A stretch of 64,000 nt of DNA from an uncultured Rhodocyclaceae bacterium. GTDB taxonomy: Bacteria > Pseudomonadota > Gammaproteobacteria > Burkholderiales > Rhodocyclaceae. A program made the translations under genes and the position numbers. How positions within the stretch are numbered: the stretch's first letter is position 1; each line of letters begins with the position of its first letter. The stretch covers positions 558,001 through 622,000 of the forward strand of contig OU015322.1 of assembly GCA_907163225.1 (NCBI GenBank), read 5' to 3'. This document shows, one piece after another, positions 1 to 64,000 of the stretch. The notes under the pieces were generated by a model. It was not told the origin of the DNA. It worked only from the letters and a program-made list of their open reading frames with translations, and ran no database searches.

Positions 1-1
1 C

Positions 2-760
2 CCCGGCGATCCCGGCGCGCTGGCGTCCGCCGTCGACCAACTGCTGGCCGACGCACGGAGCGAGCAGGCAACGCAACCCAAGGCCCTGATCGTGCCGCAC
101 GCCGGCTACGTCTATTCCGGTGCGACGGCGGCCACGGCCTACGCCACGCTGGCGCCGTGGGCCAAAACGATCCGCCGCGTCATCCTGCTCGGGCCGACGC
201 ACCGGGTGGCGCTCAACGGCATTGCGCTGCCCGAAGCCGAGGCATTTTCGACGCCGCTCGGTACCATTCGCCTCGACGCCCAGGCCATTGCCGCCATCGC
301 CGATATGCCGCAGATCGTTTTCAGCGACAAGGTGCATGCCTTCGAACATTCACTGGAGGTGCACCTTCCCTTCCTGCAGCGCGTGCTGACGCAGTTCACG
401 CTGGTTCCGCTCGCCGTTGGCGAAGCCTCACCGGAAGCCGTGGCCGAAGTCCTCGACCGCCTGTGGGACGGCCCGGAAACACTGATTGTGGTCAGTTCCG
501 ACCTCTCGCATTTCCTGCCCTACGGCACGGCGCAGCAGGTTGACCGCAACACCTGTCAGCACATTCTTCAGCTTGACGACCACCTCCAGCCGGAACAGGC
601 CTGTGGCGCCTTCCCGATCAATGGCCTGCTGCTCGCCGCCCGCCAGCGTGGCCTGACGCCGTCGCTGCTCGGCCTGTGCAACTCCGGCGACACGGCGGGT
701 GACCGCAACCGGGTGGTTGGCTACGCCGCCTTCAGCTTCCCGGAGGTTCGCCATGCCTGA
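2..760 (+). CDS. amrB: AmmeMemoRadiSam system protein B (MEMO1 family), 5' end cut by window
   Basis: The frame is open from base 2, and the residues before the first internal GTG (PGDPGALASAVDQLLADA) are typical of the N-terminal part of MEMO1-family proteins, so the gene starts outside the window; 252 residues are visible. Family hallmarks are PHAGYVYSG near the start, FEHSLEVHLPFLQ in the middle and VVSSDLSHF further on, which carry the His residues of the dioxygenase-like (LigB/MEMO) fold. The molecular function of MEMO proteins is not settled. It overlaps the next gene by 8 bases, and the two following genes complete the usual trio. The GTG at 92 is only an internal codon. Confidence 0.9.
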   Translation, partial: PGDPGALASAVDQLLADARSEQATQPKALIVPHAGYVYSGATAATAYATLAPWAKTIRRVILLGPTHRVALNGIALPEAEAFSTPLGTIRLDAQAIAAIADMPQIVFSDKVHAFEHSLEVHLPFLQRVLTQFTLVPLAVGEASPEAVAEVLDRLWDGPETLIVVSSDLSHFLPYGTAQQVDRNTCQHILQLDDHLQPEQACGAFPINGLLLAARQRGLTPSLLGLCNSGDTAGDRNRVVGYAAFSFPEVRHA

Positions 761-1301
761 ACTAGGCTTGACCTTGTTGATGGCTGCCCGCAACGCCATC
801 GCCGCCCGTCTCGGTCAGCCGATAAAAGCGGTGGTCGACCGACCGGAACTCCACGAAAAAGGTGCCACTTTCGTTACGCTGACCCAGCATGGAAACCTGC
901 GCGGTTGCATCGGCAGCCTTGAAGCCTGGCGGCCGCTGCTCAAGGACGTGCATGAAAACGCCCTCGCCGCTGCCTTCCGCGACCCGCGCTTCAAGCCGCT
1001 GAGTGCTGAAGAGTTACCAAACACCCAGGTCGAAATTTCATTGCTGACGCCGGCCGAGGCCATCTCCTTCACCAGCGAAACCGACGCGCTCGCCCAACTT
1101 CGGCCGGAAACCGATGGCGTCATCTTCACCGCAGGCAATCACCGCGCGACCTTCCTGCCGCAAGTCTGGGAACAATTGCCCGATCCGGTCAGTTTCATGG
1201 CCCATCTGAAACAAAAAGCCGGCCTCCCGGCCGATTACTGGGGGCCGGGCGTCCGGCTTGAGCGCTATCAAGTTCAAAAATGGAAGGAAAATTCGTGTTG
1301 A
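753..1301 (+). CDS. amrA: AmmeMemoRadiSam system protein A (AMMECR1 domain)
   Basis: A 182-residue AMMECR1-domain protein beginning MPELGLTLL. The start at 753 is chosen over an upstream in-frame ATG at 699 because a GGAGG sits about six bases before it and the reading then begins where the family does. The core LRGCIGS motif (residues about 47-53) is the invariant signature of the family, and FLPQVWEQLPDP near the C-terminus is also typical. Biochemical function is unknown; the human homologue is linked to Alport syndrome with elliptocytosis. It overlaps the MEMO gene before it and the radical-SAM gene after it, so translation is probably coupled. Confidence 0.93.
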   Translation: MPELGLTLLMAARNAIAARLGQPIKAVVDRPELHEKGATFVTLTQHGNLRGCIGSLEAWRPLLKDVHENALAAAFRDPRFKPLSAEELPNTQVEISLLTPAEAISFTSETDALAQLRPETDGVIFTAGNHRATFLPQVWEQLPDPVSFMAHLKQKAGLPADYWGPGVRLERYQVQKWKENSC

Positions 1302-1305
1302 CCGC
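1272..1305 (-). repeat. dispersed GCGGTCAAC motif with A/T tracts
   Basis: Core GCGGTCAAC (1305 to 1297 on the minus strand) followed by GAATTTT and ATTTTTG about one helical turn apart. It lies across the end of the AMMECR1 gene and the first codons of the radical-SAM gene. Confidence 0.6.
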
Positions 1306-2416
1306 GCCCCAACGGAAGTCCCCTGGCGGGATTGAATCCCTCCACCCCGCCCGCTGGTGGCACGCCCTGCCCGACGGCCGCGTGCAATGCGACCTCTGCC
1401 CGCGCGACTGCCAGTTGCACGAAGGCCAGCGCGGCGCCTGCTTCGTCCGCCAGATGGTCAATGGCGCCATGCAGCTGACGACCTACGGCCGCTCATCAGG
1501 CTTCTGCATCGACCCCATCGAGAAAAAACCGCTCAACCACTTCTACCCGGGCAGCAGCATCCTTTCCTTTGGCACCGCCGGCTGCAACCTGGCCTGCAAG
1601 TTCTGCCAGAACTGGGATATCTCCAAGTCGAAAGACATGGACCGTCTGATGGACAGCGCCAGCCCGCAGGAGATTGCACAGGCGGCCAAACGCTACGGCG
1701 CCGATGCGGTCGCCTACACCTACAACGACCCGGTGGTTTTTGCCGAATACGCCATCGACACCGCGCTCGCCTGCCGCGAGCAAGGCATCCGCAATGTGGC
1801 GGTCACCGCCGGCTACATTCACCCCGAGCCGGCGCGTGAATTCTTTGCGGTCATGGATGCAGCCAACGTCGATCTCAAGGCCTTCACGGACGGCTTCTAT
1901 CACAAGCTCTGCGTCGCCCACCTGCAGCCCGTTCTCGACACCCTCGCCTACATCCACCACGAAACCGACTGCTGGCTGGAAATCACCACGCTGCTCATCC
2001 CCGGCCAAAACGACAGCCCGCAGGAAATCAGCGAACTCACCACCTGGGTTGCCAAGGAACTCGGGCCTGACGTCCCGCTCCATTTCTCGGCCTTCCACCC
2101 TGACTGGAAAATGAGCGACACCCCGCCCACGCCGCCGGAAACGCTGACGCAAGCCCGCCGCATCGCGCTCGATGCGGGTCTGCACCATGTTTTCACCGGC
2201 AACGTCCATGACCACGAAGGCGGCACGACCTTCTGCCCAAGCTGCCATGCCGCACTGATCGTCCGCGACTGGTACGATATTCGCCGTTACGATCTGACGC
2301 CCGACGGCCATTGCCCGCATTGCCAGGCCACCATTGCCGGCCATTTCGGCCCGACGCTGGGCCATGATGGCAAAGCATTCGGCCCCTTCCGCATTCCCGT
2401 TCAACTGTCAAAATGA
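1280..2416 (+). CDS. amrS: AmmeMemoRadiSam system radical SAM enzyme
   Basis: A 378-residue radical S-adenosylmethionine protein. Cys102, Cys106 and Cys109 form the CxxxCxxC motif (GCNLACKFC) that would bind the 4Fe-4S cluster. An N-terminal CDLCPRDC (residues 37-44) and two C-terminal CxxC pairs (CPSC and CPHC) probably bind a second metal. The fold is closest to pyruvate-formate-lyase-activating-enzyme-like proteins. The substrate is unknown; by guilt of association it should act with the MEMO and AMMECR1 proteins encoded just upstream, whose genes it overlaps. The start at 1280 lies within the end of the AMMECR1 gene. A copy of the dispersed GTTGACCGC motif lies at codons 6-9. Confidence 0.92.
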   Translation: MEGKFVLTAPQRKSPGGIESLHPARWWHALPDGRVQCDLCPRDCQLHEGQRGACFVRQMVNGAMQLTTYGRSSGFCIDPIEKKPLNHFYPGSSILSFGTAGCNLACKFCQNWDISKSKDMDRLMDSASPQEIAQAAKRYGADAVAYTYNDPVVFAEYAIDTALACREQGIRNVAVTAGYIHPEPAREFFAVMDAANVDLKAFTDGFYHKLCVAHLQPVLDTLAYIHHETDCWLEITTLLIPGQNDSPQEISELTTWVAKELGPDVPLHFSAFHPDWKMSDTPPTPPETLTQARRIALDAGLHHVFTGNVHDHEGGTTFCPSCHAALIVRDWYDIRRYDLTPDGHCPHCQATIAGHFGPTLGHDGKAFGPFRIPVQLSK

Positions 2417-3006
2417 TTCGCCACATCACGCTGCAAACCGCGCACGGCCCGCTGCATGGTCAGCTTGAGCGGCCGGACTCCCCACGCGGCCTGATCCTGA
2501 TCGCCCGCTCGCATCACGCGGTGGCTGACGCGACTATCGCTGCCAACTTTGCCGAACTCGGCTACGCCACCTTCGCCATGGAATTGCTATCCACTCAGGA
2601 AATGCAGTTCATCGATGCCACACAGAACGTGCCGCGCCTCACGCAACGCCTCATCGACGTTCTCGACCTGATCCGCCACGATGGCGACATGCAGGCGCTA
2701 CCGCTGATTCTCTTCGCCTCCGGAGATGTGGCCCCGGCCGCCATCCGTGCCACCGCTCAGCGTGACGCTCAGGTAAAGGCGCTGGCCTGCCACGGCGGCC
2801 TGGTCGACCGCGCCGGGGTGCAGGCCCTCGAACTGCTCATCGCGCCCTTGCTCATGCTTTTCGACAGCGGCGAAGTCGTCGGAAAATCGGCCTACCTGCG
2901 CGCCAGAAACCATTTGCGAAACGCTCATGAAATGCGTGAACTGGATCAGGGTGAAAACCCGGCACAGGCCGCAGGAATCTGGTTTTCGAGAATTATTTCC
3001 GGTTGA
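2413..3006 (+). CDS. alpha/beta-hydrolase-like protein of unknown function
   Basis: A 197-residue protein whose layout (GLILIARSHHAVADATIAANFAELGYATFAMEL, later PLLMLFDSGE) resembles dienelactone-hydrolase-like alpha/beta hydrolases. The expected nucleophile elbow GxSxG is replaced by LFASGDVAP (about residue 99), so a classical Ser nucleophile is not obvious and catalysis is doubtful. It starts inside the radical-SAM stop codon (ATGA overlap), so it is probably translated with the AmmeMemoRadiSam trio. Its own TGA stop is formed by the dispersed motif at 3002-3010. I cannot assign a substrate. Confidence 0.7.
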   Translation: MIRHITLQTAHGPLHGQLERPDSPRGLILIARSHHAVADATIAANFAELGYATFAMELLSTQEMQFIDATQNVPRLTQRLIDVLDLIRHDGDMQALPLILFASGDVAPAAIRATAQRDAQVKALACHGGLVDRAGVQALELLIAPLLMLFDSGEVVGKSAYLRARNHLRNAHEMRELDQGENPAQAAGIWFSRIISG

Positions 3007-3010
3007 CCGT
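2981..3010 (-). repeat. dispersed ACGGTCAAC motif with A/T tracts
   Basis: ACGGTCAACCGG on the minus strand (core 3010 to 3002) followed by AAATAATT and GAAAAC. Read on the plus strand, the TGA inside GGTTGACCG is the stop codon of the preceding gene. Confidence 0.65.
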
Positions 3011-3044
3011 AACAATCGCCTTTCCGCGCCGGGACTAACGAAGT

Positions 3045-3050
3045 TATAAT
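3045..3050 (+). promoter_or_regulatory. candidate -10 element before the 3098 gene
   Basis: A perfect TATAAT lies 48 bases before the ATG at 3098, with a Shine-Dalgarno-like AGGGGAAG just before the start. No convincing -35 hexamer was found at 16-18 bases, so only the -10 is supported. Confidence 0.4.
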
Positions 3051-3097
3051 TTTTACCGAATTTATGACAAAAACCAACGGTTCTTCAGGGGAAGCTC

Positions 3098-3694
3098 ATG
3101 GGCGTACAAAAGCTGACAATCCTTGTCGCGGCACTGGCACTGGCCGTTTCCAGCGCCGCCATGGCCAAAGGCGGACGCGGTCACTCGTCGCACAATTCGT
3201 CGCACACAAACTCGCCGAACGCAGAAAGCCACACCAGCCACCAGTCGAGCGACAGCAGTTCGCACGACATCAGCATCGGCAGCGTGGTCAGGCACAGCGA
3301 CCGCAGCGCCCGGAAGGAACAGGCGCAGACTGACAACAATACCAACCCGACAAACACCAACGAAGACCCCGCTGTCCGACAAGCCAGAGAAGCCGCCAAA
3401 GCGAAGGCCGAAGCGGAAAAGGCCAAAGCCCAGAGCGATGCCGACGCCACCCGCCGAGCCGAATACGCCGCCAAGGAAGCGCAGCGCCGTCAGGACGTGG
3501 AACAAGCTGCCATCGCTGCCGCCAACGAGAAAAAGCGCCGTGAAGCACAATCAGGCGATCAGCAACACCAGCAAGCCATACAGGACAAACAGAAGCGCCA
3601 ACTGGCCTGGGAGTCCCGCTGCATCATCAAGCCGGTCATGACCGACGGTGATATTGAAACCTGCCGGGAAAGCTGGAAAAGCAGCGCGAAGTAA
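3098..3694 (+). CDS. secreted Ala/Lys/Glu-rich protein of unknown function
   Basis: 198 residues. Residues 1-23 form a classical signal peptide with an AMA-like cleavage site. A Ser/His/Asn-rich stretch follows (about 24-70, many HSSH, SSD and TNT repeats), then a long charged helix (about 90-165; AREAAKAKAEAEKAKAQ type) likely to be a coiled coil, and a short C-terminal segment with two Cys (CIIKPVMTDGDIETC) that could form a disulfide. It is therefore periplasmic or surface-exposed. I do not recognise the family. It is monocistronic, with a TATAAT upstream and two hairpins just after the stop. Confidence 0.75.
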   Translation: MGVQKLTILVAALALAVSSAAMAKGGRGHSSHNSSHTNSPNAESHTSHQSSDSSSHDISIGSVVRHSDRSARKEQAQTDNNTNPTNTNEDPAVRQAREAAKAKAEAEKAKAQSDADATRRAEYAAKEAQRRQDVEQAAIAAANEKKRREAQSGDQQHQQAIQDKQKRQLAWESRCIIKPVMTDGDIETCRESWKSSAK

Positions 3695-3697
3695 CCA

Positions 3698-3754
3698 GCC
3701 AGGCAATCAGCCTGGCGCTTGAGAAGCGATGCATTGAGCGGTTCGATGCATCGC
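3698..3754. terminator. two tandem hairpins between convergent genes
   Basis: GCCAGGC (3698-3704) pairs with GCCTGGC (3710-3716), and GCGATGCAT (3726-3734) pairs with ATGCATCGC (3746-3754). They sit between converging genes and have no long U tract, so they may act as a two-way or Rho-assisted terminator. Confidence 0.45.
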
Positions 3755-3775
3755 AGGGAAAAGTCGGCTTTGCAA

Positions 3776-3964
3776 CTAGCGGTTGCGGAAGGTACTTTTC
3801 AATTCGAGACCATAGCGTGGCTCACCGCTATCCGAGCCGAAACTGAACAGGCGGCGCTCGATATTGACCCGCCGCTCAAGGATGCCTGACGGTGGGCCGA
3901 GATCCACGTGACGCCGTTGTGACACCTTGCGGCGCTCATTTTCCTGGGTTGAAGCTACATTCAT
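3776..3964 (-). CDS. small basic protein with repeated ERR/RR motifs (second of a pair)
   Basis: 62 residues of unknown function. Visible features are ENERRKVSQRR near the N-terminus, then GPPSGILERRVNIERRLF, so two Arg-pair clusters flank a GPPxG linker. The neighbouring upstream gene encodes the same pattern (RERRLASGRPPVGIGERRANERR), which makes the two paralogues. The ATG overlaps the upstream stop (ATGA), so they are co-translated. The basic repeats suggest binding to nucleic acid, membrane lipid or a partner protein, but that is inference only. Confidence 0.6.
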   Translation of the reverse strand: MNVASTQENERRKVSQRRHVDLGPPSGILERRVNIERRLFSFGSDSGEPRYGLELKSTFRNR

Positions 3965-4197
3965 TTAACGCCTCCATCATTGGCCGCCGGTGGTTTGATC
4001 GCAGCCGACTGCTCTAAGTTCTTTTCAGTCAGCGCTCGCTGGAAAGAAGCGAAATGCGTTGCCCACTCAACAAACGGAATATCCGCAATTGTGGTTTGCC
4101 GCCGTTCATTTGCACGGCGCTCCCCAATACCCACTGGCGGGCGCCCAGAAGCCAGACGCCGCTCCCTGTCGGCGCGTTTCTCAGTAACGATAGACAT
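3961..4197 (-). CDS. small basic protein with repeated ERR/RR motifs (first of a pair)
   Basis: 78 residues of unknown function. The N-terminal half carries the Arg-pair pattern DRERR, then GRPPVGIGERRANERR, shared with the gene immediately downstream. The C-terminal half (IADIPFVEWATHFASFQRALTEK) looks helical and has no counterpart in the partner. The pair overlaps by four bases. Low complexity and small size mean it could be under-annotated elsewhere; the conserved paralogous pattern is the main argument that it is a real gene. Confidence 0.6.
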   Translation of the reverse strand: MSIVTEKRADRERRLASGRPPVGIGERRANERRQTTIADIPFVEWATHFASFQRALTEKNLEQSAAIKPPAANDGGVK

Positions 4198-4325
4198 CGT
4201 TCAATCCGAAACATCCAAAAAAATCAGACGGCCAGCATAATACCACGCCAGCATACGCTTTCGGCATTCTGGGGAGACCCGAACGAGACTGACCGTTTCG
4301 CCCGAAAGTGCCGGATTTCCGGCAA

Positions 4326-4352
4326 TAAAAAACCGGGTTGCCCCGGATTTTT
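4326..4352. terminator. bidirectional intrinsic terminator
   Basis: A short GC hairpin (CCGGG / CCCGG, 4332-4345) flanked by A6 on one side and T6 on the other. On the minus strand it lies 65 bases past the stop of the Hcp-like PEP-CTERM gene, where it would end that transcript. Confidence 0.75.
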
Positions 4353-4381
4353 TGTTTTCCCTGATTTTTCCGGTTGACCGT
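4347..4381 (-). repeat. dispersed ACGGTCAAC motif with A/T tracts, intergenic
   Basis: ACGGTCAACCGG (core 4381 to 4373 on the minus strand) followed by AAAAA and then AAAACAAAAAA. It lies between a PEP-CTERM gene and its terminator. Confidence 0.7.
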
Positions 4382-4416
4382 AGAAGAGCACGGCCAACCG
4401 GCGAACCGCCAAGGGT

Positions 4417-5115
4417 TCACACGCCGAGCCGTCGCCGGGTAATCAAACCGATCAAACCAAGGCCAGCCAGCAACATTGCGTAGCTCTCCGGTTCAGGCAC
4501 CACTGCAACCTGCGGACCAATCAAGCCTTGTGCAAAAACGGCAGCAACGGCGCCCACGTTTCCTGTGCCGGTCTTCAAGTCATAGGATGCACTGGTTTTC
4601 GCGCCGAGCGAACCATCAGCCTTCTGAGCCCAGTAGTCGAGGGTCACCTTGCCATAGGCAAAACTGCCGGCAAACGTCGAATCGGTACCGCCAATTGCCG
4701 ACAAGGCCACATTGGTCAGCAGGACATCGTCAAAGGTCATTTTGAAATAGACTTGGGAAGTCTTGCCGACCGTCGTGAAATCCACCACTGCATTTTTGAT
4801 GTGCTTGCCGCTGGTAATGTCCGCAAAGAGCGGCGTAAAGCTGCTATCGAGTCCCTGCGTCCAAGAAAAATCAGACAGAACCGGCTTTCCGGCCCCGGCG
4901 CCGCCACCTAGAAAAGACGAGGTTGCCGAGACGCCCCAGCTAAAACTGTTGATGTCGCTCCATTTCTCATGCCCCTTGGAGGTACCTTCAGCATCGATAC
5001 CGTCGAACTTCAGGAAATAATCGGTCGCCGCTGTCGCCGACAGACTGGTACCGAGCAATGCAAGGCAGGATAAAAGCGTAAGGATTTTGTTACGTGAAAA
5101 CTGAGTGATTTTCAT
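4417..5115 (-). CDS. secreted Hcp-like protein with PEP-CTERM sorting signal
   Basis: 232 residues from the ATG at 5115, chosen because GGAGG precedes it and MKITQFSRNKILTLLSCLALL is a normal signal peptide; an upstream in-frame extension lacks these. After cleavage near TAA, DYFLKFDGIDAEGTSKGHEKW and DINSFSWGVS match the first strands of the Hcp1 (type VI secretion tube) fold. The C-terminus is VPEPESYAMLLAGLGLIGLITRRRLGV: VPEP motif, membrane helix and Arg cluster, the PEP-CTERM signal processed by exosortase. It should be a surface or extracellular-matrix protein rather than a T6SS component; no other T6SS gene is nearby. Confidence 0.85.
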   Translation of the reverse strand: MKITQFSRNKILTLLSCLALLGTSLSATAATDYFLKFDGIDAEGTSKGHEKWSDINSFSWGVSATSSFLGGGAGAGKPVLSDFSWTQGLDSSFTPLFADITSGKHIKNAVVDFTTVGKTSQVYFKMTFDDVLLTNVALSAIGGTDSTFAGSFAYGKVTLDYWAQKADGSLGAKTSASYDLKTGTGNVGAVAAVFAQGLIGPQVAVVPEPESYAMLLAGLGLIGLITRRRLGV

Positions 5116-5244
5116 GAGACCTCCGGATTTGCAAAATGAAATGCCAGGAAAGGAAACAAACGAAAACATGACAGCCAAGCTGTTGGCATAGTCTTGTCAC
5201 AATGTCATCGTAATCGGAATGTAATCCGCTTCAAACAAAAATTT

Positions 5245-5278
5245 TTCGAAAAAGTTGGGGGTTCGAAAAAGTTATAAT
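5245..5278 (+). promoter_or_regulatory. mfd promoter region: direct repeats and -10 element
   Basis: TTCGAAAAAGTT occurs twice in direct orientation (5245-5256 and 5262-5273), the second running into TATAAT (5273-5278), 12 bases before the mfd ATG at 5291. The position of the -10 argues against the upstream in-frame GTG-type start at 5255. Confidence 0.45.
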
Positions 5279-5290
5279 TCTTGCCCCGCC

Positions 5291-8200
5291 ATGCCGCACC
5301 GCGCCCTTGTGCCCAACTCAAACCACCTGCTTTCCCTCCCCGCCCTGCCCAAGCCCGGCACCCGAATCGATGTACCTTCTCTGGCTGGTTCATCCGACGC
5401 CCTGGCGCTAGCCGAAATTGCCGGCCGCAATGCTGGCAAGCTGCTCGCTGTCATCACTGCCAGCGCAGCGGATGCCCAGCGCCTGCTCGACGAGATTCCG
5501 TGGTTTGCCCCAAACCTGCGCGTGCGACAGTTGCCGGACTGGGAAACGCTGCCCTACGACCACTTTTCACCGCACCAGGATCTCGTTTCCGAGCGTCTGG
5601 CAACCTTGTGGTCCACCTTGCAGGGGCAGGTCGATATCCTGCTCGTGCCTGCATCAACCGCCGTCAACCGGCTGGCGCCGCCGGAGTTCATGGCCGCCTA
5701 CACGTTTGAGTTCAAGAAGGCGCAAAAGCTCGACGCCGAGAAATTCCGCAGCCAGGTCACGCTGGCTGGTTACGCTCACGTAACGCAAGTCGTGTCGCCC
5801 GGCGAATACTCGATCCGCGGCGGGCTGATTGACCTCTTCCCGATGGGTTCGCAGCTACCCTACCGGCTTGACCTGTTCGACGACGAAATTGAGAGCATCA
5901 AGACCTTCGACGTCGACACCCAGCGCACGGTTTACCCGGTGCCTGAAGTCCGCCTGCTGCCGGCCCGTGAATTCCCGATGGACGACAAGGGCCGCACCCA
6001 TTTCCGCCAGGCCTTCCGCGAGCGTTTCGAGGGTGACCCGGCCAAATCAGGCATTTACAAAGACATTTCCACCGGTATCGCCAGCGCCGGCATCGAGTAC
6101 TACCTGCCGCTGTTTTTTGATGAAATGGCGAGCATTTTCGACTACCTGCCGAAGGACGCCATTTTCGTCACCCACGGCGACGCGCCGGGCGCCATCGCCG
6201 CCTTCTGGAACGACACCCGCTCGCGCTACAACATGCTGCAGGGCGACAAGTCCCGGCCGCTGCTGCCGCCGGAAGAATTATTCCTGACCGACGAAGCCTT
6301 CTTCACCGCAGCAAAATCCTACGGTCGACTGGCATTTGAGGGCAAAAACGAAAACGCTTCCGGGAAACTGCCGAATATTGCCGTTGACCGCAGAAGCGAT
6401 GACCCGATCGGCGCGCTGAAAAGTTACCTCGCTGGATTCACTGGCCGCGTGCTGCTGGTTGCCGAAACCGCCGGCCGACGCGAAACGCTGGCCGCCATGT
6501 TTGCCGAACACGGCCTGAAACCGGAGGCCAGCACCGATCTTGCCGGCTTCCTGGGCGGCGACAGCCAACTTGCCCTCGGTATCGGCCCGCTACACGCCGG
6601 CTTTGCGCTGGAAAAGCTCGCTTTCATCACCGAAACCGAGCTTTTTGCCGGCTCACCACGGCGCACCCGGCGCGAATCGCAGAAGAAAGCCACCTTCGAC
6701 AACTGGCTGAAGGATCTGGCCGAACTCAAGGTCGGCGACCCAGTCGTCCACGAAAGCCACGGCATCGGCCGCTACCTTGGCCTAGTGCGCATGGATCTCG
6801 GCCTCGGCGAGCAGGAATTCCTCGAACTGCATTACGCCAACGAAGCCAAGCTCTTCGTGCCGGTCGCCCAGTTGCACGTCATTTCCCGCTATTCCGGCGC
6901 CGACCCGGAAAGTGCGCCGCTCCATACCCTCGGTTCCGGCCAGTGGGAAAAAGCCAAGCGCAAAGCGGCAGAACAGGCGCACGATACCGCGGCCGAACTG
7001 CTCGCCCTCTACGCCGCCCGCGCCGCCCGCCAGGGCCACTCCTTTGCATTTGACGAAAACGACTACGAAGCCTTTGCTGACGGCTTCGGCTTCGAGGAAA
7101 CCAACGACCAGGCGACGGCCATCGCCGCCGTCATCGAAGACATGCGCTCCGGCAAGCCGATGGATCGCCTGGTGTGCGGTGACGTTGGCTTCGGCAAGAC
7201 CGAAGTCGCCCTGCGCGCCGCCTTCTGCGCGGTGGCCGGTGGCAAGCAGGTGGCCGTGCTGTGTCCGACTACACTGCTTTGCGAGCAGCACTACCAGACA
7301 TTTGCCGACCGCTTTGCCGACTGGCCGGTCAAGATCGCCGAAATCTCCCGCTTCAAGACCGCCAAGGAATCGGCGCAGGCGCTGAAGGATCTGGCTGACG
7401 GCAAGATCGACATCATCATCGGCACGCACAAGCTGATCGGCAAGGACGTCAAGTTCAATCGCCTCGGCCTGGTAGTAATCGATGAGGAGCACCGTTTCGG
7501 CGTCCGCCAGAAGGAAACCTTGAAGGCCATGCGTGCCGAGGTCGATGTCCTGACCCTGACTGCCACGCCCATCCCACGTACGCTGGCGATGAGCATGGAA
7601 GGCCTGCGCGACTTCTCGGTGATCGCCACCGCACCGCAAAAACGCCTGGCCATCAAGACCTTCGTCAGCAACTTCTCCGACGGCATCATCCGCGAAGCCG
7701 TGCTGCGCGAGCTGAAGCGTGGCGGGCAAGTTTATTTCCTGCACAATGAAGTCGACACCATTAACAACATGCAGGAAAAACTGGCCAAGCTGGTGCCCGA
7801 AGCACGTATCGTCATCGGCCATGGCCAGATGAACGAACGCGAACTGGAACGCGTCATGCGTGACTTCACCGGCCAGCGCGCCAATGTCCTGCTGTGCACG
7901 ACCATTATCGAAACCGGCATCGACAACCCGCACGCCAACACCATCCTGATCAACCGCTCCGAAAAATTCGGCCTCGCCCAATTGCACCAGCTACGCGGCC
8001 GCGTCGGCCGTTCGCACCACCAGGCCTACGCCTACTTGTTGGTGCAGGACGAAAAGGCGCTGACCAAGCAGGCCCGAATGCGCCTGGAAGCCATTCAGGC
8101 TATGGAAGAACTGGGCTCCGGCTTCTTCCTCGCCATGCACGACCTGGAAATCCGCGGTGCCGGCGAAGTGCTCGGCGACAACCAGTCCGGCGAAATGCAG

Positions 8201-8749
8201 GAAGTTGGCTTCAACATGTACGCCGACATGCTCAACCGCGCCGTCGCAGCGCTCAAGCAGGGCAAGCATCTGGCCGCCGTCGATCTGACCCAGCCGCTCG
8301 GCATCGGCACCGAAATCAACCTGCGCACGCCTGCCCTGCTGCCTGACGGCTACTGCCCGGACGTCCATGAACGCCTGACGCTGTACAAACGCCTGGCCAA
8401 CGGCGAAAGCGCCGACGACATCGACGCCCTGCAGGAAGAACTGATCGACCGCTTCGGCGAACTACCCCTGCAAGCGCAATCCCTGCTCGCCACCCACCGC
8501 CTGCGTTTGCTAGTCAAACCGCTGTGCATCCAGAAGCTGGATGCCACCAACGACCAGATCACGCTGCAGTTCAGCCCGGAGTTCGCCAAGAACCCGCCTA
8601 TCGAGCCGATTAAGATCATTAATTTGATTCAGAAAAACCGCAGCTATAAATTAGCAGGACAGGATAAAATTTCCCTTCTCCGCCACTGCCCGACCCTGAC
8701 CGATAAAGTCGCCGCAGTAAAAGACATGATTCGCCAGCTGACAAACTAA
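5291..8749 (+). CDS. mfd: transcription-repair coupling factor Mfd
   Basis: About 1150 residues, normal length for Mfd. It removes RNA polymerase stalled at DNA lesions and recruits UvrA. Visible in order: a UvrB-like N-terminal part (LLAVITASAADAQRLLDE, then LPDWETLPYDHFSPHQD), the CarD-like RNA-polymerase-interacting domain (GDPVVHESHGIGRYLGL), then the RecG-like motor with Walker A GDVGFGKTEVA, DEEH box (VIDEEHRFG), TATPIPRTL motif and the GRVGRS motif VI. The C-terminal TRCF domain completes the protein. Start 5291 is preferred because a TATAAT lies only 12 bases upstream. A GTTGACCGC copy lies inside at 6383-6391. Confidence 0.97.
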   Translation: MPHRALVPNSNHLLSLPALPKPGTRIDVPSLAGSSDALALAEIAGRNAGKLLAVITASAADAQRLLDEIPWFAPNLRVRQLPDWETLPYDHFSPHQDLVSERLATLWSTLQGQVDILLVPASTAVNRLAPPEFMAAYTFEFKKAQKLDAEKFRSQVTLAGYAHVTQVVSPGEYSIRGGLIDLFPMGSQLPYRLDLFDDEIESIKTFDVDTQRTVYPVPEVRLLPAREFPMDDKGRTHFRQAFRERFEGDPAKSGIYKDISTGIASAGIEYYLPLFFDEMASIFDYLPKDAIFVTHGDAPGAIAAFWNDTRSRYNMLQGDKSRPLLPPEELFLTDEAFFTAAKSYGRLAFEGKNENASGKLPNIAVDRRSDDPIGALKSYLAGFTGRVLLVAETAGRRETLAAMFAEHGLKPEASTDLAGFLGGDSQLALGIGPLHAGFALEKLAFITETELFAGSPRRTRRESQKKATFDNWLKDLAELKVGDPVVHESHGIGRYLGLVRMDLGLGEQEFLELHYANEAKLFVPVAQLHVISRYSGADPESAPLHTLGSGQWEKAKRKAAEQAHDTAAELLALYAARAARQGHSFAFDENDYEAFADGFGFEETNDQATAIAAVIEDMRSGKPMDRLVCGDVGFGKTEVALRAAFCAVAGGKQVAVLCPTTLLCEQHYQTFADRFADWPVKIAEISRFKTAKESAQALKDLADGKIDIIIGTHKLIGKDVKFNRLGLVVIDEEHRFGVRQKETLKAMRAEVDVLTLTATPIPRTLAMSMEGLRDFSVIATAPQKRLAIKTFVSNFSDGIIREAVLRELKRGGQVYFLHNEVDTINNMQEKLAKLVPEARIVIGHGQMNERELERVMRDFTGQRANVLLCTTIIETGIDNPHANTILINRSEKFGLAQLHQLRGRVGRSHHQAYAYLLVQDEKALTKQARMRLEAIQAMEELGSGFFLAMHDLEIRGAGEVLGDNQSGEMQEVGFNMYADMLNRAVAALKQGKHLAAVDLTQPLGIGTEINLRTPALLPDGYCPDVHERLTLYKRLANGESADDIDALQEELIDRFGELPLQAQSLLATHRLRLLVKPLCIQKLDATNDQITLQFSPEFAKNPPIEPIKIINLIQKNRSYKLAGQDKISLLRHCPTLTDKVAAVKDMIRQLTN

Positions 8750-8750
8750 T

Positions 8751-9824
8751 ATGACGACCCACGACATTGAAAACGTAAACGTTACTGCCTTCGACACGAT
8801 GCCGACGCCGGAAGAGATTCAGGCCCGGCTGCCCATCTCCGACAAGGCCGCCAAGACTGTCACCCACGGTCGCAATCTGCTGCGCAAGATTCTGGATCGC
8901 AAGGACCCGCGCCTGTTTGTCGTCGTCGGCCCCTGCTCCATCCACGACCCGGTTGCCGGCCTCGACTACGCCCGCCGCCTGAAAAAACTGTCCGATGAAG
9001 TCGGCGACACGCTGCAGATCATCATGCGCGTCTACTTCGAAAAGCCGCGCACCACGGTTGGCTGGAAGGGCTACATCAACGACCCGTTTATGGACGACAG
9101 CTTCCGCATCGACATCGGCATGGAAAAAGCCCGCGATTTCCTGCTGCAAGTGGCCGAAATCGGCCTGCCGACCGGCACCGAAGCGCTCGACCCGAACGCC
9201 CCGCAATACTACGGCGACCTCATTACCTGGACCGCCATCGGCGCCCGCACGACCGAATCGCAGACCCATCGCGAAATGTCCTCCGGCCTGTCTACCCCGG
9301 TCGGTTTCAAGAACGGCACCAGCGGTGATCTCAGCGTCGCCATCAACGCCATCCTTTCCGCATCCAAGCCGCACTCCTTCCTCGGCCTGACCGAGCAAGG
9401 GCGCGTCGCCATCGTCCGCACCAAGGGCAATGGTTTCGGCCACATCGTGCTGCGCGGTGGCGATGGCCGCCCGAACTACGACACCGTCTCGGTCGCCATG
9501 GTTGAACAAGCACTGACCAAGGCCAAACTGCCCAACAACATCGTCGTCGATTGCTCGCACGCCAACAGCTTCAAGAAGCCGGAACTGCAACCGCTGGTCA
9601 TGGCCGACATCGTCAATCAGGTCCGCCTGGGCAACAAGTCGCTGGTCGGCGTGATGATCGAATCGAACATCGAAGCCGGCAACCAGTCCATCCCGGCCGA
9701 CCTGTCGCAACTGAAATACGGCTGCTCGGTGACTGACGGCTGTGTCGACTGGGCTACCACCGAAAAAATGATCCGCGATGCAGCTGTGCTGCTGCGCGAC
9801 GTTTTGCCGGAACGGCTTTCCTAA
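8751..9824 (+). CDS. aroG: 3-deoxy-7-phosphoheptulonate synthase (DAHP synthase, type I)
   Basis: 357 residues, the usual length of class I-alpha DAHP synthases. It condenses phosphoenolpyruvate and erythrose 4-phosphate, the first step of the shikimate pathway, in the cytoplasm. Signatures seen: VVVGPCSIHDP (PEP and metal site, about residue 58), MRVYFEKPRTTVGWKG, LPTGTEALDP, GARTTESQTHREMSSG, and the metal-binding DCSHANS. These are the AroF/AroG/AroH family motifs; which aromatic amino acid inhibits it cannot be read reliably. It begins one base after the mfd stop, so it may be co-transcribed with mfd. Confidence 0.95.
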   Translation: MTTHDIENVNVTAFDTMPTPEEIQARLPISDKAAKTVTHGRNLLRKILDRKDPRLFVVVGPCSIHDPVAGLDYARRLKKLSDEVGDTLQIIMRVYFEKPRTTVGWKGYINDPFMDDSFRIDIGMEKARDFLLQVAEIGLPTGTEALDPNAPQYYGDLITWTAIGARTTESQTHREMSSGLSTPVGFKNGTSGDLSVAINAILSASKPHSFLGLTEQGRVAIVRTKGNGFGHIVLRGGDGRPNYDTVSVAMVEQALTKAKLPNNIVVDCSHANSFKKPELQPLVMADIVNQVRLGNKSLVGVMIESNIEAGNQSIPADLSQLKYGCSVTDGCVDWATTEKMIRDAAVLLRDVLPERLS

Positions 9825-9849
9825 AGCATAGAAACACGCCTAGACCGAA

Positions 9850-10107
9850 ATGCCCGAGATATCCCGCTTTTTCGGCATAGTGATTTACATGTATTGGCGC
9901 GATCATCCGCCAATGCATTTCCACGCGGTCTATGGCGAGTTTGAGGCACTGATTACATTGGACGGCAAGGTCTACTCCGGTTCGCTGCCGGCCCGAGCCC
10001 TGTCACTGGTTCGCGAATGGCTGGCCCTGCATCGCGACCAGATTGCAGAAGACTGGACCCTGGCCGCAGCACGCAAACCGTTGAACCCGATCGAACCGCT
10101 GGAGTAA
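9850..10107 (+). CDS. DUF4160 domain protein
   Basis: 85 residues with the DUF4160 pattern: MPEISRFFGIVIYMYWRDHPPMHFHAVYGEFEALI, where the YxxDHxPxHFHxxYG block is diagnostic. It is followed five bases after its stop by a DUF2442 protein, the usual partner of DUF4160. Such pairs are widespread and have been suggested to be toxin-antitoxin-like, but no activity is established as far as I know. It lies just after aroG, without an obvious terminator between them. Confidence 0.85.
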   Translation: MPEISRFFGIVIYMYWRDHPPMHFHAVYGEFEALITLDGKVYSGSLPARALSLVREWLALHRDQIAEDWTLAAARKPLNPIEPLE

Positions 10108-10112
10108 GGGCC

Positions 10113-10373
10113 ATGATTTTGCATACCATCGAGGTCACCCCGCTTCCCGGTTACCGCCTGCGCCTGCGCTTCAACAATGGCGAAAGCGGAGACGTTGACC
10201 TCTCCGGCGAATTGGACGGCGAAATATTCGAGCCGCTGCGCGAGCCTGCGGTATTTGCCACGGCCCGTCACGATCCTTTCATGAAAACCGTGGTCTGGGA
10301 TAACGGCGCCGACCTTGCTCCGGAATTTCTTCTTGAACTGATGCATCGACAACGCGGTGAAATAGCCGCCTAG
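10113..10373 (+). CDS. DUF2442 domain protein
   Basis: 86 residues starting at the ATG at 10113, not at an upstream in-frame ATG within the preceding gene; the family begins with the strand IEVTPLPGYRLRLRFNNGE. DVDLSGEL, then FEPLREPAVFATARHD and VVWDNGADLAPEFLLEL are the DUF2442 signature. This small domain often lies beside DUF4160. Together they form a two-gene cassette. Function is unknown; it is often listed as a possible antitoxin or regulatory half, which I mark as inference. Confidence 0.85.
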   Translation: MILHTIEVTPLPGYRLRLRFNNGESGDVDLSGELDGEIFEPLREPAVFATARHDPFMKTVVWDNGADLAPEFLLELMHRQRGEIAA

Positions 10374-10381
10374 GTAGCAAT

Positions 10382-10816
10382 ATGAGAAAAATTGCAAAGA
10401 CCACGTTAGTGGCTCTTGTGTCATCGTCATTTCTCTCAGGATGCGGGATAGTTGCATACAGAGACTCACTGCGTGCGATAGAGAGAAACGCGCACGTTGA
10501 CATTTACAACTACTCAGTAGAAATGCGCGACTACATTATTGAGCATGGCGAGCGAAAAGCGATGGATGCGGCGATGCTGGCCGTAAAGAATGGATTAAAG
10601 GATCCGGACAGCCCCATATTCAGGAATATGCGAACGGTTGGCACCCCCGATGGCATAGTAGTTTGCAGAGAGTACAACGCCAAAAACAGCTATGGCGGAT
10701 ACGTCGGATTCAATCGTTTTGTTGCTGGACCGCGCGATGCAACAACATACGACGCAAGCTCCAAGAACTCGGACATCATAGGGGCAACGAACGTAGGAAT
10801 TAACAGCGTCTGCTGA
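10382..10816 (+). CDS. small lipoprotein of unknown function
   Basis: 144 residues. MRKIAKTTLVALVSSSFLSGCG is a lipoprotein signal with lipobox LSGC (Cys at about 21). The mature part has a helical region (IERNAHVDIYNYSVEMRDYIIEHGERKAMDAAMLAVKNGL), then DPDSPIFRNMR and VVCREYNAKNSYGGYVGFNRFV, a pattern seen in small proteins of bacteria and phages that I cannot tie to a function. Codon use is noticeably more A/T-rich than in the flanking genes, which hints at later acquisition. Confidence 0.75.
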   Translation: MRKIAKTTLVALVSSSFLSGCGIVAYRDSLRAIERNAHVDIYNYSVEMRDYIIEHGERKAMDAAMLAVKNGLKDPDSPIFRNMRTVGTPDGIVVCREYNAKNSYGGYVGFNRFVAGPRDATTYDASSKNSDIIGATNVGINSVC

Positions 10817-10874
10817 GTTTCTATACCAGGCGGCCAGACCCCTATTCATTTGTGTGGGATTGTCAGGCAGTGCC

Positions 10875-10905
10875 ACGGTCAACCGGAAATTTTGTCCAAA
10901 ATCGA
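10875..10905 (+). repeat. dispersed ACGGTCAAC motif with A/T tracts, intergenic
   Basis: ACGGTCAACCGG (core 10875-10883) followed by AAATTTT, GTCC and AAAATCG. It lies in the 97-base gap before the BCS1-like gene and is one of the best copies. Confidence 0.7.
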
Positions 10906-10913
10906 AATAATGC

Positions 10914-12149
10914 ATGCTTGAGCTAATCACCAGCGCGATCCGGGAACAGTTCCAGAATCAGGTCGTCGCCGGCGGACTGGTGCTTGGCTTGATGGGTCTG
11001 ATCCTCGCCTCGCTGCGCAATCTGCCGCTGACCTTGTGGAACTACGCCAAGCGGGCTGTCGTCGTTACCGCCGTGATCGATTCGCGCAACGATCTGTTCA
11101 ATGCCTACATCGCCTGGCTGAACGAACTGCCTTACGGGCGCAACAGCCGGCTATTCACCGTCATTCAGGGTAACAAGGAAGACCTCGAGGATGAAACGCC
11201 GGAGGGACTGCCCCGCCTGCTCTACAGCCCGGCGCCGGGTTTTCATCTGTTCTGGTACGGCAAGCGGCCGATGTGGATCGAGCGCGATATTTCGATGAAT
11301 CTGCAGGTCATCGAGACGGTCAAGATCAGCGCCCTGTTTGCCTCCCGCCGCCTGCTTGAGCAAATGCTCGAAGACGTCATGCGCCGCGCCTATGCGCGCC
11401 TGGCCGACCATACGATGATCTACTCGATCGATCGCTGGGGTGAATCGTGGAATCTGGCCGATTCGCGGCCGCGCCGACAGATCAACTCGGTCATTCTTGA
11501 AGGCGAGACAGCGCAGCAACTGATCAGCGACGTCCAGGAGTTTTTCCAGCGTCGGCAGTGGTACGCCGACCTCGGCATTCCCTGGCGCCGCGGCTACCTG
11601 CTCTACGGCCCGCCGGGCACCGGCAAGACCAGCTTCGCCTACGCGCTGGCTGGCGAACAGCACCTCAAACTGTGCGCCGTTTCGCTGACCAATCCGAAAC
11701 TGAACGACCAGAGCATCGCCGACCTGCTGCAAAAAACCCCGCCGCGCTCGCTGATCCTGATCGAAGACATCGATGCCTTTTTCGTCGCCCGCGACAAGCA
11801 GGACAACCGTATCGAAGTCAGCTTCAGCGGCCTGCTCAACGCCATTGACGGCGTGGCGGCCCAGGAAGGACGCATCGTTTTCCTGACCACCAACCATCTC
11901 GAAAAACTGGATCGGGCGCTGATTCGTCCTGGCCGTATCGACATGACGGTCGAACTCAGCAATGCCACGGGCCAGCAACTGCGCACAATGTTCCTGCGTT
12001 TTTACCCCGAAGCCACGCAGTTTGCCGACGAAATCACCGCCCAATATCCAGACAAAACCCTCAGTCCGGCCCGCATCCAGCAAAGCCTGCTGGAATCCGA
12101 TGACGCCGAAGGCGCCGTCAGACTGATCAAGGAATCCATCACAAAATGA
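10914..12149 (+). CDS. membrane-anchored AAA ATPase, BCS1-like
   Basis: 411 residues. A hydrophobic segment (about 17-36, VVAGGLVLGLMGLILASL) would anchor it in the inner membrane. A BCS1-N-like region follows, then an AAA+ domain with Walker A GPPGTGKTS (about 232-240), Walker B LILIEDIDAFF (about 280-290), FSGLLNAIDGV and TTNHLEKLDRALIRPGRID. These are the motifs of the Bcs1 group; the mitochondrial member moves folded Rieske Fe-S protein across the membrane. A bacterial role is not established. Its stop overlaps the start of serB (ATGA). Confidence 0.85.
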   Translation: MLELITSAIREQFQNQVVAGGLVLGLMGLILASLRNLPLTLWNYAKRAVVVTAVIDSRNDLFNAYIAWLNELPYGRNSRLFTVIQGNKEDLEDETPEGLPRLLYSPAPGFHLFWYGKRPMWIERDISMNLQVIETVKISALFASRRLLEQMLEDVMRRAYARLADHTMIYSIDRWGESWNLADSRPRRQINSVILEGETAQQLISDVQEFFQRRQWYADLGIPWRRGYLLYGPPGTGKTSFAYALAGEQHLKLCAVSLTNPKLNDQSIADLLQKTPPRSLILIEDIDAFFVARDKQDNRIEVSFSGLLNAIDGVAAQEGRIVFLTTNHLEKLDRALIRPGRIDMTVELSNATGQQLRTMFLRFYPEATQFADEITAQYPDKTLSPARIQQSLLESDDAEGAVRLIKESITK

Positions 12150-12985
12150 ATCTGATCATCCAGGGCGGCGCGCTGCCCACTTTCCTGCTCGAACGTATTG
12201 TTACGGCCACGGATGCCAGCGCTGTTGAACCGCGTCCGCCGCAAGTCGTCCGGCTCAAAGGCACCAGCCGCACGCCGGAATTCGACGCGCTGATCCCGCT
12301 GATCGAAGCCGAAAAGCTCGACTGGGCTTTTGTCGAGTCCGGCAAAAAGCTGTCCGATTTCGGCCTGATCTGCTTCGATATGGATTCGACGCTGATCACC
12401 ATCGAGTGCATCGACGAACTGGCTGATTTCGCCGGCAAAAAAGAAGAAGTCTCGGCGGTTACCGAAGCCGCCATGCGCGGCGAGATCGACTACCGCGAAA
12501 GCCTGCGCCAGCGTCTGGCGCTGCTCGCCGGGCTGGACGCCCGCGTACTCGCCCGCGTATTCGGCGAGCGTCTGCTGCTCTCGCCCGGCGCCCGCGAGTT
12601 GCTCGAAGCCTGCCAGAACGCCGGCCTGCGCACGGCCATTCTTTCAGGTGGCTTTACCTATTTCACCGAGCGCCTACGCATCGAACTCGGCTTCGATTTC
12701 GCCACCTCGAACGAACTGGAAATCTCCGGCGGCAAGCTGACTGGCCGGGTCGTGGGCGACATCGTCGATGCCGCCGCCAAGGCCCATCACCTCGCCCGCC
12801 TGACCGATGAACTGGGTCTCAAGAAGGAGCAGGTCATCGCCTGCGGCGATGGCGCCAACGACCTGATGATGATGGCCCAAGCCGGCCTATCGGTCGCTTT
12901 CCGCGCCAAGCCGGCTACACGCGCCAAGGCCGATGTGGCGATCAATTTTGGTGGTCTGGATTCGCTGCTCAACCTATTCGACTGA
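12146..12985 (+). CDS. serB: phosphoserine phosphatase SerB
   Basis: 279 residues, a HAD-family phosphatase catalysing the last step of serine biosynthesis (O-phosphoserine to serine). The nucleophile motif DMDST lies at about residues 79-83 (CFDMDSTLITIECIDELAD); motif II is ILSGGFTYF, and motif III with the metal-binding loop is ACGDGANDLMMM. The first about 70 residues form the shorter, ACT-like N-terminal part. It overlaps the AAA ATPase gene by four bases. Serine is also the substrate of CysE, encoded at 21 kb. Confidence 0.95.
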   Translation: MNLIIQGGALPTFLLERIVTATDASAVEPRPPQVVRLKGTSRTPEFDALIPLIEAEKLDWAFVESGKKLSDFGLICFDMDSTLITIECIDELADFAGKKEEVSAVTEAAMRGEIDYRESLRQRLALLAGLDARVLARVFGERLLLSPGARELLEACQNAGLRTAILSGGFTYFTERLRIELGFDFATSNELEISGGKLTGRVVGDIVDAAAKAHHLARLTDELGLKKEQVIACGDGANDLMMMAQAGLSVAFRAKPATRAKADVAINFGGLDSLLNLFD

Positions 12986-12996
12986 GCGGCGGATGG

Positions 12997-13251
12997 TCAG
13001 GTCTTCCTGACCAGCTGTTTGGCGAAGGCGGCATCGTTCTTGGTGACACGAGCCACGACTTGCGGCCCCGTCGATTTGACCAGACGGACGAAATCGTCGA
13101 GCGGCAAAGCTTCGGCAACATCCTTGTCGCCGCTCTCCAGCCGCTCACGCAGGACAAACTTGCCGTCGCCGGTCATCACCATCAGGTAGCGACGGCCTTC
13201 GCTGCGTTGATTCAGCCGGTCGACCGCGGCTGCTGCACGGGTCGAGCGCAC
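12997..13251 (-). CDS. small conserved protein of unknown function (end of isc operon)
   Basis: 84 residues starting with GTG at 13251, two bases after the preceding stop; the longer in-frame reading upstream only shadows the neighbouring gene. The sequence (RSTRAAAAVDRLNQRSEGRRYLMVMTGDGKFVLRERLE) has a likely helix then short strands, and ends KNDAAFAKQLVRKT. I do not recognise a domain. It is the last gene in a head-to-tail minus-strand series that begins with iscR, so it may belong to the Fe-S operon transcript. It converges on serB. Confidence 0.6.
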   Translation of the reverse strand: MRSTRAAAAVDRLNQRSEGRRYLMVMTGDGKFVLRERLESGDKDVAEALPLDDFVRLVKSTGPQVVARVTKNDAAFAKQLVRKT

Positions 13252-13252
13252 C

Positions 13253-13450
13253 TTACTTGTATTTCTTGAAAACAGCTTTGGCGTCGAGATGCGCCCGATC
13301 CAGCGTGCAAATCTTTGGATCGTCGTCGTGGCCGGTAAAAAAGTCATCGGCCTGGGCGCGCATCACCATCTTTATCGCTGCCTGGTCGTCAATATCGTAT
13401 TTTTCAGTGATCAGCGTGGTCACTTCGTCGAGATGTTCTTCGTAGGTCAT
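13253..13450 (-). CDS. small acidic protein of unknown function
   Basis: 65 residues: [33 protein letters not shown], then [32 protein letters not shown]. It reads as a helical, acidic small protein with no signal peptide or membrane segment. It overlaps the VF530 gene before it by four bases (ATGA) and is followed two bases later by another small gene, so the three are probably co-translated. No family assigned. Confidence 0.65.
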
Positions 13451-13674
13451 GGCGTGTCAAATTCAGTAGAAATATTGAGCGCTTCAACCTTTTCCCGCGC
13501 CCAGGGCGTCCGACGCAGGAATTTGAGGCTGGAGGCGATGCTTGGGTCGAGGTTGAAGCAGCGAATATCGATGATCTGCCCCAGCTCAGCCCAGCCATAG
13601 CGGGCAACCAGCCGATTGAGGATGGCTTCCAGGGTCAGGCCGTGCAGTGGATTGTTGGCTTGTTTTTCAGACAT
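13447..13674 (-). CDS. VF530 family small DNA-binding protein (DUF2132)
   Basis: 75 residues from the ATG at 13674. The sequence [22 protein letters not shown], then [34 protein letters not shown], is the VF530 pattern nearly end to end. VF530 proteins have a small helical fold and were proposed to bind DNA; a physiological role is not defined. It overlaps the YkgJ-like gene upstream by eight bases and the next gene downstream by four, which places it within the tail of the isc operon. Confidence 0.85.
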
Positions 13675-14008
13675 TATTTTGTCGTGCGTCAGGGGCGGAC
13701 TCATACGGGGCGTAGAAAATAGCACGTTCCCGCTGACAATCGCTGTCACCCATTTCAAACACCCGGCAATTGTCCGGCCGGCGCTCGTAAATCGTGCAGC
13801 GCATGGTGTCACGATCGAGCGCCGCGCACCAGCCGTCGTCCAGCCGCCGCATTACCCAGCCGCCCCACTCGTCCTGCGTCGAAAATCGCCTGGGCACGTC
13901 GTCACCTTCCATCAGCATGACTTCAAGCTGACAGCAGCAGGCTGAGCATTTTTCGCAGGTGATATCTTCCGGCGCTTCCGGGAAGGCGGTCGGCGCTGAA
14001 CACGCCAT
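13667..14008 (-). CDS. YkgJ family cysteine-cluster protein
   Basis: 113 residues with the Cys cluster [15 protein letters not shown] near the N-terminus and further Cys at [21 protein letters not shown], the spacing of the YkgJ/UPF0153 family, thought to bind zinc or an Fe-S cluster. [19 protein letters not shown] is the conserved middle block. The start at 14008 lies one base before the end of the upstream DUF2237 gene. Its place behind the Fe-S assembly genes supports a metal-linked role, but that is context only. Confidence 0.85.
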
Positions 14009-14009
14009 G

Positions 14010-14405
14010 TCAGTGCAAGTCGACCGCGTGTTGCTTGAGCTGGGCTAGCGAGACGATTTCCAGAGCAGCCTGGTTGGTCGAGTTCAACGAGACTTTCGGC
14101 GCCTTGCCAGCCACATAGGCCTGAAGCCAGCGCGCAGCACACAGACACCAGCGCTGCCCCGGCTCAAGGCCGGGAAAGCCGTATTCCGGGCGCGGCGTGG
14201 ACAGATCGTTGCCAGCCGCTTTTGAAAAGGCGAGAAACTCTTCGGTCAGCACGACGCAGATGGTGTGACTGCCAAAATCGTCTTCCGACGTATTGCAGCA
14301 ACCATCACGGAAAAACCCTGTAAGTGGTTTGTCGCTGCAAGTCAGCAGCGGACCACCCAGGACATTGAGCTGGCTGCCACTACCGGGAAGATCACGCGAC
14401 TTCAT
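14010..14405 (-). CDS. DUF2237 family protein
   Basis: 131 residues from the ATG at 14405. The family signature is complete: NVLGGPLLTCSDKPLTGFFRDGCC, then GSHTICVVLTEEFLAFSKAAGNDLSTP, and FPGLEPGQRWCLCAARWLQA. The conserved Cys residues (DGCC, WCLCA) suggest metal or redox chemistry. Function is unknown. It sits seven bases after iscX in the isc operon direction, an unexpected but plausible Fe-S neighbour. Confidence 0.85.
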   Translation of the reverse strand: MKSRDLPGSGSQLNVLGGPLLTCSDKPLTGFFRDGCCNTSEDDFGSHTICVVLTEEFLAFSKAAGNDLSTPRPEYGFPGLEPGQRWCLCAARWLQAYVAGKAPKVSLNSTNQAALEIVSLAQLKQHAVDLH

Positions 14406-14412
14406 GGCCGAA

Positions 14413-14607
14413 TCAGCCGACTTCGTCGATCCAGGCTTGCTGGATGGCTTCGAGAATCTTTTCGCCGCAGTGCTTGGGGTCGTCGTTGAAGCCATGCAAG
14501 GCCATGACCCAATCGCGCAGATCAACGAAGTTGATCTTCAGTGGATCGATATCCGGGTAAGCATCGCTCAGTTCGATGGCGATATCGTTGATGTCGGTCC
14601 ATTTCAT
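14413..14607 (-). CDS. iscX: Fe-S assembly protein IscX
   Basis: 64 residues from [15 protein letters not shown] at 14607; a longer upstream reading only shadows fdx. YPDIDPLKINFVDLRDWVMAL and FNDDPKHCGEKILEAIQQAWIDE are the IscX signature. In E. coli IscX binds IscS and iron and modulates cluster assembly. Its ATG overlaps the fdx stop (ATGA), keeping the usual hscA-fdx-iscX order. Confidence 0.93.
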   Translation of the reverse strand: MKWTDINDIAIELSDAYPDIDPLKINFVDLRDWVMALHGFNDDPKHCGEKILEAIQQAWIDEVG

Positions 14608-14948
14608 TTGCGGTGCCCTTCCTTCGCCATGTTGATGCTGTATTTCGGAATTTCGACCGTTAACGGCGTTGACCGCACAATTGCCTGACAACCGAGACGG
14701 GAATTGGGTTCCAGGCCCCAGGCCTTGTCGAGAAGGTCCTCTTCGATGTCCTCGGCGGCTTCGAGCGAGTTGAAACCCTCGCGCACGATGACGTGACAGG
14801 TCGTACAGGCACAGGACATCTCGCAGGCATGATCCAGCTCAATCTCATTGGCCAGCAGGTTTTCGCAGATCGACTTGCCTTCTTCCGCCTCGATTACCGC
14901 GCCATCCGGACACAACTCGACATGCGGCAGCACAATGATTTGTGTCAT
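14604..14948 (-). CDS. fdx: ISC-type 2Fe-2S ferredoxin
   Basis: 114 residues. The cluster ligands are Cys42, Cys48, Cys51 ([14 protein letters not shown]) and Cys87 (RLGCQA), with an extra Cys46 as in adrenodoxin-type ISC ferredoxins. It gives electrons for cluster assembly on IscU. C-terminal residues after [11 protein letters not shown] are usual for the group. A GTTGACCGC copy (14668-14676) lies in the last third of the gene. It overlaps hscA and iscX by four bases each. Confidence 0.96.
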
Positions 14949-16825
14949 GCGTCTTCTCCCATTTTGATGTCATCCACGTTGCGGCCGGACAACACTTTTT
15001 TGATGCTCTGATCCATGCGGCGATGGGCAAAGGCCTGTGTTTCGAAACCAAGATCATCCATCGCGATGTTGATCAGACGGCGGTTGTCGCCCGTCATCGT
15101 ATCGGCCAGCTTGGCAATAGTGGCCTTGATCTTGGCGGTTTCAGCCTCGTTCAGCAAATGCGGGTCTTCCTTCATCGCCGCTTCGGTCGCTTCGATCATG
15201 CGCTTGCCTTCGACAATCGCCTCCTTCAAGGCGCGATTGATAGCGTCATCCTTGGCGTGCTCCATCGAGTCCTTGAGCATACCGGCAATTTCGTCGTCTG
15301 ACAGACCGTAGGAGGGTTTGACGGTAACGCTGGATTCAACTCCAGTCGTCTGCTCACGAGCCGCCACCGACAGCAAGCCGTCAGCATCAACCTGGAAAGT
15401 CACGCGAATACGCGCTGCACCGGCCACCATCGGCGGAATGCCGCGCAGTTCAAAGCGCGCCAGCGAACGACAATCGCTGACCAGTTCGCGCTCGCCTTGA
15501 ACGACGTGGATGGCCATCGCCGTCTGACCATCCTTGAAGGTGGTGAATTCCTGAGCGCGGGCGGTCGGAATTGTGGAGTTGCGCGGAATAACCTTCTCGG
15601 TCAGGCCACCCATGGTTTCCAGACCAAGCGACAGCGGGATGACGTCGAGCAACAGCCAGTCATCCTTGCCGGTCTTGTTGCCGACCAGCAGGTTGGCCTG
15701 GGTCGCAGCGCCCAGTGCGACGACTTTGTCCGGGTCTAGATTGGTCAACGGCTCCTGACGGAAGAAATCGCCTACCGCCTTCTGCACCTGCGGCATGCGC
15801 GTGGCGCCGCCCACCATGACCACGCCCTTGATGTCCTCGGCGCGCAGACCTGCATCGCGCAAGGCTTTCTTGACCGGCTGCAAGGTTTTGGAGATCAAAG
15901 TCTGGGTAATCGACGCAAAAGTTGCCACATCGAGTTTCAGATCGAGCACTTCGCCGGTCGACAAACGCGCAGTGATCGGTGCTTCCGGGTTATTGGTCAG
16001 AAACTCCTTGGCTTCACGGCAGCGCATCATCAGCAGGCGGCCGTCTTCCGGCGAGAGCGGCTGCAGCTTGGCCTGCTCTATAACCCAGCAGAAAATGCGA
16101 TGATCGAAATCGTCACCGCCCAGCGCTGAATCGCCGCCGGTAGACATAACCTCGAAAACACCCTTGGTCAGTTTGAGAACGGAGATATCAAAGGTGCCGC
16201 CACCGAGGTCGTAGACAGCGTAAACTCCCTCGGCCGCGTTATCCAGCCCGTAGGCAATGGCCGCCGCGGTCGGCTCGTTGAGCAGGCGCAGCACATTCAG
16301 CCCGGCCAGTCGGGCCGCATCCTTGGTGGCCTGACGCTGGGCATCGTCGAAGTATGCCGGCACGGTAATCACCGCCCCGACCAGATCACCACCCAGCGCA
16401 GTTTCGGCACGCAATTTCAAGCTTTTCAGGATTTCAGCCGAGACTTCAACCGGGCTCTTGATGCCGGCAATCGTCTTGACCTTGACCATGCCCGGCGCCT
16501 CGACGAAGTCATAGGGCATCGATTCAACGTGCGAAATGTCCTTCAGGCCACGGCCCATGAAGCGCTTGACCGAAACAACGGTATTTTTCGGGTCGACCGC
16601 CTGCTTGGTCTGGGCGTCGTAACCGACTTCGGTCGAGTTGTCCGCGTGATAGCGGACGACGGAGGGCAGCAAGGGGCGCCCCTGCTCGTCGCTCAGGCAG
16701 ATCGAAATTCCGCTACGAACGGTGGCGACCAGCGAATTGGTGGTGCCGAGATCAATACCGATGGCGAGCTTGTGCTCGTGCGGTGCCGCCGATTCGCCCG
16801 GTTCGGCGATTTGAAACAGAGCCAT
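14945..16825 (-). CDS. hscA: Fe-S assembly chaperone HscA (Hsp70 family)
   Basis: 626 residues, normal for HscA. The N-terminal ATPase domain shows [30 protein letters not shown] and [14 protein letters not shown]; the C-terminal peptide-binding domain follows from about residue 395. HscA binds the LPPVK loop of IscU and, with HscB, drives cluster transfer. The LPPVK motif is present in the IscU encoded here. It follows hscB by two bases and overlaps fdx by four. Confidence 0.97.
16579..16600 (-). repeat. variant GCGGTCGAC copy of the dispersed motif
   Basis: One-base variant of the core (GCGGTCGACCCG) with a following GAAAAATA tract, inside hscA. Listed because the adjoining A/T tract fits the family; the core alone (a GTCGAC palindrome) would not be convincing. 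Confidence 0.35.
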
Positions 16826-16827
16826 TT

Positions 16828-17355
16828 TTATTCTTCCAGCGACGCCAGCGCGTCGTCGATTTCGTACAAAAGTTTTTCCAGAAACATCAGGCGACGAACA
16901 CAGTCTGTCGCCAAAGCGAGATCGCTAGAATCGTCGATCAATTGTCCGAGTTCGTCGTAACGGCCGTTAATATCGCCACGCAGACGATTATGCAGACGCT
17001 CCAGTTCGTGGTGGTCGCCGCCACCGCGCGCTTCCATGACCGCCTCCCGCCATTCCATCTGTTCCATCAGGAAATCGGTGGGCATGGCGGTGTTGTTTTC
17101 CGCCTGGATGTCGTGACCCGCGAGGTGCAACAGATATTTAGCACGCTCCAGCGGCTTTTTCAGCGTCTGGTAAGCCTCGTTGGCATGGGTGGCCCACTGC
17201 ATTGAGAGGCGTCGCTCAGCATCGCTGGCATTCGCAAAACGATCCGGATGAACCTGTGCCTGAATGTCCCGGTAACGCGAATCAAGATCTGACAAAACGA
17301 GCCGGAAAGCCCGATTCAGCCCGAAAAGGGAGAAATGGTCGGTCCTGGGATCCAT
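16828..17355 (-). CDS. hscB: Fe-S assembly co-chaperone HscB (J-domain)
   Basis: 175 residues. The N-terminal J-domain has the HPD motif (QAQVHPDRF), which stimulates HscA ATPase; the C-terminal helical part ([15 protein letters not shown], then [29 protein letters not shown]) is the IscU-binding domain. The start codon overlaps the iscA stop (TGATG). Cytoplasmic. Confidence 0.95.
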
Positions 17356-17678
17356 CAGACGTTAAACGATTCGCCGCAGCCGCATTGATCCTTGACGTTC
17401 GGATTGTTGAACTTGAAGCCCTCATTCAGTCCCTCACGAGCGAAATCGAGTTCCATCCCGTCAAGGTAAGGCATGCTCTTGGCGTCAACGATCACCTTGA
17501 CGCCATTGTGTTCGAAGACCAAATCGTCAGGATTCACCTCGTCGACAAATTCCAGCTTGTAGGCCATGCCGGAACAGCCGCTCGTCCGCACACCGAGGCG
17601 CAGGCCAATACCTTTGCCGCGTTTGGTCAGGAAGTTGGCGACGTGTGTTGCCGCCTTGTCGCTCAAGGTGACTGCCAT
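17355..17678 (-). CDS. iscA: A-type Fe-S carrier IscA
   Basis: 107 residues. It has the three conserved Cys of A-type carriers: one in [16 protein letters not shown] and two in the C-terminal CGCGESF. It accepts Fe-S clusters from IscU and passes them to apo-proteins. It lies two bases after iscU and overlaps hscB, the standard isc order. Confidence 0.95.
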
Positions 17679-17680
17679 GC

Positions 17681-18064
17681 TTATTCTCCGTGCTTTTTCT
17701 TGTAATCCGCCACGGCTGCCTTGATGGCATCCTCGGCCAGGATCGAACAGTGGATTTTAACCGGCGGCAGGGCGAGTTCTTCAGCAATTTCGGTATTTTT
17801 GATCGACAAAGCCTGATCAACCGTCTTGCCCTTGACCCATTCGGTCACCAGCGAGGATGAAGCAATGGCCGAACCACAGCCGTAGGTTTTGAACTTGGCA
17901 TCTTCGATCACGCCGGCCTTGTTCACCTTGATCTGCAGCTTCATCACGTCGCCGCAGGCCGGGGCTCCGACCATGCCGGTACCGACGCCGTCGTCTTCCT
18001 TGCCAAAAGAACCAACGTTACGTGGATTCTCATAGTGATCAATGACTTTTACGCTATAGCTCAT
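17681..18064 (-). CDS. iscU: Fe-S cluster assembly scaffold IscU
   Basis: 127 residues. Cluster ligands are in [13 protein letters not shown] (Cys37, Asp39), [11 protein letters not shown] (Cys63) and [11 protein letters not shown] (Cys106). LPPVK (about residues 99-103) is the HscA recognition loop. IscS delivers sulfur to this scaffold. It lies 43 bases after iscS. Confidence 0.97.
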
Positions 18065-18107
18065 GTTAATTCTCCAAAAATTCCGGGGGTATTTCTAATC
18101 GTTTTTG

Positions 18108-19319
18108 TTAGTGTGCAGCCCACTGGACGGTGCTCAGATCAATGCCGTCCTTGTACATTTCCCAGAGCGGCGACAGTTCGCGCAGTTTGCCAACCTTGGC
18201 GTGCAGCAACTGAATGGCGTAATCCACTTCTTCTTCAGTCGTGAAGCGACCTATGCTGAAACGAATGGAACTGTGCGCCAATTCATCGTCACGGCCCAGG
18301 GCGCGCAAAACATAAGACGGCTCAAGGCTGGCCGAGGTGCAAGCCGAGCCGGACGAAACTGCCAGATCCTTGATCGCCATAATCATCGATTCGCCTTCAA
18401 CATAAGCAAAACTGATGTTGAGATTGTGCGCCACACGCTGCGTCAGGTCACCATTGACGTAGGTGGCCTCGATGTCCTGCAGGCCTTTCAGCAACTTGTC
18501 GCGCAGAGCCCCGACACGCCTGTTTTCTTCGGCCATTTCTACTCTGGCCAAACGGAATGCCTCGCCCATGCCGACGATCTGGTGCGTCGCCAGAGTACCG
18601 GAACGGAAGCCCCGTTCGTGACCACCACCGTGCATCTGCGCCTCAAGACGAATGCGCGGCTTGCGACGAACGTAGAGGGCGCCAATACCTTTCGGCCCGT
18701 AGGTCTTGTGAGCGGAGAAGCTCATCAGATCGACCTTGAGCTTGCTCAGGTCAATCTCTACCTTGCCAGTAGCCTGCGCCGCATCGACGTGGAAGAAAAT
18801 GCCCTTCTCGCGGCAAATCTCACCGATTTCAGCGATCGGCTGAATGACGCCAACTTCGTTGTTTACGAACATTACTGAAGCGAGCACGGTATCCGGACGA
18901 ATCGCCGCCTTGAAGACTTCCAGATCGATCAGGCCGTCTTCCTTGACATCGAGATAGGTCGCCTCGAAGCCTTGACGCTCCATTTCGCGTACGGTGTCCA
19001 GCACAGCCTTGTGCTCGGTCATGACCGTGATGATGTGCTTACCCTTGGTACCGGCGTAGAAATTGGCCGCGCCCTTGATGGCGAGGTTGTTGGATTCGGT
19101 CGCGCCGGAGGTCCAGACGATTTCCTTGGGGTCGGCATTGACCAGCGCAGCAACCTGCTCGCGAGCCTCTTCGACAGCCGTATCCGCTACCCAGCCGAAG
19201 CTGTGCGAACGCGAGGCCGGATTGCCGAAATGCTCGCACAGGTAGGGAATCATCTTGTCCGCAACGCGCGGGTCGACCGGGGTGGTTGCAGAGTAATCCA
19301 GGTAGATCGGGAGTTTCAT
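18108..19319 (-). CDS. iscS: cysteine desulfurase IscS
   Basis: 403 residues from [17 protein letters not shown]. An ATG six bases upstream (19325) is also possible, but GCGAGA is better spaced for 19319 and this start matches family length. The PLP Lys is in [10 protein letters not shown], the His in [10 protein letters not shown], and the mobile Cys loop is [14 protein letters not shown]. It converts cysteine to alanine plus persulfide sulfur for IscU and tRNA thiolation. It is the second of two desulfurase genes in this operon. Confidence 0.96.
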
Positions 19320-19353
19320 CTTCATTCTCGCTAAGTCGGGTTATTCAGGCAGC

Positions 19354-20514
19354 TCAGTTGGCAACAACCGCTGTCAGTCCCTGCAGGCGTCCGACTGTAA
19401 CCTGCAGGGCGTAAATGAATTGTTCAATTTCGGCCTCGGTATTACTCGCGCCGAGGCTCACACGTACTGCACCGCGGGCAATGTCAGGCGCGACACCCAT
19501 GGCGCGCAGGACGTGCGACGGTTCCGGGTTTGCGCTAGAACAAGCAGCACCACTGGCAACAGCAAATCCTTCGCGGTCCAGCTTGCCAACCAAGGTTTCC
19601 CCGTCAATATTCGGGAAGGAAAAATAACTGGTATTTGGCAATTTTTTCGAGTTGACCGCAAAGATCGTCGCACCAAGCGCCACCAGCCCGTTTTCCAGCT
19701 TGCACAACAGCAATCGCAAACGATCCGGCAATTCGGCAACGCGTTGCGCTGCAAGTTCCGCCGCCACGCCAAATCCCACGATAGCCGGCACATTTTCAGT
19801 CCCGGAACGCAACCCGCGCTCATGGCCGCCACCGGCAATCAGAGGCTGCAATTCAACCCGCTTGTCGAGCACCAGCGCGGCCGCCCCCTTGGGCCCGTAA
19901 GCCTTATGAGCCGACAAGGTCATGGCATGGACGCCTGCAGCATTCAGCGCACGAAAATCAATACCCAGTTTGCCGAATGCCTGCGCCGCATCAGTATGAA
20001 ACCAGCAGCCACACGTCCTGGCAGCACTGGCCAGAGCGGATACATCCTGAACGACACCGGTTTCGTTGTTGGCTGACATCACCGAAACAAGCTTTGGCTT
20101 TGCCAGCATCGCCTCGATGAAATCTTCAAAATTGACCTCACCACCCCCATTGACCGCAACCTGCCTGAGTTGCCAGCCCTGTGTTGCCAGCTGTGCTGCG
20201 GGTTTGAGAATACAAGGATGCTCGATGGCGCTCACCGCAATCAAACCGGGTTTAAGGCTGGCTGCAGCGCCTTTCAGAAACAGGTTGTTGGCCTCGCTAC
20301 CACCACTGGTAAAAACCACCTCAGTCGGATGTGCATTGACCGCTACAGCCACTTTCTGCCGAGCCTCATCAATCGCTTGCCGTGCCTGCCGGCCGTATTC
20401 GTGACGGCTCGATGCATTGCCGAACTGGCTTTCCAGCCAGGGCAACATAGCGGCCAGCACCGCAGGATCAAGCGGTGTCGTCGCATTGTGGTCGAGGTAA
20501 ACAGGGTGGATCAT
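19354..20514 (-). CDS. second cysteine desulfurase, NifS/IscS-like
   Basis: 386 residues of the same fold as the next gene but clearly divergent from it: MIHPVYLDHNATTPLDP, PLP Lys in LSAHKAYGPKG, Cys loop SGAACSSANPEPSHVLRAMG. The shorter loop and ANP in place of ASL make it more NifS-like than IscS-like. It lies between iscR and iscS, eight bases after iscR. Two desulfurases in one isc operon suggests a specialised sulfur acceptor or a back-up enzyme. A GTTGACCGC copy with A/T tracts lies at 19651-19659. Confidence 0.93.
   Translation of the reverse strand: MIHPVYLDHNATTPLDPAVLAAMLPWLESQFGNASSRHEYGRQARQAIDEARQKVAVAVNAHPTEVVFTSGGSEANNLFLKGAAASLKPGLIAVSAIEHPCILKPAAQLATQGWQLRQVAVNGGGEVNFEDFIEAMLAKPKLVSVMSANNETGVVQDVSALASAARTCGCWFHTDAAQAFGKLGIDFRALNAAGVHAMTLSAHKAYGPKGAAALVLDKRVELQPLIAGGGHERGLRSGTENVPAIVGFGVAAELAAQRVAELPDRLRLLLCKLENGLVALGATIFAVNSKKLPNTSYFSFPNIDGETLVGKLDREGFAVASGAACSSANPEPSHVLRAMGVAPDIARGAVRVSLGASNTEAEIEQFIYALQVTVGRLQGLTAVVAN
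19631..19660 (-). repeat. dispersed GCGGTCAAC motif with A/T tracts
   Basis: TGCGGTCAAC (core 19659 to 19651 on the minus strand) followed by GAAAAAATT, GCC and AAATA. It is inside the second cysteine desulfurase gene, where it encodes part of FAVNSKKLP. Confidence 0.6.
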
Positions 20515-20522
20515 GACAAAAC

Positions 20523-21026
20523 TCAGACGACCGCTGGCACCTTGTCACGCCCACTGCGCGGACGAGGCGAAGGACCAAGGCGTCGATTGTCTTCAAGCAC
20601 AATCGTGACCGGACCACGCTTAAGGTTTTCGCTGGCGACAAGATCAGCCAGCGTCACTGAGGCAAGGTAGTCAAACATCCGGGTATTCAAGGTCGACCAC
20701 AGATCATGCGTCATGCAGCGATGTTCGTCGTGACAATTCTCCCTGCCACCACACTGGGTCGCGTCAAGCTGCTCATCGACTGCACGGATGATATCCGCCA
20801 CGGCAACCTGATCAAACGGCCTGGCAATACAGTAACCACCACCAGGGCCGCGCACGCTGTCGACCAGCTTGTGGCGCCGCAGCTTACCGAACAACTGCTC
20901 AAGATAAGACAGCGAAATTTTCTGCCGGTCGCTGATGCTGGCCAGCGCCACCGGCCCATCCTCACCACGCATGGCAAGATCCATCATCGCTGTAACGGCA
21001 AAACGTCCTTTGGTCGTCAAACGCAT
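20523..21026 (-). CDS. iscR: Fe-S-sensing repressor IscR (Rrf2 family)
   Basis: 167 residues. The N-terminal winged helix starts MRLTTKGRFAVTAMMDLA; the cluster ligands Cys92, Cys98, Cys104 (CGGRENCHDEHRCM) and His107 stand at exactly the E. coli positions. Holo-IscR represses its own operon through type-1 sites; such a site lies over its promoter at 21042-21066. It is the first gene of the operon that ends at about 12997. Confidence 0.97.
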   Translation of the reverse strand: MRLTTKGRFAVTAMMDLAMRGEDGPVALASISDRQKISLSYLEQLFGKLRRHKLVDSVRGPGGGYCIARPFDQVAVADIIRAVDEQLDATQCGGRENCHDEHRCMTHDLWSTLNTRMFDYLASVTLADLVASENLKRGPVTIVLEDNRRLGPSPRPRSGRDKVPAVV

Positions 21027-21041
21027 CCCGAACTCCTGCTA

Positions 21042-21066
21042 ATAACCTAGTGTTATAGTCAACTAT
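21042..21066 (-). promoter_or_regulatory. IscR type-1 operator
   Basis: Read on the minus strand, the 25-base site begins ATAGTTGACTA, a perfect half-site of the known IscR type-1 consensus (ATASYYGACTA), and its other half (CACTAGGTTAT) agrees at 8 of 11 positions. It lies just upstream of iscR. A second perfect half-site is at 21085-21095. Confidence 0.75.
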
Positions 21067-21091
21067 ATACAAACCAGAGAAAATTAGTCAA
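21064..21091 (-). promoter_or_regulatory. isc operon promoter
   Basis: On the minus strand: -35 TTGACT (21091 to 21086), 16-base spacer, -10 TATATA (21069 to 21064). Both elements overlap IscR half-sites, so holo-IscR should block polymerase. The -35 lies against the cysE stop codon. Confidence 0.6.
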
Positions 21092-21839
21092 CTATTTTGC
21101 CCAGGTACTTTGAATCAAAAATATCCGCCTGCTGTACATCCTGGTCACACTTGACACCTTGCGCGTCGAGCTCTCTAACAAGGGATGCAAGGCGCCTGTC
21201 GGTCTCCGCGGCGTGATCCAGCAACGCGTGAATTGCTTTGGCTACTGGATCATCCTGATCCCGCGCCACCGCATAAGCCGAGAAGCCCAGCTTTTCAGCT
21301 TGCGCCTCACGCTGGCGGGTCTGCTCGGAATTTTCGATATTTCGCGCCGGATTTCCGACGGCTGTTGCACCTGCCGGCACCGGTTTGGTGACCACCGCAT
21401 TGGAACCGACCTTGGCCCCCGCAGAAATAGTAATCGGGCCAAGCACCATGGCGCCGGCGCCGATCACCACCCCATTTTCCAGGGTTGGATGGCGCTTCCC
21501 CTTGTTCCAGGAAGTACCACCCAGGGTGACACCATGATAGAGCGTAACATCGTCGCCGATCACGGCAGTTTCGCCGATCACGACCCCCATACCATGATCG
21601 ATAAAAAAGCGGCGGCCAACAGTGGCTCCAGGATGAATTTCAATCCCTGTCAGCATCCTCGAAAGGTGTGCGGTAAAGCGCCCAAGCCAGCGCAGACGAC
21701 GCCCCCACAACCAGTGGGCCAGACGATGCATGATCAAAGCATGAATACCCGGGTAGCAGGTGAGCACCTCCCAGAATGAGCGGGCGGCCGGATCGCGGTC
21801 AAAAACCGCACGGATGTCCTCACGCAAATACCGGAACAT
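21084..21839 (-). CDS. cysE: serine O-acetyltransferase CysE
   Basis: 251 residues. It makes O-acetylserine from serine and acetyl-CoA for cysteine synthesis. The N-terminal helical domain ([31 protein letters not shown]) is followed by a left-handed beta-helix of hexapeptides with [35 protein letters not shown] and GNPAR. Placed directly before iscR, it would supply the cysteine used by both desulfurases. The stop codon falls in the isc promoter, so the operon promoter is internal to a cysE-isc array. Confidence 0.95.
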
Positions 21840-21969
21840 GAACCCTGATCTCCCTATGACTAGACGAGCGATTTTAAAATACTCGACTGAATTTGTCAGT
21901 TATTTTTCCCGGAGTAACAATGTCCCAACTGTTTATAATCTCCCGCCCACGCCGAGAAAGCATCAATCC

Positions 21970-23739
21970 ATGTTGAACCGTCTTGCCCTGCTCCTTGCCG
22001 GTTCTGTATTTTTGCTCGGTGGCTGTGCCACAGCACCACCAGCAGCGCCGAGCAGCAACTTGCCAGGCGACTATAGCCACACCCGGAAATACCTTTCCTG
22101 GCTCGTCGACCGCGAGATGGCGAAAAACGAAATTACCGGCATCAGCATTGCGCTGATCGACGATCAAAAAGTGATCTGGCAACAAGGTTTCGGCTATGCC
22201 GACCTGGAAAACAAGGTTCCTGCATCGCCGGAGACAATTTATCGCGCTGGCTCAATCGCCAAGCTATTCACGGCGGCCGCCACCATGCAGTTGGCCGAAC
22301 AGGGCAAACTGGACATTGATCAGCCACTGGTCGCTGCCCTACCCGAGTTCTCGATCAGGACACGCTTCCCGAACACCGCGCCGGTGACGCCACGCAACAT
22401 CATGTGCCACCACTCAGGCCTGCCTTCTAATTTCCTGCAAGGCCTGTTCGTTCGTGATCCGGACCGCTTCGATTCGGTAGTCAACAACATTCAAGACGAA
22501 TACCAGGCCTTCCCGGCAAACTACGTCTTTTCCTATTCCAACCTTGGCATGGCGCTGCTCGGCGCGGCAATTCAGAAAGTCAGTGGCGAACCTTTCGACA
22601 GCTACATGGATCGCCGTTTCTTTCAACCGCTGGGCATGACGCAAAGCAGCTTTGTCCCCCGCCCGATCACCAAGGCCTACGACCGCAACAAGGAAATCGA
22701 GGTCTTCTCGATGCGCGACATGCCTGCTGCCAACCTGCTAAGCAATGTCGTCGACCTTGGTCAGTTTCTCAAAATGCAGTTCGCCGATGGCAAGGCAGGC
22801 CAGCAGCAAGTTCTCACCCCCGCCTCCGCACGCGAAATGGTGCGTATTCAAAACAAGGGTTTCCCGCTGACCTTCGGCCAATACGTCGGCCTAGGCTGGA
22901 TGATGAGCGGCATTGATGTTCCTGGTGGCGGCGCCGTGGCCAGCCATGGCGGATCCTTACCCGACTCACACAGCATGATGGCGATGCTACCTGAGCACAA
23001 ACTGGGCGTAGTCGTTCTGTCCAACTCATCGACCTCACACGTCGCCGTTTCGAAAATTGCAACAGAAGCCTTGCGCTTGATGCTTCAGACCAAGACCGGC
23101 ATTCATCAAGCTTCTACGCCAGCACCAAGAGCCGAAGAACGCGCCCCCACCAGCGATGAGTTGCACCAGTTCGACGGCAATTTCGACACCATGGTTGGTT
23201 TGGCCACGGTCAACACGAAAAATGGCCAAATTGACGTCGATGCAGCCGGACACCTGTTTCGGCTGGTGCCGCACGAAGACGGCTTGCTAACCATCAAGTA
23301 TCGATTATTTGGCATGATGGCAGTCCGCGTTGGCGCCTTCGAAGACATTCGCCTGTCAATGGCCAATGTTGATGGGCGACAAATCATCGTCGGCCGCGTC
23401 GGTGAAGAATCGCTAATTTTCGGCGAGAAAATAACGCCTACTGTCATACCCGAGCGTTTCCTGAAAAATCTTGGCACCTACGAAATTGTTGGCAAAATCG
23501 ACGGCCCCGCACCGGATAAATTGAGACTATTGGAAGATAATGGCCTACTCGTCGGCGAGGCCCATTTCCCGGAAGTCCCCGATCTGCTGCTACGCATCGC
23601 TTTTTATCCAGTATCCAACAACGAAGTGGTTACCGCTGGCCTGGGTACCAGTCGCGGCGACACGCTACGTCTAATCGAGGGTGGAGACGAAGCCACTCTT
23701 GGCTTTTCAGGCATCAAACTGAGGAAGAAATTGAACTAG
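21970..23739 (+). CDS. lipoprotein serine hydrolase, beta-lactamase/transpeptidase family
   Basis: 589 residues from the ATG at 21970, where MLNRLALLLAGSVFLLGGC is a lipoprotein signal (lipobox Cys19); the frame is open further upstream but reads through the cysE promoter area. The class-C beta-lactamase-like domain has SIAK (SxxK nucleophile, in AGSIAKLFTAA), YSN (YSNLGMALLG) and HGGSLPDS in the third motif position. A C-terminal about 150-residue beta-rich region follows. It may be an esterase or D-amino peptidase rather than a resistance enzyme. It is three bases from an acyl carrier protein gene, an odd pairing. Confidence 0.85.
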   Translation: MLNRLALLLAGSVFLLGGCATAPPAAPSSNLPGDYSHTRKYLSWLVDREMAKNEITGISIALIDDQKVIWQQGFGYADLENKVPASPETIYRAGSIAKLFTAAATMQLAEQGKLDIDQPLVAALPEFSIRTRFPNTAPVTPRNIMCHHSGLPSNFLQGLFVRDPDRFDSVVNNIQDEYQAFPANYVFSYSNLGMALLGAAIQKVSGEPFDSYMDRRFFQPLGMTQSSFVPRPITKAYDRNKEIEVFSMRDMPAANLLSNVVDLGQFLKMQFADGKAGQQQVLTPASAREMVRIQNKGFPLTFGQYVGLGWMMSGIDVPGGGAVASHGGSLPDSHSMMAMLPEHKLGVVVLSNSSTSHVAVSKIATEALRLMLQTKTGIHQASTPAPRAEERAPTSDELHQFDGNFDTMVGLATVNTKNGQIDVDAAGHLFRLVPHEDGLLTIKYRLFGMMAVRVGAFEDIRLSMANVDGRQIIVGRVGEESLIFGEKITPTVIPERFLKNLGTYEIVGKIDGPAPDKLRLLEDNGLLVGEAHFPEVPDLLLRIAFYPVSNNEVVTAGLGTSRGDTLRLIEGGDEATLGFSGIKLRKKLN

Positions 23740-23742
23740 AAA

Positions 23743-24012
23743 ATGAGCGATCTAAAACAGGAATTAAAGGCGTTCATCATAGAAACGATGAATCTCGAAG
23801 ATATTTCACCCAACGACATCGGCGATGATGCACCGCTATTTGCCGATGATGGGTTAGGCTTGGACTCGATCGATGCACTCGAACTAGTGCTGGCTTTGAA
23901 AAAAACCTACGGGATCGTGCTCGAAGCGAACGACGAAGCGGCAAAGCAACACTTGCGCTCAGTCTCAACCCTGGAAGCACTTATCAACTCGCATCGCAGC
24001 GAAAGCACCTGA
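23743..24012 (+). CDS. acyl carrier protein
   Basis: 89 residues with the phosphopantetheine site DSIDALE in GLGLDSIDALELVLALKKTYG; the Ser would carry the 4'-phosphopantetheine arm. The N-terminal helix MSDLKQELKAFIIETMNLEDISP fits ACPs of secondary pathways better than the fatty-acid-synthesis AcpP. It follows the lipoprotein hydrolase gene by three bases and is ended by a strong terminator, so the two form a bicistron. The hydrolase might use, or release, an acyl group carried by this ACP; that is inference. Confidence 0.9.
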   Translation: MSDLKQELKAFIIETMNLEDISPNDIGDDAPLFADDGLGLDSIDALELVLALKKTYGIVLEANDEAAKQHLRSVSTLEALINSHRSEST

Positions 24013-24035
24013 ACTCAAAAACAGTAAGCGCAAAC

Positions 24036-24067
24036 AAAAACGGCACCCGAAGGTGCCGTTTTTGTTT
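24036..24067. terminator. strong intrinsic terminator, bidirectional
   Basis: AACGGCACC / GGTGCCGTT with a CGAA loop, flanked by A5 upstream and T5 downstream. It separates the ACP gene from the convergent PEP-CTERM gene. Confidence 0.9.
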
Positions 24068-24077
24068 GCTGCTTTAG

Positions 24078-24875
24078 CTATTTGCCTTGCCGCGCTTTAC
24101 GCATGCGAACCAGGCCAAACAGCCCGATACCCATCAGCACCAGAGAACCCGGTTCCGGGGTATTGTTACGCGGACCACAATCCACCGTACCCTGAACGCA
24201 ACCAGTCACCGCAGACAACTTCACATAGTCGTTCTGATCGCCGATACCACTGACTACATTACTGCCGCCCAACGGGTTATAGGCCCCAATCAACCAATAC
24301 GAAGAAAAAGTACCACCAGAGTTGATAGTCGTCAGATTGGTGCTGACGTTGGCGTAATTCCCGATTACCGACCACCCCGTCAGGCTGGCTGCAGTCCATG
24401 TCTTCCCTTCCAGCGAAGAAGGAGCGCCGCCGCCCGTATATGCCATCACCGTTACATCCGAGTCTCCCCCACCAGCCCAGCTCATTTGCATTTTTGCCAA
24501 CTGGACAGCCGAGGAAAAATTGAGCATTACCATTTCGTAGCGTTCGTTGTTGTCGATCGCATGTTCGGGTTGATCGAACTCCTGGGTATCACAGGGAGCG
24601 GTACCGCACGCATCTTTGTTGGTAATCGCCAGACCGGGATAACTGGATAACGTTTGCGACTCAATCGATCGCGTGGTGCCGGTTCCCGTGTCAGCCCAAC
24701 CACTTGATGTTGATGTGACAGCCGAATTGTTTCCCGCAACGACCGAAACGGGCACATTGTTGCCGCTTGCGACTGTCTGACCCACAGTCCAGGTAGTCCA
24801 GGTGGTAGCGGCTGAAACCTGACCTGCCAACGCCAAGGTCAAAACAGCAGACAGTGCTTTCAATTGGTTTTTCAT
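24078..24875 (-). CDS. PEP-CTERM exosortase-dependent surface protein
   Basis: 265 residues. Signal peptide MKNQLKALSAVLTLALAGQVSA; a long Ser/Thr/Gly-rich beta domain (residues about 23-238, with one CGTAPCD Cys pair and a second pair at CVQGTVDC); then TPEPGSLVLMGIGLFGLVRMRKARQGK, a PEP motif plus membrane helix plus basic tail. It resembles the exosortase-dependent XDP1-type proteins (SWAGGGDSDVTVMAYTGGG). It is expected to be sorted by an exosortase and released to the surface or matrix. A perfect sigma-54 promoter lies 36-50 bases upstream. Confidence 0.88.
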   Translation of the reverse strand: MKNQLKALSAVLTLALAGQVSAATTWTTWTVGQTVASGNNVPVSVVAGNNSAVTSTSSGWADTGTGTTRSIESQTLSSYPGLAITNKDACGTAPCDTQEFDQPEHAIDNNERYEMVMLNFSSAVQLAKMQMSWAGGGDSDVTVMAYTGGGAPSSLEGKTWTAASLTGWSVIGNYANVSTNLTTINSGGTFSSYWLIGAYNPLGGSNVVSGIGDQNDYVKLSAVTGCVQGTVDCGPRNNTPEPGSLVLMGIGLFGLVRMRKARQGK

Positions 24876-24910
24876 TTTTTTACCCTTGAATGTTTGTTGT
24901 GCTTACAAAA

Positions 24911-24925
24911 GCAAATATTGGGCCA
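24911..24925 (-). promoter_or_regulatory. sigma-54 (RpoN) promoter of the PEP-CTERM gene
   Basis: On the minus strand TGGCCCAATATTTGC: GG and GC separated by exactly ten bases, matching TGGCAC-N5-TTGC at all but one position. It is 36 bases from the start codon. PEP-CTERM genes are known to be under PrsK/PrsR and RpoN control in related bacteria. Confidence 0.75.
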
Positions 24926-25016
24926 CAATAATATATTCAATATATTCAACACATTAAAATTTTGGTGTCTATTACTAAAGTAAATGCGTAAACAATCCCG
25001 ACACATTTCCTCCGAC

Positions 25017-27914
25017 TCATAGCCCCAGCTCTCGTTTCAGCAGGGCAACCTGTGGATTGCTCGAGAAAGACTGCGAACCACTTAGTGCCACCCCCAACTC
25101 CTCACGAGCCTCTTCCTTACGTCCAATCTTTGCCAGAGCAAAAGCGAGGTGGAATCGAATTTCACTACTTTCCGGGCTACGCAGTCGGGCTTCTCGCAGG
25201 TAACGCAGTCCAGCCTCGGCCTGCCCCTTGCTGACCAGTATCCAACCCAGCGTGTCACCATAGGCGGGATTGCTCGGCGAAAGCTTGATTGTCCTTTCCG
25301 CTACTTCCTGCGCTGCTGGATCGTTCATTTGTTGCAGCAAGTTTGCGTAGTTGTTGAGCGAAACAGCATCTTCCGGGGCAGCCGCTATTACTCGCTGGTA
25401 GCTCTGCTTTGCCGCGGCCAGCTGACCGGCACGAAACTGGGTTTCCGCCAAGGCATTTTGTGCCCGCTTATCATTAACATGGTTCTTGACCCAGACTTCA
25501 AGAAAGGCTGACGCCTTGGCAGCCTCTCCTGCGGCCATATACGCATCAACCAGTGCCAGAGCATTGCCGGTAGTCTCTTCACGAGAAAGCAGCTTGTGAT
25601 ACCCAGCAATGGCCGTTGCAAACTGACCGCGCGACATCGCCAAATCGGCACCAGCCCGAGCCGTCTCAATAGCTGCAGGATACTTGGCAGAAAGTACCTT
25701 CAGGGCGGAGTCTGCCTTGGCCAAGTCGCCGCGTCGTGCCTCAACCTGAACAGCCAATGCAAGCGCAGCAACGTCGCCGGCGTTGCCCTGAAGAGCCTTG
25801 TGCACACTGTAAGCCGCACCATCAGGGTTGGCTGCAGCGAGCTGCATGCGCGCTATTGCCACCTGAGACTTGGGATCGAATTCGGCCAGACGGGTTGCTC
25901 CTGTCAACACAGTTCTCGCATCTGAAGCGGCGCCATTGGTCAGGTAGGTCTTAGCCAAGGCAAGCTGTACTTTTAGATTCGTAGAAAATTTACCTGCAAG
26001 CTCCTTGGCTGCCGTTAGAGCCAGATCCCCTTGGTGCTGATTCAAATAAAGATCAATCAGCGCCAATCCGGGATTGGGGTCGACGCGCTGTACATTCCCG
26101 GCTTTGGCAAAATAACGTATCGCATCCGCTGGCCTTTCTGCGCGCTGTTCGAGCAAACCATATTCAAATAAAACCTGGGAATCATTGCTGTCCTTTTTCA
26201 ACAAGCCATCCAGACGACGGCGCGCCTCATCAAACCGCTTCTCTCCAACATCGAGGCGAGACAGATTCAGAACTGACGGGGCGAAAGCCGGGTCTTTGGA
26301 GAGAACCTGCGCATATAAGGCGCGAGCACCAGCCTTGTCCCCAGTGGCTCCCTTGAGCGACCCGAGGTAGTTCAATGCAGTGAGATTTGCAGGATCACGC
26401 TTGACCATCGCGTCTGCGATTTTGAGCGCCTTCTCTGCCTTTCCGAGGCGAATGTAGAGCGTTGCCAACGCCATCCCGGCCCGGATGTCAGCGGGATTGG
26501 TCGCATAAGCTTTTTCTAGGCTAGCCAAACCTTGCTCGGTTTGCCCCTGCCCCAACTGACTGAAACCAAGGGAGCGATTCATGTCCGGTGACCCTGTCCG
26601 TGCGGCGGCCTTTTCCAGTTGCTGGCTGGCTTGCGCATAACGTCGCTGGGACAAATTGACCGTTCCGAGCAGGTACATAACCTGCGGATCGTCCGGCAAC
26701 ATTCGTTGCAACGACTCAAGCAGGGGCTGAGCGCGCCCAAGGTCCTTGGTGTCTACGTAAATCGAGGCCAAAAGTTTTTTTGCCCCAAGGTTGTTCGGGC
26801 TACGCGAAATGATCGTATCCAGATATTCGCGAGACTTTTGATGGTTGCCGAGCCCGTAGTGGGCGAGCGCAGCTGCCATCAACAATTGCTCGCGTCGTGC
26901 CAACCAGGCTGGTGGCAGAGCATCAATAGTCCGAGTAACTTCACCAAGCGCCTCAGTCACCGCTGGCGCATCGCCTTTCTGGCTGGCCAGCACTGAGCGC
27001 AAATAGGCTGCGCGCGGCTCGTCTTCAGCATTTGCCCTCAGAAAATCAAGATCCTTTCGCGCGTCTGATTCCCGTTTTAAATCGATAAGCAGCGCGGCCC
27101 GGGCCACGCGGGCATCGACGTGTTTTGGATTTAATTGCAAGGCTTTATCGTAAGCTGCCATCGCACCGGCCGCTTCGAAGGACGCGTGCAACACCGAGGC
27201 TTTCACATTCCAGGCAAAGGCGCTGTTGGGCGCCAATTCAAGCGCCTTGCTAGCCCGCTCTTTCGCCTGATCAAGCCTTCCCGCAGCCAGCAGCATCGGA
27301 ACTTCAGCAATCAACGGCGATGCGGATTTCGGGTCAATCGCCTTCGCACTATCGAGACTTTGCGTGGCCAGACTATTTTTGCCCGACTCAAAGTAGGCAT
27401 TTGCACGCATGGTCAACACTTCGACCTGCAAGGCAGGAGACAAACCAGAGGATGAAATCTTCTCGATGACCGCTTCTGGGCGACCTAGCGCGAGGTAAAT
27501 CTGCCCGAGCGGCAGCGCAACTTCGCCTCGATTGACACCTTGCTTGAGCGCCTCTTCAAATGCGGCCTCTGCCCCCTTCAGGTCTCCATTCCTGAGCATG
27601 GCTTTGCCGAGCAAGAGGTGCGCGGCAAGCATTTTCGAATCCTGTTGAATCGCATTTTTGAGCTGGATGACGGCAGCCGGAATTTCATTGCTATCGTAGC
27701 GCTTCAGCGCATCTTCGTAATAGCTGGATGCCTTCTCTGGCGTCGCCAGGGCGCTCGATGCACAACCGAACCCTACAAGCAGGAAGGTCGATAGGCGAAC
27801 CGCAAGCTCATTCCCTCGCCTTGCTGTCATCCAGCGGGGCTGCTTGCGAAACAATCTTTGGAGACTCATCGTGTTCAATACACTCGGTTGTATGGATTGG
27901 TGCAACTTGGGCAA
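25017..27914 (-). CDS. prsT: PEP-CTERM system TPR-repeat protein PrsT
   Basis: 965 residues of tandem 34-residue TPR units, roughly 20 or more, starting at AEDALKR-type helices about residue 68 and running to the C-terminus. An N-terminal hydrophobic stretch (LSTFLLVGFGCASSALATPEK, about 41-62) is a signal peptide or lipoprotein-like signal. Length and pattern match the PrsT protein found with exosortase/PEP-CTERM systems, thought to be a periplasmic scaffold. Starts at 27869 (MSLQRL) or 27830 are alternatives. The nearby PEP-CTERM gene supports the call. Confidence 0.85.
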   Translation of the reverse strand: MPKLHQSIQPSVLNTMSLQRLFRKQPRWMTARRGNELAVRLSTFLLVGFGCASSALATPEKASSYYEDALKRYDSNEIPAAVIQLKNAIQQDSKMLAAHLLLGKAMLRNGDLKGAEAAFEEALKQGVNRGEVALPLGQIYLALGRPEAVIEKISSSGLSPALQVEVLTMRANAYFESGKNSLATQSLDSAKAIDPKSASPLIAEVPMLLAAGRLDQAKERASKALELAPNSAFAWNVKASVLHASFEAAGAMAAYDKALQLNPKHVDARVARAALLIDLKRESDARKDLDFLRANAEDEPRAAYLRSVLASQKGDAPAVTEALGEVTRTIDALPPAWLARREQLLMAAALAHYGLGNHQKSREYLDTIISRSPNNLGAKKLLASIYVDTKDLGRAQPLLESLQRMLPDDPQVMYLLGTVNLSQRRYAQASQQLEKAAARTGSPDMNRSLGFSQLGQGQTEQGLASLEKAYATNPADIRAGMALATLYIRLGKAEKALKIADAMVKRDPANLTALNYLGSLKGATGDKAGARALYAQVLSKDPAFAPSVLNLSRLDVGEKRFDEARRRLDGLLKKDSNDSQVLFEYGLLEQRAERPADAIRYFAKAGNVQRVDPNPGLALIDLYLNQHQGDLALTAAKELAGKFSTNLKVQLALAKTYLTNGAASDARTVLTGATRLAEFDPKSQVAIARMQLAAANPDGAAYSVHKALQGNAGDVAALALAVQVEARRGDLAKADSALKVLSAKYPAAIETARAGADLAMSRGQFATAIAGYHKLLSREETTGNALALVDAYMAAGEAAKASAFLEVWVKNHVNDKRAQNALAETQFRAGQLAAAKQSYQRVIAAAPEDAVSLNNYANLLQQMNDPAAQEVAERTIKLSPSNPAYGDTLGWILVSKGQAEAGLRYLREARLRSPESSEIRFHLAFALAKIGRKEEAREELGVALSGSQSFSSNPQVALLKRELGL

Positions 27915-28040
27915 TTCGCCTGCAAGACGCCATTTCCAATACTACCGAGCGACCGCACTTAACAAATGTGCTGTTTTTCACGAATCCTATTACATTCTAC
28001 AAATATGACAATCAGAAATCGCGCACGAAAGTAATAATCC

Positions 28041-28709
28041 CTACCGAACCTCGATCGTGACTGATTTGCCAGACTTTCCGCCAGCCTTTTGAATCTGTTC
28101 GGCGATATCTGTGTTGTTGAATCGCAAAGCGATATCGAACGCGGTTTCACCGCCATCAAGCGTGCGGCCAAGGTCAGCCTTACTGGCAATCAGCAGTTTT
28201 GCAACATCCAGATGACCACCACGTGCCGCAGCAATCAGCGGGGTCGTGCCATTCTCGGAAGCCAGATTGACGTCAGCGCCTGCCTTGATCAACAGTTTTG
28301 CGATATCAAGGTGGCCACTGAACGCGGCATAGGCAAGCGGCGTCCAACCCTGCATGTTGACTGCGGCACCACCCGCCAACAGAAGTTCTACAACTTTCCG
28401 GTGGCCGCGAAAGGCAGCAAGGCGCAACGCAGTATCCCCAGCGGCATTGCGAGCATTGAGTTTGGCCCGGCTTTTGATCAGATAGTCGACCGTTTCAACA
28501 TGCCCATCGCGGGCCGCCAACATCAACAGGGTATTGCCATCAATATCCGTTGTATCAATGGAAGCGCCCTTTTCGGCAAGCCTGATTATTTCGGAGGAAT
28601 CGCCCATCCTGGCGGCATTGATCAGATCATCATAGGTTGCTGCACATGCCATCAATGGACAGCCGAGGACAAATGCTGCGGTCAACAGGAATTTTTGATT
28701 AATTTTCAT
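28041..28709 (-). CDS. periplasmic ankyrin-repeat protein
   Basis: 222 residues. Signal peptide MKINQKFLLTAAFVLGCPLMA, then five or so ankyrin repeats (DIDGNTLLMLAARDGHVETVDYLI, then DTALRLAAFRGHRKVVELLL, TPLAYAAFSGHLDIAKLLI, TPLIAAARGGHLDVAKLLI and ETAFDIALRFNNTDIAEQI). Exported ankyrin proteins in beta- and gammaproteobacteria are often linked to oxidative-stress defence (AnkB type); no catalase is next to it here. It overlaps tatD by four bases. A GCGGTCAAC copy with A/T tracts forms the coding sequence of its signal peptide. Confidence 0.88.
   Translation of the reverse strand: MKINQKFLLTAAFVLGCPLMACAATYDDLINAARMGDSSEIIRLAEKGASIDTTDIDGNTLLMLAARDGHVETVDYLIKSRAKLNARNAAGDTALRLAAFRGHRKVVELLLAGGAAVNMQGWTPLAYAAFSGHLDIAKLLIKAGADVNLASENGTTPLIAAARGGHLDVAKLLIASKADLGRTLDGGETAFDIALRFNNTDIAEQIQKAGGKSGKSVTIEVR
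28678..28709 (+). repeat. dispersed GCGGTCAAC motif with A/T tracts
   Basis: GCGGTCAACAGG (core 28678-28686) followed by AATTTTT and then TTAATTTT. It lies in the signal-peptide codons of the ankyrin gene. Confidence 0.6.
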
Positions 28710-29479
28710 AGCCGGTTTGCGTGTTTGAACAGCGAAAAAAAGTTATCGGTGGTTGCCTGATGAACGGCATCAATCGGCATGGCACGAAGACGGGCAATCT
28801 CTTCTGCCACATGGCGCACATACGACGGCTCATTTGGCTTGCCACGGTAAGGCACTGGCGCCAGATAAGGAGAATCTGTTTCAACCAGAATTCGGTCCAG
28901 CGGGCATTTCTGGGCAACGTCCTTGACGATCGTCGCGTTCTTGAAGGTGACAATGCCGGAAAAAGACAGGTAGAACCCCAGATCAAGCGCCAATTTGGCG
29001 ACATCCCAGTCTTCCGTAAAACAGTGCATGACACCACCCACCGCACCAGCGCCCTCTACCTTTAGTACGCGCAGGGTGTCGGCGGCAGAATCACGGGTAT
29101 GCACCACCAGCGGCTTGCCACAACGCCGGGCGGCACGAATATGCGTTCGGAAACGCTCGCGCTGCCACTCGGGATGATCTTTCTGCCAGTAATAATCAAG
29201 GCCGGTTTCGCCGATGGCAATGACTTTCGGATGCCCGGCCAGCGCCAGCAAGCGCGCTTCGTCCGGCTCTTCGACATCCGTGTATTCGGGATGTACGCCA
29301 ACCGTTGCATAGAGTTGCGCGTGCTCCTCGGCCAGCGCGATTACCCTTGGAAAATCCTCAAGGTTTACACCGATGCAGACAGCGACGCCGACATCGTTTT
29401 CCTGCATGCGTTGCAGTACATCTGGCATGCGATTGGCCAGATCGGGAAAATCCAGATGACAGTGCGAATCAACCAGCAT
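28706..29479 (-). CDS. tatD: TatD family metal-dependent DNase
   Basis: 257 residues. Metal ligands are visible in DSHCHLDFP (residues 4-8), GETGLDYYW, VVHTRDS, HCFTED and ETDSPYLAP. TatD-family enzymes are 3'-5' exonucleases or endonucleases and are often misnamed as secretion proteins; this protein is about family length. The ATG is 9 bases after the pilZ stop, and it overlaps the ankyrin gene by four bases, giving a pilZ-tatD-ankyrin run. Confidence 0.93.
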   Translation of the reverse strand: MLVDSHCHLDFPDLANRMPDVLQRMQENDVGVAVCIGVNLEDFPRVIALAEEHAQLYATVGVHPEYTDVEEPDEARLLALAGHPKVIAIGETGLDYYWQKDHPEWQRERFRTHIRAARRCGKPLVVHTRDSAADTLRVLKVEGAGAVGGVMHCFTEDWDVAKLALDLGFYLSFSGIVTFKNATIVKDVAQKCPLDRILVETDSPYLAPVPYRGKPNEPSYVRHVAEEIARLRAMPIDAVHQATTDNFFSLFKHANRL

Positions 29480-29488
29480 CGGAGGTAG

Positions 29489-29851
29489 TCAGAGCGTGTG
29501 CGTGGGGCGGGCCGACTGCATGACGCCGCCGAGCAGGCCTTCAATTTTCCGACGGGCCTCCTGGCCGCTTTCGTCGTTATTGAAATGCACGCCAATACCC
29601 TGCGCCCGGCCATTCTGAGCGCCAGCCGGCGTAATCCAGACGACAGTACCGGCAATCGGCAGCTTGGCCGGGTCGTCCATCAGCGAAAGCAACATGAAAA
29701 CCTCATCGCCGATGTTGTAGCCGCGCGTGGTTGGGATAAAGATGCCGCCACTTTTCAAATGTGGCATGAAGGCCGCGTACAAGGCGGACTTTGAATTGAT
29801 ATTGAGCGAAAGGACGCTGGGGCGCTGCGGAGCGGGTTTTGCTTCACTCAT
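29489..29851 (-). CDS. pilZ: PilZ domain protein
   Basis: 120 residues of the PilZ fold (LNINSKSALYAAFMPHLKSGGIFIPT, then VFMLLSLMDDPAKLPIAGTVVW, then GIGVHFNNDE). The RxxxR and DxSxxG c-di-GMP-binding motifs are not clearly present, as in the true PilZ of type IV pili, which does not bind c-di-GMP. It follows holB by six bases, the known holB-pilZ-tatD order of Pseudomonas and betaproteobacteria. It is expected to act in type IV pilus assembly. Confidence 0.88.
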   Translation of the reverse strand: MSEAKPAPQRPSVLSLNINSKSALYAAFMPHLKSGGIFIPTTRGYNIGDEVFMLLSLMDDPAKLPIAGTVVWITPAGAQNGRAQGIGVHFNNDESGQEARRKIEGLLGGVMQSARPTHTL

Positions 29852-29857
29852 TGTTGA

Positions 29858-30877
29858 TCAATTGGCAAACAGGGCTCGATAATCCAGAAGGATGCCTTCC
29901 AGGAAGAGGCGCGCATTGAGCGGCTGCTCGGCCTCCTGGCGGCGTGTAATCAGGGCCCGATACGAATGTATCAAGCGTGCAGGCGGAATCATATCAGCCA
30001 AGCCTGAAATTATGGATTGTTGCGGCAGAAAATATCGAACCGGCAAGCCGTTTCTAGCCAGCGTCAGATCGACCAGCCATTTTTGCAGTGCATCAACTAT
30101 GTGTTTCAACGCCAGCTTGCCTTTGCTGTCCTTGACTGTCTTTTCCAGTTCAGCCGCGATCGCCAGGGGATCGCCGTTTCGGCCCAAGCCAAGGCGTCCC
30201 GACAACAACTCCAGCCAGCCCCCTTGCCCGGAGGACGCGAGTTCCATGGCCAGCCCTGGCGAACCACCGGCCATGGCCAGCCAGCGCTCCGCCTGAGCGA
30301 TGCCTTCATCAGCCAATACCTTTTGTGCCAGCTTCATTGAGGGCACCGGCACGGGCACCACCTGACATCGGCTGCGAATAGTTGGCAGCAAGCGCATAGG
30401 CTCACTTGAAACCATTAAAAACAAGGTGTCTGGGGCTGGTTCTTCAAGTGTTTTGAGAAGTGAATTTGCGGCATTTCGATTCATCGCTTCGGTCGGGTTT
30501 ACCAAAACAATCCGCAATCCGCCACGGTGCGTTCCAATATTAAAAAACTCGTCGAGCGCTCGTATCTGGTCGATGGTGATCTGCTGGCTGGGCTTTTTCT
30601 TGCCCTCCTCAACCTCGATTTCATCGCTCAGCGCATCCGGTTGCAGCAAGCGAAAATCCGGATGATTTCCTTGCTCGAACCAGTTGCAGGCCAGACATTT
30701 TCCGCAAGCCAGGCCGTCAATCGTCGGTGATTCACAGAGCAGGCTGGCGGCAAAGCGGCGCGCCAACTCATATTTTCCCAAACCTTTTTGCCCGATCAGC
30801 AGTAGCGAATGCGGCAGGCGCCCTCGCCTTGCCTGCATGCCAGACCAGACTGTGGAATGAAGATCAATTACATTCAT
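29858..30877 (-). CDS. holB: DNA polymerase III delta' subunit HolB
   Basis: 339 residues from [16 protein letters not shown]. It is part of the clamp loader. The P-loop [14 protein letters not shown], zinc-type CxxCxxC (CGKCLAC), and [29 protein letters not shown] are its hallmarks. The ATG at 30877 is chosen because it overlaps the tmk stop (ATGA); the codon two residues upstream (30883) is TTG. Confidence 0.94.
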
Positions 30878-31488
30878 AAACAAATATTTGACACGATTTG
30901 TTCAAGTTGTACACGAATATCTTCGATGGCATTATCGGCATTGACGACGCGCATTCTGGAAGGATTTGTATGCGCCCTATCCAGGTAGGCTTGACGAACA
31001 CGTTCATGGAAATCAACGCGCTCTTGCTCAAATTTATCGAGCACTCGATGGGCCAGTACGATGCGTTCTCGGGCGACATCAAGTGGCAGATCGAAGAGCA
31101 AGGTGAGATCCGGTTGCAGATGCGCATGAACCCAGTGCTCAAGCGTCAGAAACTTGGCGCGATCGAGACCTCGGCCGCCACCTTGATAGGCATAGGTGGC
31201 ATCGCTGAAGCGGTCGCAGATTACCCATTCACCCCGAGCCAGCGCCGGCTCGATCAATTTGGCCAGATGCTCGCGACGAGCGGCAAACATGAGCAAAGTT
31301 TCCGTTTCCAGGTGCATCGGCTCGTTGAGCAACAGCGTCCGCAGCTTTTCACCCAACTCCGTGCCGCCGGGTTCGCGGGTAACCTGAACCACAATGCCGC
31401 GCGCGCGCAGTAATTCGGCAAGCCATTCGACATGGCTGCTCTTGCCAGCACCGTCAATGCCTTCGAAAGTAATGAATTTACCTTTCAC
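30874..31488 (-). CDS. tmk: thymidylate kinase Tmk
   Basis: 204 residues. P-loop [17 protein letters not shown]-containing loop [17 protein letters not shown] and the lid region are as expected. It converts dTMP to dTDP. It overlaps mltG and holB by four bases each; mltG-tmk-holB-pilZ-tatD is a common order. Confidence 0.96.
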
Positions 31489-32480
31489 TTGCCACCTCTT
31501 TGGTATCGATTTACTGCGTTGTTGTGTTCATCCAGCGTCCGTGAAAACTGGCTGCTGCCATCGCCTCGGGCGACAAAATAGAGAATGTCGCTTTGGGCCG
31601 GATTGAGCGCGGCACGCAAGGAGGCTTGCCCCGGCATGGCGATTGGCGTCGGCGGCAGGCCATGTCTGGTGTAGGTATTGTACGGGGTGTCGGCATGCAG
31701 GTCGCGCCGCCGCAGATTGCCGTCAAATGCTTCTCCGAGCCCGTAAATGACCGTCGGATCGGTTTGCAGCATCATGCCCTTGCGCAGTCGATTGACGAAA
31801 ACCGCCGCGACCAGATTGCGATCGGCTTCACGGCCGGTTTCTTTTTCAACAATCGACGCCATGATCAGCGCTTCGTCCGGCGTCTTGTAGGGAAGCCCGG
31901 CGGCGCGTTGCGCCCATTCGCTATCCAGCTTGCGCTGCATGGCGCGATTGGCACGAGCCAGCAGTTCCAGATCAGTGGATTGCTTGTCGAAAAGATAGGT
32001 ATCCGGGAACAGCAGGCCTTCAAGGCTGGCCACATTCAGCCCCAGGCGCTCGATGATTTGCGCGTTGCTCATGCCGCGAAGCTCGTGCTTCAGGTCGGGG
32101 TGATTGTCCATCCGCACCCGCCACTGGCGGAAAGTCCAGCCTTCGACCAGCGTCAGCTCGCCTTGCGTCACCTTGCCCTTGAGCATCTTGTCGAGCAGTT
32201 GCAAGGGCGTAATTCCATTGTTGACCGCGTAGCTGCCGGCTTTGATGGCCGTATCTGCCTTGTTGAAACGAGCCAGCATGGCGAGCATCGTCGGATCGAC
32301 ATCGATGCCCGCGTCACGCATCTGCGAAATCGCCGAACGCAAGCTGCTGCCGGCGGTCACGCGAAAATCGAGTGGAGAATTGCGCAGGGCGAGCGGTTGA
32401 TTCGCCCACCACCAGGCGCCACCGGCCAAGCCAGCAAGCAGCACTACGGCGACAAGGAAAAGTTTGAACAGAAAGCGCAC
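31485..32480 (-). CDS. mltG: endolytic murein transglycosylase MltG
   Basis: 331 residues (YceG family). A single N-terminal membrane helix ([22 protein letters not shown]) anchors it in the inner membrane. The catalytic Glu is in [27 protein letters not shown] and DTPYNTY (with [15 protein letters not shown]) are family motifs. It cleaves nascent glycan strands and sets their length. A GTTGACCGC copy is at 32220-32228. Confidence 0.95.
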
Positions 32481-32506
32481 GGGAACTCGACAGGAACAAG
32501 CAGGTC

Positions 32507-32535
32507 TTGCCCGTGTGGAACGAGCACGTTATAAC
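32507..32535 (+). promoter_or_regulatory. candidate ygfZ promoter
   Basis: -35 TTGCCC (32507-32512), 17-base spacer, -10 TATAAC (32530-32535), in the gap between divergent mltG and ygfZ. A further TATAAT at 32542-32547 is close to the same place. Confidence 0.5.
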
Positions 32536-32572
32536 GAGCGATATAATAAACGAAACCCAATCAGGAGCCCTC

Positions 32573-33589
32573 ATGAACCCCAACTGGCGCAGCTTTCTGG
32601 AATCTGCCGAAGGTGTCTTCGACGCCGACTCTGCCGAGCTTCTCAACTTCGGCGATGCCCCCGGCGAGTTACAGGCTGCCACGCAGCGTACCGTCCTCGT
32701 TCCGCTGACGCACCTTGGCTTGATCGAAGCCACCGGCGATGACGCCAAGGCGTTTTTACACAGCCAGTTCACCAGTGACGTCAATCACCTGGCCGATAGC
32801 CAGGTTCAGCATGCCGGCTGGTGCACGGCCAAAGGGCGGATGCAGGCCAGCTTCATCGCCTGGCACCAGGGCGAAAGCTATTTCCTCGGCCTCTCGGCCG
32901 ACCTCCAGGAGGCAACGCAAAAGCGCCTGCAAATGTTCGTCCTGCGTGCCAAAGTCAAACTGGCCAAACTGACCGACACCACGATCATGCTCGGGCTCTC
33001 CGGCCCGCAGGCCGAAGAAGCGCTGACCGATGCCGGACTGCCGATCCCGACGGAGGCCATGACCACCGCCGCAGCTCAGGGCACGACGGTCATTCGCCTG
33101 GATGCGGTGCGTTTCATCGTCGTCGCGCCGGAAGCTGCCATGGCCTCGCTGTGGCAAAAGCTCACCGTCAAGGCTCGCCCGGCCGGCGTTCCCGCCTGGC
33201 GATGGCTCGATATTCAGGCCGCTTTTCCCCTCGTCACCTTGGCCACCAAGGAAGAATTCGTGCCGCAAATGGCCGATTTCGAAAAAATCGGCGGCGTCAG
33301 TTTTCACAAGGGCTGCTATCCGGGGCAAGAAATCGTTGCGCGTACCCAATACCTCGGCAAGGTCAAGCGCCACCTGTTCCGCATGACCAGCCAGCAAGCG
33401 CTGAAAGCCGGCGATGTGCTGCATTCGCCGGACAATCCTGACCAGTCCTGCGGCACGGTGATGACCGTTGCGCCTTCGCCAGCCGGTGGCTACGAGGCGC
33501 TGGCGGTGATACAGAGCAATTTCGCCGAAAATGTCCGCCTCGGCTCACTGGAAGGCCCGTCGGTCAAGGCTGCTGCGGTCAACCCGTAA
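32573..33589 (+). CDS. ygfZ: YgfZ/GcvT-family folate-binding Fe-S protein
   Basis: 338 residues from the ATG at 32573, with AGGAG about ten bases before; the frame is open upstream but the promoter lies in that part. KGCYPGQEIVAR (residues about 243-254) is the defining YgfZ motif, with its conserved Cys. YgfZ acts in Fe-S cluster repair and tRNA modification together with tetrahydrofolate. The Fe-S theme fits the isc operon 13 kb away. Its last codons contain a GCGGTCAAC copy. Confidence 0.93.
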   Translation: MNPNWRSFLESAEGVFDADSAELLNFGDAPGELQAATQRTVLVPLTHLGLIEATGDDAKAFLHSQFTSDVNHLADSQVQHAGWCTAKGRMQASFIAWHQGESYFLGLSADLQEATQKRLQMFVLRAKVKLAKLTDTTIMLGLSGPQAEEALTDAGLPIPTEAMTTAAAQGTTVIRLDAVRFIVVAPEAAMASLWQKLTVKARPAGVPAWRWLDIQAAFPLVTLATKEEFVPQMADFEKIGGVSFHKGCYPGQEIVARTQYLGKVKRHLFRMTSQQALKAGDVLHSPDNPDQSCGTVMTVAPSPAGGYEALAVIQSNFAENVRLGSLEGPSVKAAAVNP

Positions 33590-33603
33590 AAACAGCCAAA
33601 AAT
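33575..33603 (+). repeat. dispersed GCGGTCAAC motif with A/T tracts
   Basis: GCGGTCAACCCG (core 33575-33583), then AAAAA, CAGCC and AAAAATG. It spans the C-terminal codons and stop of ygfZ. Confidence 0.65.
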
Positions 33604-34325
33604 GAAATGTGCCTGATCGTCGTCGGCTGGCGGGTTCATCCGGATTACCCGCTGGTCGTCGCGGCCAATCGTGACGAATTCTACGCCCGGCCAACCGTAC
33701 CCCTCGCGCACTGGCCAGAGGCGCCGGATGTCATCGGCGGGCGTGATCTGGAAGCCGGGGGAACATGGCTCGGCATCAGCCAAGCCGGACGGTTTGCCGC
33801 GGTTACCAATGTCCGCGAACCCGGCATGGCCAAGGGTGCGCTGTCACGAGGCGCGCTGCCCCGAGACTTCTTGACTTCTCGTGACTCAGCCGGCAAGTAC
33901 GCGTCAAAAATCGATGGTGCTGAGTATTCCGGCTTCAATCTATTGCTGGCCGATGGCGATTCGCTGCTCTATTTTTCCAATCGCGACGGAAATCCACGTC
34001 CGCTGGCATCGGGCGTCTATGGCCTGTCAAACCACCGACTCGACAGCCCCTGGCCCAAGCTGCTGACTGCGCGCGAAAATTTTGCCCAAGCCCTGCTCAA
34101 GCTGCCGGATGAATCAGCCTTTTTCAAACTGCTGGCCGATCAATCCATCGTGGCTGACGAAAGCCTGCCAAGCACCGGCGTTCCGATTGAATGGGAACGC
34201 CTGCTGTCTGCCGTCTTCGTCAAATCGGAAACCTACGGCACGCGTGCTTCGACGCTGGCCTGGCAGCGCAGCGACGGTATCGTCACCGTGCACGAAAACA
34301 GCTTTGGCCCGAATGGCCAGCCGCT

Positions 34326-35350
<1,025 letters not shown>

Positions 35351-35416
35351 TCACAAAAATGCCAGAAAATTTGTTGCCGAAGGGGCGCAAGTATACCTGC
35401 CCCAAGCCGGGCCGCC

Positions 35417-35998
35417 CTAGCTGCCTTGCAACAGCATGCGGACATCCGCCACGATGTCGTCGACACTGACCGTGTCCTTGACGTACAGCCGCAAGCGACC
35501 AGTCGGATCAAAAACATAAGCACCCGAAGAATGGTCGATGACATAGCCGAGTTCGCCGCTCACCGGCTTGCGGGCGGCAAAGACCCTGAACTCAGCAGTC
35601 ACCACCTTGGTTTGCGCCGCATCGCCGCGCAGGCCGAGAAAGGTCGGGTAAAACCACGGCACGAAATCTTTCAGGCGGTCGGCGCTATCGCGTTCAGGAT
35701 CGACCGTGACGAACAAGACCTGAACCCGCCCGGCGTCATCACCGAGCACCTTCATCACATCGGCCAGACGCGCCAGCATGGTCGGGCAGATATCCGGACA
35801 GGATGTGTAGCCAAAGAACACCACAACTGCCTTGCCGCGAAAATCTGCCAGCGAACGTAGTTGGCCATGATGATCGTTCAGACTCAACTGTCGGCCGAAC
35901 GTCGCTCCCGTCAGATCAGTATTGCGAAAGGCCACCGGCGCTCGGTTGCAAGCCAGCAGCAGCGTTATCGACAGCAAAAGAAAGAGGCGACGCGTCAT
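35417..35998 (-). CDS. SCO1/SenC family copper-chaperone lipoprotein
   Basis: 193 residues. MTRRLFLLLSITLLLACNRAP is a lipoprotein signal with lipobox LLAC (Cys17). The thioredoxin-like domain has the copper-binding CxxxC (SCPDICP, about residue 68-72) and the distal His in DHSSG. It is expected to deliver copper to the CuA centre of cytochrome oxidase in the periplasm. No oxidase gene is nearby. Confidence 0.93.
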   Translation of the reverse strand: MTRRLFLLLSITLLLACNRAPVAFRNTDLTGATFGRQLSLNDHHGQLRSLADFRGKAVVVFFGYTSCPDICPTMLARLADVMKVLGDDAGRVQVLFVTVDPERDSADRLKDFVPWFYPTFLGLRGDAAQTKVVTAEFRVFAARKPVSGELGYVIDHSSGAYVFDPTGRLRLYVKDTVSVDDIVADVRMLLQGS

Positions 35999-36227
35999 CG
36001 TGACAAGTATTTCTGAACTATTTCAAGAGAACTGATTGTCAGGCCGGGGGGCGGTTCTCACAAGGGAAGTGAACTGGATGGCGGGTCTGCGTGTGTGACT
36101 CACGCCATGGAGCTTGTTTCGCCAAACCTGAGGGTGTAGGAATTTTGTGTATTGGCAGCGTCAACCATCCATGGCGCCCCACGACCGATTTGACGCTACG
36201 GCTGAACCCATCAAACCCGTAGCCCAG

Positions 36228-36264
36228 AATAGGCAAAGCCCAGAAAAACTGGGCTTTGCCTATT
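36228..36264. repeat. perfect 16-bp inverted repeat downstream of guaA
   Basis: AATAGGCAAAGCCCAG, loop AAAAA, then its exact complement. It lies 17 bases past the guaA stop in a 282-base gene-free stretch (35999-36280). The stem is too long and the U tract missing for a simple intrinsic terminator, but it may stop transcription or protect the 3' end. Nothing else I recognise is in the gap. Confidence 0.7.
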
Positions 36265-36280
36265 AGCGAAATGCTTTACC

Positions 36281-37915
36281 TCATTCCCACTCAATGGTCG
36301 CCGGCGGCTTGCCGGAGACATCGTACACGACCCGATTCAGGCCGCGCACTTCATTGATGATCCGGTTTGAGACGCGGCCGAGCAGCTCGTAGGGCAGATG
36401 CGCCCAGTGCGCCGTCATGAAGTCGCTGGTCACCACGGCACGCAGTGCAACCACGTTTTCGTAAGTGCGGCCATCGCCCATCACGCCGACGCTCTTGACT
36501 GGCAGGAAGACGGCGAAAGCCTGGCTGGTCAGGTCGTACCAAGTCTTGCCGATGTCAGCCTCGGTGCAGGCGCCGGCAGCCACATCGCGCTCGGTTGCTA
36601 CGGTCGACCGCAATTCATCGATAAAAATGGCATCAGCCCGTTGCAGCAGATGGGCTGACTGCAGCTTGACCTCGCCCAGAATGCGAACGCCCAGACCCGG
36701 TCCCGGGAACGGGTGGCGATAGACCATCTCGCGTGGCAAGCCAAGCGCGACGCCAAGCTCGCGGACTTCGTCCTTGAACAACTCGCGCAGCGGCTCAAGC
36801 AGCTTGAGGTGCATGTCTTCCGGCAGGCCACCCACATTGTGATGACTCTTGATGGTATGGGCGCCCTTCTTGCCCTTGCCCGCCGATTCGATCACGTCCG
36901 GATAAATGGTGCCCTGGGCCAACCATTTGGCCGCAACCAGCTTCTTCGATTCAGCCTGGAAAACCTCGACGAATTCCTTGCCGATGATCTTTCGCTTCTG
37001 TTCCGGATCGGAAACGCCGGCCAGCTTGCCCATGAAGTCGTCGACCGCATCAACACGAATGACCTTGACGCCCAGGTTGCGGGCAAACATGTCCATGACC
37101 ATGTCACCTTCGTTCAGGCGCAACAGGCCGTGATCGACGAAAACGCAGGTCAGCTGATCGCCGATGGCGCGATGGATCAGCGCAGCGGCAACACTCGAAT
37201 CGACACCGCCGGACAGGCCGAGGATCACGTCATCGGAACCCACCTGGGCGCGAATCGAAGCCACTGCTTCGGCAATGTAGTCGCCCATCACCCAGTCCGC
37301 ACCGCAACCACAGATGCCGTGCACGAAGCGCTCAAGAATGGCTCGGCCCTGCAGGGTATGCGTGACTTCCGGATGGAACTGGACAGCGTAGAACTTGCGA
37401 TTCTCGTCGGCCATCCCGGCAATCGGGCAGGACGGCGTCGAGGCCATCATTTTGAAGCCCTCCGGCATTTCCATCACGGAATCACCATGGCTCATCCAAA
37501 CCTTGAACATGCCGTGGCTTTCGGCCGTCGTGAAGTCGGCCAACCCTTTGAGCAGTGCCGTATGGCCGTGCGCGCGGACCTCGGAATAGCCAAATTCTCG
37601 GGCCTTGCCGGCCGCTTCGGCCGTCATCACCTTGCCACCCAGTTGCTGGGCCATGGTCTGCATGCCGTAGCAAATGCCGAGCACCGGGACACCCAGGTGG
37701 AAAACGATTTCCGGCGCACGCGGCGTATCGCCCTCAGTCACCGAGCTTGGGCCGCCAGACAGGATGATGCCCTGGGCACCGTAGCTGCGTATGAACTCGT
37801 CCGAAACGTCGTACGGATGGATTTCGCAGAACACCTTCGCTTCGCGGACGCGACGGGCGATCAACTGGGTGACCTGGGAACCGAAATCGAGAATGAGGAT
37901 TTTCTGGTGAGCCAT
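36281..37915 (-). CDS. guaA: GMP synthase (glutamine-hydrolysing)
   Basis: 544 residues from [14 protein letters not shown]; the codon at 37921 is TTG and not needed. The GATase domain has [12 protein letters not shown] (nucleophile Cys), and the C-terminal ATP pyrophosphatase domain has [26 protein letters not shown] is in the dimerisation domain. It makes GMP from XMP. It follows guaB by 60 bases with a hairpin between. A variant motif copy (36600-36627) lies inside. Confidence 0.97.
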
Positions 37916-37931
37916 TTTCAAAACCTTGAAT

Positions 37932-37960
37932 GAAAAAGGCGGCTACCGGAGCCGCCCTTT
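37932..37960 (-). terminator. hairpin with U tract between guaB and guaA
   Basis: On the minus strand GGCGGCT / AGCCGCC (37956-37938) is followed by TTTTT. It follows the guaB stop and precedes guaA, so it may reduce guaA expression relative to guaB or both may have separate promoters. Confidence 0.7.
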
Positions 37961-37975
37961 GGAACGCGGAATGAA

Positions 37976-39451
<1,476 letters not shown>

Positions 39452-39508
39452 TTAATCCAAGGTCACAAAATCGTATTATACAGAAAAGCCAACAAAACCC
39501 GGATGACC

Positions 39509-40003
39509 ATGAAACCTGCCTCTATTTTTGCTCTCTTTTTGGCGTTGACCGCAGCCATCAGTTCAGCTCATGCCGAAACCTTCCAATGGAAGGACAGCAA
39601 TGGCCAAACTGTTGTTTCTGACGTTCCACCACCGGCTAACGCCAAAGGCCGCCGATCGATCGGCGGTGTCAAGCCTGCCGTTGTCTCGGAAACAGTCGTC
39701 GAAAAGCCGACCGATGCACCCAAGGTCGCCGATGCCCCAAAAAATATCGCTGAAAAGGATCTCGACTTCAAGAAGCGTCAGCAGGACGCCAAGGACAAAG
39801 CCGAAAAACAGGCTAAGGAACAAACCGCCGAATCGGAGAAGCGTGAAAACTGTGAACGCTCCCGGCGAAATCTTGCAACGCTAGAGTCCAACCAGCCAGT
39901 TACCCTCTACGACGACAAGGGCGAGCGCAAGTTCATGGACACGGCTCAGCGAGACCAGGAAATGGAACGCGCCCGAAAGTTCATGGCTGAATCCTGCAAA
40001 TAA
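39509..40003 (+). CDS. DUF4124 domain secreted protein
   Basis: 164 residues from MKPASIFALFLALTAAISSAHA, a signal peptide; the ATG two codons upstream (39503) also fits. The mature N-terminus ETFQWKDSNGQTVVSDVPPP is the DUF4124 pattern, then a charged helix (KKRQQDAKDKAEKQAKEQTAE). A Cys pair (CERS, ESCK) is near the end. Function unknown. A GTTGACCGC copy lies in the signal-peptide codons. It is divergent from guaB, with a shared TATA-rich gap. Confidence 0.85.
   Translation: MKPASIFALFLALTAAISSAHAETFQWKDSNGQTVVSDVPPPANAKGRRSIGGVKPAVVSETVVEKPTDAPKVADAPKNIAEKDLDFKKRQQDAKDKAEKQAKEQTAESEKRENCERSRRNLATLESNQPVTLYDDKGERKFMDTAQRDQEMERARKFMAESCK
39522..39552 (-). repeat. dispersed GCGGTCAAC motif with A/T tracts
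   Basis: GCGGTCAACGCC (core 39552 to 39544) followed by AAAAAG and AAAAATAG on the minus strand. It is in signal-peptide codons, as in the ankyrin gene. Confidence 0.6.
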
Positions 40004-40018
40004 TCCGTCAGCAGCAGA

Positions 40019-40342
40019 TCAGCCCTCGGCGTCGGAGTCCCCGGCGCCTTTTTTCATGACCTTACCCTCGGCAGCACGCTGCTTGCGAACCTCTTTGGGG
40101 TCGGCAATCAGCGGACGGTAGATTTCTACACGATCCTGATTGCGCAGAACGGAATCCAGCTTGGAAAGCTTGTTCCAGATACCGAACTTGTTCTTCTTGA
40201 TGTCAATTTCCGGATATTTTGTCAAAAAACCGGAAGCCTCAAGTGCCTGCTGCACACTGGCCCCTTCGGGCAAGTTGACACGGGCAACCTCCTGCTTGTT
40301 GGGCAAGGCGTAGCAAACCTCGATACTCAACGTTTCAGCCAT
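40019..40342 (-). CDS. rnfH: RnfH/RatB family protein (UPF0125)
   Basis: 107 residues from MAETLSIEVCYALPNKQ at 40342, a ubiquitin-like small fold. KYPEIDIKKNKFGIWNKLS and DRVEIYRPLIADPKEVRKQR are the family motifs. In E. coli this gene is ratB, next to ratA; RnfH is often named by its position in rnf operons in other bacteria. No rnf gene is seen here. It overlaps ratA by eight bases. Function unproven. Confidence 0.9.
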   Translation of the reverse strand: MAETLSIEVCYALPNKQEVARVNLPEGASVQQALEASGFLTKYPEIDIKKNKFGIWNKLSKLDSVLRNQDRVEIYRPLIADPKEVRKQRAAEGKVMKKGAGDSDAEG

Positions 40343-40778
40343 GGCCAACTCCATAAACCTTCGTAGCGCGTCGCACGAAGGCATCAACAAAGGTATTGGC
40401 AATATGGCTGAACACCGGGCCAATTACTTTTTCGAACAACTTGCTGGAAAACTCGTAATGCAACTGAAATTCAATCTTGCAGGCGTTTTCTGCCAACGCC
40501 TTGAAATGCCACGATCCTTCAAGTCGACGAAAGGGGCCGTCGACCAGCCGAATTTTCATCAGCCGAGGAAACTCCTTGTCGTTCTCCGTTGTAAAGCTGG
40601 ACTTCACCGCGTGGTAATTGATGTGAAGCGTTGCCGCAGTTTTTGCCGCGTCGCGAAACTTCACTTCGGTATGACTGCACCAAGGCAAAAAAGCGGGGTA
40701 ATCCTCGCAACGATCGACCAACTCGAACATGCGCTGGGCAGATTGCTCAATTAATACGGTTTTTTCAACAAGGGCCAT
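40335..40778 (-). CDS. ratA: RatA/COQ10-like START-domain protein
   Basis: 147 residues with the polyketide-cyclase/START fold of COQ10: MALVEKTVLIEQSAQRMFELVDRCEDYPAFLPWC, then VDGPFRRLEGSWHFKAL. E. coli RatA is reported to block 70S assembly; the COQ10 relatives bind ubiquinone, and the latter is the safer guess for the ancestral role. The ratA-rnfH-smpB neighbourhood is conserved. It is divergent from smpB with 59 bases between. Confidence 0.9.
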   Translation of the reverse strand: MALVEKTVLIEQSAQRMFELVDRCEDYPAFLPWCSHTEVKFRDAAKTAATLHINYHAVKSSFTTENDKEFPRLMKIRLVDGPFRRLEGSWHFKALAENACKIEFQLHYEFSSKLFEKVIGPVFSHIANTFVDAFVRRATKVYGVGHG

Positions 40779-40837
40779 GCAGCGTCAGTGATTTCTGTTT
40801 CCTGTAGAATCACGATTTTAAAGGAACGCTTGGCAGC

Positions 40838-41287
40838 ATGAGCATTACGGTCAATAAAAAAGCCTTTCACGACTATTTTGTCGAAGAAAAGTACGAGGCT
40901 GGCATCGTCCTCGAAGGTTGGGAGGTCAAAGCCATCCGTGCTGGCCGAATGAATATCAAGGAATCCTACGTCATCATAAAAAGCGGAGAGATTTACGTGA
41001 TCGGGATGCACATCAGCCCGCTACCGACCGCTTCGACGCACAATCAGCATGACCCCATACGAACCCGCAAATTGCTGCTGAACGCCAATGAAATCGGCAA
41101 ACTGATCGGCAAAGTCGAGCGCGCAGGATATACCCTGGTTCCAATCGACCTTCATTTCGTACGCGGTCGCATCAAGCTTGAAGTCGGCCTAGCCAAAGGC
41201 AAAAAGCAGCACGACAAGCGCGCCGACTCCCTCGACAAGGATGCCAAACGCGAAGCGCAACGCGCCATGAAGGACAGGCTGCATTAG
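40838..41287 (+). CDS. smpB: SsrA-binding protein SmpB
   Basis: 149 residues. [39 protein letters not shown], then KKQHDKR and a basic tail, are the SmpB pattern. It binds tmRNA and rescues stalled ribosomes. The tmRNA gene itself is not in this window. Confidence 0.96.
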
Positions 41288-41313
41288 CAGACAGAGGTTC
41301 GAAAATCAGAACG

Positions 41314-41376
41314 TTTTTCGCAAATGATAAAAAATTCTCGGCCATGGGAATTTCCGGCCGAGAAAATTTGCAAAAA
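41314..41376. repeat. nested imperfect palindrome after smpB
   Basis: Inner stem TTCTCGGCC (41335-41343) / GGCCGAGAA (41356-41364), outer arms TTTTTCGCAAAT (41314-41325) / ATTTGCAAAAA (41366-41376). It may be the smpB terminator region or a binding site; the A/T-rich outer arms are not needed for a terminator. Confidence 0.55.
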
Positions 41377-41478
41377 CACTGAAATTAATCTTGATCTCTA
41401 CAGGCAAATAGTTTGCACAGATAGTGGCTCCCCAAATCCCACGGGGAAACCTACTGAAGACCCGACTATATGTCTAGA

Positions 41479-41508
41479 CGCTTCACTCCGCTTCAGTCCG
41501 CTTCAGTC
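41479..41508. repeat. three tandem 10-bp repeats
   Basis: CGCTTCACTC, CGCTTCAGTC, CGCTTCAGTC in direct tandem, 12 bases past the stop of the acyl-CoA dehydrogenase gene. The rest of the 232-base gap (41288-41519) holds only the palindrome above. Confidence 0.6.
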
Positions 41509-41519
41509 TTTTGTTCGCT

Positions 41520-43313
41520 TTAGAAAACTTCGTCGCCGATCCCTGCCAACGCACTATCCCCGGCCCTCACCGTTTCAGCGTAGGCGGCGGCCTGCGGCAG
41601 CATCTGGTCAGCGTAGAAGCGGGCCGTGGCGACTTTGGCTCGGTAGAAGGTCTGGTCTCCTTCGCCGGTGTCGAGGTAGCCGGCAGCGGCGAGCGCGGCC
41701 TTGCCCATGAACCAGCCGCCGCACACGGTGACGGACAGGTGCAGGTAGGGAACTGCTGCGGTCAACACGCCGGAAAGGCCGGTTTTTGCGTTGGCGGCCA
41801 GCCATTCCGTGGCATCCGTCCAGGCCTTGAGTGCGGCGCCGAGGCGCTGTCCGATGGCCATCAATTCCGGCTTGCCGGAGGCGCCGAGGGCTTTGGCGGT
41901 GGCGTGCACCTCGCCAAAAACGACCTTGGCGGTGGCGCCTTGATCGCGCATCAATTTGCGGAACAGCAAATCGTTGGCCTGAATGCCGGTCGTGCCTTCG
42001 TAGATGGTGGTGATGCGCGAATCGCGCCAGTGCTGGGCGGCGCCGGTTTCTTCGATGAAGCCCATGCCGCCGTAGATCTGGATGCCGAGCGAGGTGACTT
42101 CGATGCCCATTTCGGTACCGCCGCCCTTGACGATGGGGATCATGAATTCGGCCAGGAATAGCGATTTTTGTCGAATTTCCGGGTCGACCGCAGCATGCGC
42201 CCGGTCGAGCAGACCGGAGGCGTAGTAGGCCATGGCGCGGCAGGCTTCGACGCGGGATTTCATCAGCATCAGCATGCGGCGGATGTCGGGGTGTTTGTCG
42301 ATGGTGACCAGTGCTTCGCCGGTCACCGCATCGCGGCCCTGCTTGCGCTCGCGGGCAAAGGCCAGAGCCTGCTGATAGGCGCGCTCACCGACAGCGATGC
42401 CCTGCAGGCCGACGCCGAGGCGGGCTTCGTTCATCATGATGAACATGTATTCGAGGCCACGATTCGCTTCGCCGAGCAGGTAGCCGACAGCGCCGCCGTT
42501 GTCGCCATAAGCCATGACGCAGGTCGGGCTGGCGTGGATGCCGAGCTTGTGTTCGATGGAAACGCAGTAGGCATCATTGCGAGCGCCGAGACTGCCATCG
42601 GCATTGACCAGGAATTTCGGCACGAGGAACATCGAGATGCCCTTCACCCCGGCCGGCGCGTCGGGCAGGCGTGCGAGTACGAGGTGGACAATGTTGTCCG
42701 TCATGTCGTGGTCGCCGTAGGTGATGAAAATCTTCTGGCCGAATACCTTGTAGCTGCCGTCGGCCTGGGGTTCGGCGCGTGAGCGGATCAAGGCCAGATC
42801 GGAGCCGGCCTGCGGCTCGGTCAGGTTCATCGTGCCGGTCCATTGGCCGGTGATCATCTTTTCGAGGTAGATGGACTTCAACTCGTCGCTGGCGCAGGTC
42901 AGCAAGGCTTCGACAGCGCCCGTGGTGAGCAAGGGGCCGAGCGAAAAGGACAGGCTGGCCGAGCAGACCATTTCCTTGACTGCAACGCCCAGCGTGTCTG
43001 GCAGGCCTTGGCCGCCGAATTCGGCTGGCGAAGTGACGCCATTCCATCCGGCTTCGCAGAAGGCTTTGTAGGCTTCCTTCCAGCCCGGCGGCGTGGTGAC
43101 GCCGCCGGGCGTCAGCTTGCAGCCTTCCTTGTCGCCGAGACGATTGAGCGGGGCAATAACTCCACCGGTGAATCTGGCGGCTTCGTCGAGGACGGCGTCG
43201 GCGAGATCTGTGGTGGCATCCTCGAAACCGGGAATCTGGCTCAGTTCCTTGAAGCCGGCCAGTTCGTCCATGACGAAACGCATGTCTTTAACGGGTGCGC
43301 GGTAGTCACTCAT
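41520..43313 (-). CDS. acyl-CoA dehydrogenase, DmdC/AcdA-like long form
   Basis: 597 residues, longer than the about 380-residue standard enzymes because of a C-terminal domain (from about 465). MTGTMNLTEPQAGSDLALIR and RITTIYEGTTGIQANDL (with the catalytic Glu region YEGTTGI) are the signatures; FAD binding is expected. Relatives act on long or methylmercaptopropionyl-CoA substrates; the exact one cannot be read. It is the last gene of the fadBA-fadD operon, 24 bases after the NMO-like gene. An internal GCGGTCAAC copy lies at 41758-41766. Confidence 0.88.
   Translation of the reverse strand: MSDYRAPVKDMRFVMDELAGFKELSQIPGFEDATTDLADAVLDEAARFTGGVIAPLNRLGDKEGCKLTPGGVTTPPGWKEAYKAFCEAGWNGVTSPAEFGGQGLPDTLGVAVKEMVCSASLSFSLGPLLTTGAVEALLTCASDELKSIYLEKMITGQWTGTMNLTEPQAGSDLALIRSRAEPQADGSYKVFGQKIFITYGDHDMTDNIVHLVLARLPDAPAGVKGISMFLVPKFLVNADGSLGARNDAYCVSIEHKLGIHASPTCVMAYGDNGGAVGYLLGEANRGLEYMFIMMNEARLGVGLQGIAVGERAYQQALAFARERKQGRDAVTGEALVTIDKHPDIRRMLMLMKSRVEACRAMAYYASGLLDRAHAAVDPEIRQKSLFLAEFMIPIVKGGGTEMGIEVTSLGIQIYGGMGFIEETGAAQHWRDSRITTIYEGTTGIQANDLLFRKLMRDQGATAKVVFGEVHATAKALGASGKPELMAIGQRLGAALKAWTDATEWLAANAKTGLSGVLTAAVPYLHLSVTVCGGWFMGKAALAAAGYLDTGEGDQTFYRAKVATARFYADQMLPQAAAYAETVRAGDSALAGIGDEVF
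42163..42191 (-). repeat. variant GCGGTCGAC copy of the dispersed motif with A/T tracts
   Basis: GCGGTCGACCCGG followed by AAATTCG and CAAAAATCG on the minus strand: one core mismatch, but the A/T architecture is intact. Inside the acyl-CoA dehydrogenase gene. Confidence 0.45.
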
Positions 43314-43337
43314 TGGGTTTGTCTCCGTTTTGTTTTT

Positions 43338-44285
43338 TCAGAATGGATTGCTGCACAGCGCGGCCTTGGCGGCGCGGTATTCCTGCTTCAGGCGGGCGGC
43401 GAGTTCGGCGGTTGGCAAGACGTCATCGATGGTACCGACGCCCTGCCCGGCTCCCCAGATGTCCTTCCATGCCTTGGCGGCCGTTGCGCCGCCGAAATTC
43501 ATCGAGGTCTTGTCCTTTTCCGGCAAATTAGCCGGATCGAGGCCGGCGGCGACGATGCTCTTGCTCAGGTAGTTGCCATGCACGCCGGTGAAGTACGGCG
43601 TGTAGACCACATCCCTCGCCGCTGAATCGACAATGGCCTGCTTATAAGCCTCGGCGGCGTGGGCCTCGTGAGTGGCGATGAAACGCGTGCCGATGTAGGC
43701 GAAATCGGCCCCCATGGCCTGCGCTGACAGGATGGACTGGCCATTGGTAATCGCACCGGAGAGCGCAATCGGGCCGTCGTAGAACTTGCGGATTTCGCCA
43801 ACCAGCGCGAACGGGCTGAGCATGCCGGCGTGACCTCCGGCGCCGGCGCAGACAAGAATCAGGCCGTCAACACCGGCCTCCAATGCTTTTTCAGCATGGC
43901 GCACGCTGATCACGTCGTGAAAAACCTTGCCACCGTAGGCATGCACGGGCGGTACGATGGCCGTCGGCGCCGACAGGCTGGTGATGATCAGCGGCACTTG
44001 ATGCTGCACACACAAGGCCATGTCGTGTTCGAGCCGCTCGTTGGAGGGGTGGATAATCTGATTTACTGCAAACGGCGCGGCTTTCGGGTCGGCTGCCAGC
44101 TCGGCCTTGATGCGCGTCAGCCATTCGTCCAGCACTTCCATCGGTCGGGCGTTGAGCGCCGGGAAGGAGCCGATCAGGCCGGCCTTGCACTGGGCGATGA
44201 CGAGATCGGGGTTGGAGACGATGAACATCGGTGCGCAGATGACGGGCAGCGACAGGTTTTTGCTCAGTGATGCGGGAATCGGCAT
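43338..44285 (-). CDS. nitronate monooxygenase / NPD-like FMN oxidoreductase
   Basis: 315 residues, TIM barrel of the 2-nitropropane dioxygenase family: LPVICAPMFIVSNPDLVIAQ (N-terminal substrate/FMN region), GVDGLILVCAGAGGHAG and ALSGAITNGQSILSAQAMGADFAYIGTRFIAT (FMN phosphate site). In a fatty-acid operon its real substrate may be an enoyl or other carbon compound rather than a nitronate; such genes are common in fad and fabK-like contexts. Its ATG shares a base with the fadD stop. Confidence 0.85.
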   Translation of the reverse strand: MPIPASLSKNLSLPVICAPMFIVSNPDLVIAQCKAGLIGSFPALNARPMEVLDEWLTRIKAELAADPKAAPFAVNQIIHPSNERLEHDMALCVQHQVPLIITSLSAPTAIVPPVHAYGGKVFHDVISVRHAEKALEAGVDGLILVCAGAGGHAGMLSPFALVGEIRKFYDGPIALSGAITNGQSILSAQAMGADFAYIGTRFIATHEAHAAEAYKQAIVDSAARDVVYTPYFTGVHGNYLSKSIVAAGLDPANLPEKDKTSMNFGGATAAKAWKDIWGAGQGVGTIDDVLPTAELAARLKQEYRAAKAALCSNPF

Positions 44286-45943
44286 TACTTGCCCTCTTTC
44301 AAAGCGCGGCGCAGGATCTTGCCGACGTTGGTGCGTGGCAGGTCGTCACGGAATTCGACGTGCTTGGGAATCTTGTAGCCGGTGAGCAGGCCGCGGCAGT
44401 GATCGATCAGCATGCGCTCGGTCAACTTCGGATCCTTGCGGACGACGAATATCTTCACCGCCTCGCCGGAGTTTTCGTCGATGACCCCAATGGCGGCAAC
44501 GTCGCTGACACCCGGATGCATGGCGACAACCTCCTCGACCTCGTTCGGATAAACATTGAAGCCGGAGACCAGAATCATGTCCTTCTTGCGGTCAACCAGA
44601 AAAACAAAGCCTTTTGGGTCGACGTAACCCATGTCACCGGTACGCAGGAAACGATCCGGGTAGAAAACCAGATCCGTTTCATCCTGCCGCTGCCAGTAGC
44701 CTTTCATAACCTGCGGGCCACGAATGCAGATTTCGCCGATCTGCCCCAAGGGCACTTCGCTGCCGTAATCGTCGCGAATGGAAACTTCGGTTGAGGAAAT
44801 CGGCAAGCCGATCGAGCCATTGAAAGCGCCCATATCGAGCGGATTGATCGTCGCGGCCGGAGAGGTTTCAGTCAGTCCGTAGGCTTGCAGAAGGGGCGTG
44901 CGGGTTACCTGCTTCCACTTTTCGGCAACCGGGCCCTGTACCGCCATGCCACCGCCCAGCGTGACACGCATGGTCGAAAAGTCCAGCTTGGCGAAATCCG
45001 GGTTGTTGAGCAGCGCGTTGAACAGCGTATTGACCCCGGTCACCACCGTCACCGGGTACTTGCCCCACTCCTTGACGAAGCCGGGAATGTCACGCGGATT
45101 GGCGATCAGCAGGTTACGCGCGCCGATCATCAGGAAAGTCAGGCAGTTCGCCGTCAGTGCGAAGATGTGGTACAGCGGCAAGGCCGTGATGATGAATTCC
45201 TCGCCTTCGCGCACCACCGGCTTGATCCAGTTGTAGGCTTGCGTGACGTTGGATGCAATATTGGCGTGCGTCAGCATGGCGCCCTTGGACACCCCCGTCG
45301 TACCGCCCGTGTATTGCAGGAAGGCGATGTCGTCCTGGGCCAGCGGCACCGGTTGCCAGCCGTGACTACGGCCAGTGGACAGCGCACTGTTGAAGCGGAT
45401 CGAGCCGGGCAGATCCCAGGCTGGCACCAGCTTTTTGACATGCCGCACGACAAAATTGACGATAACGCCCTTCAAACCGAGCATTTCACCCATCGGCGTG
45501 ACGATCACATGTTTGATCGCCGTGTGGGCAATGACCTGCTCCAGCGTGTGTGCAAAGTTTTCGACGATGACAATGGTTGTCGCGCCGGAATCCTTCAGCT
45601 GGTGTTCCAGTTCGCGCGGCGTGTACAGCGGGTTGCAATTGACCACGACACAGCCCGCGCGCAGGGTGCCGAACAGCGCCACCGGGTATTGCAGCAGATT
45701 GGGCATCATCAGCGCGACGCGGTCGCCCTTCTTCAAACCCTTCGCTTGCAACCAGCCGGCGAATGCCTTGCTCTCCTCGTCGAGCTGGCGATAAGTCATC
45801 GCCTTATCCATGCTGATGTAGGCCACCTTGTCGGCGAAGGTCGCGCATGCCTTTTCAAAGAGCGCGACGAGCGACGGGATATGGTCGATGTCGATGACTG
45901 CCGGCACGCCATTCGGATAGCTTTGTAGCCAGATTTTTTCCAT
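44285..45943 (-). CDS. fadD: long-chain fatty-acid-CoA ligase FadD
   Basis: 552 residues. AMP-binding motif [16 protein letters not shown]; adenylation motif [11 protein letters not shown]; linker [22 protein letters not shown]-terminal Lys in [10 protein letters not shown]. It activates fatty acids for beta-oxidation in the cytoplasm or at the membrane. It sits within the minus-strand operon fadB-fadA-thioesterase-like-CHI-like-fadD-NMO-acyl-CoA dehydrogenase. Confidence 0.95.
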
Positions 45944-45965
45944 TTTAGTCTCCTCCTCCGATGCC

Positions 45966-46541
45966 TTAATTGCCGAGCAACGCCTTCTTCAGCGCAGCGT
46001 CGGCGGGCTTTTCGCCCAGCCAGACCTTGAGCAGGGCTTTGCCAAAACCAACGCCAGCGACCTTGCCACGCGTATCCCCGTTCAGCCCCACCGCGACACC
46101 ATCTGCCGTGAAATCAAGGGTGATCGTATCGCCTTCTTTGGCCTTGCCAATCGCTTTCATGATGCTGGCCAGCTGGTCAGCCTGCGGCTTTATGTCAGCC
46201 AACTCAGCCGGCGTATGGTTACTCTGCAGACCGTCGGCGAGCGCCGCATGCAGGGTCTCGGCATCAACGTCACGGAGGAGGCGCAAGGCCATGCGGCGTG
46301 GTTGCGGGCTGTCATAGATCGCCGTCGGGGTCGTTGCCTTCTGGCCAACATACAGCGCACCGACATAAATTTTGATGAACAGCTTGCTGCGCAGGCCGGC
46401 ACCGTTCAGCACCAGCTCATTGCTGCCGACACGAATCTTGTCATCCAGCTTGACGCCAGCCACCTCGGCCGCGTGCAAGCCAGGTACAGCCAGCAACGCA
46501 GCGATCAGTGCCGTCCGCCGGACGCTTGACGATGTAATCAT
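45966..46541 (-). CDS. periplasmic chalcone-isomerase-like protein
   Basis: 191 residues. Signal peptide [24 protein letters not shown]. The mature protein has the CHI fold ([40 protein letters not shown] and [22 protein letters not shown]). Bacterial homologues bind fatty acids and do not make flavonoids; plant FAP proteins of this fold bind them as well. The setting, between fadD and a hotdog protein, supports fatty-acid binding. Confidence 0.88.
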
Positions 46542-46543
46542 TA

Positions 46544-47071
46544 TTAGTCTCCTCCACCGCTCTTTTGTCGGTAGTAATGTTTGTCGGCGATATAAACCGT
46601 CCGTTCCACCACCGTATGCACGGTGCCTTGCCGGTCTTTCAATTCGACCTCATAAGTCCGCTCAAGCTCCGGATTTTTCGCCAGTTCAGCCCGGATTTCA
46701 GCCAGCTCCTCGTCACTCAGCACAAAATCGGCATACAACGTAGAAAACCCGGGCTTGCGGTAACGAATGCTCGCCGCCTTGTCCCAGATGATATAGCCGT
46801 CGCCCAGCGCCGCCATCAGCATCATCGGATGCGCGCCGTCGGTGATCGCGAAGAGCGAACCACCGTAGAGGGAGCCGACAATATTCTTCGTCTTCCAGTT
46901 CAGCGGCAGACGAATCCTGATGTGACGCAGATCATTCGCCACATGGGTGACCCGCCCACCGGTGCTGCGAAAGGCCGGATGAAAATTGAAGCCGAGCCGC
47001 ACCATGCGTGCCCGCCAGGTCGGAGAGAGCTTGGCCAGCCAGGCGGGTTTCATGATGTCAATTTTGGCCAT
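46544..47071 (-). CDS. DUF4442 hotdog-fold protein, thioesterase-like
   Basis: 175 residues from MAKIDIMKPAWLAKL at 47071 (47053 is another ATG). The region STGGRVTHVANDLRHIRIRLPL, then NWKTKNIVGSLYGGSLFAITDGAHPMMLM, is the DUF4442/PaaI-like hotdog core. The family includes acyl-CoA thioesterases, and this one would release fatty acids or protect CoA in the fad operon. The upstream in-frame stretch is not needed and contains a dispersed-motif copy. Confidence 0.85.
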   Translation of the reverse strand: MAKIDIMKPAWLAKLSPTWRARMVRLGFNFHPAFRSTGGRVTHVANDLRHIRIRLPLNWKTKNIVGSLYGGSLFAITDGAHPMMLMAALGDGYIIWDKAASIRYRKPGFSTLYADFVLSDEELAEIRAELAKNPELERTYEVELKDRQGTVHTVVERTVYIADKHYYRQKSGGGD

Positions 47072-47088
47072 TTTTTTCGGTTGACCGT
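47058..47088 (-). repeat. dispersed ACGGTCAAC motif with A/T tracts, intergenic
   Basis: ACGGTCAACCG (core 47088 to 47080) followed by AAAAAAA, TGGCC and AAAATTG on the minus strand. It lies in the gap between fadA and the hotdog gene and runs into that gene's first codons. Confidence 0.7.
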
Positions 47089-47105
47089 GGCATTCGCGGA
47101 TTTCC

Positions 47106-48305
47106 TTAAATCCGCTCGATGATGCCGGCAGCGCCCATGCCGGTGCCAATGCACATCGTCACCATGCCGTACTTGCCGCCGGTGCGCTGGAGGCCATGCA
47201 CAACGGTGGCGATGCGGATGGCGCCGGTCGCGCCGAGCGGGTGGCCGAGGGCGATGGCGCCACCGAGCGGGTTCACCTTGGTCGGATCGATGCCTAGTTC
47301 CTGCATGACGGCGATCGACTGCGCGGCGAAGGCTTCGTTGAGCTCGATCCAGTCCAGTTGGTCCTGCGTGATGCCAACCTGCGCCAGCACCTTGGGGATC
47401 GCCGCGACCGGGCCGATACCCATGATCTCAGGCGCCACACCACCGACGGCGTAACCGGCAAAGCGGGCCAGCGGCGTCAGGTTGTGTTCGCGCAGAATCT
47501 TCTCGGAAACCAGCATCACGGCACCGGCGCCATCGGACATCTGCGACGAGTTGCCGGCCGTCACCGAACCACGGGCATGGAAAACAGGTTTCAACTTGGC
47601 CAGCTTGTCGAGGGCCGAATCGGGGCGCGGGCCTTCATCGGTATCGGCGATGCGCTCGCGGATGCGAATTTCGCCGGAGGCCAGATCAGGCAAGCTTTCG
47701 CGCACCGTGTAGGGCGAAATTTCGGCCTTGAAGTGACCGGCGGCAATCGCCGCACAGGCCCGGCGATGCGACTCGACGGCAAAGGCGTCCTGTGCCTCGC
47801 GACCGACCTTCCATTGGTTCGCCACTTTCTCGGCGGTGAGGCCCATACCGAAGGCGATCCCAAGGTTTTCCTCTTTCGCGAAAATGGCCGGGTTCATCGA
47901 CGTCTTGTTGCCCATGATCTGCGGCATGACGCTCATCGACTCGGTGCCTGCGGCGATCATCACGTCGGCCAGGCCAAGGCGAATCTGGTTGGCGGCATCG
48001 GCCACCGCCTGTACCCCGGAGGAGCAGAAGCGGTTGATGGTGATGCCCGGCACGGTGATCGGCAGCCCGGCCAGCAGCAAGCCAATGCGGGCGACATTCA
48101 TGCCCTGCTCGGCTTCCGGCATGGCGCAGCCGACGATGACATCGCCGATCAGTGCGGGGTCGATGCCCGGCACCTGGGCGACAACTGACTTGATGACATG
48201 GGCCAGCATGTCGTCCGGCCTGACGTTTTTGAACATGCCGTTTTTCTTGGCCACCGGCAGACGGGTGGCGGCAACGATGTAGGCGTCTTGAATCTGTTTG
48301 CTCAT
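47106..48305 (-). CDS. fadA: acetyl-CoA C-acyltransferase FadA (3-ketoacyl-CoA thiolase)
   Basis: 399 residues. Nucleophile Cys in RFCSSGVQAVADAANQIRLG (about 92); His in GGAIALGHPLGATGAIR; second Cys in CIGTGMGAAG. It cleaves 3-ketoacyl-CoA. It follows the bifunctional gene by 19 bases, as fadBA. It starts MSKQIQDAYIVAATRLPVAKKN. Confidence 0.95.
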   Translation of the reverse strand: MSKQIQDAYIVAATRLPVAKKNGMFKNVRPDDMLAHVIKSVVAQVPGIDPALIGDVIVGCAMPEAEQGMNVARIGLLLAGLPITVPGITINRFCSSGVQAVADAANQIRLGLADVMIAAGTESMSVMPQIMGNKTSMNPAIFAKEENLGIAFGMGLTAEKVANQWKVGREAQDAFAVESHRRACAAIAAGHFKAEISPYTVRESLPDLASGEIRIRERIADTDEGPRPDSALDKLAKLKPVFHARGSVTAGNSSQMSDGAGAVMLVSEKILREHNLTPLARFAGYAVGGVAPEIMGIGPVAAIPKVLAQVGITQDQLDWIELNEAFAAQSIAVMQELGIDPTKVNPLGGAIALGHPLGATGAIRIATVVHGLQRTGGKYGMVTMCIGTGMGAAGIIERI

Positions 48306-48324
48306 AATTTTTTCCTCAGCCCGA

Positions 48325-50730
48325 TTAGTTGCGCAACGGCTTGCCGGTATCGAGCATGTGCTTGATCCGGGCCTGGGTCATGGGGTCTTTCAGCAGTTCG
48401 ACGAACAGGCGGCGTTCGACGGTGATCAGCCATTCCTCATCGACCAGGCTGCCCGTCTCGACCTCGCCACCACACAGGGCGATAGCTGCATATTTCGCGA
48501 CCTTGTAGTCGTGGGCGGAAATCATGCCGCCCTCCTTCATGTTCACCAGCATCATCTCGAACGTCGCGATACCGTTCTTGCCGGCAACCGGAATGGCGCG
48601 CGGCATGGGCGGCGGGGCGTAACCGGCATCGGCCATGGCGCGGGCTTCGCGGATGGCCACGAAGAGCAGTTCGTTGGCGTTGAACAGGATGGTGTCGGAC
48701 GGCTTGGCAAAGCCGTATTCGACGGCCTCGACAGCACTCGTCGCTACCTTGGCCATGGCGATGGTCATGAACGCCGGTTGCAGGAAGTTGAAGACCTCGC
48801 CCGGGGTGGCCGATTGCGCGGCCCAGTCAGCGGCACGCACGGTGAATTCCTTGCAACCGCCACCGGCCGGAATCAGGCCGACGCCCGCCTCGACCAGGCC
48901 GACATAGCTCTCCAGCGCCATGACCCGCTTGCCGGCATGCATGACGAATTCGCAGCCGCCACCCAGTGCCATGCCCTGCACAGCTGCAACGGTCGGGACT
49001 TGCGCGTACTTGAGGGTTTGCGAAGCGCGCTGGAATTTCTCGACGGTCTGTTCAAGCAGATCGAACTGGCCGGCAGCAATGGCTTCCGTCACCTGCGCCA
49101 GATTGGCGCCGACGGCAAACGGTGCTTCGTGCCAGATCACCACGCCATCGAGCGTCGTTTCAGCATGGCGCACGGCAGCGATGACGCCGTCGAGCACTTC
49201 GTTGCCGATGGTATGCATCTTCGACTTGACAGAAATGATGCCGATTTTCCCGTCGACCGCAGGCAAGGTCCAAAGGCGAACGCCATCGTTTTCGTACAGC
49301 GTTTCACCGGATTTCCCAGGCGTTGCGCCGCTCTCGCCGAGCACGCGCTCGGGAAAGAGCTGGCGCTGATAGACAGGCAATGCCGAGCGGGCAGCGTAGG
49401 CATTCTTGCTGGCCGAATACGAACCCTGTGCCGTATGCACGCCGGTACGTCCGGCATCCAGCACCCAGGCCGGCAGCAGCGTGGCGCTCATGGCTTTGCC
49501 GGCGGCGATGTCGGCGGCGATGGCCTGCGCGATGTCGCTCCAGCCGGCGGCCTGCCAGGTTTCGAACGGCCCCTGCGACCAGCCGAAGCCCCAGCGCATG
49601 GCCAGGTCGAGATCGCGGGCGTTGTCGGCAACGTTTTCGAGCTGCACGGCGGCGTAGTGGAAAATGTCGCGGAAGATGGCCCACAGGAATTGCGCCTGCG
49701 GGTGCGCCGAGGCGCGCAGAGCAGCGAACTTCTCGGCCGGGTTCTTCATCTTTAGGATGGCGTCGACTTCCTCGGCCACTTCGCCAGCCGACTTGCGGTA
49801 ATCCTGCGCCTTCAGGTCCAGCACCTGAATTTCCTTGCCCTGCTTGCGGAAGATGCCGCAACGGGTTTTCTGGCCGAGCGCGCCCTGGGCGATCAGCGCC
49901 TGCAGCCAGGCCGGGTTGGTGAAATAGGCATGCCACGGATCGTTGGGCAGCGTGTCCTGCATGGTCTTGACGACATGAGCCAGCGTATCGAGGCCGACGA
50001 CATCGGCGGTGCGATAGGTGGCGCTCTTCGGGCGACCGATCTTCGGGCCGGTCAGCGCATCGACTTCATCGAAGCCGAGGCCGAAGGCCTGCGTGTGGTG
50101 CATGACGGCGAGAATGGACATGACGCCGATGCGGTTGGCAACGAAGTTAGGCGTATCGAGCGCACGGATGACGCCCTTGCCAAGACGCGATGTCAGCCAG
50201 GTTTCCAGCGCATCGAGCGTGCCGCCGTCCGTACTCTGCGTGCCGATGATCTCGACCAGATGCATGTAGCGCGGCGGATTGAAAAAGTGGATGCCGCAGA
50301 AGCGCGGACGAACCGCTTCCGGCAGCCCTTGGGCCAGCGCATTCATCGACAGGCCGGAGGTGTTTGAGGCAATGATGGCGTTCGGCGCGAGGTGCGGCGC
50401 GATCTTCGCGTAGAGGTCGTTCTTCCAGTCCATGCGCTCGGCGATGGCCTCGATAACGAGATCGCACTCGGCGAGCAGCGGCAGATGCTCGTCGTAGTTG
50501 GCCGCATCGATGAACTGCAGCTTGCCCTTGCTGGCCAGCGGTGCCGGGTCCAGCTTCTTCAGGCCATCGAGGGCCTTGTTGACGATGCCGTTCTTGTCAC
50601 CTTCCTTGGCCGGCAGGTCGAACAGCACGACCGGCACGTTGGCGTTGGCGAGGTGCGCAGCAATCTGCGCCCCCATCACGCCAGCGCCCAGAACGGCCGC
50701 TTTCTTCACGATCAGCTTGTTCAATTGCAT
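48325..50730 (-). CDS. fadB: bifunctional 3-hydroxyacyl-CoA dehydrogenase / enoyl-CoA hydratase (FadN-like order)
   Basis: 801 residues. The dehydrogenase comes first (AAVLGAGVMGAQIAAHLANANV, NAD-binding; SNTSGLSMNALAQGLP; PRFCGIHFFNPPRYM), the hydratase second (GVVIWHEAPFAVGANL, MALGGGCEFVMHAGKRVMA, EAGVGLIPAGGGCKEF). This order is the reverse of E. coli FadB and is that of Bacillus FadN. The ATG at 50730 has GGAG directly in front; a TTG at 50724 would have better spacing (six bases). Its promoter lies at 50782-50809, with a TetR operator after it. Confidence 0.93.
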   Translation of the reverse strand: MQLNKLIVKKAAVLGAGVMGAQIAAHLANANVPVVLFDLPAKEGDKNGIVNKALDGLKKLDPAPLASKGKLQFIDAANYDEHLPLLAECDLVIEAIAERMDWKNDLYAKIAPHLAPNAIIASNTSGLSMNALAQGLPEAVRPRFCGIHFFNPPRYMHLVEIIGTQSTDGGTLDALETWLTSRLGKGVIRALDTPNFVANRIGVMSILAVMHHTQAFGLGFDEVDALTGPKIGRPKSATYRTADVVGLDTLAHVVKTMQDTLPNDPWHAYFTNPAWLQALIAQGALGQKTRCGIFRKQGKEIQVLDLKAQDYRKSAGEVAEEVDAILKMKNPAEKFAALRASAHPQAQFLWAIFRDIFHYAAVQLENVADNARDLDLAMRWGFGWSQGPFETWQAAGWSDIAQAIAADIAAGKAMSATLLPAWVLDAGRTGVHTAQGSYSASKNAYAARSALPVYQRQLFPERVLGESGATPGKSGETLYENDGVRLWTLPAVDGKIGIISVKSKMHTIGNEVLDGVIAAVRHAETTLDGVVIWHEAPFAVGANLAQVTEAIAAGQFDLLEQTVEKFQRASQTLKYAQVPTVAAVQGMALGGGCEFVMHAGKRVMALESYVGLVEAGVGLIPAGGGCKEFTVRAADWAAQSATPGEVFNFLQPAFMTIAMAKVATSAVEAVEYGFAKPSDTILFNANELLFVAIREARAMADAGYAPPPMPRAIPVAGKNGIATFEMMLVNMKEGGMISAHDYKVAKYAAIALCGGEVETGSLVDEEWLITVERRLFVELLKDPMTQARIKHMLDTGKPLRN

Positions 50731-50764
50731 CTCCTTTTGGTCTCTTATTTTCCGCTTCGTCAAA

Positions 50765-50782
50765 TTAAAACGAACGTATGAA
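50765..50782 (-). promoter_or_regulatory. TetR operator at the fadBA promoter
   Basis: TTCATACGTTCGTTTTAA on the minus strand, identical to the site before the TetR gene (58754-58771) and close to the one before fadL (TTCAAACGTTCGTTGGAA). Pattern: TTCAWACG-NN-CGTTKKAA, an eight-two-eight palindrome. It begins where the -10 ends. Confidence 0.7.
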
Positions 50783-50809
50783 TTATAGGTCAGCCACTTC
50801 TGCGGTCAA
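50782..50809 (-). promoter_or_regulatory. fadBA operon promoter
   Basis: On the minus strand: -35 TTGACC (50809 to 50804), 16-base spacer, -10 TATAAT (50787 to 50782). The -35 is part of a dispersed GTTGACCGC motif copy; the -10 abuts the TetR operator. Confidence 0.65.
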
Positions 50810-50829
50810 CCGGAATTTCGGGCAAATTT
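50802..50829 (+). repeat. dispersed GCGGTCAAC motif with A/T tracts, intergenic
   Basis: GCGGTCAACCGG (core 50802-50810) followed by AATTT, CGGGC and AAATTT. It is between fadB and fadL, and its minus strand supplies the fadB -35. Confidence 0.7.
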
Positions 50830-50862
50830 ACAAAAAAATCCCCGGACGGGCCGGGGATTGAA
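50830..50862 (-). terminator. fadL intrinsic terminator
   Basis: ATCCCCGG / CCGGGGAT hairpin followed on the minus strand by a run of seven T. It lies just after the fadL stop (50883). Confidence 0.85.
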
Positions 50863-50882
50863 AAGCAAAATACATGTTGAAC

Positions 50883-52166
50883 TTAGAAGGACATCGAAGC
50901 CTGTGCACCGAAGATCCAGGCGCTGTCTTCGTAGGTTCCGGTAACGCGGCCACGTAGCGGTGCCGCGACGGTACCTTGATTGTTGTCAATCGAAGCATCC
51001 TTGACGTACAGGTAGGTAGCGCCGGCATCAAGCGTCAGGGTCTTTGACGGCTTCCATTGGGCACCTACACTGAACCACGTACGGTCATTGTCGGGCAGTG
51101 AGACCAGTCGAGTACTGGCGCCTTTTACCGGTGTCTGATCATAGGCTATACCGCCCTTTAACATCCATTCGTCATTCAGTTTGTAGTTGGCACCCAAGGC
51201 AAAACGCCACGTATCCTTGAAATCGGTATCCAAGGTCTGCGCGATGGAGCCAATCTGCAGGCCGCTCAATGTCGCTGAAGCACGAATCACATCAACCTTG
51301 GGAATGCTGCTCCAGCCCGTTCTGGCAACATCGCCCAGCAGTTCAATCCGATCCGACAATTTGTGCGTCACGCTCAGCACAAAGACGTCGGGCAAGGTGA
51401 TATCTGCTTTGGCATCCGAGCTATTGGCAGCAGCCGGACCGGTGATTTCAATCTTGCCGTTTGTTTTGTATTCAACTTCCGAACGATACGAAATACCAAG
51501 CTTGGTTTTCGGGCTGAGGTTGAACAACGCACCAATATTCCAGCCCCACGAATCATCATCCAGTGTGAGCTTCAAGGGCGAAATCGATCCATTCGCGCTG
51601 ATAGCCGTTGCACGCTTATAGGTCGCTTCCAAACGCTGCAAATTCAGGCCAGCACCGAGCGACACAAAGTTGTTGACACGATAGGCAATGGACGGATTGA
51701 TGTTGTAGGTTTTGACATCAAACTCACGAGACTGAGCGGCACCAACCCAGCGTTCATCGTATTCAGTCTTCAGACCAAACGGGGCGCCGACACCAACACC
51801 CACGTACAAGTCCTTGGTCAAGCCCCAAGAGAGATACCCGTTGGGAATGAAGCCCCAGCTGCCGCCGTCGCCGCCATTTCCTGTCCCGTTGAAAGCACCG
51901 GCGCTTGAACCTTGATCGCTGAACTTGAAGCTAGTACCAACAGCAGTCAGGCCACCGGAGACTTCAATTTTCTGAAGCTGGGTCATACCCGCCGGATTGA
52001 AGAAAATCGTGCTCGCGTTATCGGCTACCGCAGCAGAGCCAGCATAGGCATTACCCAAGCCGCTGGAATTTTGCTCCAGCAACTGAAATCCGGCAGCAGC
52101 GGCGCTGCCGGAAAACGCGATGGCGATCAGCGCCGGGATTAGGCGCGGGGTGATGGTTTTGTTCAT
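50883..52166 (-). CDS. fadL: outer-membrane fatty-acid transporter FadL/OmpP1
   Basis: 427 residues from MNKTITPRLIPALIAIAFSGSAAAA (signal peptide; GGAG before the ATG at 52166). The mature start GFQLLEQNSSGLGNAYAGSAAVADNASTIFFNPAGM is the FadL/TodX N-terminal hatch and is unmistakable; the C-terminus ends with aromatic/hydrophobic SMSF as in outer-membrane barrels. It takes up long-chain fatty acids. It has its own promoter region with a TetR operator (52269-52286) and terminator. Confidence 0.93.
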   Translation of the reverse strand: MNKTITPRLIPALIAIAFSGSAAAAGFQLLEQNSSGLGNAYAGSAAVADNASTIFFNPAGMTQLQKIEVSGGLTAVGTSFKFSDQGSSAGAFNGTGNGGDGGSWGFIPNGYLSWGLTKDLYVGVGVGAPFGLKTEYDERWVGAAQSREFDVKTYNINPSIAYRVNNFVSLGAGLNLQRLEATYKRATAISANGSISPLKLTLDDDSWGWNIGALFNLSPKTKLGISYRSEVEYKTNGKIEITGPAAANSSDAKADITLPDVFVLSVTHKLSDRIELLGDVARTGWSSIPKVDVIRASATLSGLQIGSIAQTLDTDFKDTWRFALGANYKLNDEWMLKGGIAYDQTPVKGASTRLVSLPDNDRTWFSVGAQWKPSKTLTLDAGATYLYVKDASIDNNQGTVAAPLRGRVTGTYEDSAWIFGAQASMSF

Positions 52167-52244
52167 TGGTTTGTCTCCTGTTTTGTTATTTGGGTAAATA
52201 AGCACCCACTACTACGACCACGATTAAATCTCAAACATGAGTGT

Positions 52245-52257
52245 GAAACACTGTTTG
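52245..52257 (+). promoter_or_regulatory. second dyad near the fadL promoter, PsrA-like
   Basis: GAAAC-ACT-GTTTG, the arrangement recalled for PsrA-type sites (GAAAC-N3-GTTTC-like). It lies 12 bases from the TetR operator at 52269-52286, so fadL may carry two sites. Low confidence. Confidence 0.35.
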
Positions 52258-52268
52258 AAATGAAATAT

Positions 52269-52286
52269 TTCAAACGTTCGTTGGAA
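52269..52286 (+). promoter_or_regulatory. TetR operator upstream of fadL
   Basis: TTCAAACGTTCGTTGGAA, fitting the same eight-two-eight palindrome as the sites at 50765 and 58754. It lies 103 bases before the fadL start and just past the fadJ stop. Confidence 0.6.
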
Positions 52287-52299
52287 ATAAACAACACTG

Positions 52300-54201
52300 T
52301 TATTTGGCTACTTGCCGAAAATGAATTGGGCCACCAGTGAAGGGGGCGAAACCTGTTCCGAAGATCACCCCGGCGTCGGCCAGTTCGGGGTCGGCAACTA
52401 CACCATCTGCAACCAGTTTTTCAACACGGTCGACTAGCGGCGTGACCAGCCGGTCGGCCAAGCCGACCGGTACGTTGCCCGGCGCTCCCTTTGCAGCCTT
52501 GCCCTCGGGCCATGCATAGAAGCCCTGCCCACTCTTCTTGCCGAGCTGGTTTTTCTCGACACGCTCGATCAGGCAGCGCGGTGCGTCGGCGCCACCGGCC
52601 AGCTGCTTGCCGGCGGCCATGGCGATGTCGAGGCCGACGGTGTCGACCAGCTCGATCGGCCCCATCGGCATGCCGAAGGCGAGCATGGCTTCGTCGACAG
52701 TTTCCGGCGAAACGCCCGCGTCGACTGCGCGCATGGCGGCCAGCATGTAGGGCGCGAGCACGGCGTTGACCAAAAAGCCGGGCGCGCTTTTCACCGGCAA
52801 AGGCAGCTTGTCTATCTGTTTGACGAAGGCGCAGGCAGCTTGCACGGCGGCGGGGTCAGCACCATCGGCTTCGACCACCTCGACCAGCGGCATCATGGCC
52901 ACCGGGTTGAAGAAATGGATGCCGACCAGGCGTTCCGGCTTGCTCAAAACTGTGCGCAGGTCTTCGAGTTTGAGGCTGGAGGTGTTGGTAGCGAGCACGG
53001 CTCCCGGCTTCATGCGCGGTTCGAGCGACTTGAACAGCGCGTGCTTGGCCTCGACGTTTTCAAAGATGGCTTCTATGACGACATCAGCGTGAGCGACGCC
53101 ATCACCGTTCGGATCGGGGATCAGGCGGTCAAAGGCGTCGCGAATCTTGAGCGGCTCGCGCAGGCGCTTGGTGAATAAGGCATGCGCGCGTTTCATTGCC
53201 GGCGCGATGCGCTCCAGATTCTGATCCTGCAGCGTCACGGTCATGCCACGCAGGGCGCACCAGGCGGCAATGTCACCGCCCATGACACCGGCGCCGATGA
53301 CGTGGACGCGCCAGGCCTTGAAGTCGGACGACTTGCCGAAGCCCTTGAGCCGTTCCTGCAGGTGATAAACGCGAACCAGATTGCGTGCCGTCGGCGAGGT
53401 GATGATGCGGTCGATGACCTCCGGTGCGGCCAGGGCATTGCCGTCGTGCTTCTGCCACAGGTCGATGATGGCGTACGGCGCCGGGTAGTGTTCCGGCCGA
53501 GCCTTTTTCGCCACCTGCTTGCGGGCACCGTTGGCGACGACCGATTTGAGCGGACCATTGAGCAGGCGCTGCATGAATGGCAGCGGCCGGCGCGGCTGAC
53601 CGGAGAGCACGAGCTGTCGGGCGGCCATTTCCATGACACGAGGCGGCACGCAATCGTCGGCCAGCCCCATTTTTTTGGCGCGCTTGGCGTCGATGGTCTT
53701 GCCGGTCAGCATCATGTCGAGTGCCGCCGCCGGGCCGACGCGTTTCGGTAGCCGCAGCATGCCGCCCCAGCCGGGGAAGATGCCAAGCATGACTTCGGGC
53801 AGACCCATCTTGGTGCCCGATTCATCGACCGCCAGCAGATATCGGCAGGCCAGCGCCAGCTCCAGCCCACCACCGAGACAATGGCCGCGGACCAGCGCCA
53901 GCGTCGGGTACGGCACGGCAGCCAGCCGGTTGAACAGATGCCAGCCGCGCGTCACCAGCGCCCTGCCCTTGTCGGCGGAATCGAGTTGCGAGAATTCCTC
54001 GATGTCGGCGCCGGCGATGAAGCCGGCCTCCTTGCCGGAACGGACGATCAGGCCCTTGGGCGGCTGCTTGTCGAACTGGTCGAGGATTTCGCCGAACTCG
54101 GCCATGACTTCGGCTGAGAGGGAGTTGGCCGATTCGCCCGCCTTGTCGAAGACAGCGACGACGATGCCGTTTTCTTCGTTGATCAGTTGCCAGTGTTTCA
54201 T
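52300..54201 (-). CDS. fadJ: bifunctional enoyl-CoA hydratase / 3-hydroxyacyl-CoA dehydrogenase, FadJ-like
   Basis: 633 residues, somewhat shorter than the about 715 of E. coli FadJ. The hydratase is first (VRGHCLGGGLELALACRYLLA; GLPEVMLGIFPGWGG) and the dehydrogenase second (VHVIGAGVMGGDIAAWCALRG; NTSSLKLEDL; GIHFFNPVAMMPLVEVV). This is the standard order, opposite to the other bifunctional enzyme in this locus. It follows the thiolase by 72 bases, with a dispersed-motif copy in the gap. Confidence 0.92.
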   Translation of the reverse strand: MKHWQLINEENGIVVAVFDKAGESANSLSAEVMAEFGEILDQFDKQPPKGLIVRSGKEAGFIAGADIEEFSQLDSADKGRALVTRGWHLFNRLAAVPYPTLALVRGHCLGGGLELALACRYLLAVDESGTKMGLPEVMLGIFPGWGGMLRLPKRVGPAAALDMMLTGKTIDAKRAKKMGLADDCVPPRVMEMAARQLVLSGQPRRPLPFMQRLLNGPLKSVVANGARKQVAKKARPEHYPAPYAIIDLWQKHDGNALAAPEVIDRIITSPTARNLVRVYHLQERLKGFGKSSDFKAWRVHVIGAGVMGGDIAAWCALRGMTVTLQDQNLERIAPAMKRAHALFTKRLREPLKIRDAFDRLIPDPNGDGVAHADVVIEAIFENVEAKHALFKSLEPRMKPGAVLATNTSSLKLEDLRTVLSKPERLVGIHFFNPVAMMPLVEVVEADGADPAAVQAACAFVKQIDKLPLPVKSAPGFLVNAVLAPYMLAAMRAVDAGVSPETVDEAMLAFGMPMGPIELVDTVGLDIAMAAGKQLAGGADAPRCLIERVEKNQLGKKSGQGFYAWPEGKAAKGAPGNVPVGLADRLVTPLVDRVEKLVADGVVADPELADAGVIFGTGFAPFTGGPIHFRQVAK

Positions 54202-54228
54202 GCGTTTTGCTCCTGCTGGCCGATTGCT

Positions 54229-54260
54229 GCGGTCAACCGGAAAAAATGCCCGAAATTGAA
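54229..54260 (+). repeat. dispersed GCGGTCAAC motif with A/T tracts, intergenic
   Basis: GCGGTCAACCGG (core 54229-54237) followed by AAAAAA, TGCCCG and AAATTG. It lies in the fadI-fadJ gap. Confidence 0.7.
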
Positions 54261-54273
54261 ATCGGTGTTCATG

Positions 54274-55554
54274 TCAGAGCGCCTCCACCAGCATCGCGCC
54301 GCCAAGGCCACCACCAATGCAAATGGTCGCAACCCCACGCTTGGCCTGATTGCGCCTCAACACATGCAGCAGATGCAGCACGATGCGTGCGCCCGAGGCG
54401 CCGACCGGGTGGCCGATGGCGACAGCGCCGCCATCAACGTTGAGCCTGTCCTCGTCAATGTTGCCGAGGGCGCCGGGCAGGTCGAGTTGTTCGCGGCAGT
54501 ACTCGTCGGATTTCCACGCAGCCTGACAGCCAAGCACCTGCGCGGCGAAGGCTTCATTCAGCTCCCAGAAATCAATATCGTTCAGACCGAGGCCGTGCCG
54601 TTGCAGGATGGGCGTCGCAGCGTGCACCGGGCCGAGGCCCATCTGTGCTGGATCGAGGCCGGCCCATTCACTGTCGACGATCTTGCCGATCGGTTTGAGG
54701 CCCCATTTCTGCACAGCCTCTTCCGACGCGAGAATCACCCAGGCGGCGCCGTCGGTGATCTGCGAGCTGTTGGCCGCAGTGATGTTGCCGTATTTCTTGT
54801 CGAAGAAAGGCTTGAGCTTGGCCATGCCGGCCATGCTGGCGTCGGCGCGCACGCCGTCGTCTTCCGCATAGACCTTGCCCTGCCCATCGACGACCGGAAC
54901 GATCTCGCTGTAGTAACCGGCGGCGCGAGCCGACATTGCCTTCAAATGACTTTTGACAGCGAACTCGTCCATCTGCTGGCGGTTGATGCCGAATTTCCAG
55001 GCCAGGTTTTCGGCCGTCTGGCCCATCAACAGGCCGACGACCGGATCGGTCAGGCCTTTCATCAAACCAATCACCGGCTTCAGCAACTCGGCCAGCGGCA
55101 ATTTCAAAAAATGGCCGATTTTCTGGTTGACCGTGCGCAAGCTCATCATGCCGGCGAACCAGCGCACCATGGCGTCGGAATAGAGCAGCGGCGCCCGGGA
55201 CAGCGCATCGACGCCGCCGGCCAGCACGAGTTCGGAGCGCCCGCACTGGATGTTGGCGATGGCGGAGTCGATGGCCTGCATGCCCGAGGCGCAGTTGCGC
55301 ATCACCGTCCAGCCCGGTACTTTTTTCCCGCAGCCAAGGCGCAGGGCGACCATGCGGCCGATGTTGGTTTCGTCCGGTGAGGGCGCGGCACAACCGAGGA
55401 TGACCTCGTCGAGATCGCTCGGTGCGAACGGCTGGCGCAGCAGCAATGCCCTGCCAGCCTGGGTGGCGAGATCGGATGCGGCGAAGACGCCTGGGCCTTT
55501 TTGGGCTTTGAGGAACGGCGAACGGGCACCGTCGACAACGTAGATCTGCTTCAC
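54274..55554 (-). CDS. fadI: acetyl-CoA C-acyltransferase, FadI-like thiolase
   Basis: 426 residues starting GTG at 55554 (MKQIYVVDGARSPFLKAQ). The nucleophile Cys is in RNCASGMQAIDSAIAN, His in GAVAIGHPVGASGARI, second Cys in ATICIGGGLGGAML. It pairs with FadJ as in fadIJ. A second thiolase (fadA) is 6 kb away. A GTTGACCGT copy lies inside (55126-55134). It follows fadE by 100 bases, with a long hairpin in the gap. Confidence 0.92.
   Translation of the reverse strand: MKQIYVVDGARSPFLKAQKGPGVFAASDLATQAGRALLLRQPFAPSDLDEVILGCAAPSPDETNIGRMVALRLGCGKKVPGWTVMRNCASGMQAIDSAIANIQCGRSELVLAGGVDALSRAPLLYSDAMVRWFAGMMSLRTVNQKIGHFLKLPLAELLKPVIGLMKGLTDPVVGLLMGQTAENLAWKFGINRQQMDEFAVKSHLKAMSARAAGYYSEIVPVVDGQGKVYAEDDGVRADASMAGMAKLKPFFDKKYGNITAANSSQITDGAAWVILASEEAVQKWGLKPIGKIVDSEWAGLDPAQMGLGPVHAATPILQRHGLGLNDIDFWELNEAFAAQVLGCQAAWKSDEYCREQLDLPGALGNIDEDRLNVDGGAVAIGHPVGASGARIVLHLLHVLRRNQAKRGVATICIGGGLGGAMLVEAL
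55104..55134 (-). repeat. dispersed ACGGTCAAC motif with A/T tracts
   Basis: ACGGTCAACCAG (core 55134 to 55126) followed by AAAAT, CGGCC and ATTTTTTG on the minus strand, in the FadI gene. Confidence 0.6.
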
Positions 55555-55570
55555 TGGGAATGCCTTTCGA

Positions 55571-55633
55571 CGCAGAGACGCCGAGTCGCAGAGAAAGCCA
55601 AACTCTCGAATTTCTCTGCGCCGCGCCTCTGCG
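55571..55633. repeat. nested inverted repeat of CGCAGAG type
   Basis: CGCAGAGAAA (55587-55596) pairs with TTTCTCTGCG (55611-55620), and CGCAGAG (55571-55577) pairs with CTCTGCG (55627-55633). Such CGCAGAG-rich palindromes are common dispersed repeats in bacterial genomes. It may slow transcription between fadE and fadI. Confidence 0.6.
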
Positions 55634-55654
55634 ATTCAACAATCATCGCTTCAC

Positions 55655-58009
55655 TCATGCCGCCATCCTTGATTCCGCCGGCTTGTTGGCCGTTGCCACG
55701 CCGTAGTCGAAGGGGAAGTCATCGACATGGACGACGATATCGCGCAGGTGGTTGCGCACCTTCATGATTTCGTAATCTGCGTTGCTGATCACGCCAGCCT
55801 CGAAAGCGACGATGGCGATGTCACGCACGTTGGCCTGCGGGTTGTTGTCGAACTGCCCGGCCTTTTCGGCTTCGCGGATTCTGGCCTCGATGGGTTCGGC
55901 CAGCAGCGTCGCCTTGAGCGCCAGTTCGATGGCGCCGACCGGCTCGGTTTCGACCAGCGGCAGATAGCATTCGGCGGTCAGCCGGTCGCGGGTAGCGGAC
56001 GGGGCGATCAGCGCCTTGGCAACCTGATGGCCGACCTCGTCGGATGGCACGACGTAGGGGTGGCCCCACGGGAAGATCGAGCGATGCAGGAAGGCGGCGA
56101 TGAAACGCACCGGGAAGTTGGCGATGACGCCGTCGAAAGCTTCCTGCGCCTTGTACATGGCATCCCAGATCGCCCAGTGGGCGAGCGGCGCATCCTCGAT
56201 CTTGCGGCCTTCTTCCTCGTAGCGCTTGAGCGTGCAGGAAATCAGGTACATCTGGGCCAGAATGTCGCCGAGTCGTGCCGACAGCTTTTCACGCCGTTTG
56301 ACGCTGCCGCCAAGGACGAGCAGCGAGATGTCGGCCATGAAAGCAAAGGCCGCCGAGAAGCGCGTCAGTTGCTGGTAGTAACGCTTCATTTCCGGCGCCG
56401 TTTCGACGTTGACCGCAGCAAAGTGCGACCCGGTCATGCCCAGCCACAGCGCACGGAAACCATTCTTGATCGTGAAGCCGATATGGCCGAACAACGCCTT
56501 GTCGAAATCGACCAGCCCCTGCTTCTGATCCGGATTCTGCGCCGCCTGCATTTCCGGCAGCAGATACGGATGGCAGCGGATGGCGCCCTGGCCGAAGATG
56601 ATCAGCGAGCGCGTCAAAATGTTGGCGCCTTCGACGGTGATGCCGATCGGCACCTGCTGGTAGGCACGGCCCATGAAGTTCGACGGGCCAAGGCAGATGC
56701 CCTTGCCGCCGATGACGTCCATGCCGTCATTGACCACCTGACGGGCGCGTTCGGTGACGTGGTACTTGGCTATGGCCGAAACGACCGACGGTTTCTCGCC
56801 GAGATCGACGGCGCCGGCCGTCATCTTGCGCACGGCGTCCATCATGTAGGTGTACGCGCCGATGCGGGTCAGCGCTTCCTCGACGCCCTCGAACTTGCCG
56901 ACAGCCATCTTGAATTGCGAACGCACGCGGGCATAACCGCCCACGGCGCGTGCAGTCATCTGGGCCATGCCGGTATTGGAAGACGGCAGCGAAATCGAGC
57001 GTCCGGCGGCCAGGCACTCCATCAACATCCGCCAGCCGTGACCGGCCTTTTCCGGACCGCCGATGATGAAATCGAGCGGCATGAAAACGTCCTTGCCGCG
57101 CGTCGGGCCGTTCATGAACATGGCGTTGAGCGGGAAATGGCGGCGGCCGGTATCGACACCCGGATGGTCGTAGGGGACCAACGCACAGGTGATGCCGATG
57201 TGTTTCTTGTCACCGAGCAGGCCATCCGGATCGAACAGGTGGAAAGCCAGGCCGAATACCGTGCACACCGGCGCCAGCGTGATGTAGCGCTTGTCCCACG
57301 AAACGCGCATGCCGAGCACTTCCTTGCCCTGCCACATGCCCTTGCAGACAACGCCGGTATCGGGAATGGAAGCCGCATCAGAGCCGGCCCACGGGCTGGT
57401 CAGCGCGAAAGCCGGCACCTCGATGCCCTTGGCCAAGCGCGGCAGGTAATGATTCTTCTGTTCGTCGGTACCGTAGTGCAGCAGCAGTTCGGCCGGGCCG
57501 AGCGAGTTCGGCACCATGACCGAAACCGACAGCGCGCTGGAACGCGTCGACAACTTGGTCACCACCTGCGAATGGGCGTAGGCCGAAAACTCCAGGCCGC
57601 CGTACTTCTTCGGGATAATCATGCCGAGGAAGCCCTTGTCCTTGATGTAGCGCCAGGCTTCGGTCGGCAGGTCGTAAAGTTCGTGCGTGACCTGCCAGTC
57701 ATTGACCAGGCGGCAAGCTTCTTCGCATTCGTTATCGAGGAAGGACTGCTCTTCGCGCGTCAGCTTCGGCTGCGGGTAGGCGTGCAGTTTCTGCCAGTCC
57801 GGCTTGCCGCGGAACAGCTCGCCCTCCCACCAGACGCTGCCCGCTTCAAGCGCGTCGCGCTCGGTATCCGACATCTGCGGCAGCACCTTGCGGTAGGTGG
57901 AAAAAATGGGCCGGGTGATCAGCGCCCGGCGGATCGGCCGGACGAGAATCAGCCCGACCAAAGCCACCAGGGTGACGAACCCGAGCAGAGGGATGAGGTT
58001 GTTGAACAT
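55655..58009 (-). CDS. fadE: acyl-CoA dehydrogenase FadE
   Basis: 784 residues, the long FadE type, from the ATG at 58009 preceded by GGAG; the upstream in-frame stretch runs through the dispersed-motif copy. N-terminal membrane segment (LIPLLGFVTLVALVGLIL), then ALTSPWAGSDAASIPDTG (acyl-CoA dehydrogenase signature 1) and a long C-terminal region. It makes trans-2-enoyl-CoA and is the rate-limiting step. It follows the TetR gene by 61 bases. Confidence 0.95.
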   Translation of the reverse strand: MFNNLIPLLGFVTLVALVGLILVRPIRRALITRPIFSTYRKVLPQMSDTERDALEAGSVWWEGELFRGKPDWQKLHAYPQPKLTREEQSFLDNECEEACRLVNDWQVTHELYDLPTEAWRYIKDKGFLGMIIPKKYGGLEFSAYAHSQVVTKLSTRSSALSVSVMVPNSLGPAELLLHYGTDEQKNHYLPRLAKGIEVPAFALTSPWAGSDAASIPDTGVVCKGMWQGKEVLGMRVSWDKRYITLAPVCTVFGLAFHLFDPDGLLGDKKHIGITCALVPYDHPGVDTGRRHFPLNAMFMNGPTRGKDVFMPLDFIIGGPEKAGHGWRMLMECLAAGRSISLPSSNTGMAQMTARAVGGYARVRSQFKMAVGKFEGVEEALTRIGAYTYMMDAVRKMTAGAVDLGEKPSVVSAIAKYHVTERARQVVNDGMDVIGGKGICLGPSNFMGRAYQQVPIGITVEGANILTRSLIIFGQGAIRCHPYLLPEMQAAQNPDQKQGLVDFDKALFGHIGFTIKNGFRALWLGMTGSHFAAVNVETAPEMKRYYQQLTRFSAAFAFMADISLLVLGGSVKRREKLSARLGDILAQMYLISCTLKRYEEEGRKIEDAPLAHWAIWDAMYKAQEAFDGVIANFPVRFIAAFLHRSIFPWGHPYVVPSDEVGHQVAKALIAPSATRDRLTAECYLPLVETEPVGAIELALKATLLAEPIEARIREAEKAGQFDNNPQANVRDIAIVAFEAGVISNADYEIMKVRNHLRDIVVHVDDFPFDYGVATANKPAESRMAA

Positions 58010-58033
58010 GCTGTTGTCTCCTTTTATGTCTTT

Positions 58034-58064
58034 TTGATTTTGGTCGTTTTTTCCGGTTGACCGC
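58034..58064 (-). repeat. dispersed GCGGTCAAC motif with A/T tracts, intergenic
   Basis: GCGGTCAACCGG (core 58064 to 58056) followed by AAAAAA, CGACC and AAAATC on the minus strand. It lies between the TetR gene and fadE; the neighbouring bases GCTGCGGTCAACCGGAAAA match the copy at 54229. Confidence 0.7.
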
Positions 58065-58070
58065 AGCAAC

Positions 58071-58730
58071 CTAAAATTGCGGCAACTGGGCGCGCAGTCC
58101 ACCGAGCAGGAACGACATCAAGCGTGGTACCAGACGATCCAGGCGGTCTGTCGAATCCTCGTCCTCGATCTGCCAGTCGGTGACCAGACGCAGGGCGTCG
58201 GTACCTGCGATGGCATAGGACGTAGCGCCGAGCATGAAATGGAAGCGCCAGACGATTTCAGCCTTGGGCACCTCGGGCAGCGCCTTGAATAGCGCCTCCT
58301 TGTAGCGGTCCATGACCGTCTTGTACTCATGCGCCAGGAACGCACGAATGAACTCTGAGGGCTCGGTCAGCGTACGGCCCAGCAGGCGCAGAAAGGTCAT
58401 CCCGCCACGATTTTCGTCACCCGCCATGCGCAGCAAGGTGCCGAAAAATGCATCGACAATTGCCGACGGCTTGACCGGTTCACCACCCGCCTCAGCCTCC
58501 AGCGTATCGAGCACGCGCATGCGTTCTTCGTTCAGCCAGTCGAGCCGACGCCGGAAGACTTCCTGCATCAGCGACTCTTTTGAGCCGAAGTGATAATTCA
58601 CCGCAGCAAGATTGACGCCGGCCTCGCCGGTAATCTGGCGCATCGATGTGCCCTCGTAGCCATGCGCCATGAAAAGGCGCTCAGCAGCATCGAGAATGCG
58701 TTCGCGCGTATCGACAGTACGGTTTTCCAT
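58071..58730 (-). CDS. TetR-family regulator of fatty-acid degradation
   Basis: 219 residues. Helix-turn-helix at RERILDAAERLFMAHGYEGTSMRQITGEAGVNLAAVNYHFGSKESL (about residues 9-54) is a standard TetR DNA-binding domain; the rest is an acyl-CoA-size ligand domain. It is the first gene of the fadE-fadI-fadJ operon, and its promoter, the fadBA promoter and fadL share one palindrome, so it is very probably a FadP/PsrA-like repressor released by long-chain acyl-CoA. That is inference from the sites. Confidence 0.9.
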   Translation of the reverse strand: MENRTVDTRERILDAAERLFMAHGYEGTSMRQITGEAGVNLAAVNYHFGSKESLMQEVFRRRLDWLNEERMRVLDTLEAEAGGEPVKPSAIVDAFFGTLLRMAGDENRGGMTFLRLLGRTLTEPSEFIRAFLAHEYKTVMDRYKEALFKALPEVPKAEIVWRFHFMLGATSYAIAGTDALRLVTDWQIEDEDSTDRLDRLVPRLMSFLLGGLRAQLPQF

Positions 58731-58753
58731 TGGGTCGCCTCTTTTTCTTATGA

Positions 58754-58771
58754 TTCATACGTTCGTTTTAA
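58754..58771 (+). promoter_or_regulatory. TetR operator upstream of its own gene
   Basis: TTCATACGTTCGTTTTAA, inside a longer palindrome with arms TCTTATGATT and AATCATAAGA. It begins just after the -10 of the TetR promoter, so bound repressor would block its own operon. Confidence 0.75.
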
Positions 58772-58799
58772 TCATAAGAAAATCGCCAAATCATTGCAA
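58771..58799 (-). promoter_or_regulatory. promoter of the TetR-fadE-fadI-fadJ operon
   Basis: On the minus strand -35 TTGCAA (58799 to 58794), 17-base spacer, -10 TATGAT (58776 to 58771). The operator follows immediately, the same layout as at fadBA. Confidence 0.65.
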
Positions 58800-58876
58800 G
58801 CCTTATTTAACCACCCCCAAAAACCTAAGGGGTAAAACGGCCGCACAAACCGATACCACCTGTTGCAATCTGTTAC

Positions 58877-58905
58877 TTGAGATGCGGCATTACAGCACGT
58901 ATCTT
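58877..58905 (+). promoter_or_regulatory. promoter of the candidate small RNA
   Basis: -35 TTGAGA (58877-58882), 17-base spacer, -10 TATCTT (58900-58905). It is followed six bases later by the probable start of an about 86-base transcript. Confidence 0.55.
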
Positions 58906-58911
58906 GGGCGC

Positions 58912-58997
58912 ATGTGCTGACCCCCAACAGCCTAGGCGGCTCTCCCCCTCTATCGGCCGCCTTGAAAGCCCCGCCTCCCCCAGCGGGGCTTTCTCCT
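58912..58997 (+). ncRNA. candidate small RNA with three CCCCC motifs
   Basis: No ORF is plausible. A single-stranded GACCCCCAACAG is followed by a hairpin AGGCGGC (58934-58940) / GCCGCCT (58956-58962) with loop TCTCCCCCTCTATCG, then a terminator hairpin AAAGCCCCGC (58965-58974) / GCGGGGCTTT (58983-58992) with loop CTCCCCCA and tail CTCCTTTT. The C-rich loops are the anti-Shine-Dalgarno feature of trans-acting sRNAs (CcsR-like, RsaE-like). A good promoter is just upstream. The gap 58731-59058 is otherwise regulatory DNA of the TetR gene. Confidence 0.6.
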
Positions 58998-59058
58998 TTT
59001 CAGGCTCAGGTATTTTGCAGGCGCATCGCAACGCGATTGCCTGACAAGGTATTTCCCA

Positions 59059-59367
59059 CTAACGGCGCAGCGCCGAAGCCTCGCATTTGTCGCACACGTT
59101 CCACGGCAAACACTCACAAACGCGTGCCTGCTCGACATATTCACTACCAATGATGACCTTACCAGTCGCTTGTAACCGCATCGCTGACGCTGGCTTGACT
59201 ACTACATCGCTGCCGGATTCGACGTGAGCCGAAGGTGACCATTTTGAAAACGGCAACAGATCCGTTTTGTCATCGACAAACCAAATTTTTCGAGCAGCAT
59301 CCCACCTGGCCCCCAGCTTCTTGGCCTCATCTTTTTGAGCAAAAGGAACTTTTAGATTGGTTCTCAT
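59059..59367 (-). CDS. DUF5710-containing protein with Cys cluster
   Basis: 102 residues from the ATG at 59367. LKVPFAQKDEAKKLGARWDAARKIWFVDDKTD (about residues 5-36) is the DUF5710 motif, seen in proteins of mobile elements and in primase-like proteins. The C-terminal part, RVCECLPWNVCDKCEAS, has a CxC-x5-CxxC metal-binding-like pattern. Function unknown. GC content looks lower than in the main genes around. Confidence 0.65.
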   Translation of the reverse strand: MRTNLKVPFAQKDEAKKLGARWDAARKIWFVDDKTDLLPFSKWSPSAHVESGSDVVVKPASAMRLQATGKVIIGSEYVEQARVCECLPWNVCDKCEASALRR

Positions 59368-59476
59368 GCAGTCCAAACAGGGAAACGACGTGCGGAATAA
59401 ATACTAGATGTTTGCTCGAAGTGCTTGATGACCACCAAATCAAGTAAACAGCCGGTCAACGGGCTAATGCAAGATT

Positions 59477-60034
59477 TTACAGTACCACCGTAACAGTATC
59501 GAGGGCCGGCAGAGGCCGGGGGTTTGGCTGCCGGTATTCCAGAAAGCGACAAACCACGTCTCTGCCCGTTTTGTGTTCTCGAAGTGAAACAAACGACTCC
59601 TCATGCACCGGCCATGTGTCCAGAGGAATTTCTGCCGGAAACAGAACGTCGCCATCGAACGCCTGCTCAATTCTAGTCAGGTAGAAACGATGACAATAGG
59701 GCCACGCTGCGGCGTAAACGGATGCCCCGCCAATGACGAATACCCGCTTGCCGGTACCTAGTGCCGCTAGCAGCCCCTCTTCCACAGTCGAAACCCGGGT
59801 GCAACCCGCGCGTAAAACCAAATCGGAGCGATGGCTGACCACAAAGGAATCGACAGGAACCACATCCATGGATTCATAGGTCAGCCGACCGATCACTAGC
59901 GCTGCACCAGCGACCATGTTTTCAAAGTACGCCAACTCCTCAGGAATATCCCAAGGCAACCAGCCCGCCAAGCCCAGCATGCCGTTGCTGGCGACTGCGC
60001 CAATGCCGAAGATCAACGCTTCGTCGTTGTCCAT
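59477..60034 (-). CDS. divergent dihydrofolate reductase
   Basis: 185 residues. FGIGAVASNGMLGLAGWLPWDIPEELAYFENMVAGAALVIGRLTYESM is the DHFR N-terminal block: the WxxPxxLxxF motif is present and the acid at the E. coli Asp27 position is Glu. VFVIGGASVYAAAWPYCHRFYLTRIE is the NADPH-binding GG region. It should reduce dihydrofolate or a related pterin. It overlaps the FolB-like gene by 22 bases; a pterin-specific role, not the housekeeping FolA, is likely because of this partner. Confidence 0.85.
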   Translation of the reverse strand: MDNDEALIFGIGAVASNGMLGLAGWLPWDIPEELAYFENMVAGAALVIGRLTYESMDVVPVDSFVVSHRSDLVLRAGCTRVSTVEEGLLAALGTGKRVFVIGGASVYAAAWPYCHRFYLTRIEQAFDGDVLFPAEIPLDTWPVHEESFVSLREHKTGRDVVCRFLEYRQPNPRPLPALDTVTVVL

Positions 60035-60396
60035 TGCTCGCGCGTCAGTGAAAGTGAAATGGCAGGGGTTGCCTGACCGTTATAAACATGCGGCTTCTGC
60101 ATCGAAACATAGGCCGACGCCACGATCGATATTCCGAAAATCGCGTCCATCAATTCCAGAATGCTCGACTCAAGACACTCACAGTGGGCGTTGCTCTCCA
60201 GCTTCCGTATCGCCAGAAATATCACCTCATAGTCGACCACCTGGCGAATATCGTGCGGATTGGGCACCGCATCCGTTGGCGCCCAGGCATCAACATGAAC
60301 CAGCACCGCCTGCGGGCCATGTTTTTCAAGCGGGTTACACCCCGTTCGCAACTGAATGGTGGCATCCACGGATGCACACCAGTGATTAGCCAGCAT
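60013..60396 (-). CDS. dihydroneopterin aldolase-like protein (FolB fold)
   Basis: 127 residues from MLANHWCASVDATIQLRTG at 60396, with GAGAGGA before it. The fold and the residues match FolB/FolX: Glu in NPLEKHGPQAVLVHV, Tyr in VDYEVIFLAI, Glu in HCECLESSILELMDAI and Lys in VSMQKPHVYN. It could be dihydroneopterin aldolase or the epimerase FolX. Together with the overlapping DHFR-like gene it forms a two-gene pterin cassette outside the main folate genes. Confidence 0.8.
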   Translation of the reverse strand: MLANHWCASVDATIQLRTGCNPLEKHGPQAVLVHVDAWAPTDAVPNPHDIRQVVDYEVIFLAIRKLESNAHCECLESSILELMDAIFGISIVASAYVSMQKPHVYNGQATPAISLSLTREQWTTTKR

Positions 60397-60633
60397 GAAA
60401 AAATCCTCTCCACTTCTAACAATTCGGACCAAATGCTACGACCAGCGGCGCAAAGCGATCAGCCTGTTCGCAGCAGCACGTTCTAGAAATCTGAATGGTT
60501 TGACAATTCCCTTGCAGCCAATACTGACCTAGCCAGCCGAAACATAAAGGTGCGAGAAAAAGAGGCCGATTGATAAAAGCTTTTCCACTGCGCCCTCAAA
60601 AACGGGCCGAATTTGAAAACTGTAGGATAGAAA

Positions 60634-60661
60634 GCAAAAAGGTCAATCTCTCGATTGACCT
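60634..60661 (-). terminator. intrinsic terminator after tRNA-Pro
   Basis: On the minus strand AGGTCAATC / GATTGACCT (60661-60640) is followed by TTTTT. It lies 28 bases after the tRNA 3' end, ending the pheST-ihfA-merR-tRNA transcript. The rest of 60397-60688 holds nothing else I recognise. Confidence 0.85.
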
Positions 60662-60688
60662 AACTGCTTGAATCTACGAATTGTTTCT

Positions 60689-60766
<78 letters not shown>

Positions 60767-60800
60767 CAAGCCCGCCATTATAGACAAAAAATTGACAGTT

Positions 60801-61178
60801 TCAAAGCTGTAACATCGCTATGATTGATTGCAATTCACCCCGCAAACCACCTTCGATCTTTACACCCTCCGGAACGGCAAGCGCAGCAACCTCAACGGCA
60901 CCACCTTCATCCAGACGATTTCGAGCTCCACTAATCGTAAAACCCTGATTATAAAGAAGCTCGCGAATACGTCGAACCAGCAAGACTTCATGGTGCTGGT
61001 AATAACGCCGGTTTCCACGACGCTTCACCGGCTTGAGTTGGTTGAACTCCTGCTCCCAGTAGCGTAGTACATGTGGTTTGACACCACACAACTCACTCAC
61101 TTCACCGATAGTAAAGTAGCGTTTGGCGGGAATCGGCGGAAGCTCCTCTCCGCCCGAAGCTTTATGCCGCGGTTCCAT
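60801..61178 (-). CDS. MerR-family regulator next to ihfA
   Basis: 125 residues. The winged helix [27 protein letters not shown], then [28 protein letters not shown] (about residues 19-75), is MerR. No effector-binding Cys pattern is seen. It overlaps ihfA by 17 bases and is the standard MerR neighbour in the pheST-ihfA group; its target is unknown. Confidence 0.93.
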
Positions 61179-61464
61179 CGAAGGCGAGCTCTACGTCAGA
61201 CTTCAGCTTTTGGCTGGCATGAAAGGTAACGACACGACGTGCCGTGATGGGAATTTCCTGGCCGGTCTTTGGATTGCGCCCCGGACGCTGCGGCTTGTCG
61301 CGCAATTGAAAGTTACCGAACCCCGAGAGCTTGACGCCATCGCCGGTTTCCAGCGAGTTCCGGATCTCTTCAAAAAAAGCTTCGACCATGTCTTTGGCCT
61401 CGCGCTTATTTAGACCGACTTTTTCGAAAAGCAGGTCCGCGAGTTCAGCTTTGGTTAGCGTCAT
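61162..61464 (-). CDS. ihfA: integration host factor subunit alpha
   Basis: 100 residues. [35 protein letters not shown] and the DNA-binding arm [20 protein letters not shown] are the IHF-alpha signature. It bends DNA as a heterodimer. It follows pheT by 14 bases. Confidence 0.97.
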
Positions 61465-61478
61465 CGTTATTATTTCCG

Positions 61479-64000
<2,522 letters not shown>

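Follow-up and report, generated by a model that had tools for sequence, protein, structure and literature searches.

The genome of an uncultured Rhodocyclaceae bacterium (GCA_907163225.1) is rich in a directional motif some 40 bp long, with the 9-mer GTTGACCGY as its core, which very probably represents an uptake-type signal sequence preferred by the type IV pilus uptake machinery. This putative role was deduced from sequence, and service in DNA uptake is the best-fitting reading of the number, structure and distribution of the sites, their mostly gapless alignments and maintenance at orthologous places, their dialects, their patchy presence among relatives and the competence genes found. The motif matches most traits of the uptake sequences of Pasteurellaceae (USS) and Neisseriaceae (DUS), with a different core, and belongs to neither. 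To our knowledge, DNA-uptake self-labels have so far been known in only two other bacterial families. The motif is likely to mark a third uptake-specificity system, which arose independently in the Rhodocyclales and shows several dialects and repeated losses inside a single environmental genus. In this reading its architecture, a CGGT core with phased AT tracts, would either have converged on the gammaproteobacterial USS or share a deep receptor ancestry with it, and would resemble the USS rather than the DUS of its betaproteobacterial cousins.

Exact copies of GTTGACCGY were counted in the window, the whole stretch of 64,000 nt that was analysed (OU015322.1, positions 558,001-622,000). It contains 22 copies (14 on the plus and 8 on the minus strand), against a mean of 1.29 and a maximum of 5 in 100 dinucleotide shuffles of the window, so the enrichment is about 17-fold. 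The first-pass annotation had listed 20 cores, all of them correct, and had missed two on the minus strand (23206 and 44588); its orientation count of 14 and 6 is corrected here, and the strong excess that it reported stands, at a lower figure than its estimate of about 20-fold. The count also exceeds what composition would give in the whole genome, with 970 copies (512 + 458 on the two strands) compared with 180 (84 + 96) for the reversed pattern. The k-mer comparison with a Markov background proposed in the same annotation gave a concordant result: GTTGACCGCA had the top z-score of all the 10-mers with at least eight copies in a 464-kb sample, with 60 copies observed and 1.9 expected under a third-order background.

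The 9-mer, which the annotation took for the motif itself, is part of a composite element. The fuller core, GTTGACCGYAGCA, has AT tracts upstream at intervals of about 11 bp; the other strand shows TGCTRCGGTCAAC with two or three AT-rich tracts after it, spaced by roughly one helical turn. The tracts lie at positions -4 to -9 and -15 to -20, with a weaker third at -22 to -25, and no conserved sequence was found around the sites outside -25 to +14. Within the core, CGGTYGACCG comes close to a palindrome and is a perfect one in the GTCGACCG variant; read in reverse, the core of the window species is TGCGGTCAAC. Among cores with AT context, 82 were perfect, 28 carried a single mismatch (T to C at position 3 in 24 of them) and five carried two. 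Such a surplus of perfect over singly mismatched copies is a trait of uptake sequences.

The full motif was scored by a position weight matrix (PWM) scan with a threshold of 14 bits, which returned 171 sites in the 464-kb sample (0.37 per kb, with at least two places counted on both strands), three in a third-order Markov simulation and none in the reversed 464-kb sequence. Since the matrix was trained on the same sequence in which the sites were counted, the evidential weight lies on the reversed and other-genome controls. In the window, 20 of the 22 9-mers are inside full-motif sites of at least 14 bits, the exceptions being those at 539 and 32220, and five more full-motif sites have variant cores; the bare 9-mer count understates the full motif. 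The sites of the window are the following:

1271..1311, plus strand, weak full motif from the PWM scan, 19.2 bits, core 1297
2976..3016, plus strand, full motif, 39.5 bits, core 3002, intergenic
4347..4387, plus strand, full motif, 38.0 bits, core 4373, intergenic
6315..6355, minus strand, full motif with variant core, 36.5 bits, within mfd
6357..6397, plus strand, full motif, 28.1 bits, core 6383, within mfd
10869..10909, minus strand, full motif, 44.3 bits, core 10875, intergenic
14642..14682, plus strand, full motif, 29.2 bits, core 14668
16566..16606, plus strand, weak motif with variant core, 18.2 bits, within hscA
19625..19665, plus strand, full motif, 36.1 bits, core 19651
23200..23240, minus strand, full motif, 25.8 bits, core 23206, overlooked in the first reading
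28672..28712, minus strand, full motif, 37.2 bits, core 28678
33569..33609, minus strand, full motif, 43.6 bits, core 33575
34641..34681, plus strand, full motif, 25.7 bits, core 34667
36594..36634, minus strand, full motif with variant core, 35.5 bits, within guaA
39518..39558, plus strand, full motif, 35.2 bits, core 39544
41752..41792, minus strand, weak motif, 17.8 bits, core 41758
42157..42197, plus strand, full motif with variant core, 36.4 bits
44582..44622, minus strand, full motif, 24.1 bits, core 44588, overlooked in the first reading
47054..47094, plus strand, full motif, 45.5 bits, core 47080, intergenic
49226..49266, plus strand, full motif with variant core, 26.6 bits, within a fadB-like gene
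50796..50836, minus strand, full motif, 40.3 bits, core 50802, intergenic
54223..54263, minus strand, full motif, 50.2 bits (the window's strongest), core 54229, intergenic
55100..55140, plus strand, full motif, 29.4 bits, core 55126
56382..56422, plus strand, full motif, 27.5 bits, core 56408, within a fadE-like gene
58030..58070, plus strand, full motif, 46.2 bits, core 58056, intergenic
539..547, plus strand, bare 9-mer below 14 bits, probably chance
32220..32228, plus strand, bare 9-mer below 14 bits, probably chance or decayed

The sites fall in unrelated genes and in gaps, in both orientations, as had been described: 121 of the 171 in the 464-kb sample are genic, with 83 on the plus and 88 on the minus strand. 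Site density is 0.31 per kb in genes, 0.86 in tandem gaps and 0.93 in convergent gaps, divergent (promoter) gaps being the poorest context with 0.23. This preference for non-coding DNA with many genic copies, together with the lack of orientation bias, is typical of uptake sequences, as is the copy number (970 cores), here at a density under one per kb. Orientation was mapped against GC skew as a stand-in for replication strand, as the annotation had suggested, and no link was found at the 145 of 171 sites that remained when stretches of weak skew were left out; positive stretches held 29 and 30 sites in the two orientations, and negative stretches 43 and 43. The spacing between sites is more even than random (CV 0.72 versus 0.96, sd 0.07), which is a further uptake-sequence trait. 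Pairs of sites less than 80 bp apart, in any orientation, numbered five against 4.8 expected; four of them are opposite, and two of these four are 4 bp apart and may each represent a single site counted once per strand. The excess of close opposite pairs that known uptake sequences display was not detected in this sample. Site density was 0.62 per kb near the fifth of genes most typical in codon make-up and 0.41 near the least typical fifth.

Many close relatives share the motif, so the absence that would have refuted the first-pass claim was not seen: 35 of 76 genomes of the genus (Dechloromonas and Azonexus species) carry it at five times or more their own control. By a reading of the table, none of the 146 other genomes of the family reached twice its own control for GTTGACCGC, and GTTGACCGYA had at most 47 copies among 368 other genomes of the class, compared with 572 in the window's genome; nothing comparable was seen outside the genus in these two sets. 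On the ComEC tree the enriched genomes are scattered. The labels of high, mid and low genomes were based on the 10-mer of one dialect, so this tree overcounts the changes by the dialect clade.

The dialects of the relatives vary around a fixed GACCG (CGGTC in reverse), with at least five core variants within the genus, and clade-specific dialects that share an unchanging inner core are likewise an uptake-sequence trait. A clade of three species uses the GACCGTAGCAT dialect, with 468, 328 and 385 copies (controls 0, 0 and 2), as against 0-73 copies in the remaining 73 genomes of the genus. In other dialects the further AT tract is strong, the nearer one is weaker in some, and a third occurs in some species; these logos come from small samples, which inflates their information content, and because the sites were seeded by AT context, the AT tracts in them are in part a product of the selection. 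Among the low-labelled genomes, G190, G216 and G198 are exceptions that carry other dialects, and G204 has only a weak GTCGACCGCG excess. A k-mer search of 99-120 kb from each of G150, G154, G112, G159, G165, G181, G169, G203 and G170 revealed no comparable k-mer; sites matching the window-species matrix remain in the unenriched G112 (seven) and G159 (three).

In gapless orthologous comparisons, counted from the first 4000 orthologous comparisons, the motif was retained in 1242 of 1544 between enriched species and was present in 7 of 757 with unenriched species. Alignments at the sites were gapless in 1710 of 2256 cases for enriched targets and in 1019 of 1641 for unenriched ones, which points to an origin by substitution, as in uptake sequences. 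Gaps are still commoner than in random windows, both for enriched targets (546 of 2256 versus 274 of 2067) and for unenriched targets (622 of 1641 versus 255 of 1598); those longer than six bases numbered 197 and 229 at sites, and 50 and 41 in random windows. No match to one exact 19-base pattern of the motif was found in IMG/VR, and the matches listed by a literature text search for four core strings looked like chance only.

The proposal that the motif is a genome-wide recognition sequence is thus borne out by its count, context, strict consensus, mostly gapless alignments, orthologous maintenance and clade dialects. Among readings other than uptake, it is unlikely that the sites belong to an abundant cytoplasmic DNA-organising protein, acting on the nucleoid or on chromosome segregation through roughly a thousand sites in each genome. 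The phased AT tracts would serve to bend DNA, a near-palindrome, perfect in one variant, would bind a dimer, and the spacing evener than random would suit such a protein; however, the replacement of hundreds of sites by a clade dialect and the lack of the motif in many species of one genus are not readily explained, the core is stricter than usual regulatory sites, and there is no strand pattern. Polar chromosome motifs such as Chi and KOPS are short and strand-biased. The hundreds of copies, most of them genic, are reminiscent of these motifs, but a Chi-type recombination hotspot, read by a RecBCD- or AddAB-like enzyme, is very improbable, since the motif, with its AT tracts and about 40 bp, far exceeds the Chi octamer and its orientations are equal with respect to GC skew, with no Chi-like bias relative to replication at the sites mapped.

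A role as promoter, operator or terminator in a very large regulon is no more probable than a hotspot. Intergenic density does exceed genic density, TTGACC resembles a -35 box and TATAAT follows at 50802, but most sites are genic and in both orientations, their density is lowest in divergent gaps, close pairs show no excess, and no -10 signal was found at a spacing of 16-19 (at least four matches at 5% of sites and 4% of random positions). The least credible reading is that insertion spread a small repeat of the REP or MITE kind, mobile or copied. The high copy number, the strict consensus and the commoner alignment gaps would fit it, although intergenic DNA, where the sites are denser, may have more gaps in any case; against it, most orthologous comparisons are gapless, most empty-site alignments lack a gap of about 40 bp, conservation ends at -25 and +14, and the core has been replaced clade-wide. 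The promoter, strand-bias, close-pair and insertion readings failed their tests, the gap excess aside.

The reading as an uptake signal also draws on comparison with known systems. USS and DUS occur at roughly one per kb, compared with 0.37 per kb for the motif. The USS of Pasteurellaceae (Hin-USS AAGTGCGGT and Apl-USS ACAAGCGGT) likewise combine a core with two AT-rich tracts downstream, 3' of ...CGGT, and share with the motif the lack of orientation bias, a genic presence with higher density outside genes, a strict core, an origin by substitution and subclade dialects (PMC1626085 and PMC12616744). Tract spacing is about 11 bp in the motif and 12 in USS, and the window species' reverse core has TGCGGT in common with Hin-USS. 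However, the USS core ANNNGCGGT is not that of the motif, whose dialects retain only CGGTC, and the first AT tract begins about seven bases from CGGT, compared with about one in USS (reckoned from positions in PMC1626085). The motif further differs in its family and order, its lower density, the third AT tract of some species and its core variants.

The DUS of Neisseriaceae (GCCGTCTGAA and dialects) likewise have hundreds of copies and dialects that follow phylogeny around an invariant inner core (PMC3630211 and PMC12616744), and type IV pilins are found both in Neisseriaceae and in the motif-bearing group, where a PF16732-type pilin is present. The inner core is CTG in DUS dialects and GACCG in the motif; DUS are without flanking motifs (PMC1626085), whereas the motif has AT tracts and an unrelated core.

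Under the uptake reading, a receptor exposed on the cell surface as part of the type IV pilus uptake apparatus, for which a minor pilin is the candidate, would prefer the motif, so that own-kind DNA bearing it would be preferentially taken up and then recombined. Biased uptake with recombination could make the motif abundant and keep it so. If true, this would be a third case of an uptake label, in free-living bacteria, implying that self labels evolve repeatedly; a single genus with living dialects and losses would constitute a natural experiment on dialect change, and co-variation across the genus could help to identify the receptor. It would also be of practical use for the transformation of Dechloromonas and Azonexus, two groups of interest in sewage treatment and for their reduction of perchlorate, nitrate and nitrous oxide.

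ComEC, DprA and pilins are present in the window's genome. For ComEA, the sole TIGR00426 match there was a frame of more than 800 aa, below the cut-off, and PF12836 gave no frame under 547 aa; since no ComEA is recognisable, the window species may not be competent at present. Recognisable ComEA is likewise lacking in G180 and G185 (76% complete), both of them motif-rich like the window's genome. The predicted fold of the window species' pilin is poor (mean pLDDT 48.7). The comEC gene is interrupted, split or shortened in the low genomes G157, G169, G203, G220, G194 and G150 and in the motif-bearing D. hortensis, G182, G198 and G196, with interruptions in the motif-rich D. hortensis L131 and G198 L125; it is incomplete in G160 and G167 as well, perhaps through assembly. 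An apparently full-length comEC occurs in G170, G165 and G181, which are without the motif, so the state of comEC fails to separate the groups. Of the 76 genomes of the genus, 71 have ComEC and 75 have DprA, and 70, enriched or not, carry the PF16732 (ComP_DUS) pilin, so that its presence does not discriminate between them.

The 9-mer GTTGACCGY is over-represented in the window, with 22 copies against a mean of 1.29 and a maximum of 5 in dinucleotide shuffles. The first-pass annotation had listed 20 copies, all of which are present, and overlooked those at 23206 and 44588; its 14 copies in the plus orientation stand, and the minus copies number eight rather than six. The window lies at 558001-622000 of a genome consisting of a single contig of 3,463,890 bases, in which the 9-mer occurs 970 times compared with 180 for the reversed pattern. 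The initial observation is real and bigger than first stated.

The alignment of 146 cores from the window and a further twenty 20-kb stretches (464 kb altogether) revealed a composite motif: a weak AT tract at -25 to -22, an AT tract at -20 to -15, a GC-rich spacer and an AT tract at -9 to -4, followed by CCG, GTTGACCG and YRGCA, beyond which there is no conservation. With a threshold of 14 bits, a 41-column position weight matrix (30 bits) detected 171 sites in this sample, versus none in the reversed sequence and three in a third-order Markov simulation; by extrapolation, the window's genome would hold about 1,300 full-motif sites. Of the 22 copies of the 9-mer in the window, 20 fall inside such sites, and five more window sites carry variant cores. 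Behind a good AT context, 82 cores are perfect, 28 deviate at one position and five at two, with background thereafter; the same T to C change accounts for 24 of the 28 one-off cores. In one stretch (L026:174, 487 and 1322), three near-identical segments within 1.2 kb each contain the motif, this being a local repeat that has copied the site. CGAGCAGG is over-represented too (146 versus 44 expected in the window and L009-L028); similar k-mers also rank high in relatives without the motif, and the excess perhaps reflects codon usage.

Genes were called with a simple purpose-made finder, which assigned 83% of the bases as coding and misses atypical genes. On these calls, 121 of the 171 sites fall within genes; of the other 50, five are at the ends of stretches. 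Genes contain 0.31 sites per kb, and tandem, convergent and divergent gaps 0.86, 0.93 and 0.23, respectively. Site density is 0.62 per kb near typical genes versus 0.41 near atypical ones. As the first-pass annotation had stated, the motif is not a paralogous gene family, because the window genes bearing sites (including mfd, hscA, guaA, fadB-like and fadE-like genes) are mutually unrelated. The two strands carry 83 and 88 sites, 55 of the genic sites run along the gene and 66 against it (p 0.36), and site orientation, which the first-pass annotation had proposed to map relative to replication, shows no relation to GC skew. In the 464-kb sample, no -10 box was detected downstream of the sites, spacing is more even than random and close pairs are not in excess over expectation.

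The motif is shared by close relatives. Using copies of GTTGACCGYA relative to the reversed control (plus one), 35 of 76 genomes of the genus reach at least five times control, with a maximum of 712 copies, seven lie at two to five times and 34 below; G204 is borderline, with 36 copies. Outside the genus, no genome reached twice control for GTTGACCGC in the rest of the family (146 genomes). Among 368 other genomes of the class, the largest GTTGACCGYA count was 47, compared with 572 for the window's genome; some small-count genomes do exceed control (e.g., G423, 14 versus 1). In a tree of 65 genomes, built from ComEC alone by a quick method and rooted at the midpoint, enriched genomes sit on deep and shallow branches alike. 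Well-supported branches alone require at least 11 changes of the enriched state and at least eight of the low one, counts that are somewhat too high because one dialect clade carries the low label. This distribution is read as that of a presumably ancestral motif with repeated loss.

When k-mers were counted de novo in about 100 kb per genome, several relatives yielded the following dialects, all sharing GACCG:

G147: GTCGACCGTGA
G156: GTCGACCGTG, GTCGACCGTCA
G189: GTCGACCGCAG
G182: GTTGACCGTGG
G190: CCGACCGTAGC/GACCGTAGCAT

In matrices refitted per genome, with sites seeded by AT context and an A+T background of 33-43%, A+T makes up 73-95% of the -15 to -20 tract and 52-95% of the nearer one. 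Across the 76 genomes, GACCGTAGCAT is found 468, 328 and 385 times in G190, G198 and G216 (controls 0, 0 and 2), followed by G166 (73), G197 (71) and G167 (48), most others having 0 to 7. Those three genomes, which scored low under the first pattern, form one ComEC-tree clade with a support of 99. In G161 (L220-L223), AGGAGCAGGAG-type 11-mers reach 17-18 copies per 100 kb versus at most 0.2 expected, probably as a tandem repeat; G112 (L064-L068) has GGCGGGAATCCAG-kind repeats, with overlapping k-mers at 5-8 copies per 100 kb, and few motif sites.

Sites are maintained at orthologous places, as indicated by all-against-all alignment of comEC neighbourhoods, in which pairs are not independent. 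Between enriched genomes, 1710 of 2256 pairs were gapless and 1381 kept the motif; between enriched and low genomes, 1019 of 1641 pairs aligned without gaps and the motif was retained in 50. With the third dialect removed from the low group and 4000 stored comparisons, the motif was kept in 1242 of 1544 and 7 of 757 pairs, respectively. Identity of the 8-base core is 93% among enriched genomes (alignment average 77%) and 66% versus low genomes (average 75%). Gaps are more frequent at sites than at random windows, which may be due to intergenic sites.

The most economical explanation is a putative uptake-specificity signal. Compared with traits of the uptake signal sequence (USS) and DNA uptake sequence (DUS) described in PMC1626085, PMC3630211 and PMC12616744, its anatomy is closest to the USS, and that it would work like one is well supported by sequence evidence. 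The suggestion that this may be a DNA-uptake motif new to this lineage is supported as to its USS-like character, but by its core the motif is neither a USS proper nor a DUS proper. According to PMC12616744, such signals are known from no families other than Neisseriaceae and Pasteurellaceae, and a 2026 terminator survey names only these two where it deals with uptake sequences. A search of open-access journal papers found no report of an uptake sequence for Dechloromonas or Rhodocyclaceae; among the matches listed, a looser search gave no mention of Azonexus, and further matches none of Dechloromonas. No uptake signal was thus found reported in the family, which does not prove novelty.

Candidate uptake genes are widespread in the genus: of the 76 genomes, 71 have ComEC, 75 have DprA and 70 have a PF16732 (ComP_DUS) pilin, and the window's genome has all three. 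Its pilin cluster (genome coordinates) comprises:

1087435: PF16732 pilin, 51.8 bits (cut-off 27.3)
thereafter: frames matching GspH, PilV-like (slightly below cut-off), PilW and, weakly, PilX
up to 1094904: long PilY1-like frame

We take the GspH frame to be FimT-like and the long frame to be PilY1-like. In the window's genome, ComEA gave no match above cut-off and an HHH_3 search none of the right size; G180 and G185, also motif-rich, likewise have no recognisable ComEA. Since DNA transfer into the periplasm of Vibrio cholerae requires ComEA (PMC3879209), the window species is perhaps non-competent; it may have lost competence recently, or rely on something other than ComEA. In Pasteurellaceae, Redfield et al. 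inferred recent losses of competence from the persistence of dense, strong uptake sequences (PMC1626085).

Searching with the window's ComEC retrieved 33 loci with identities up to 82%, mostly from Dechloromonas, Azonexus, Rhodocyclaceae/Azonexaceae and Beta-/Proteobacteria, including D. denitrificans, D. hortensis and Dechloromonas sp. H13. Near codon 237-262, comEC is cut short in seven relatives (loci L125, L131, L127, L152, L139, L169 and L170), the regions concerned including:

L125: 7652-10001
L131 and L127: upstream of 10001
L152: upstream of 9158

In L125 the rest of comEC is located 2.3 kb upstream, matches to this missing part are more than 30 kb away in G203 and G182, and it was not seen in the remaining relatives with a broken comEC. 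The pattern resembles an integration hotspot used repeatedly by two or more kinds of mobile element: L125, L131 and L127 have one junction sequence in common, and L152 and L139 share a second, together with a D5/VapE-like primase gene.
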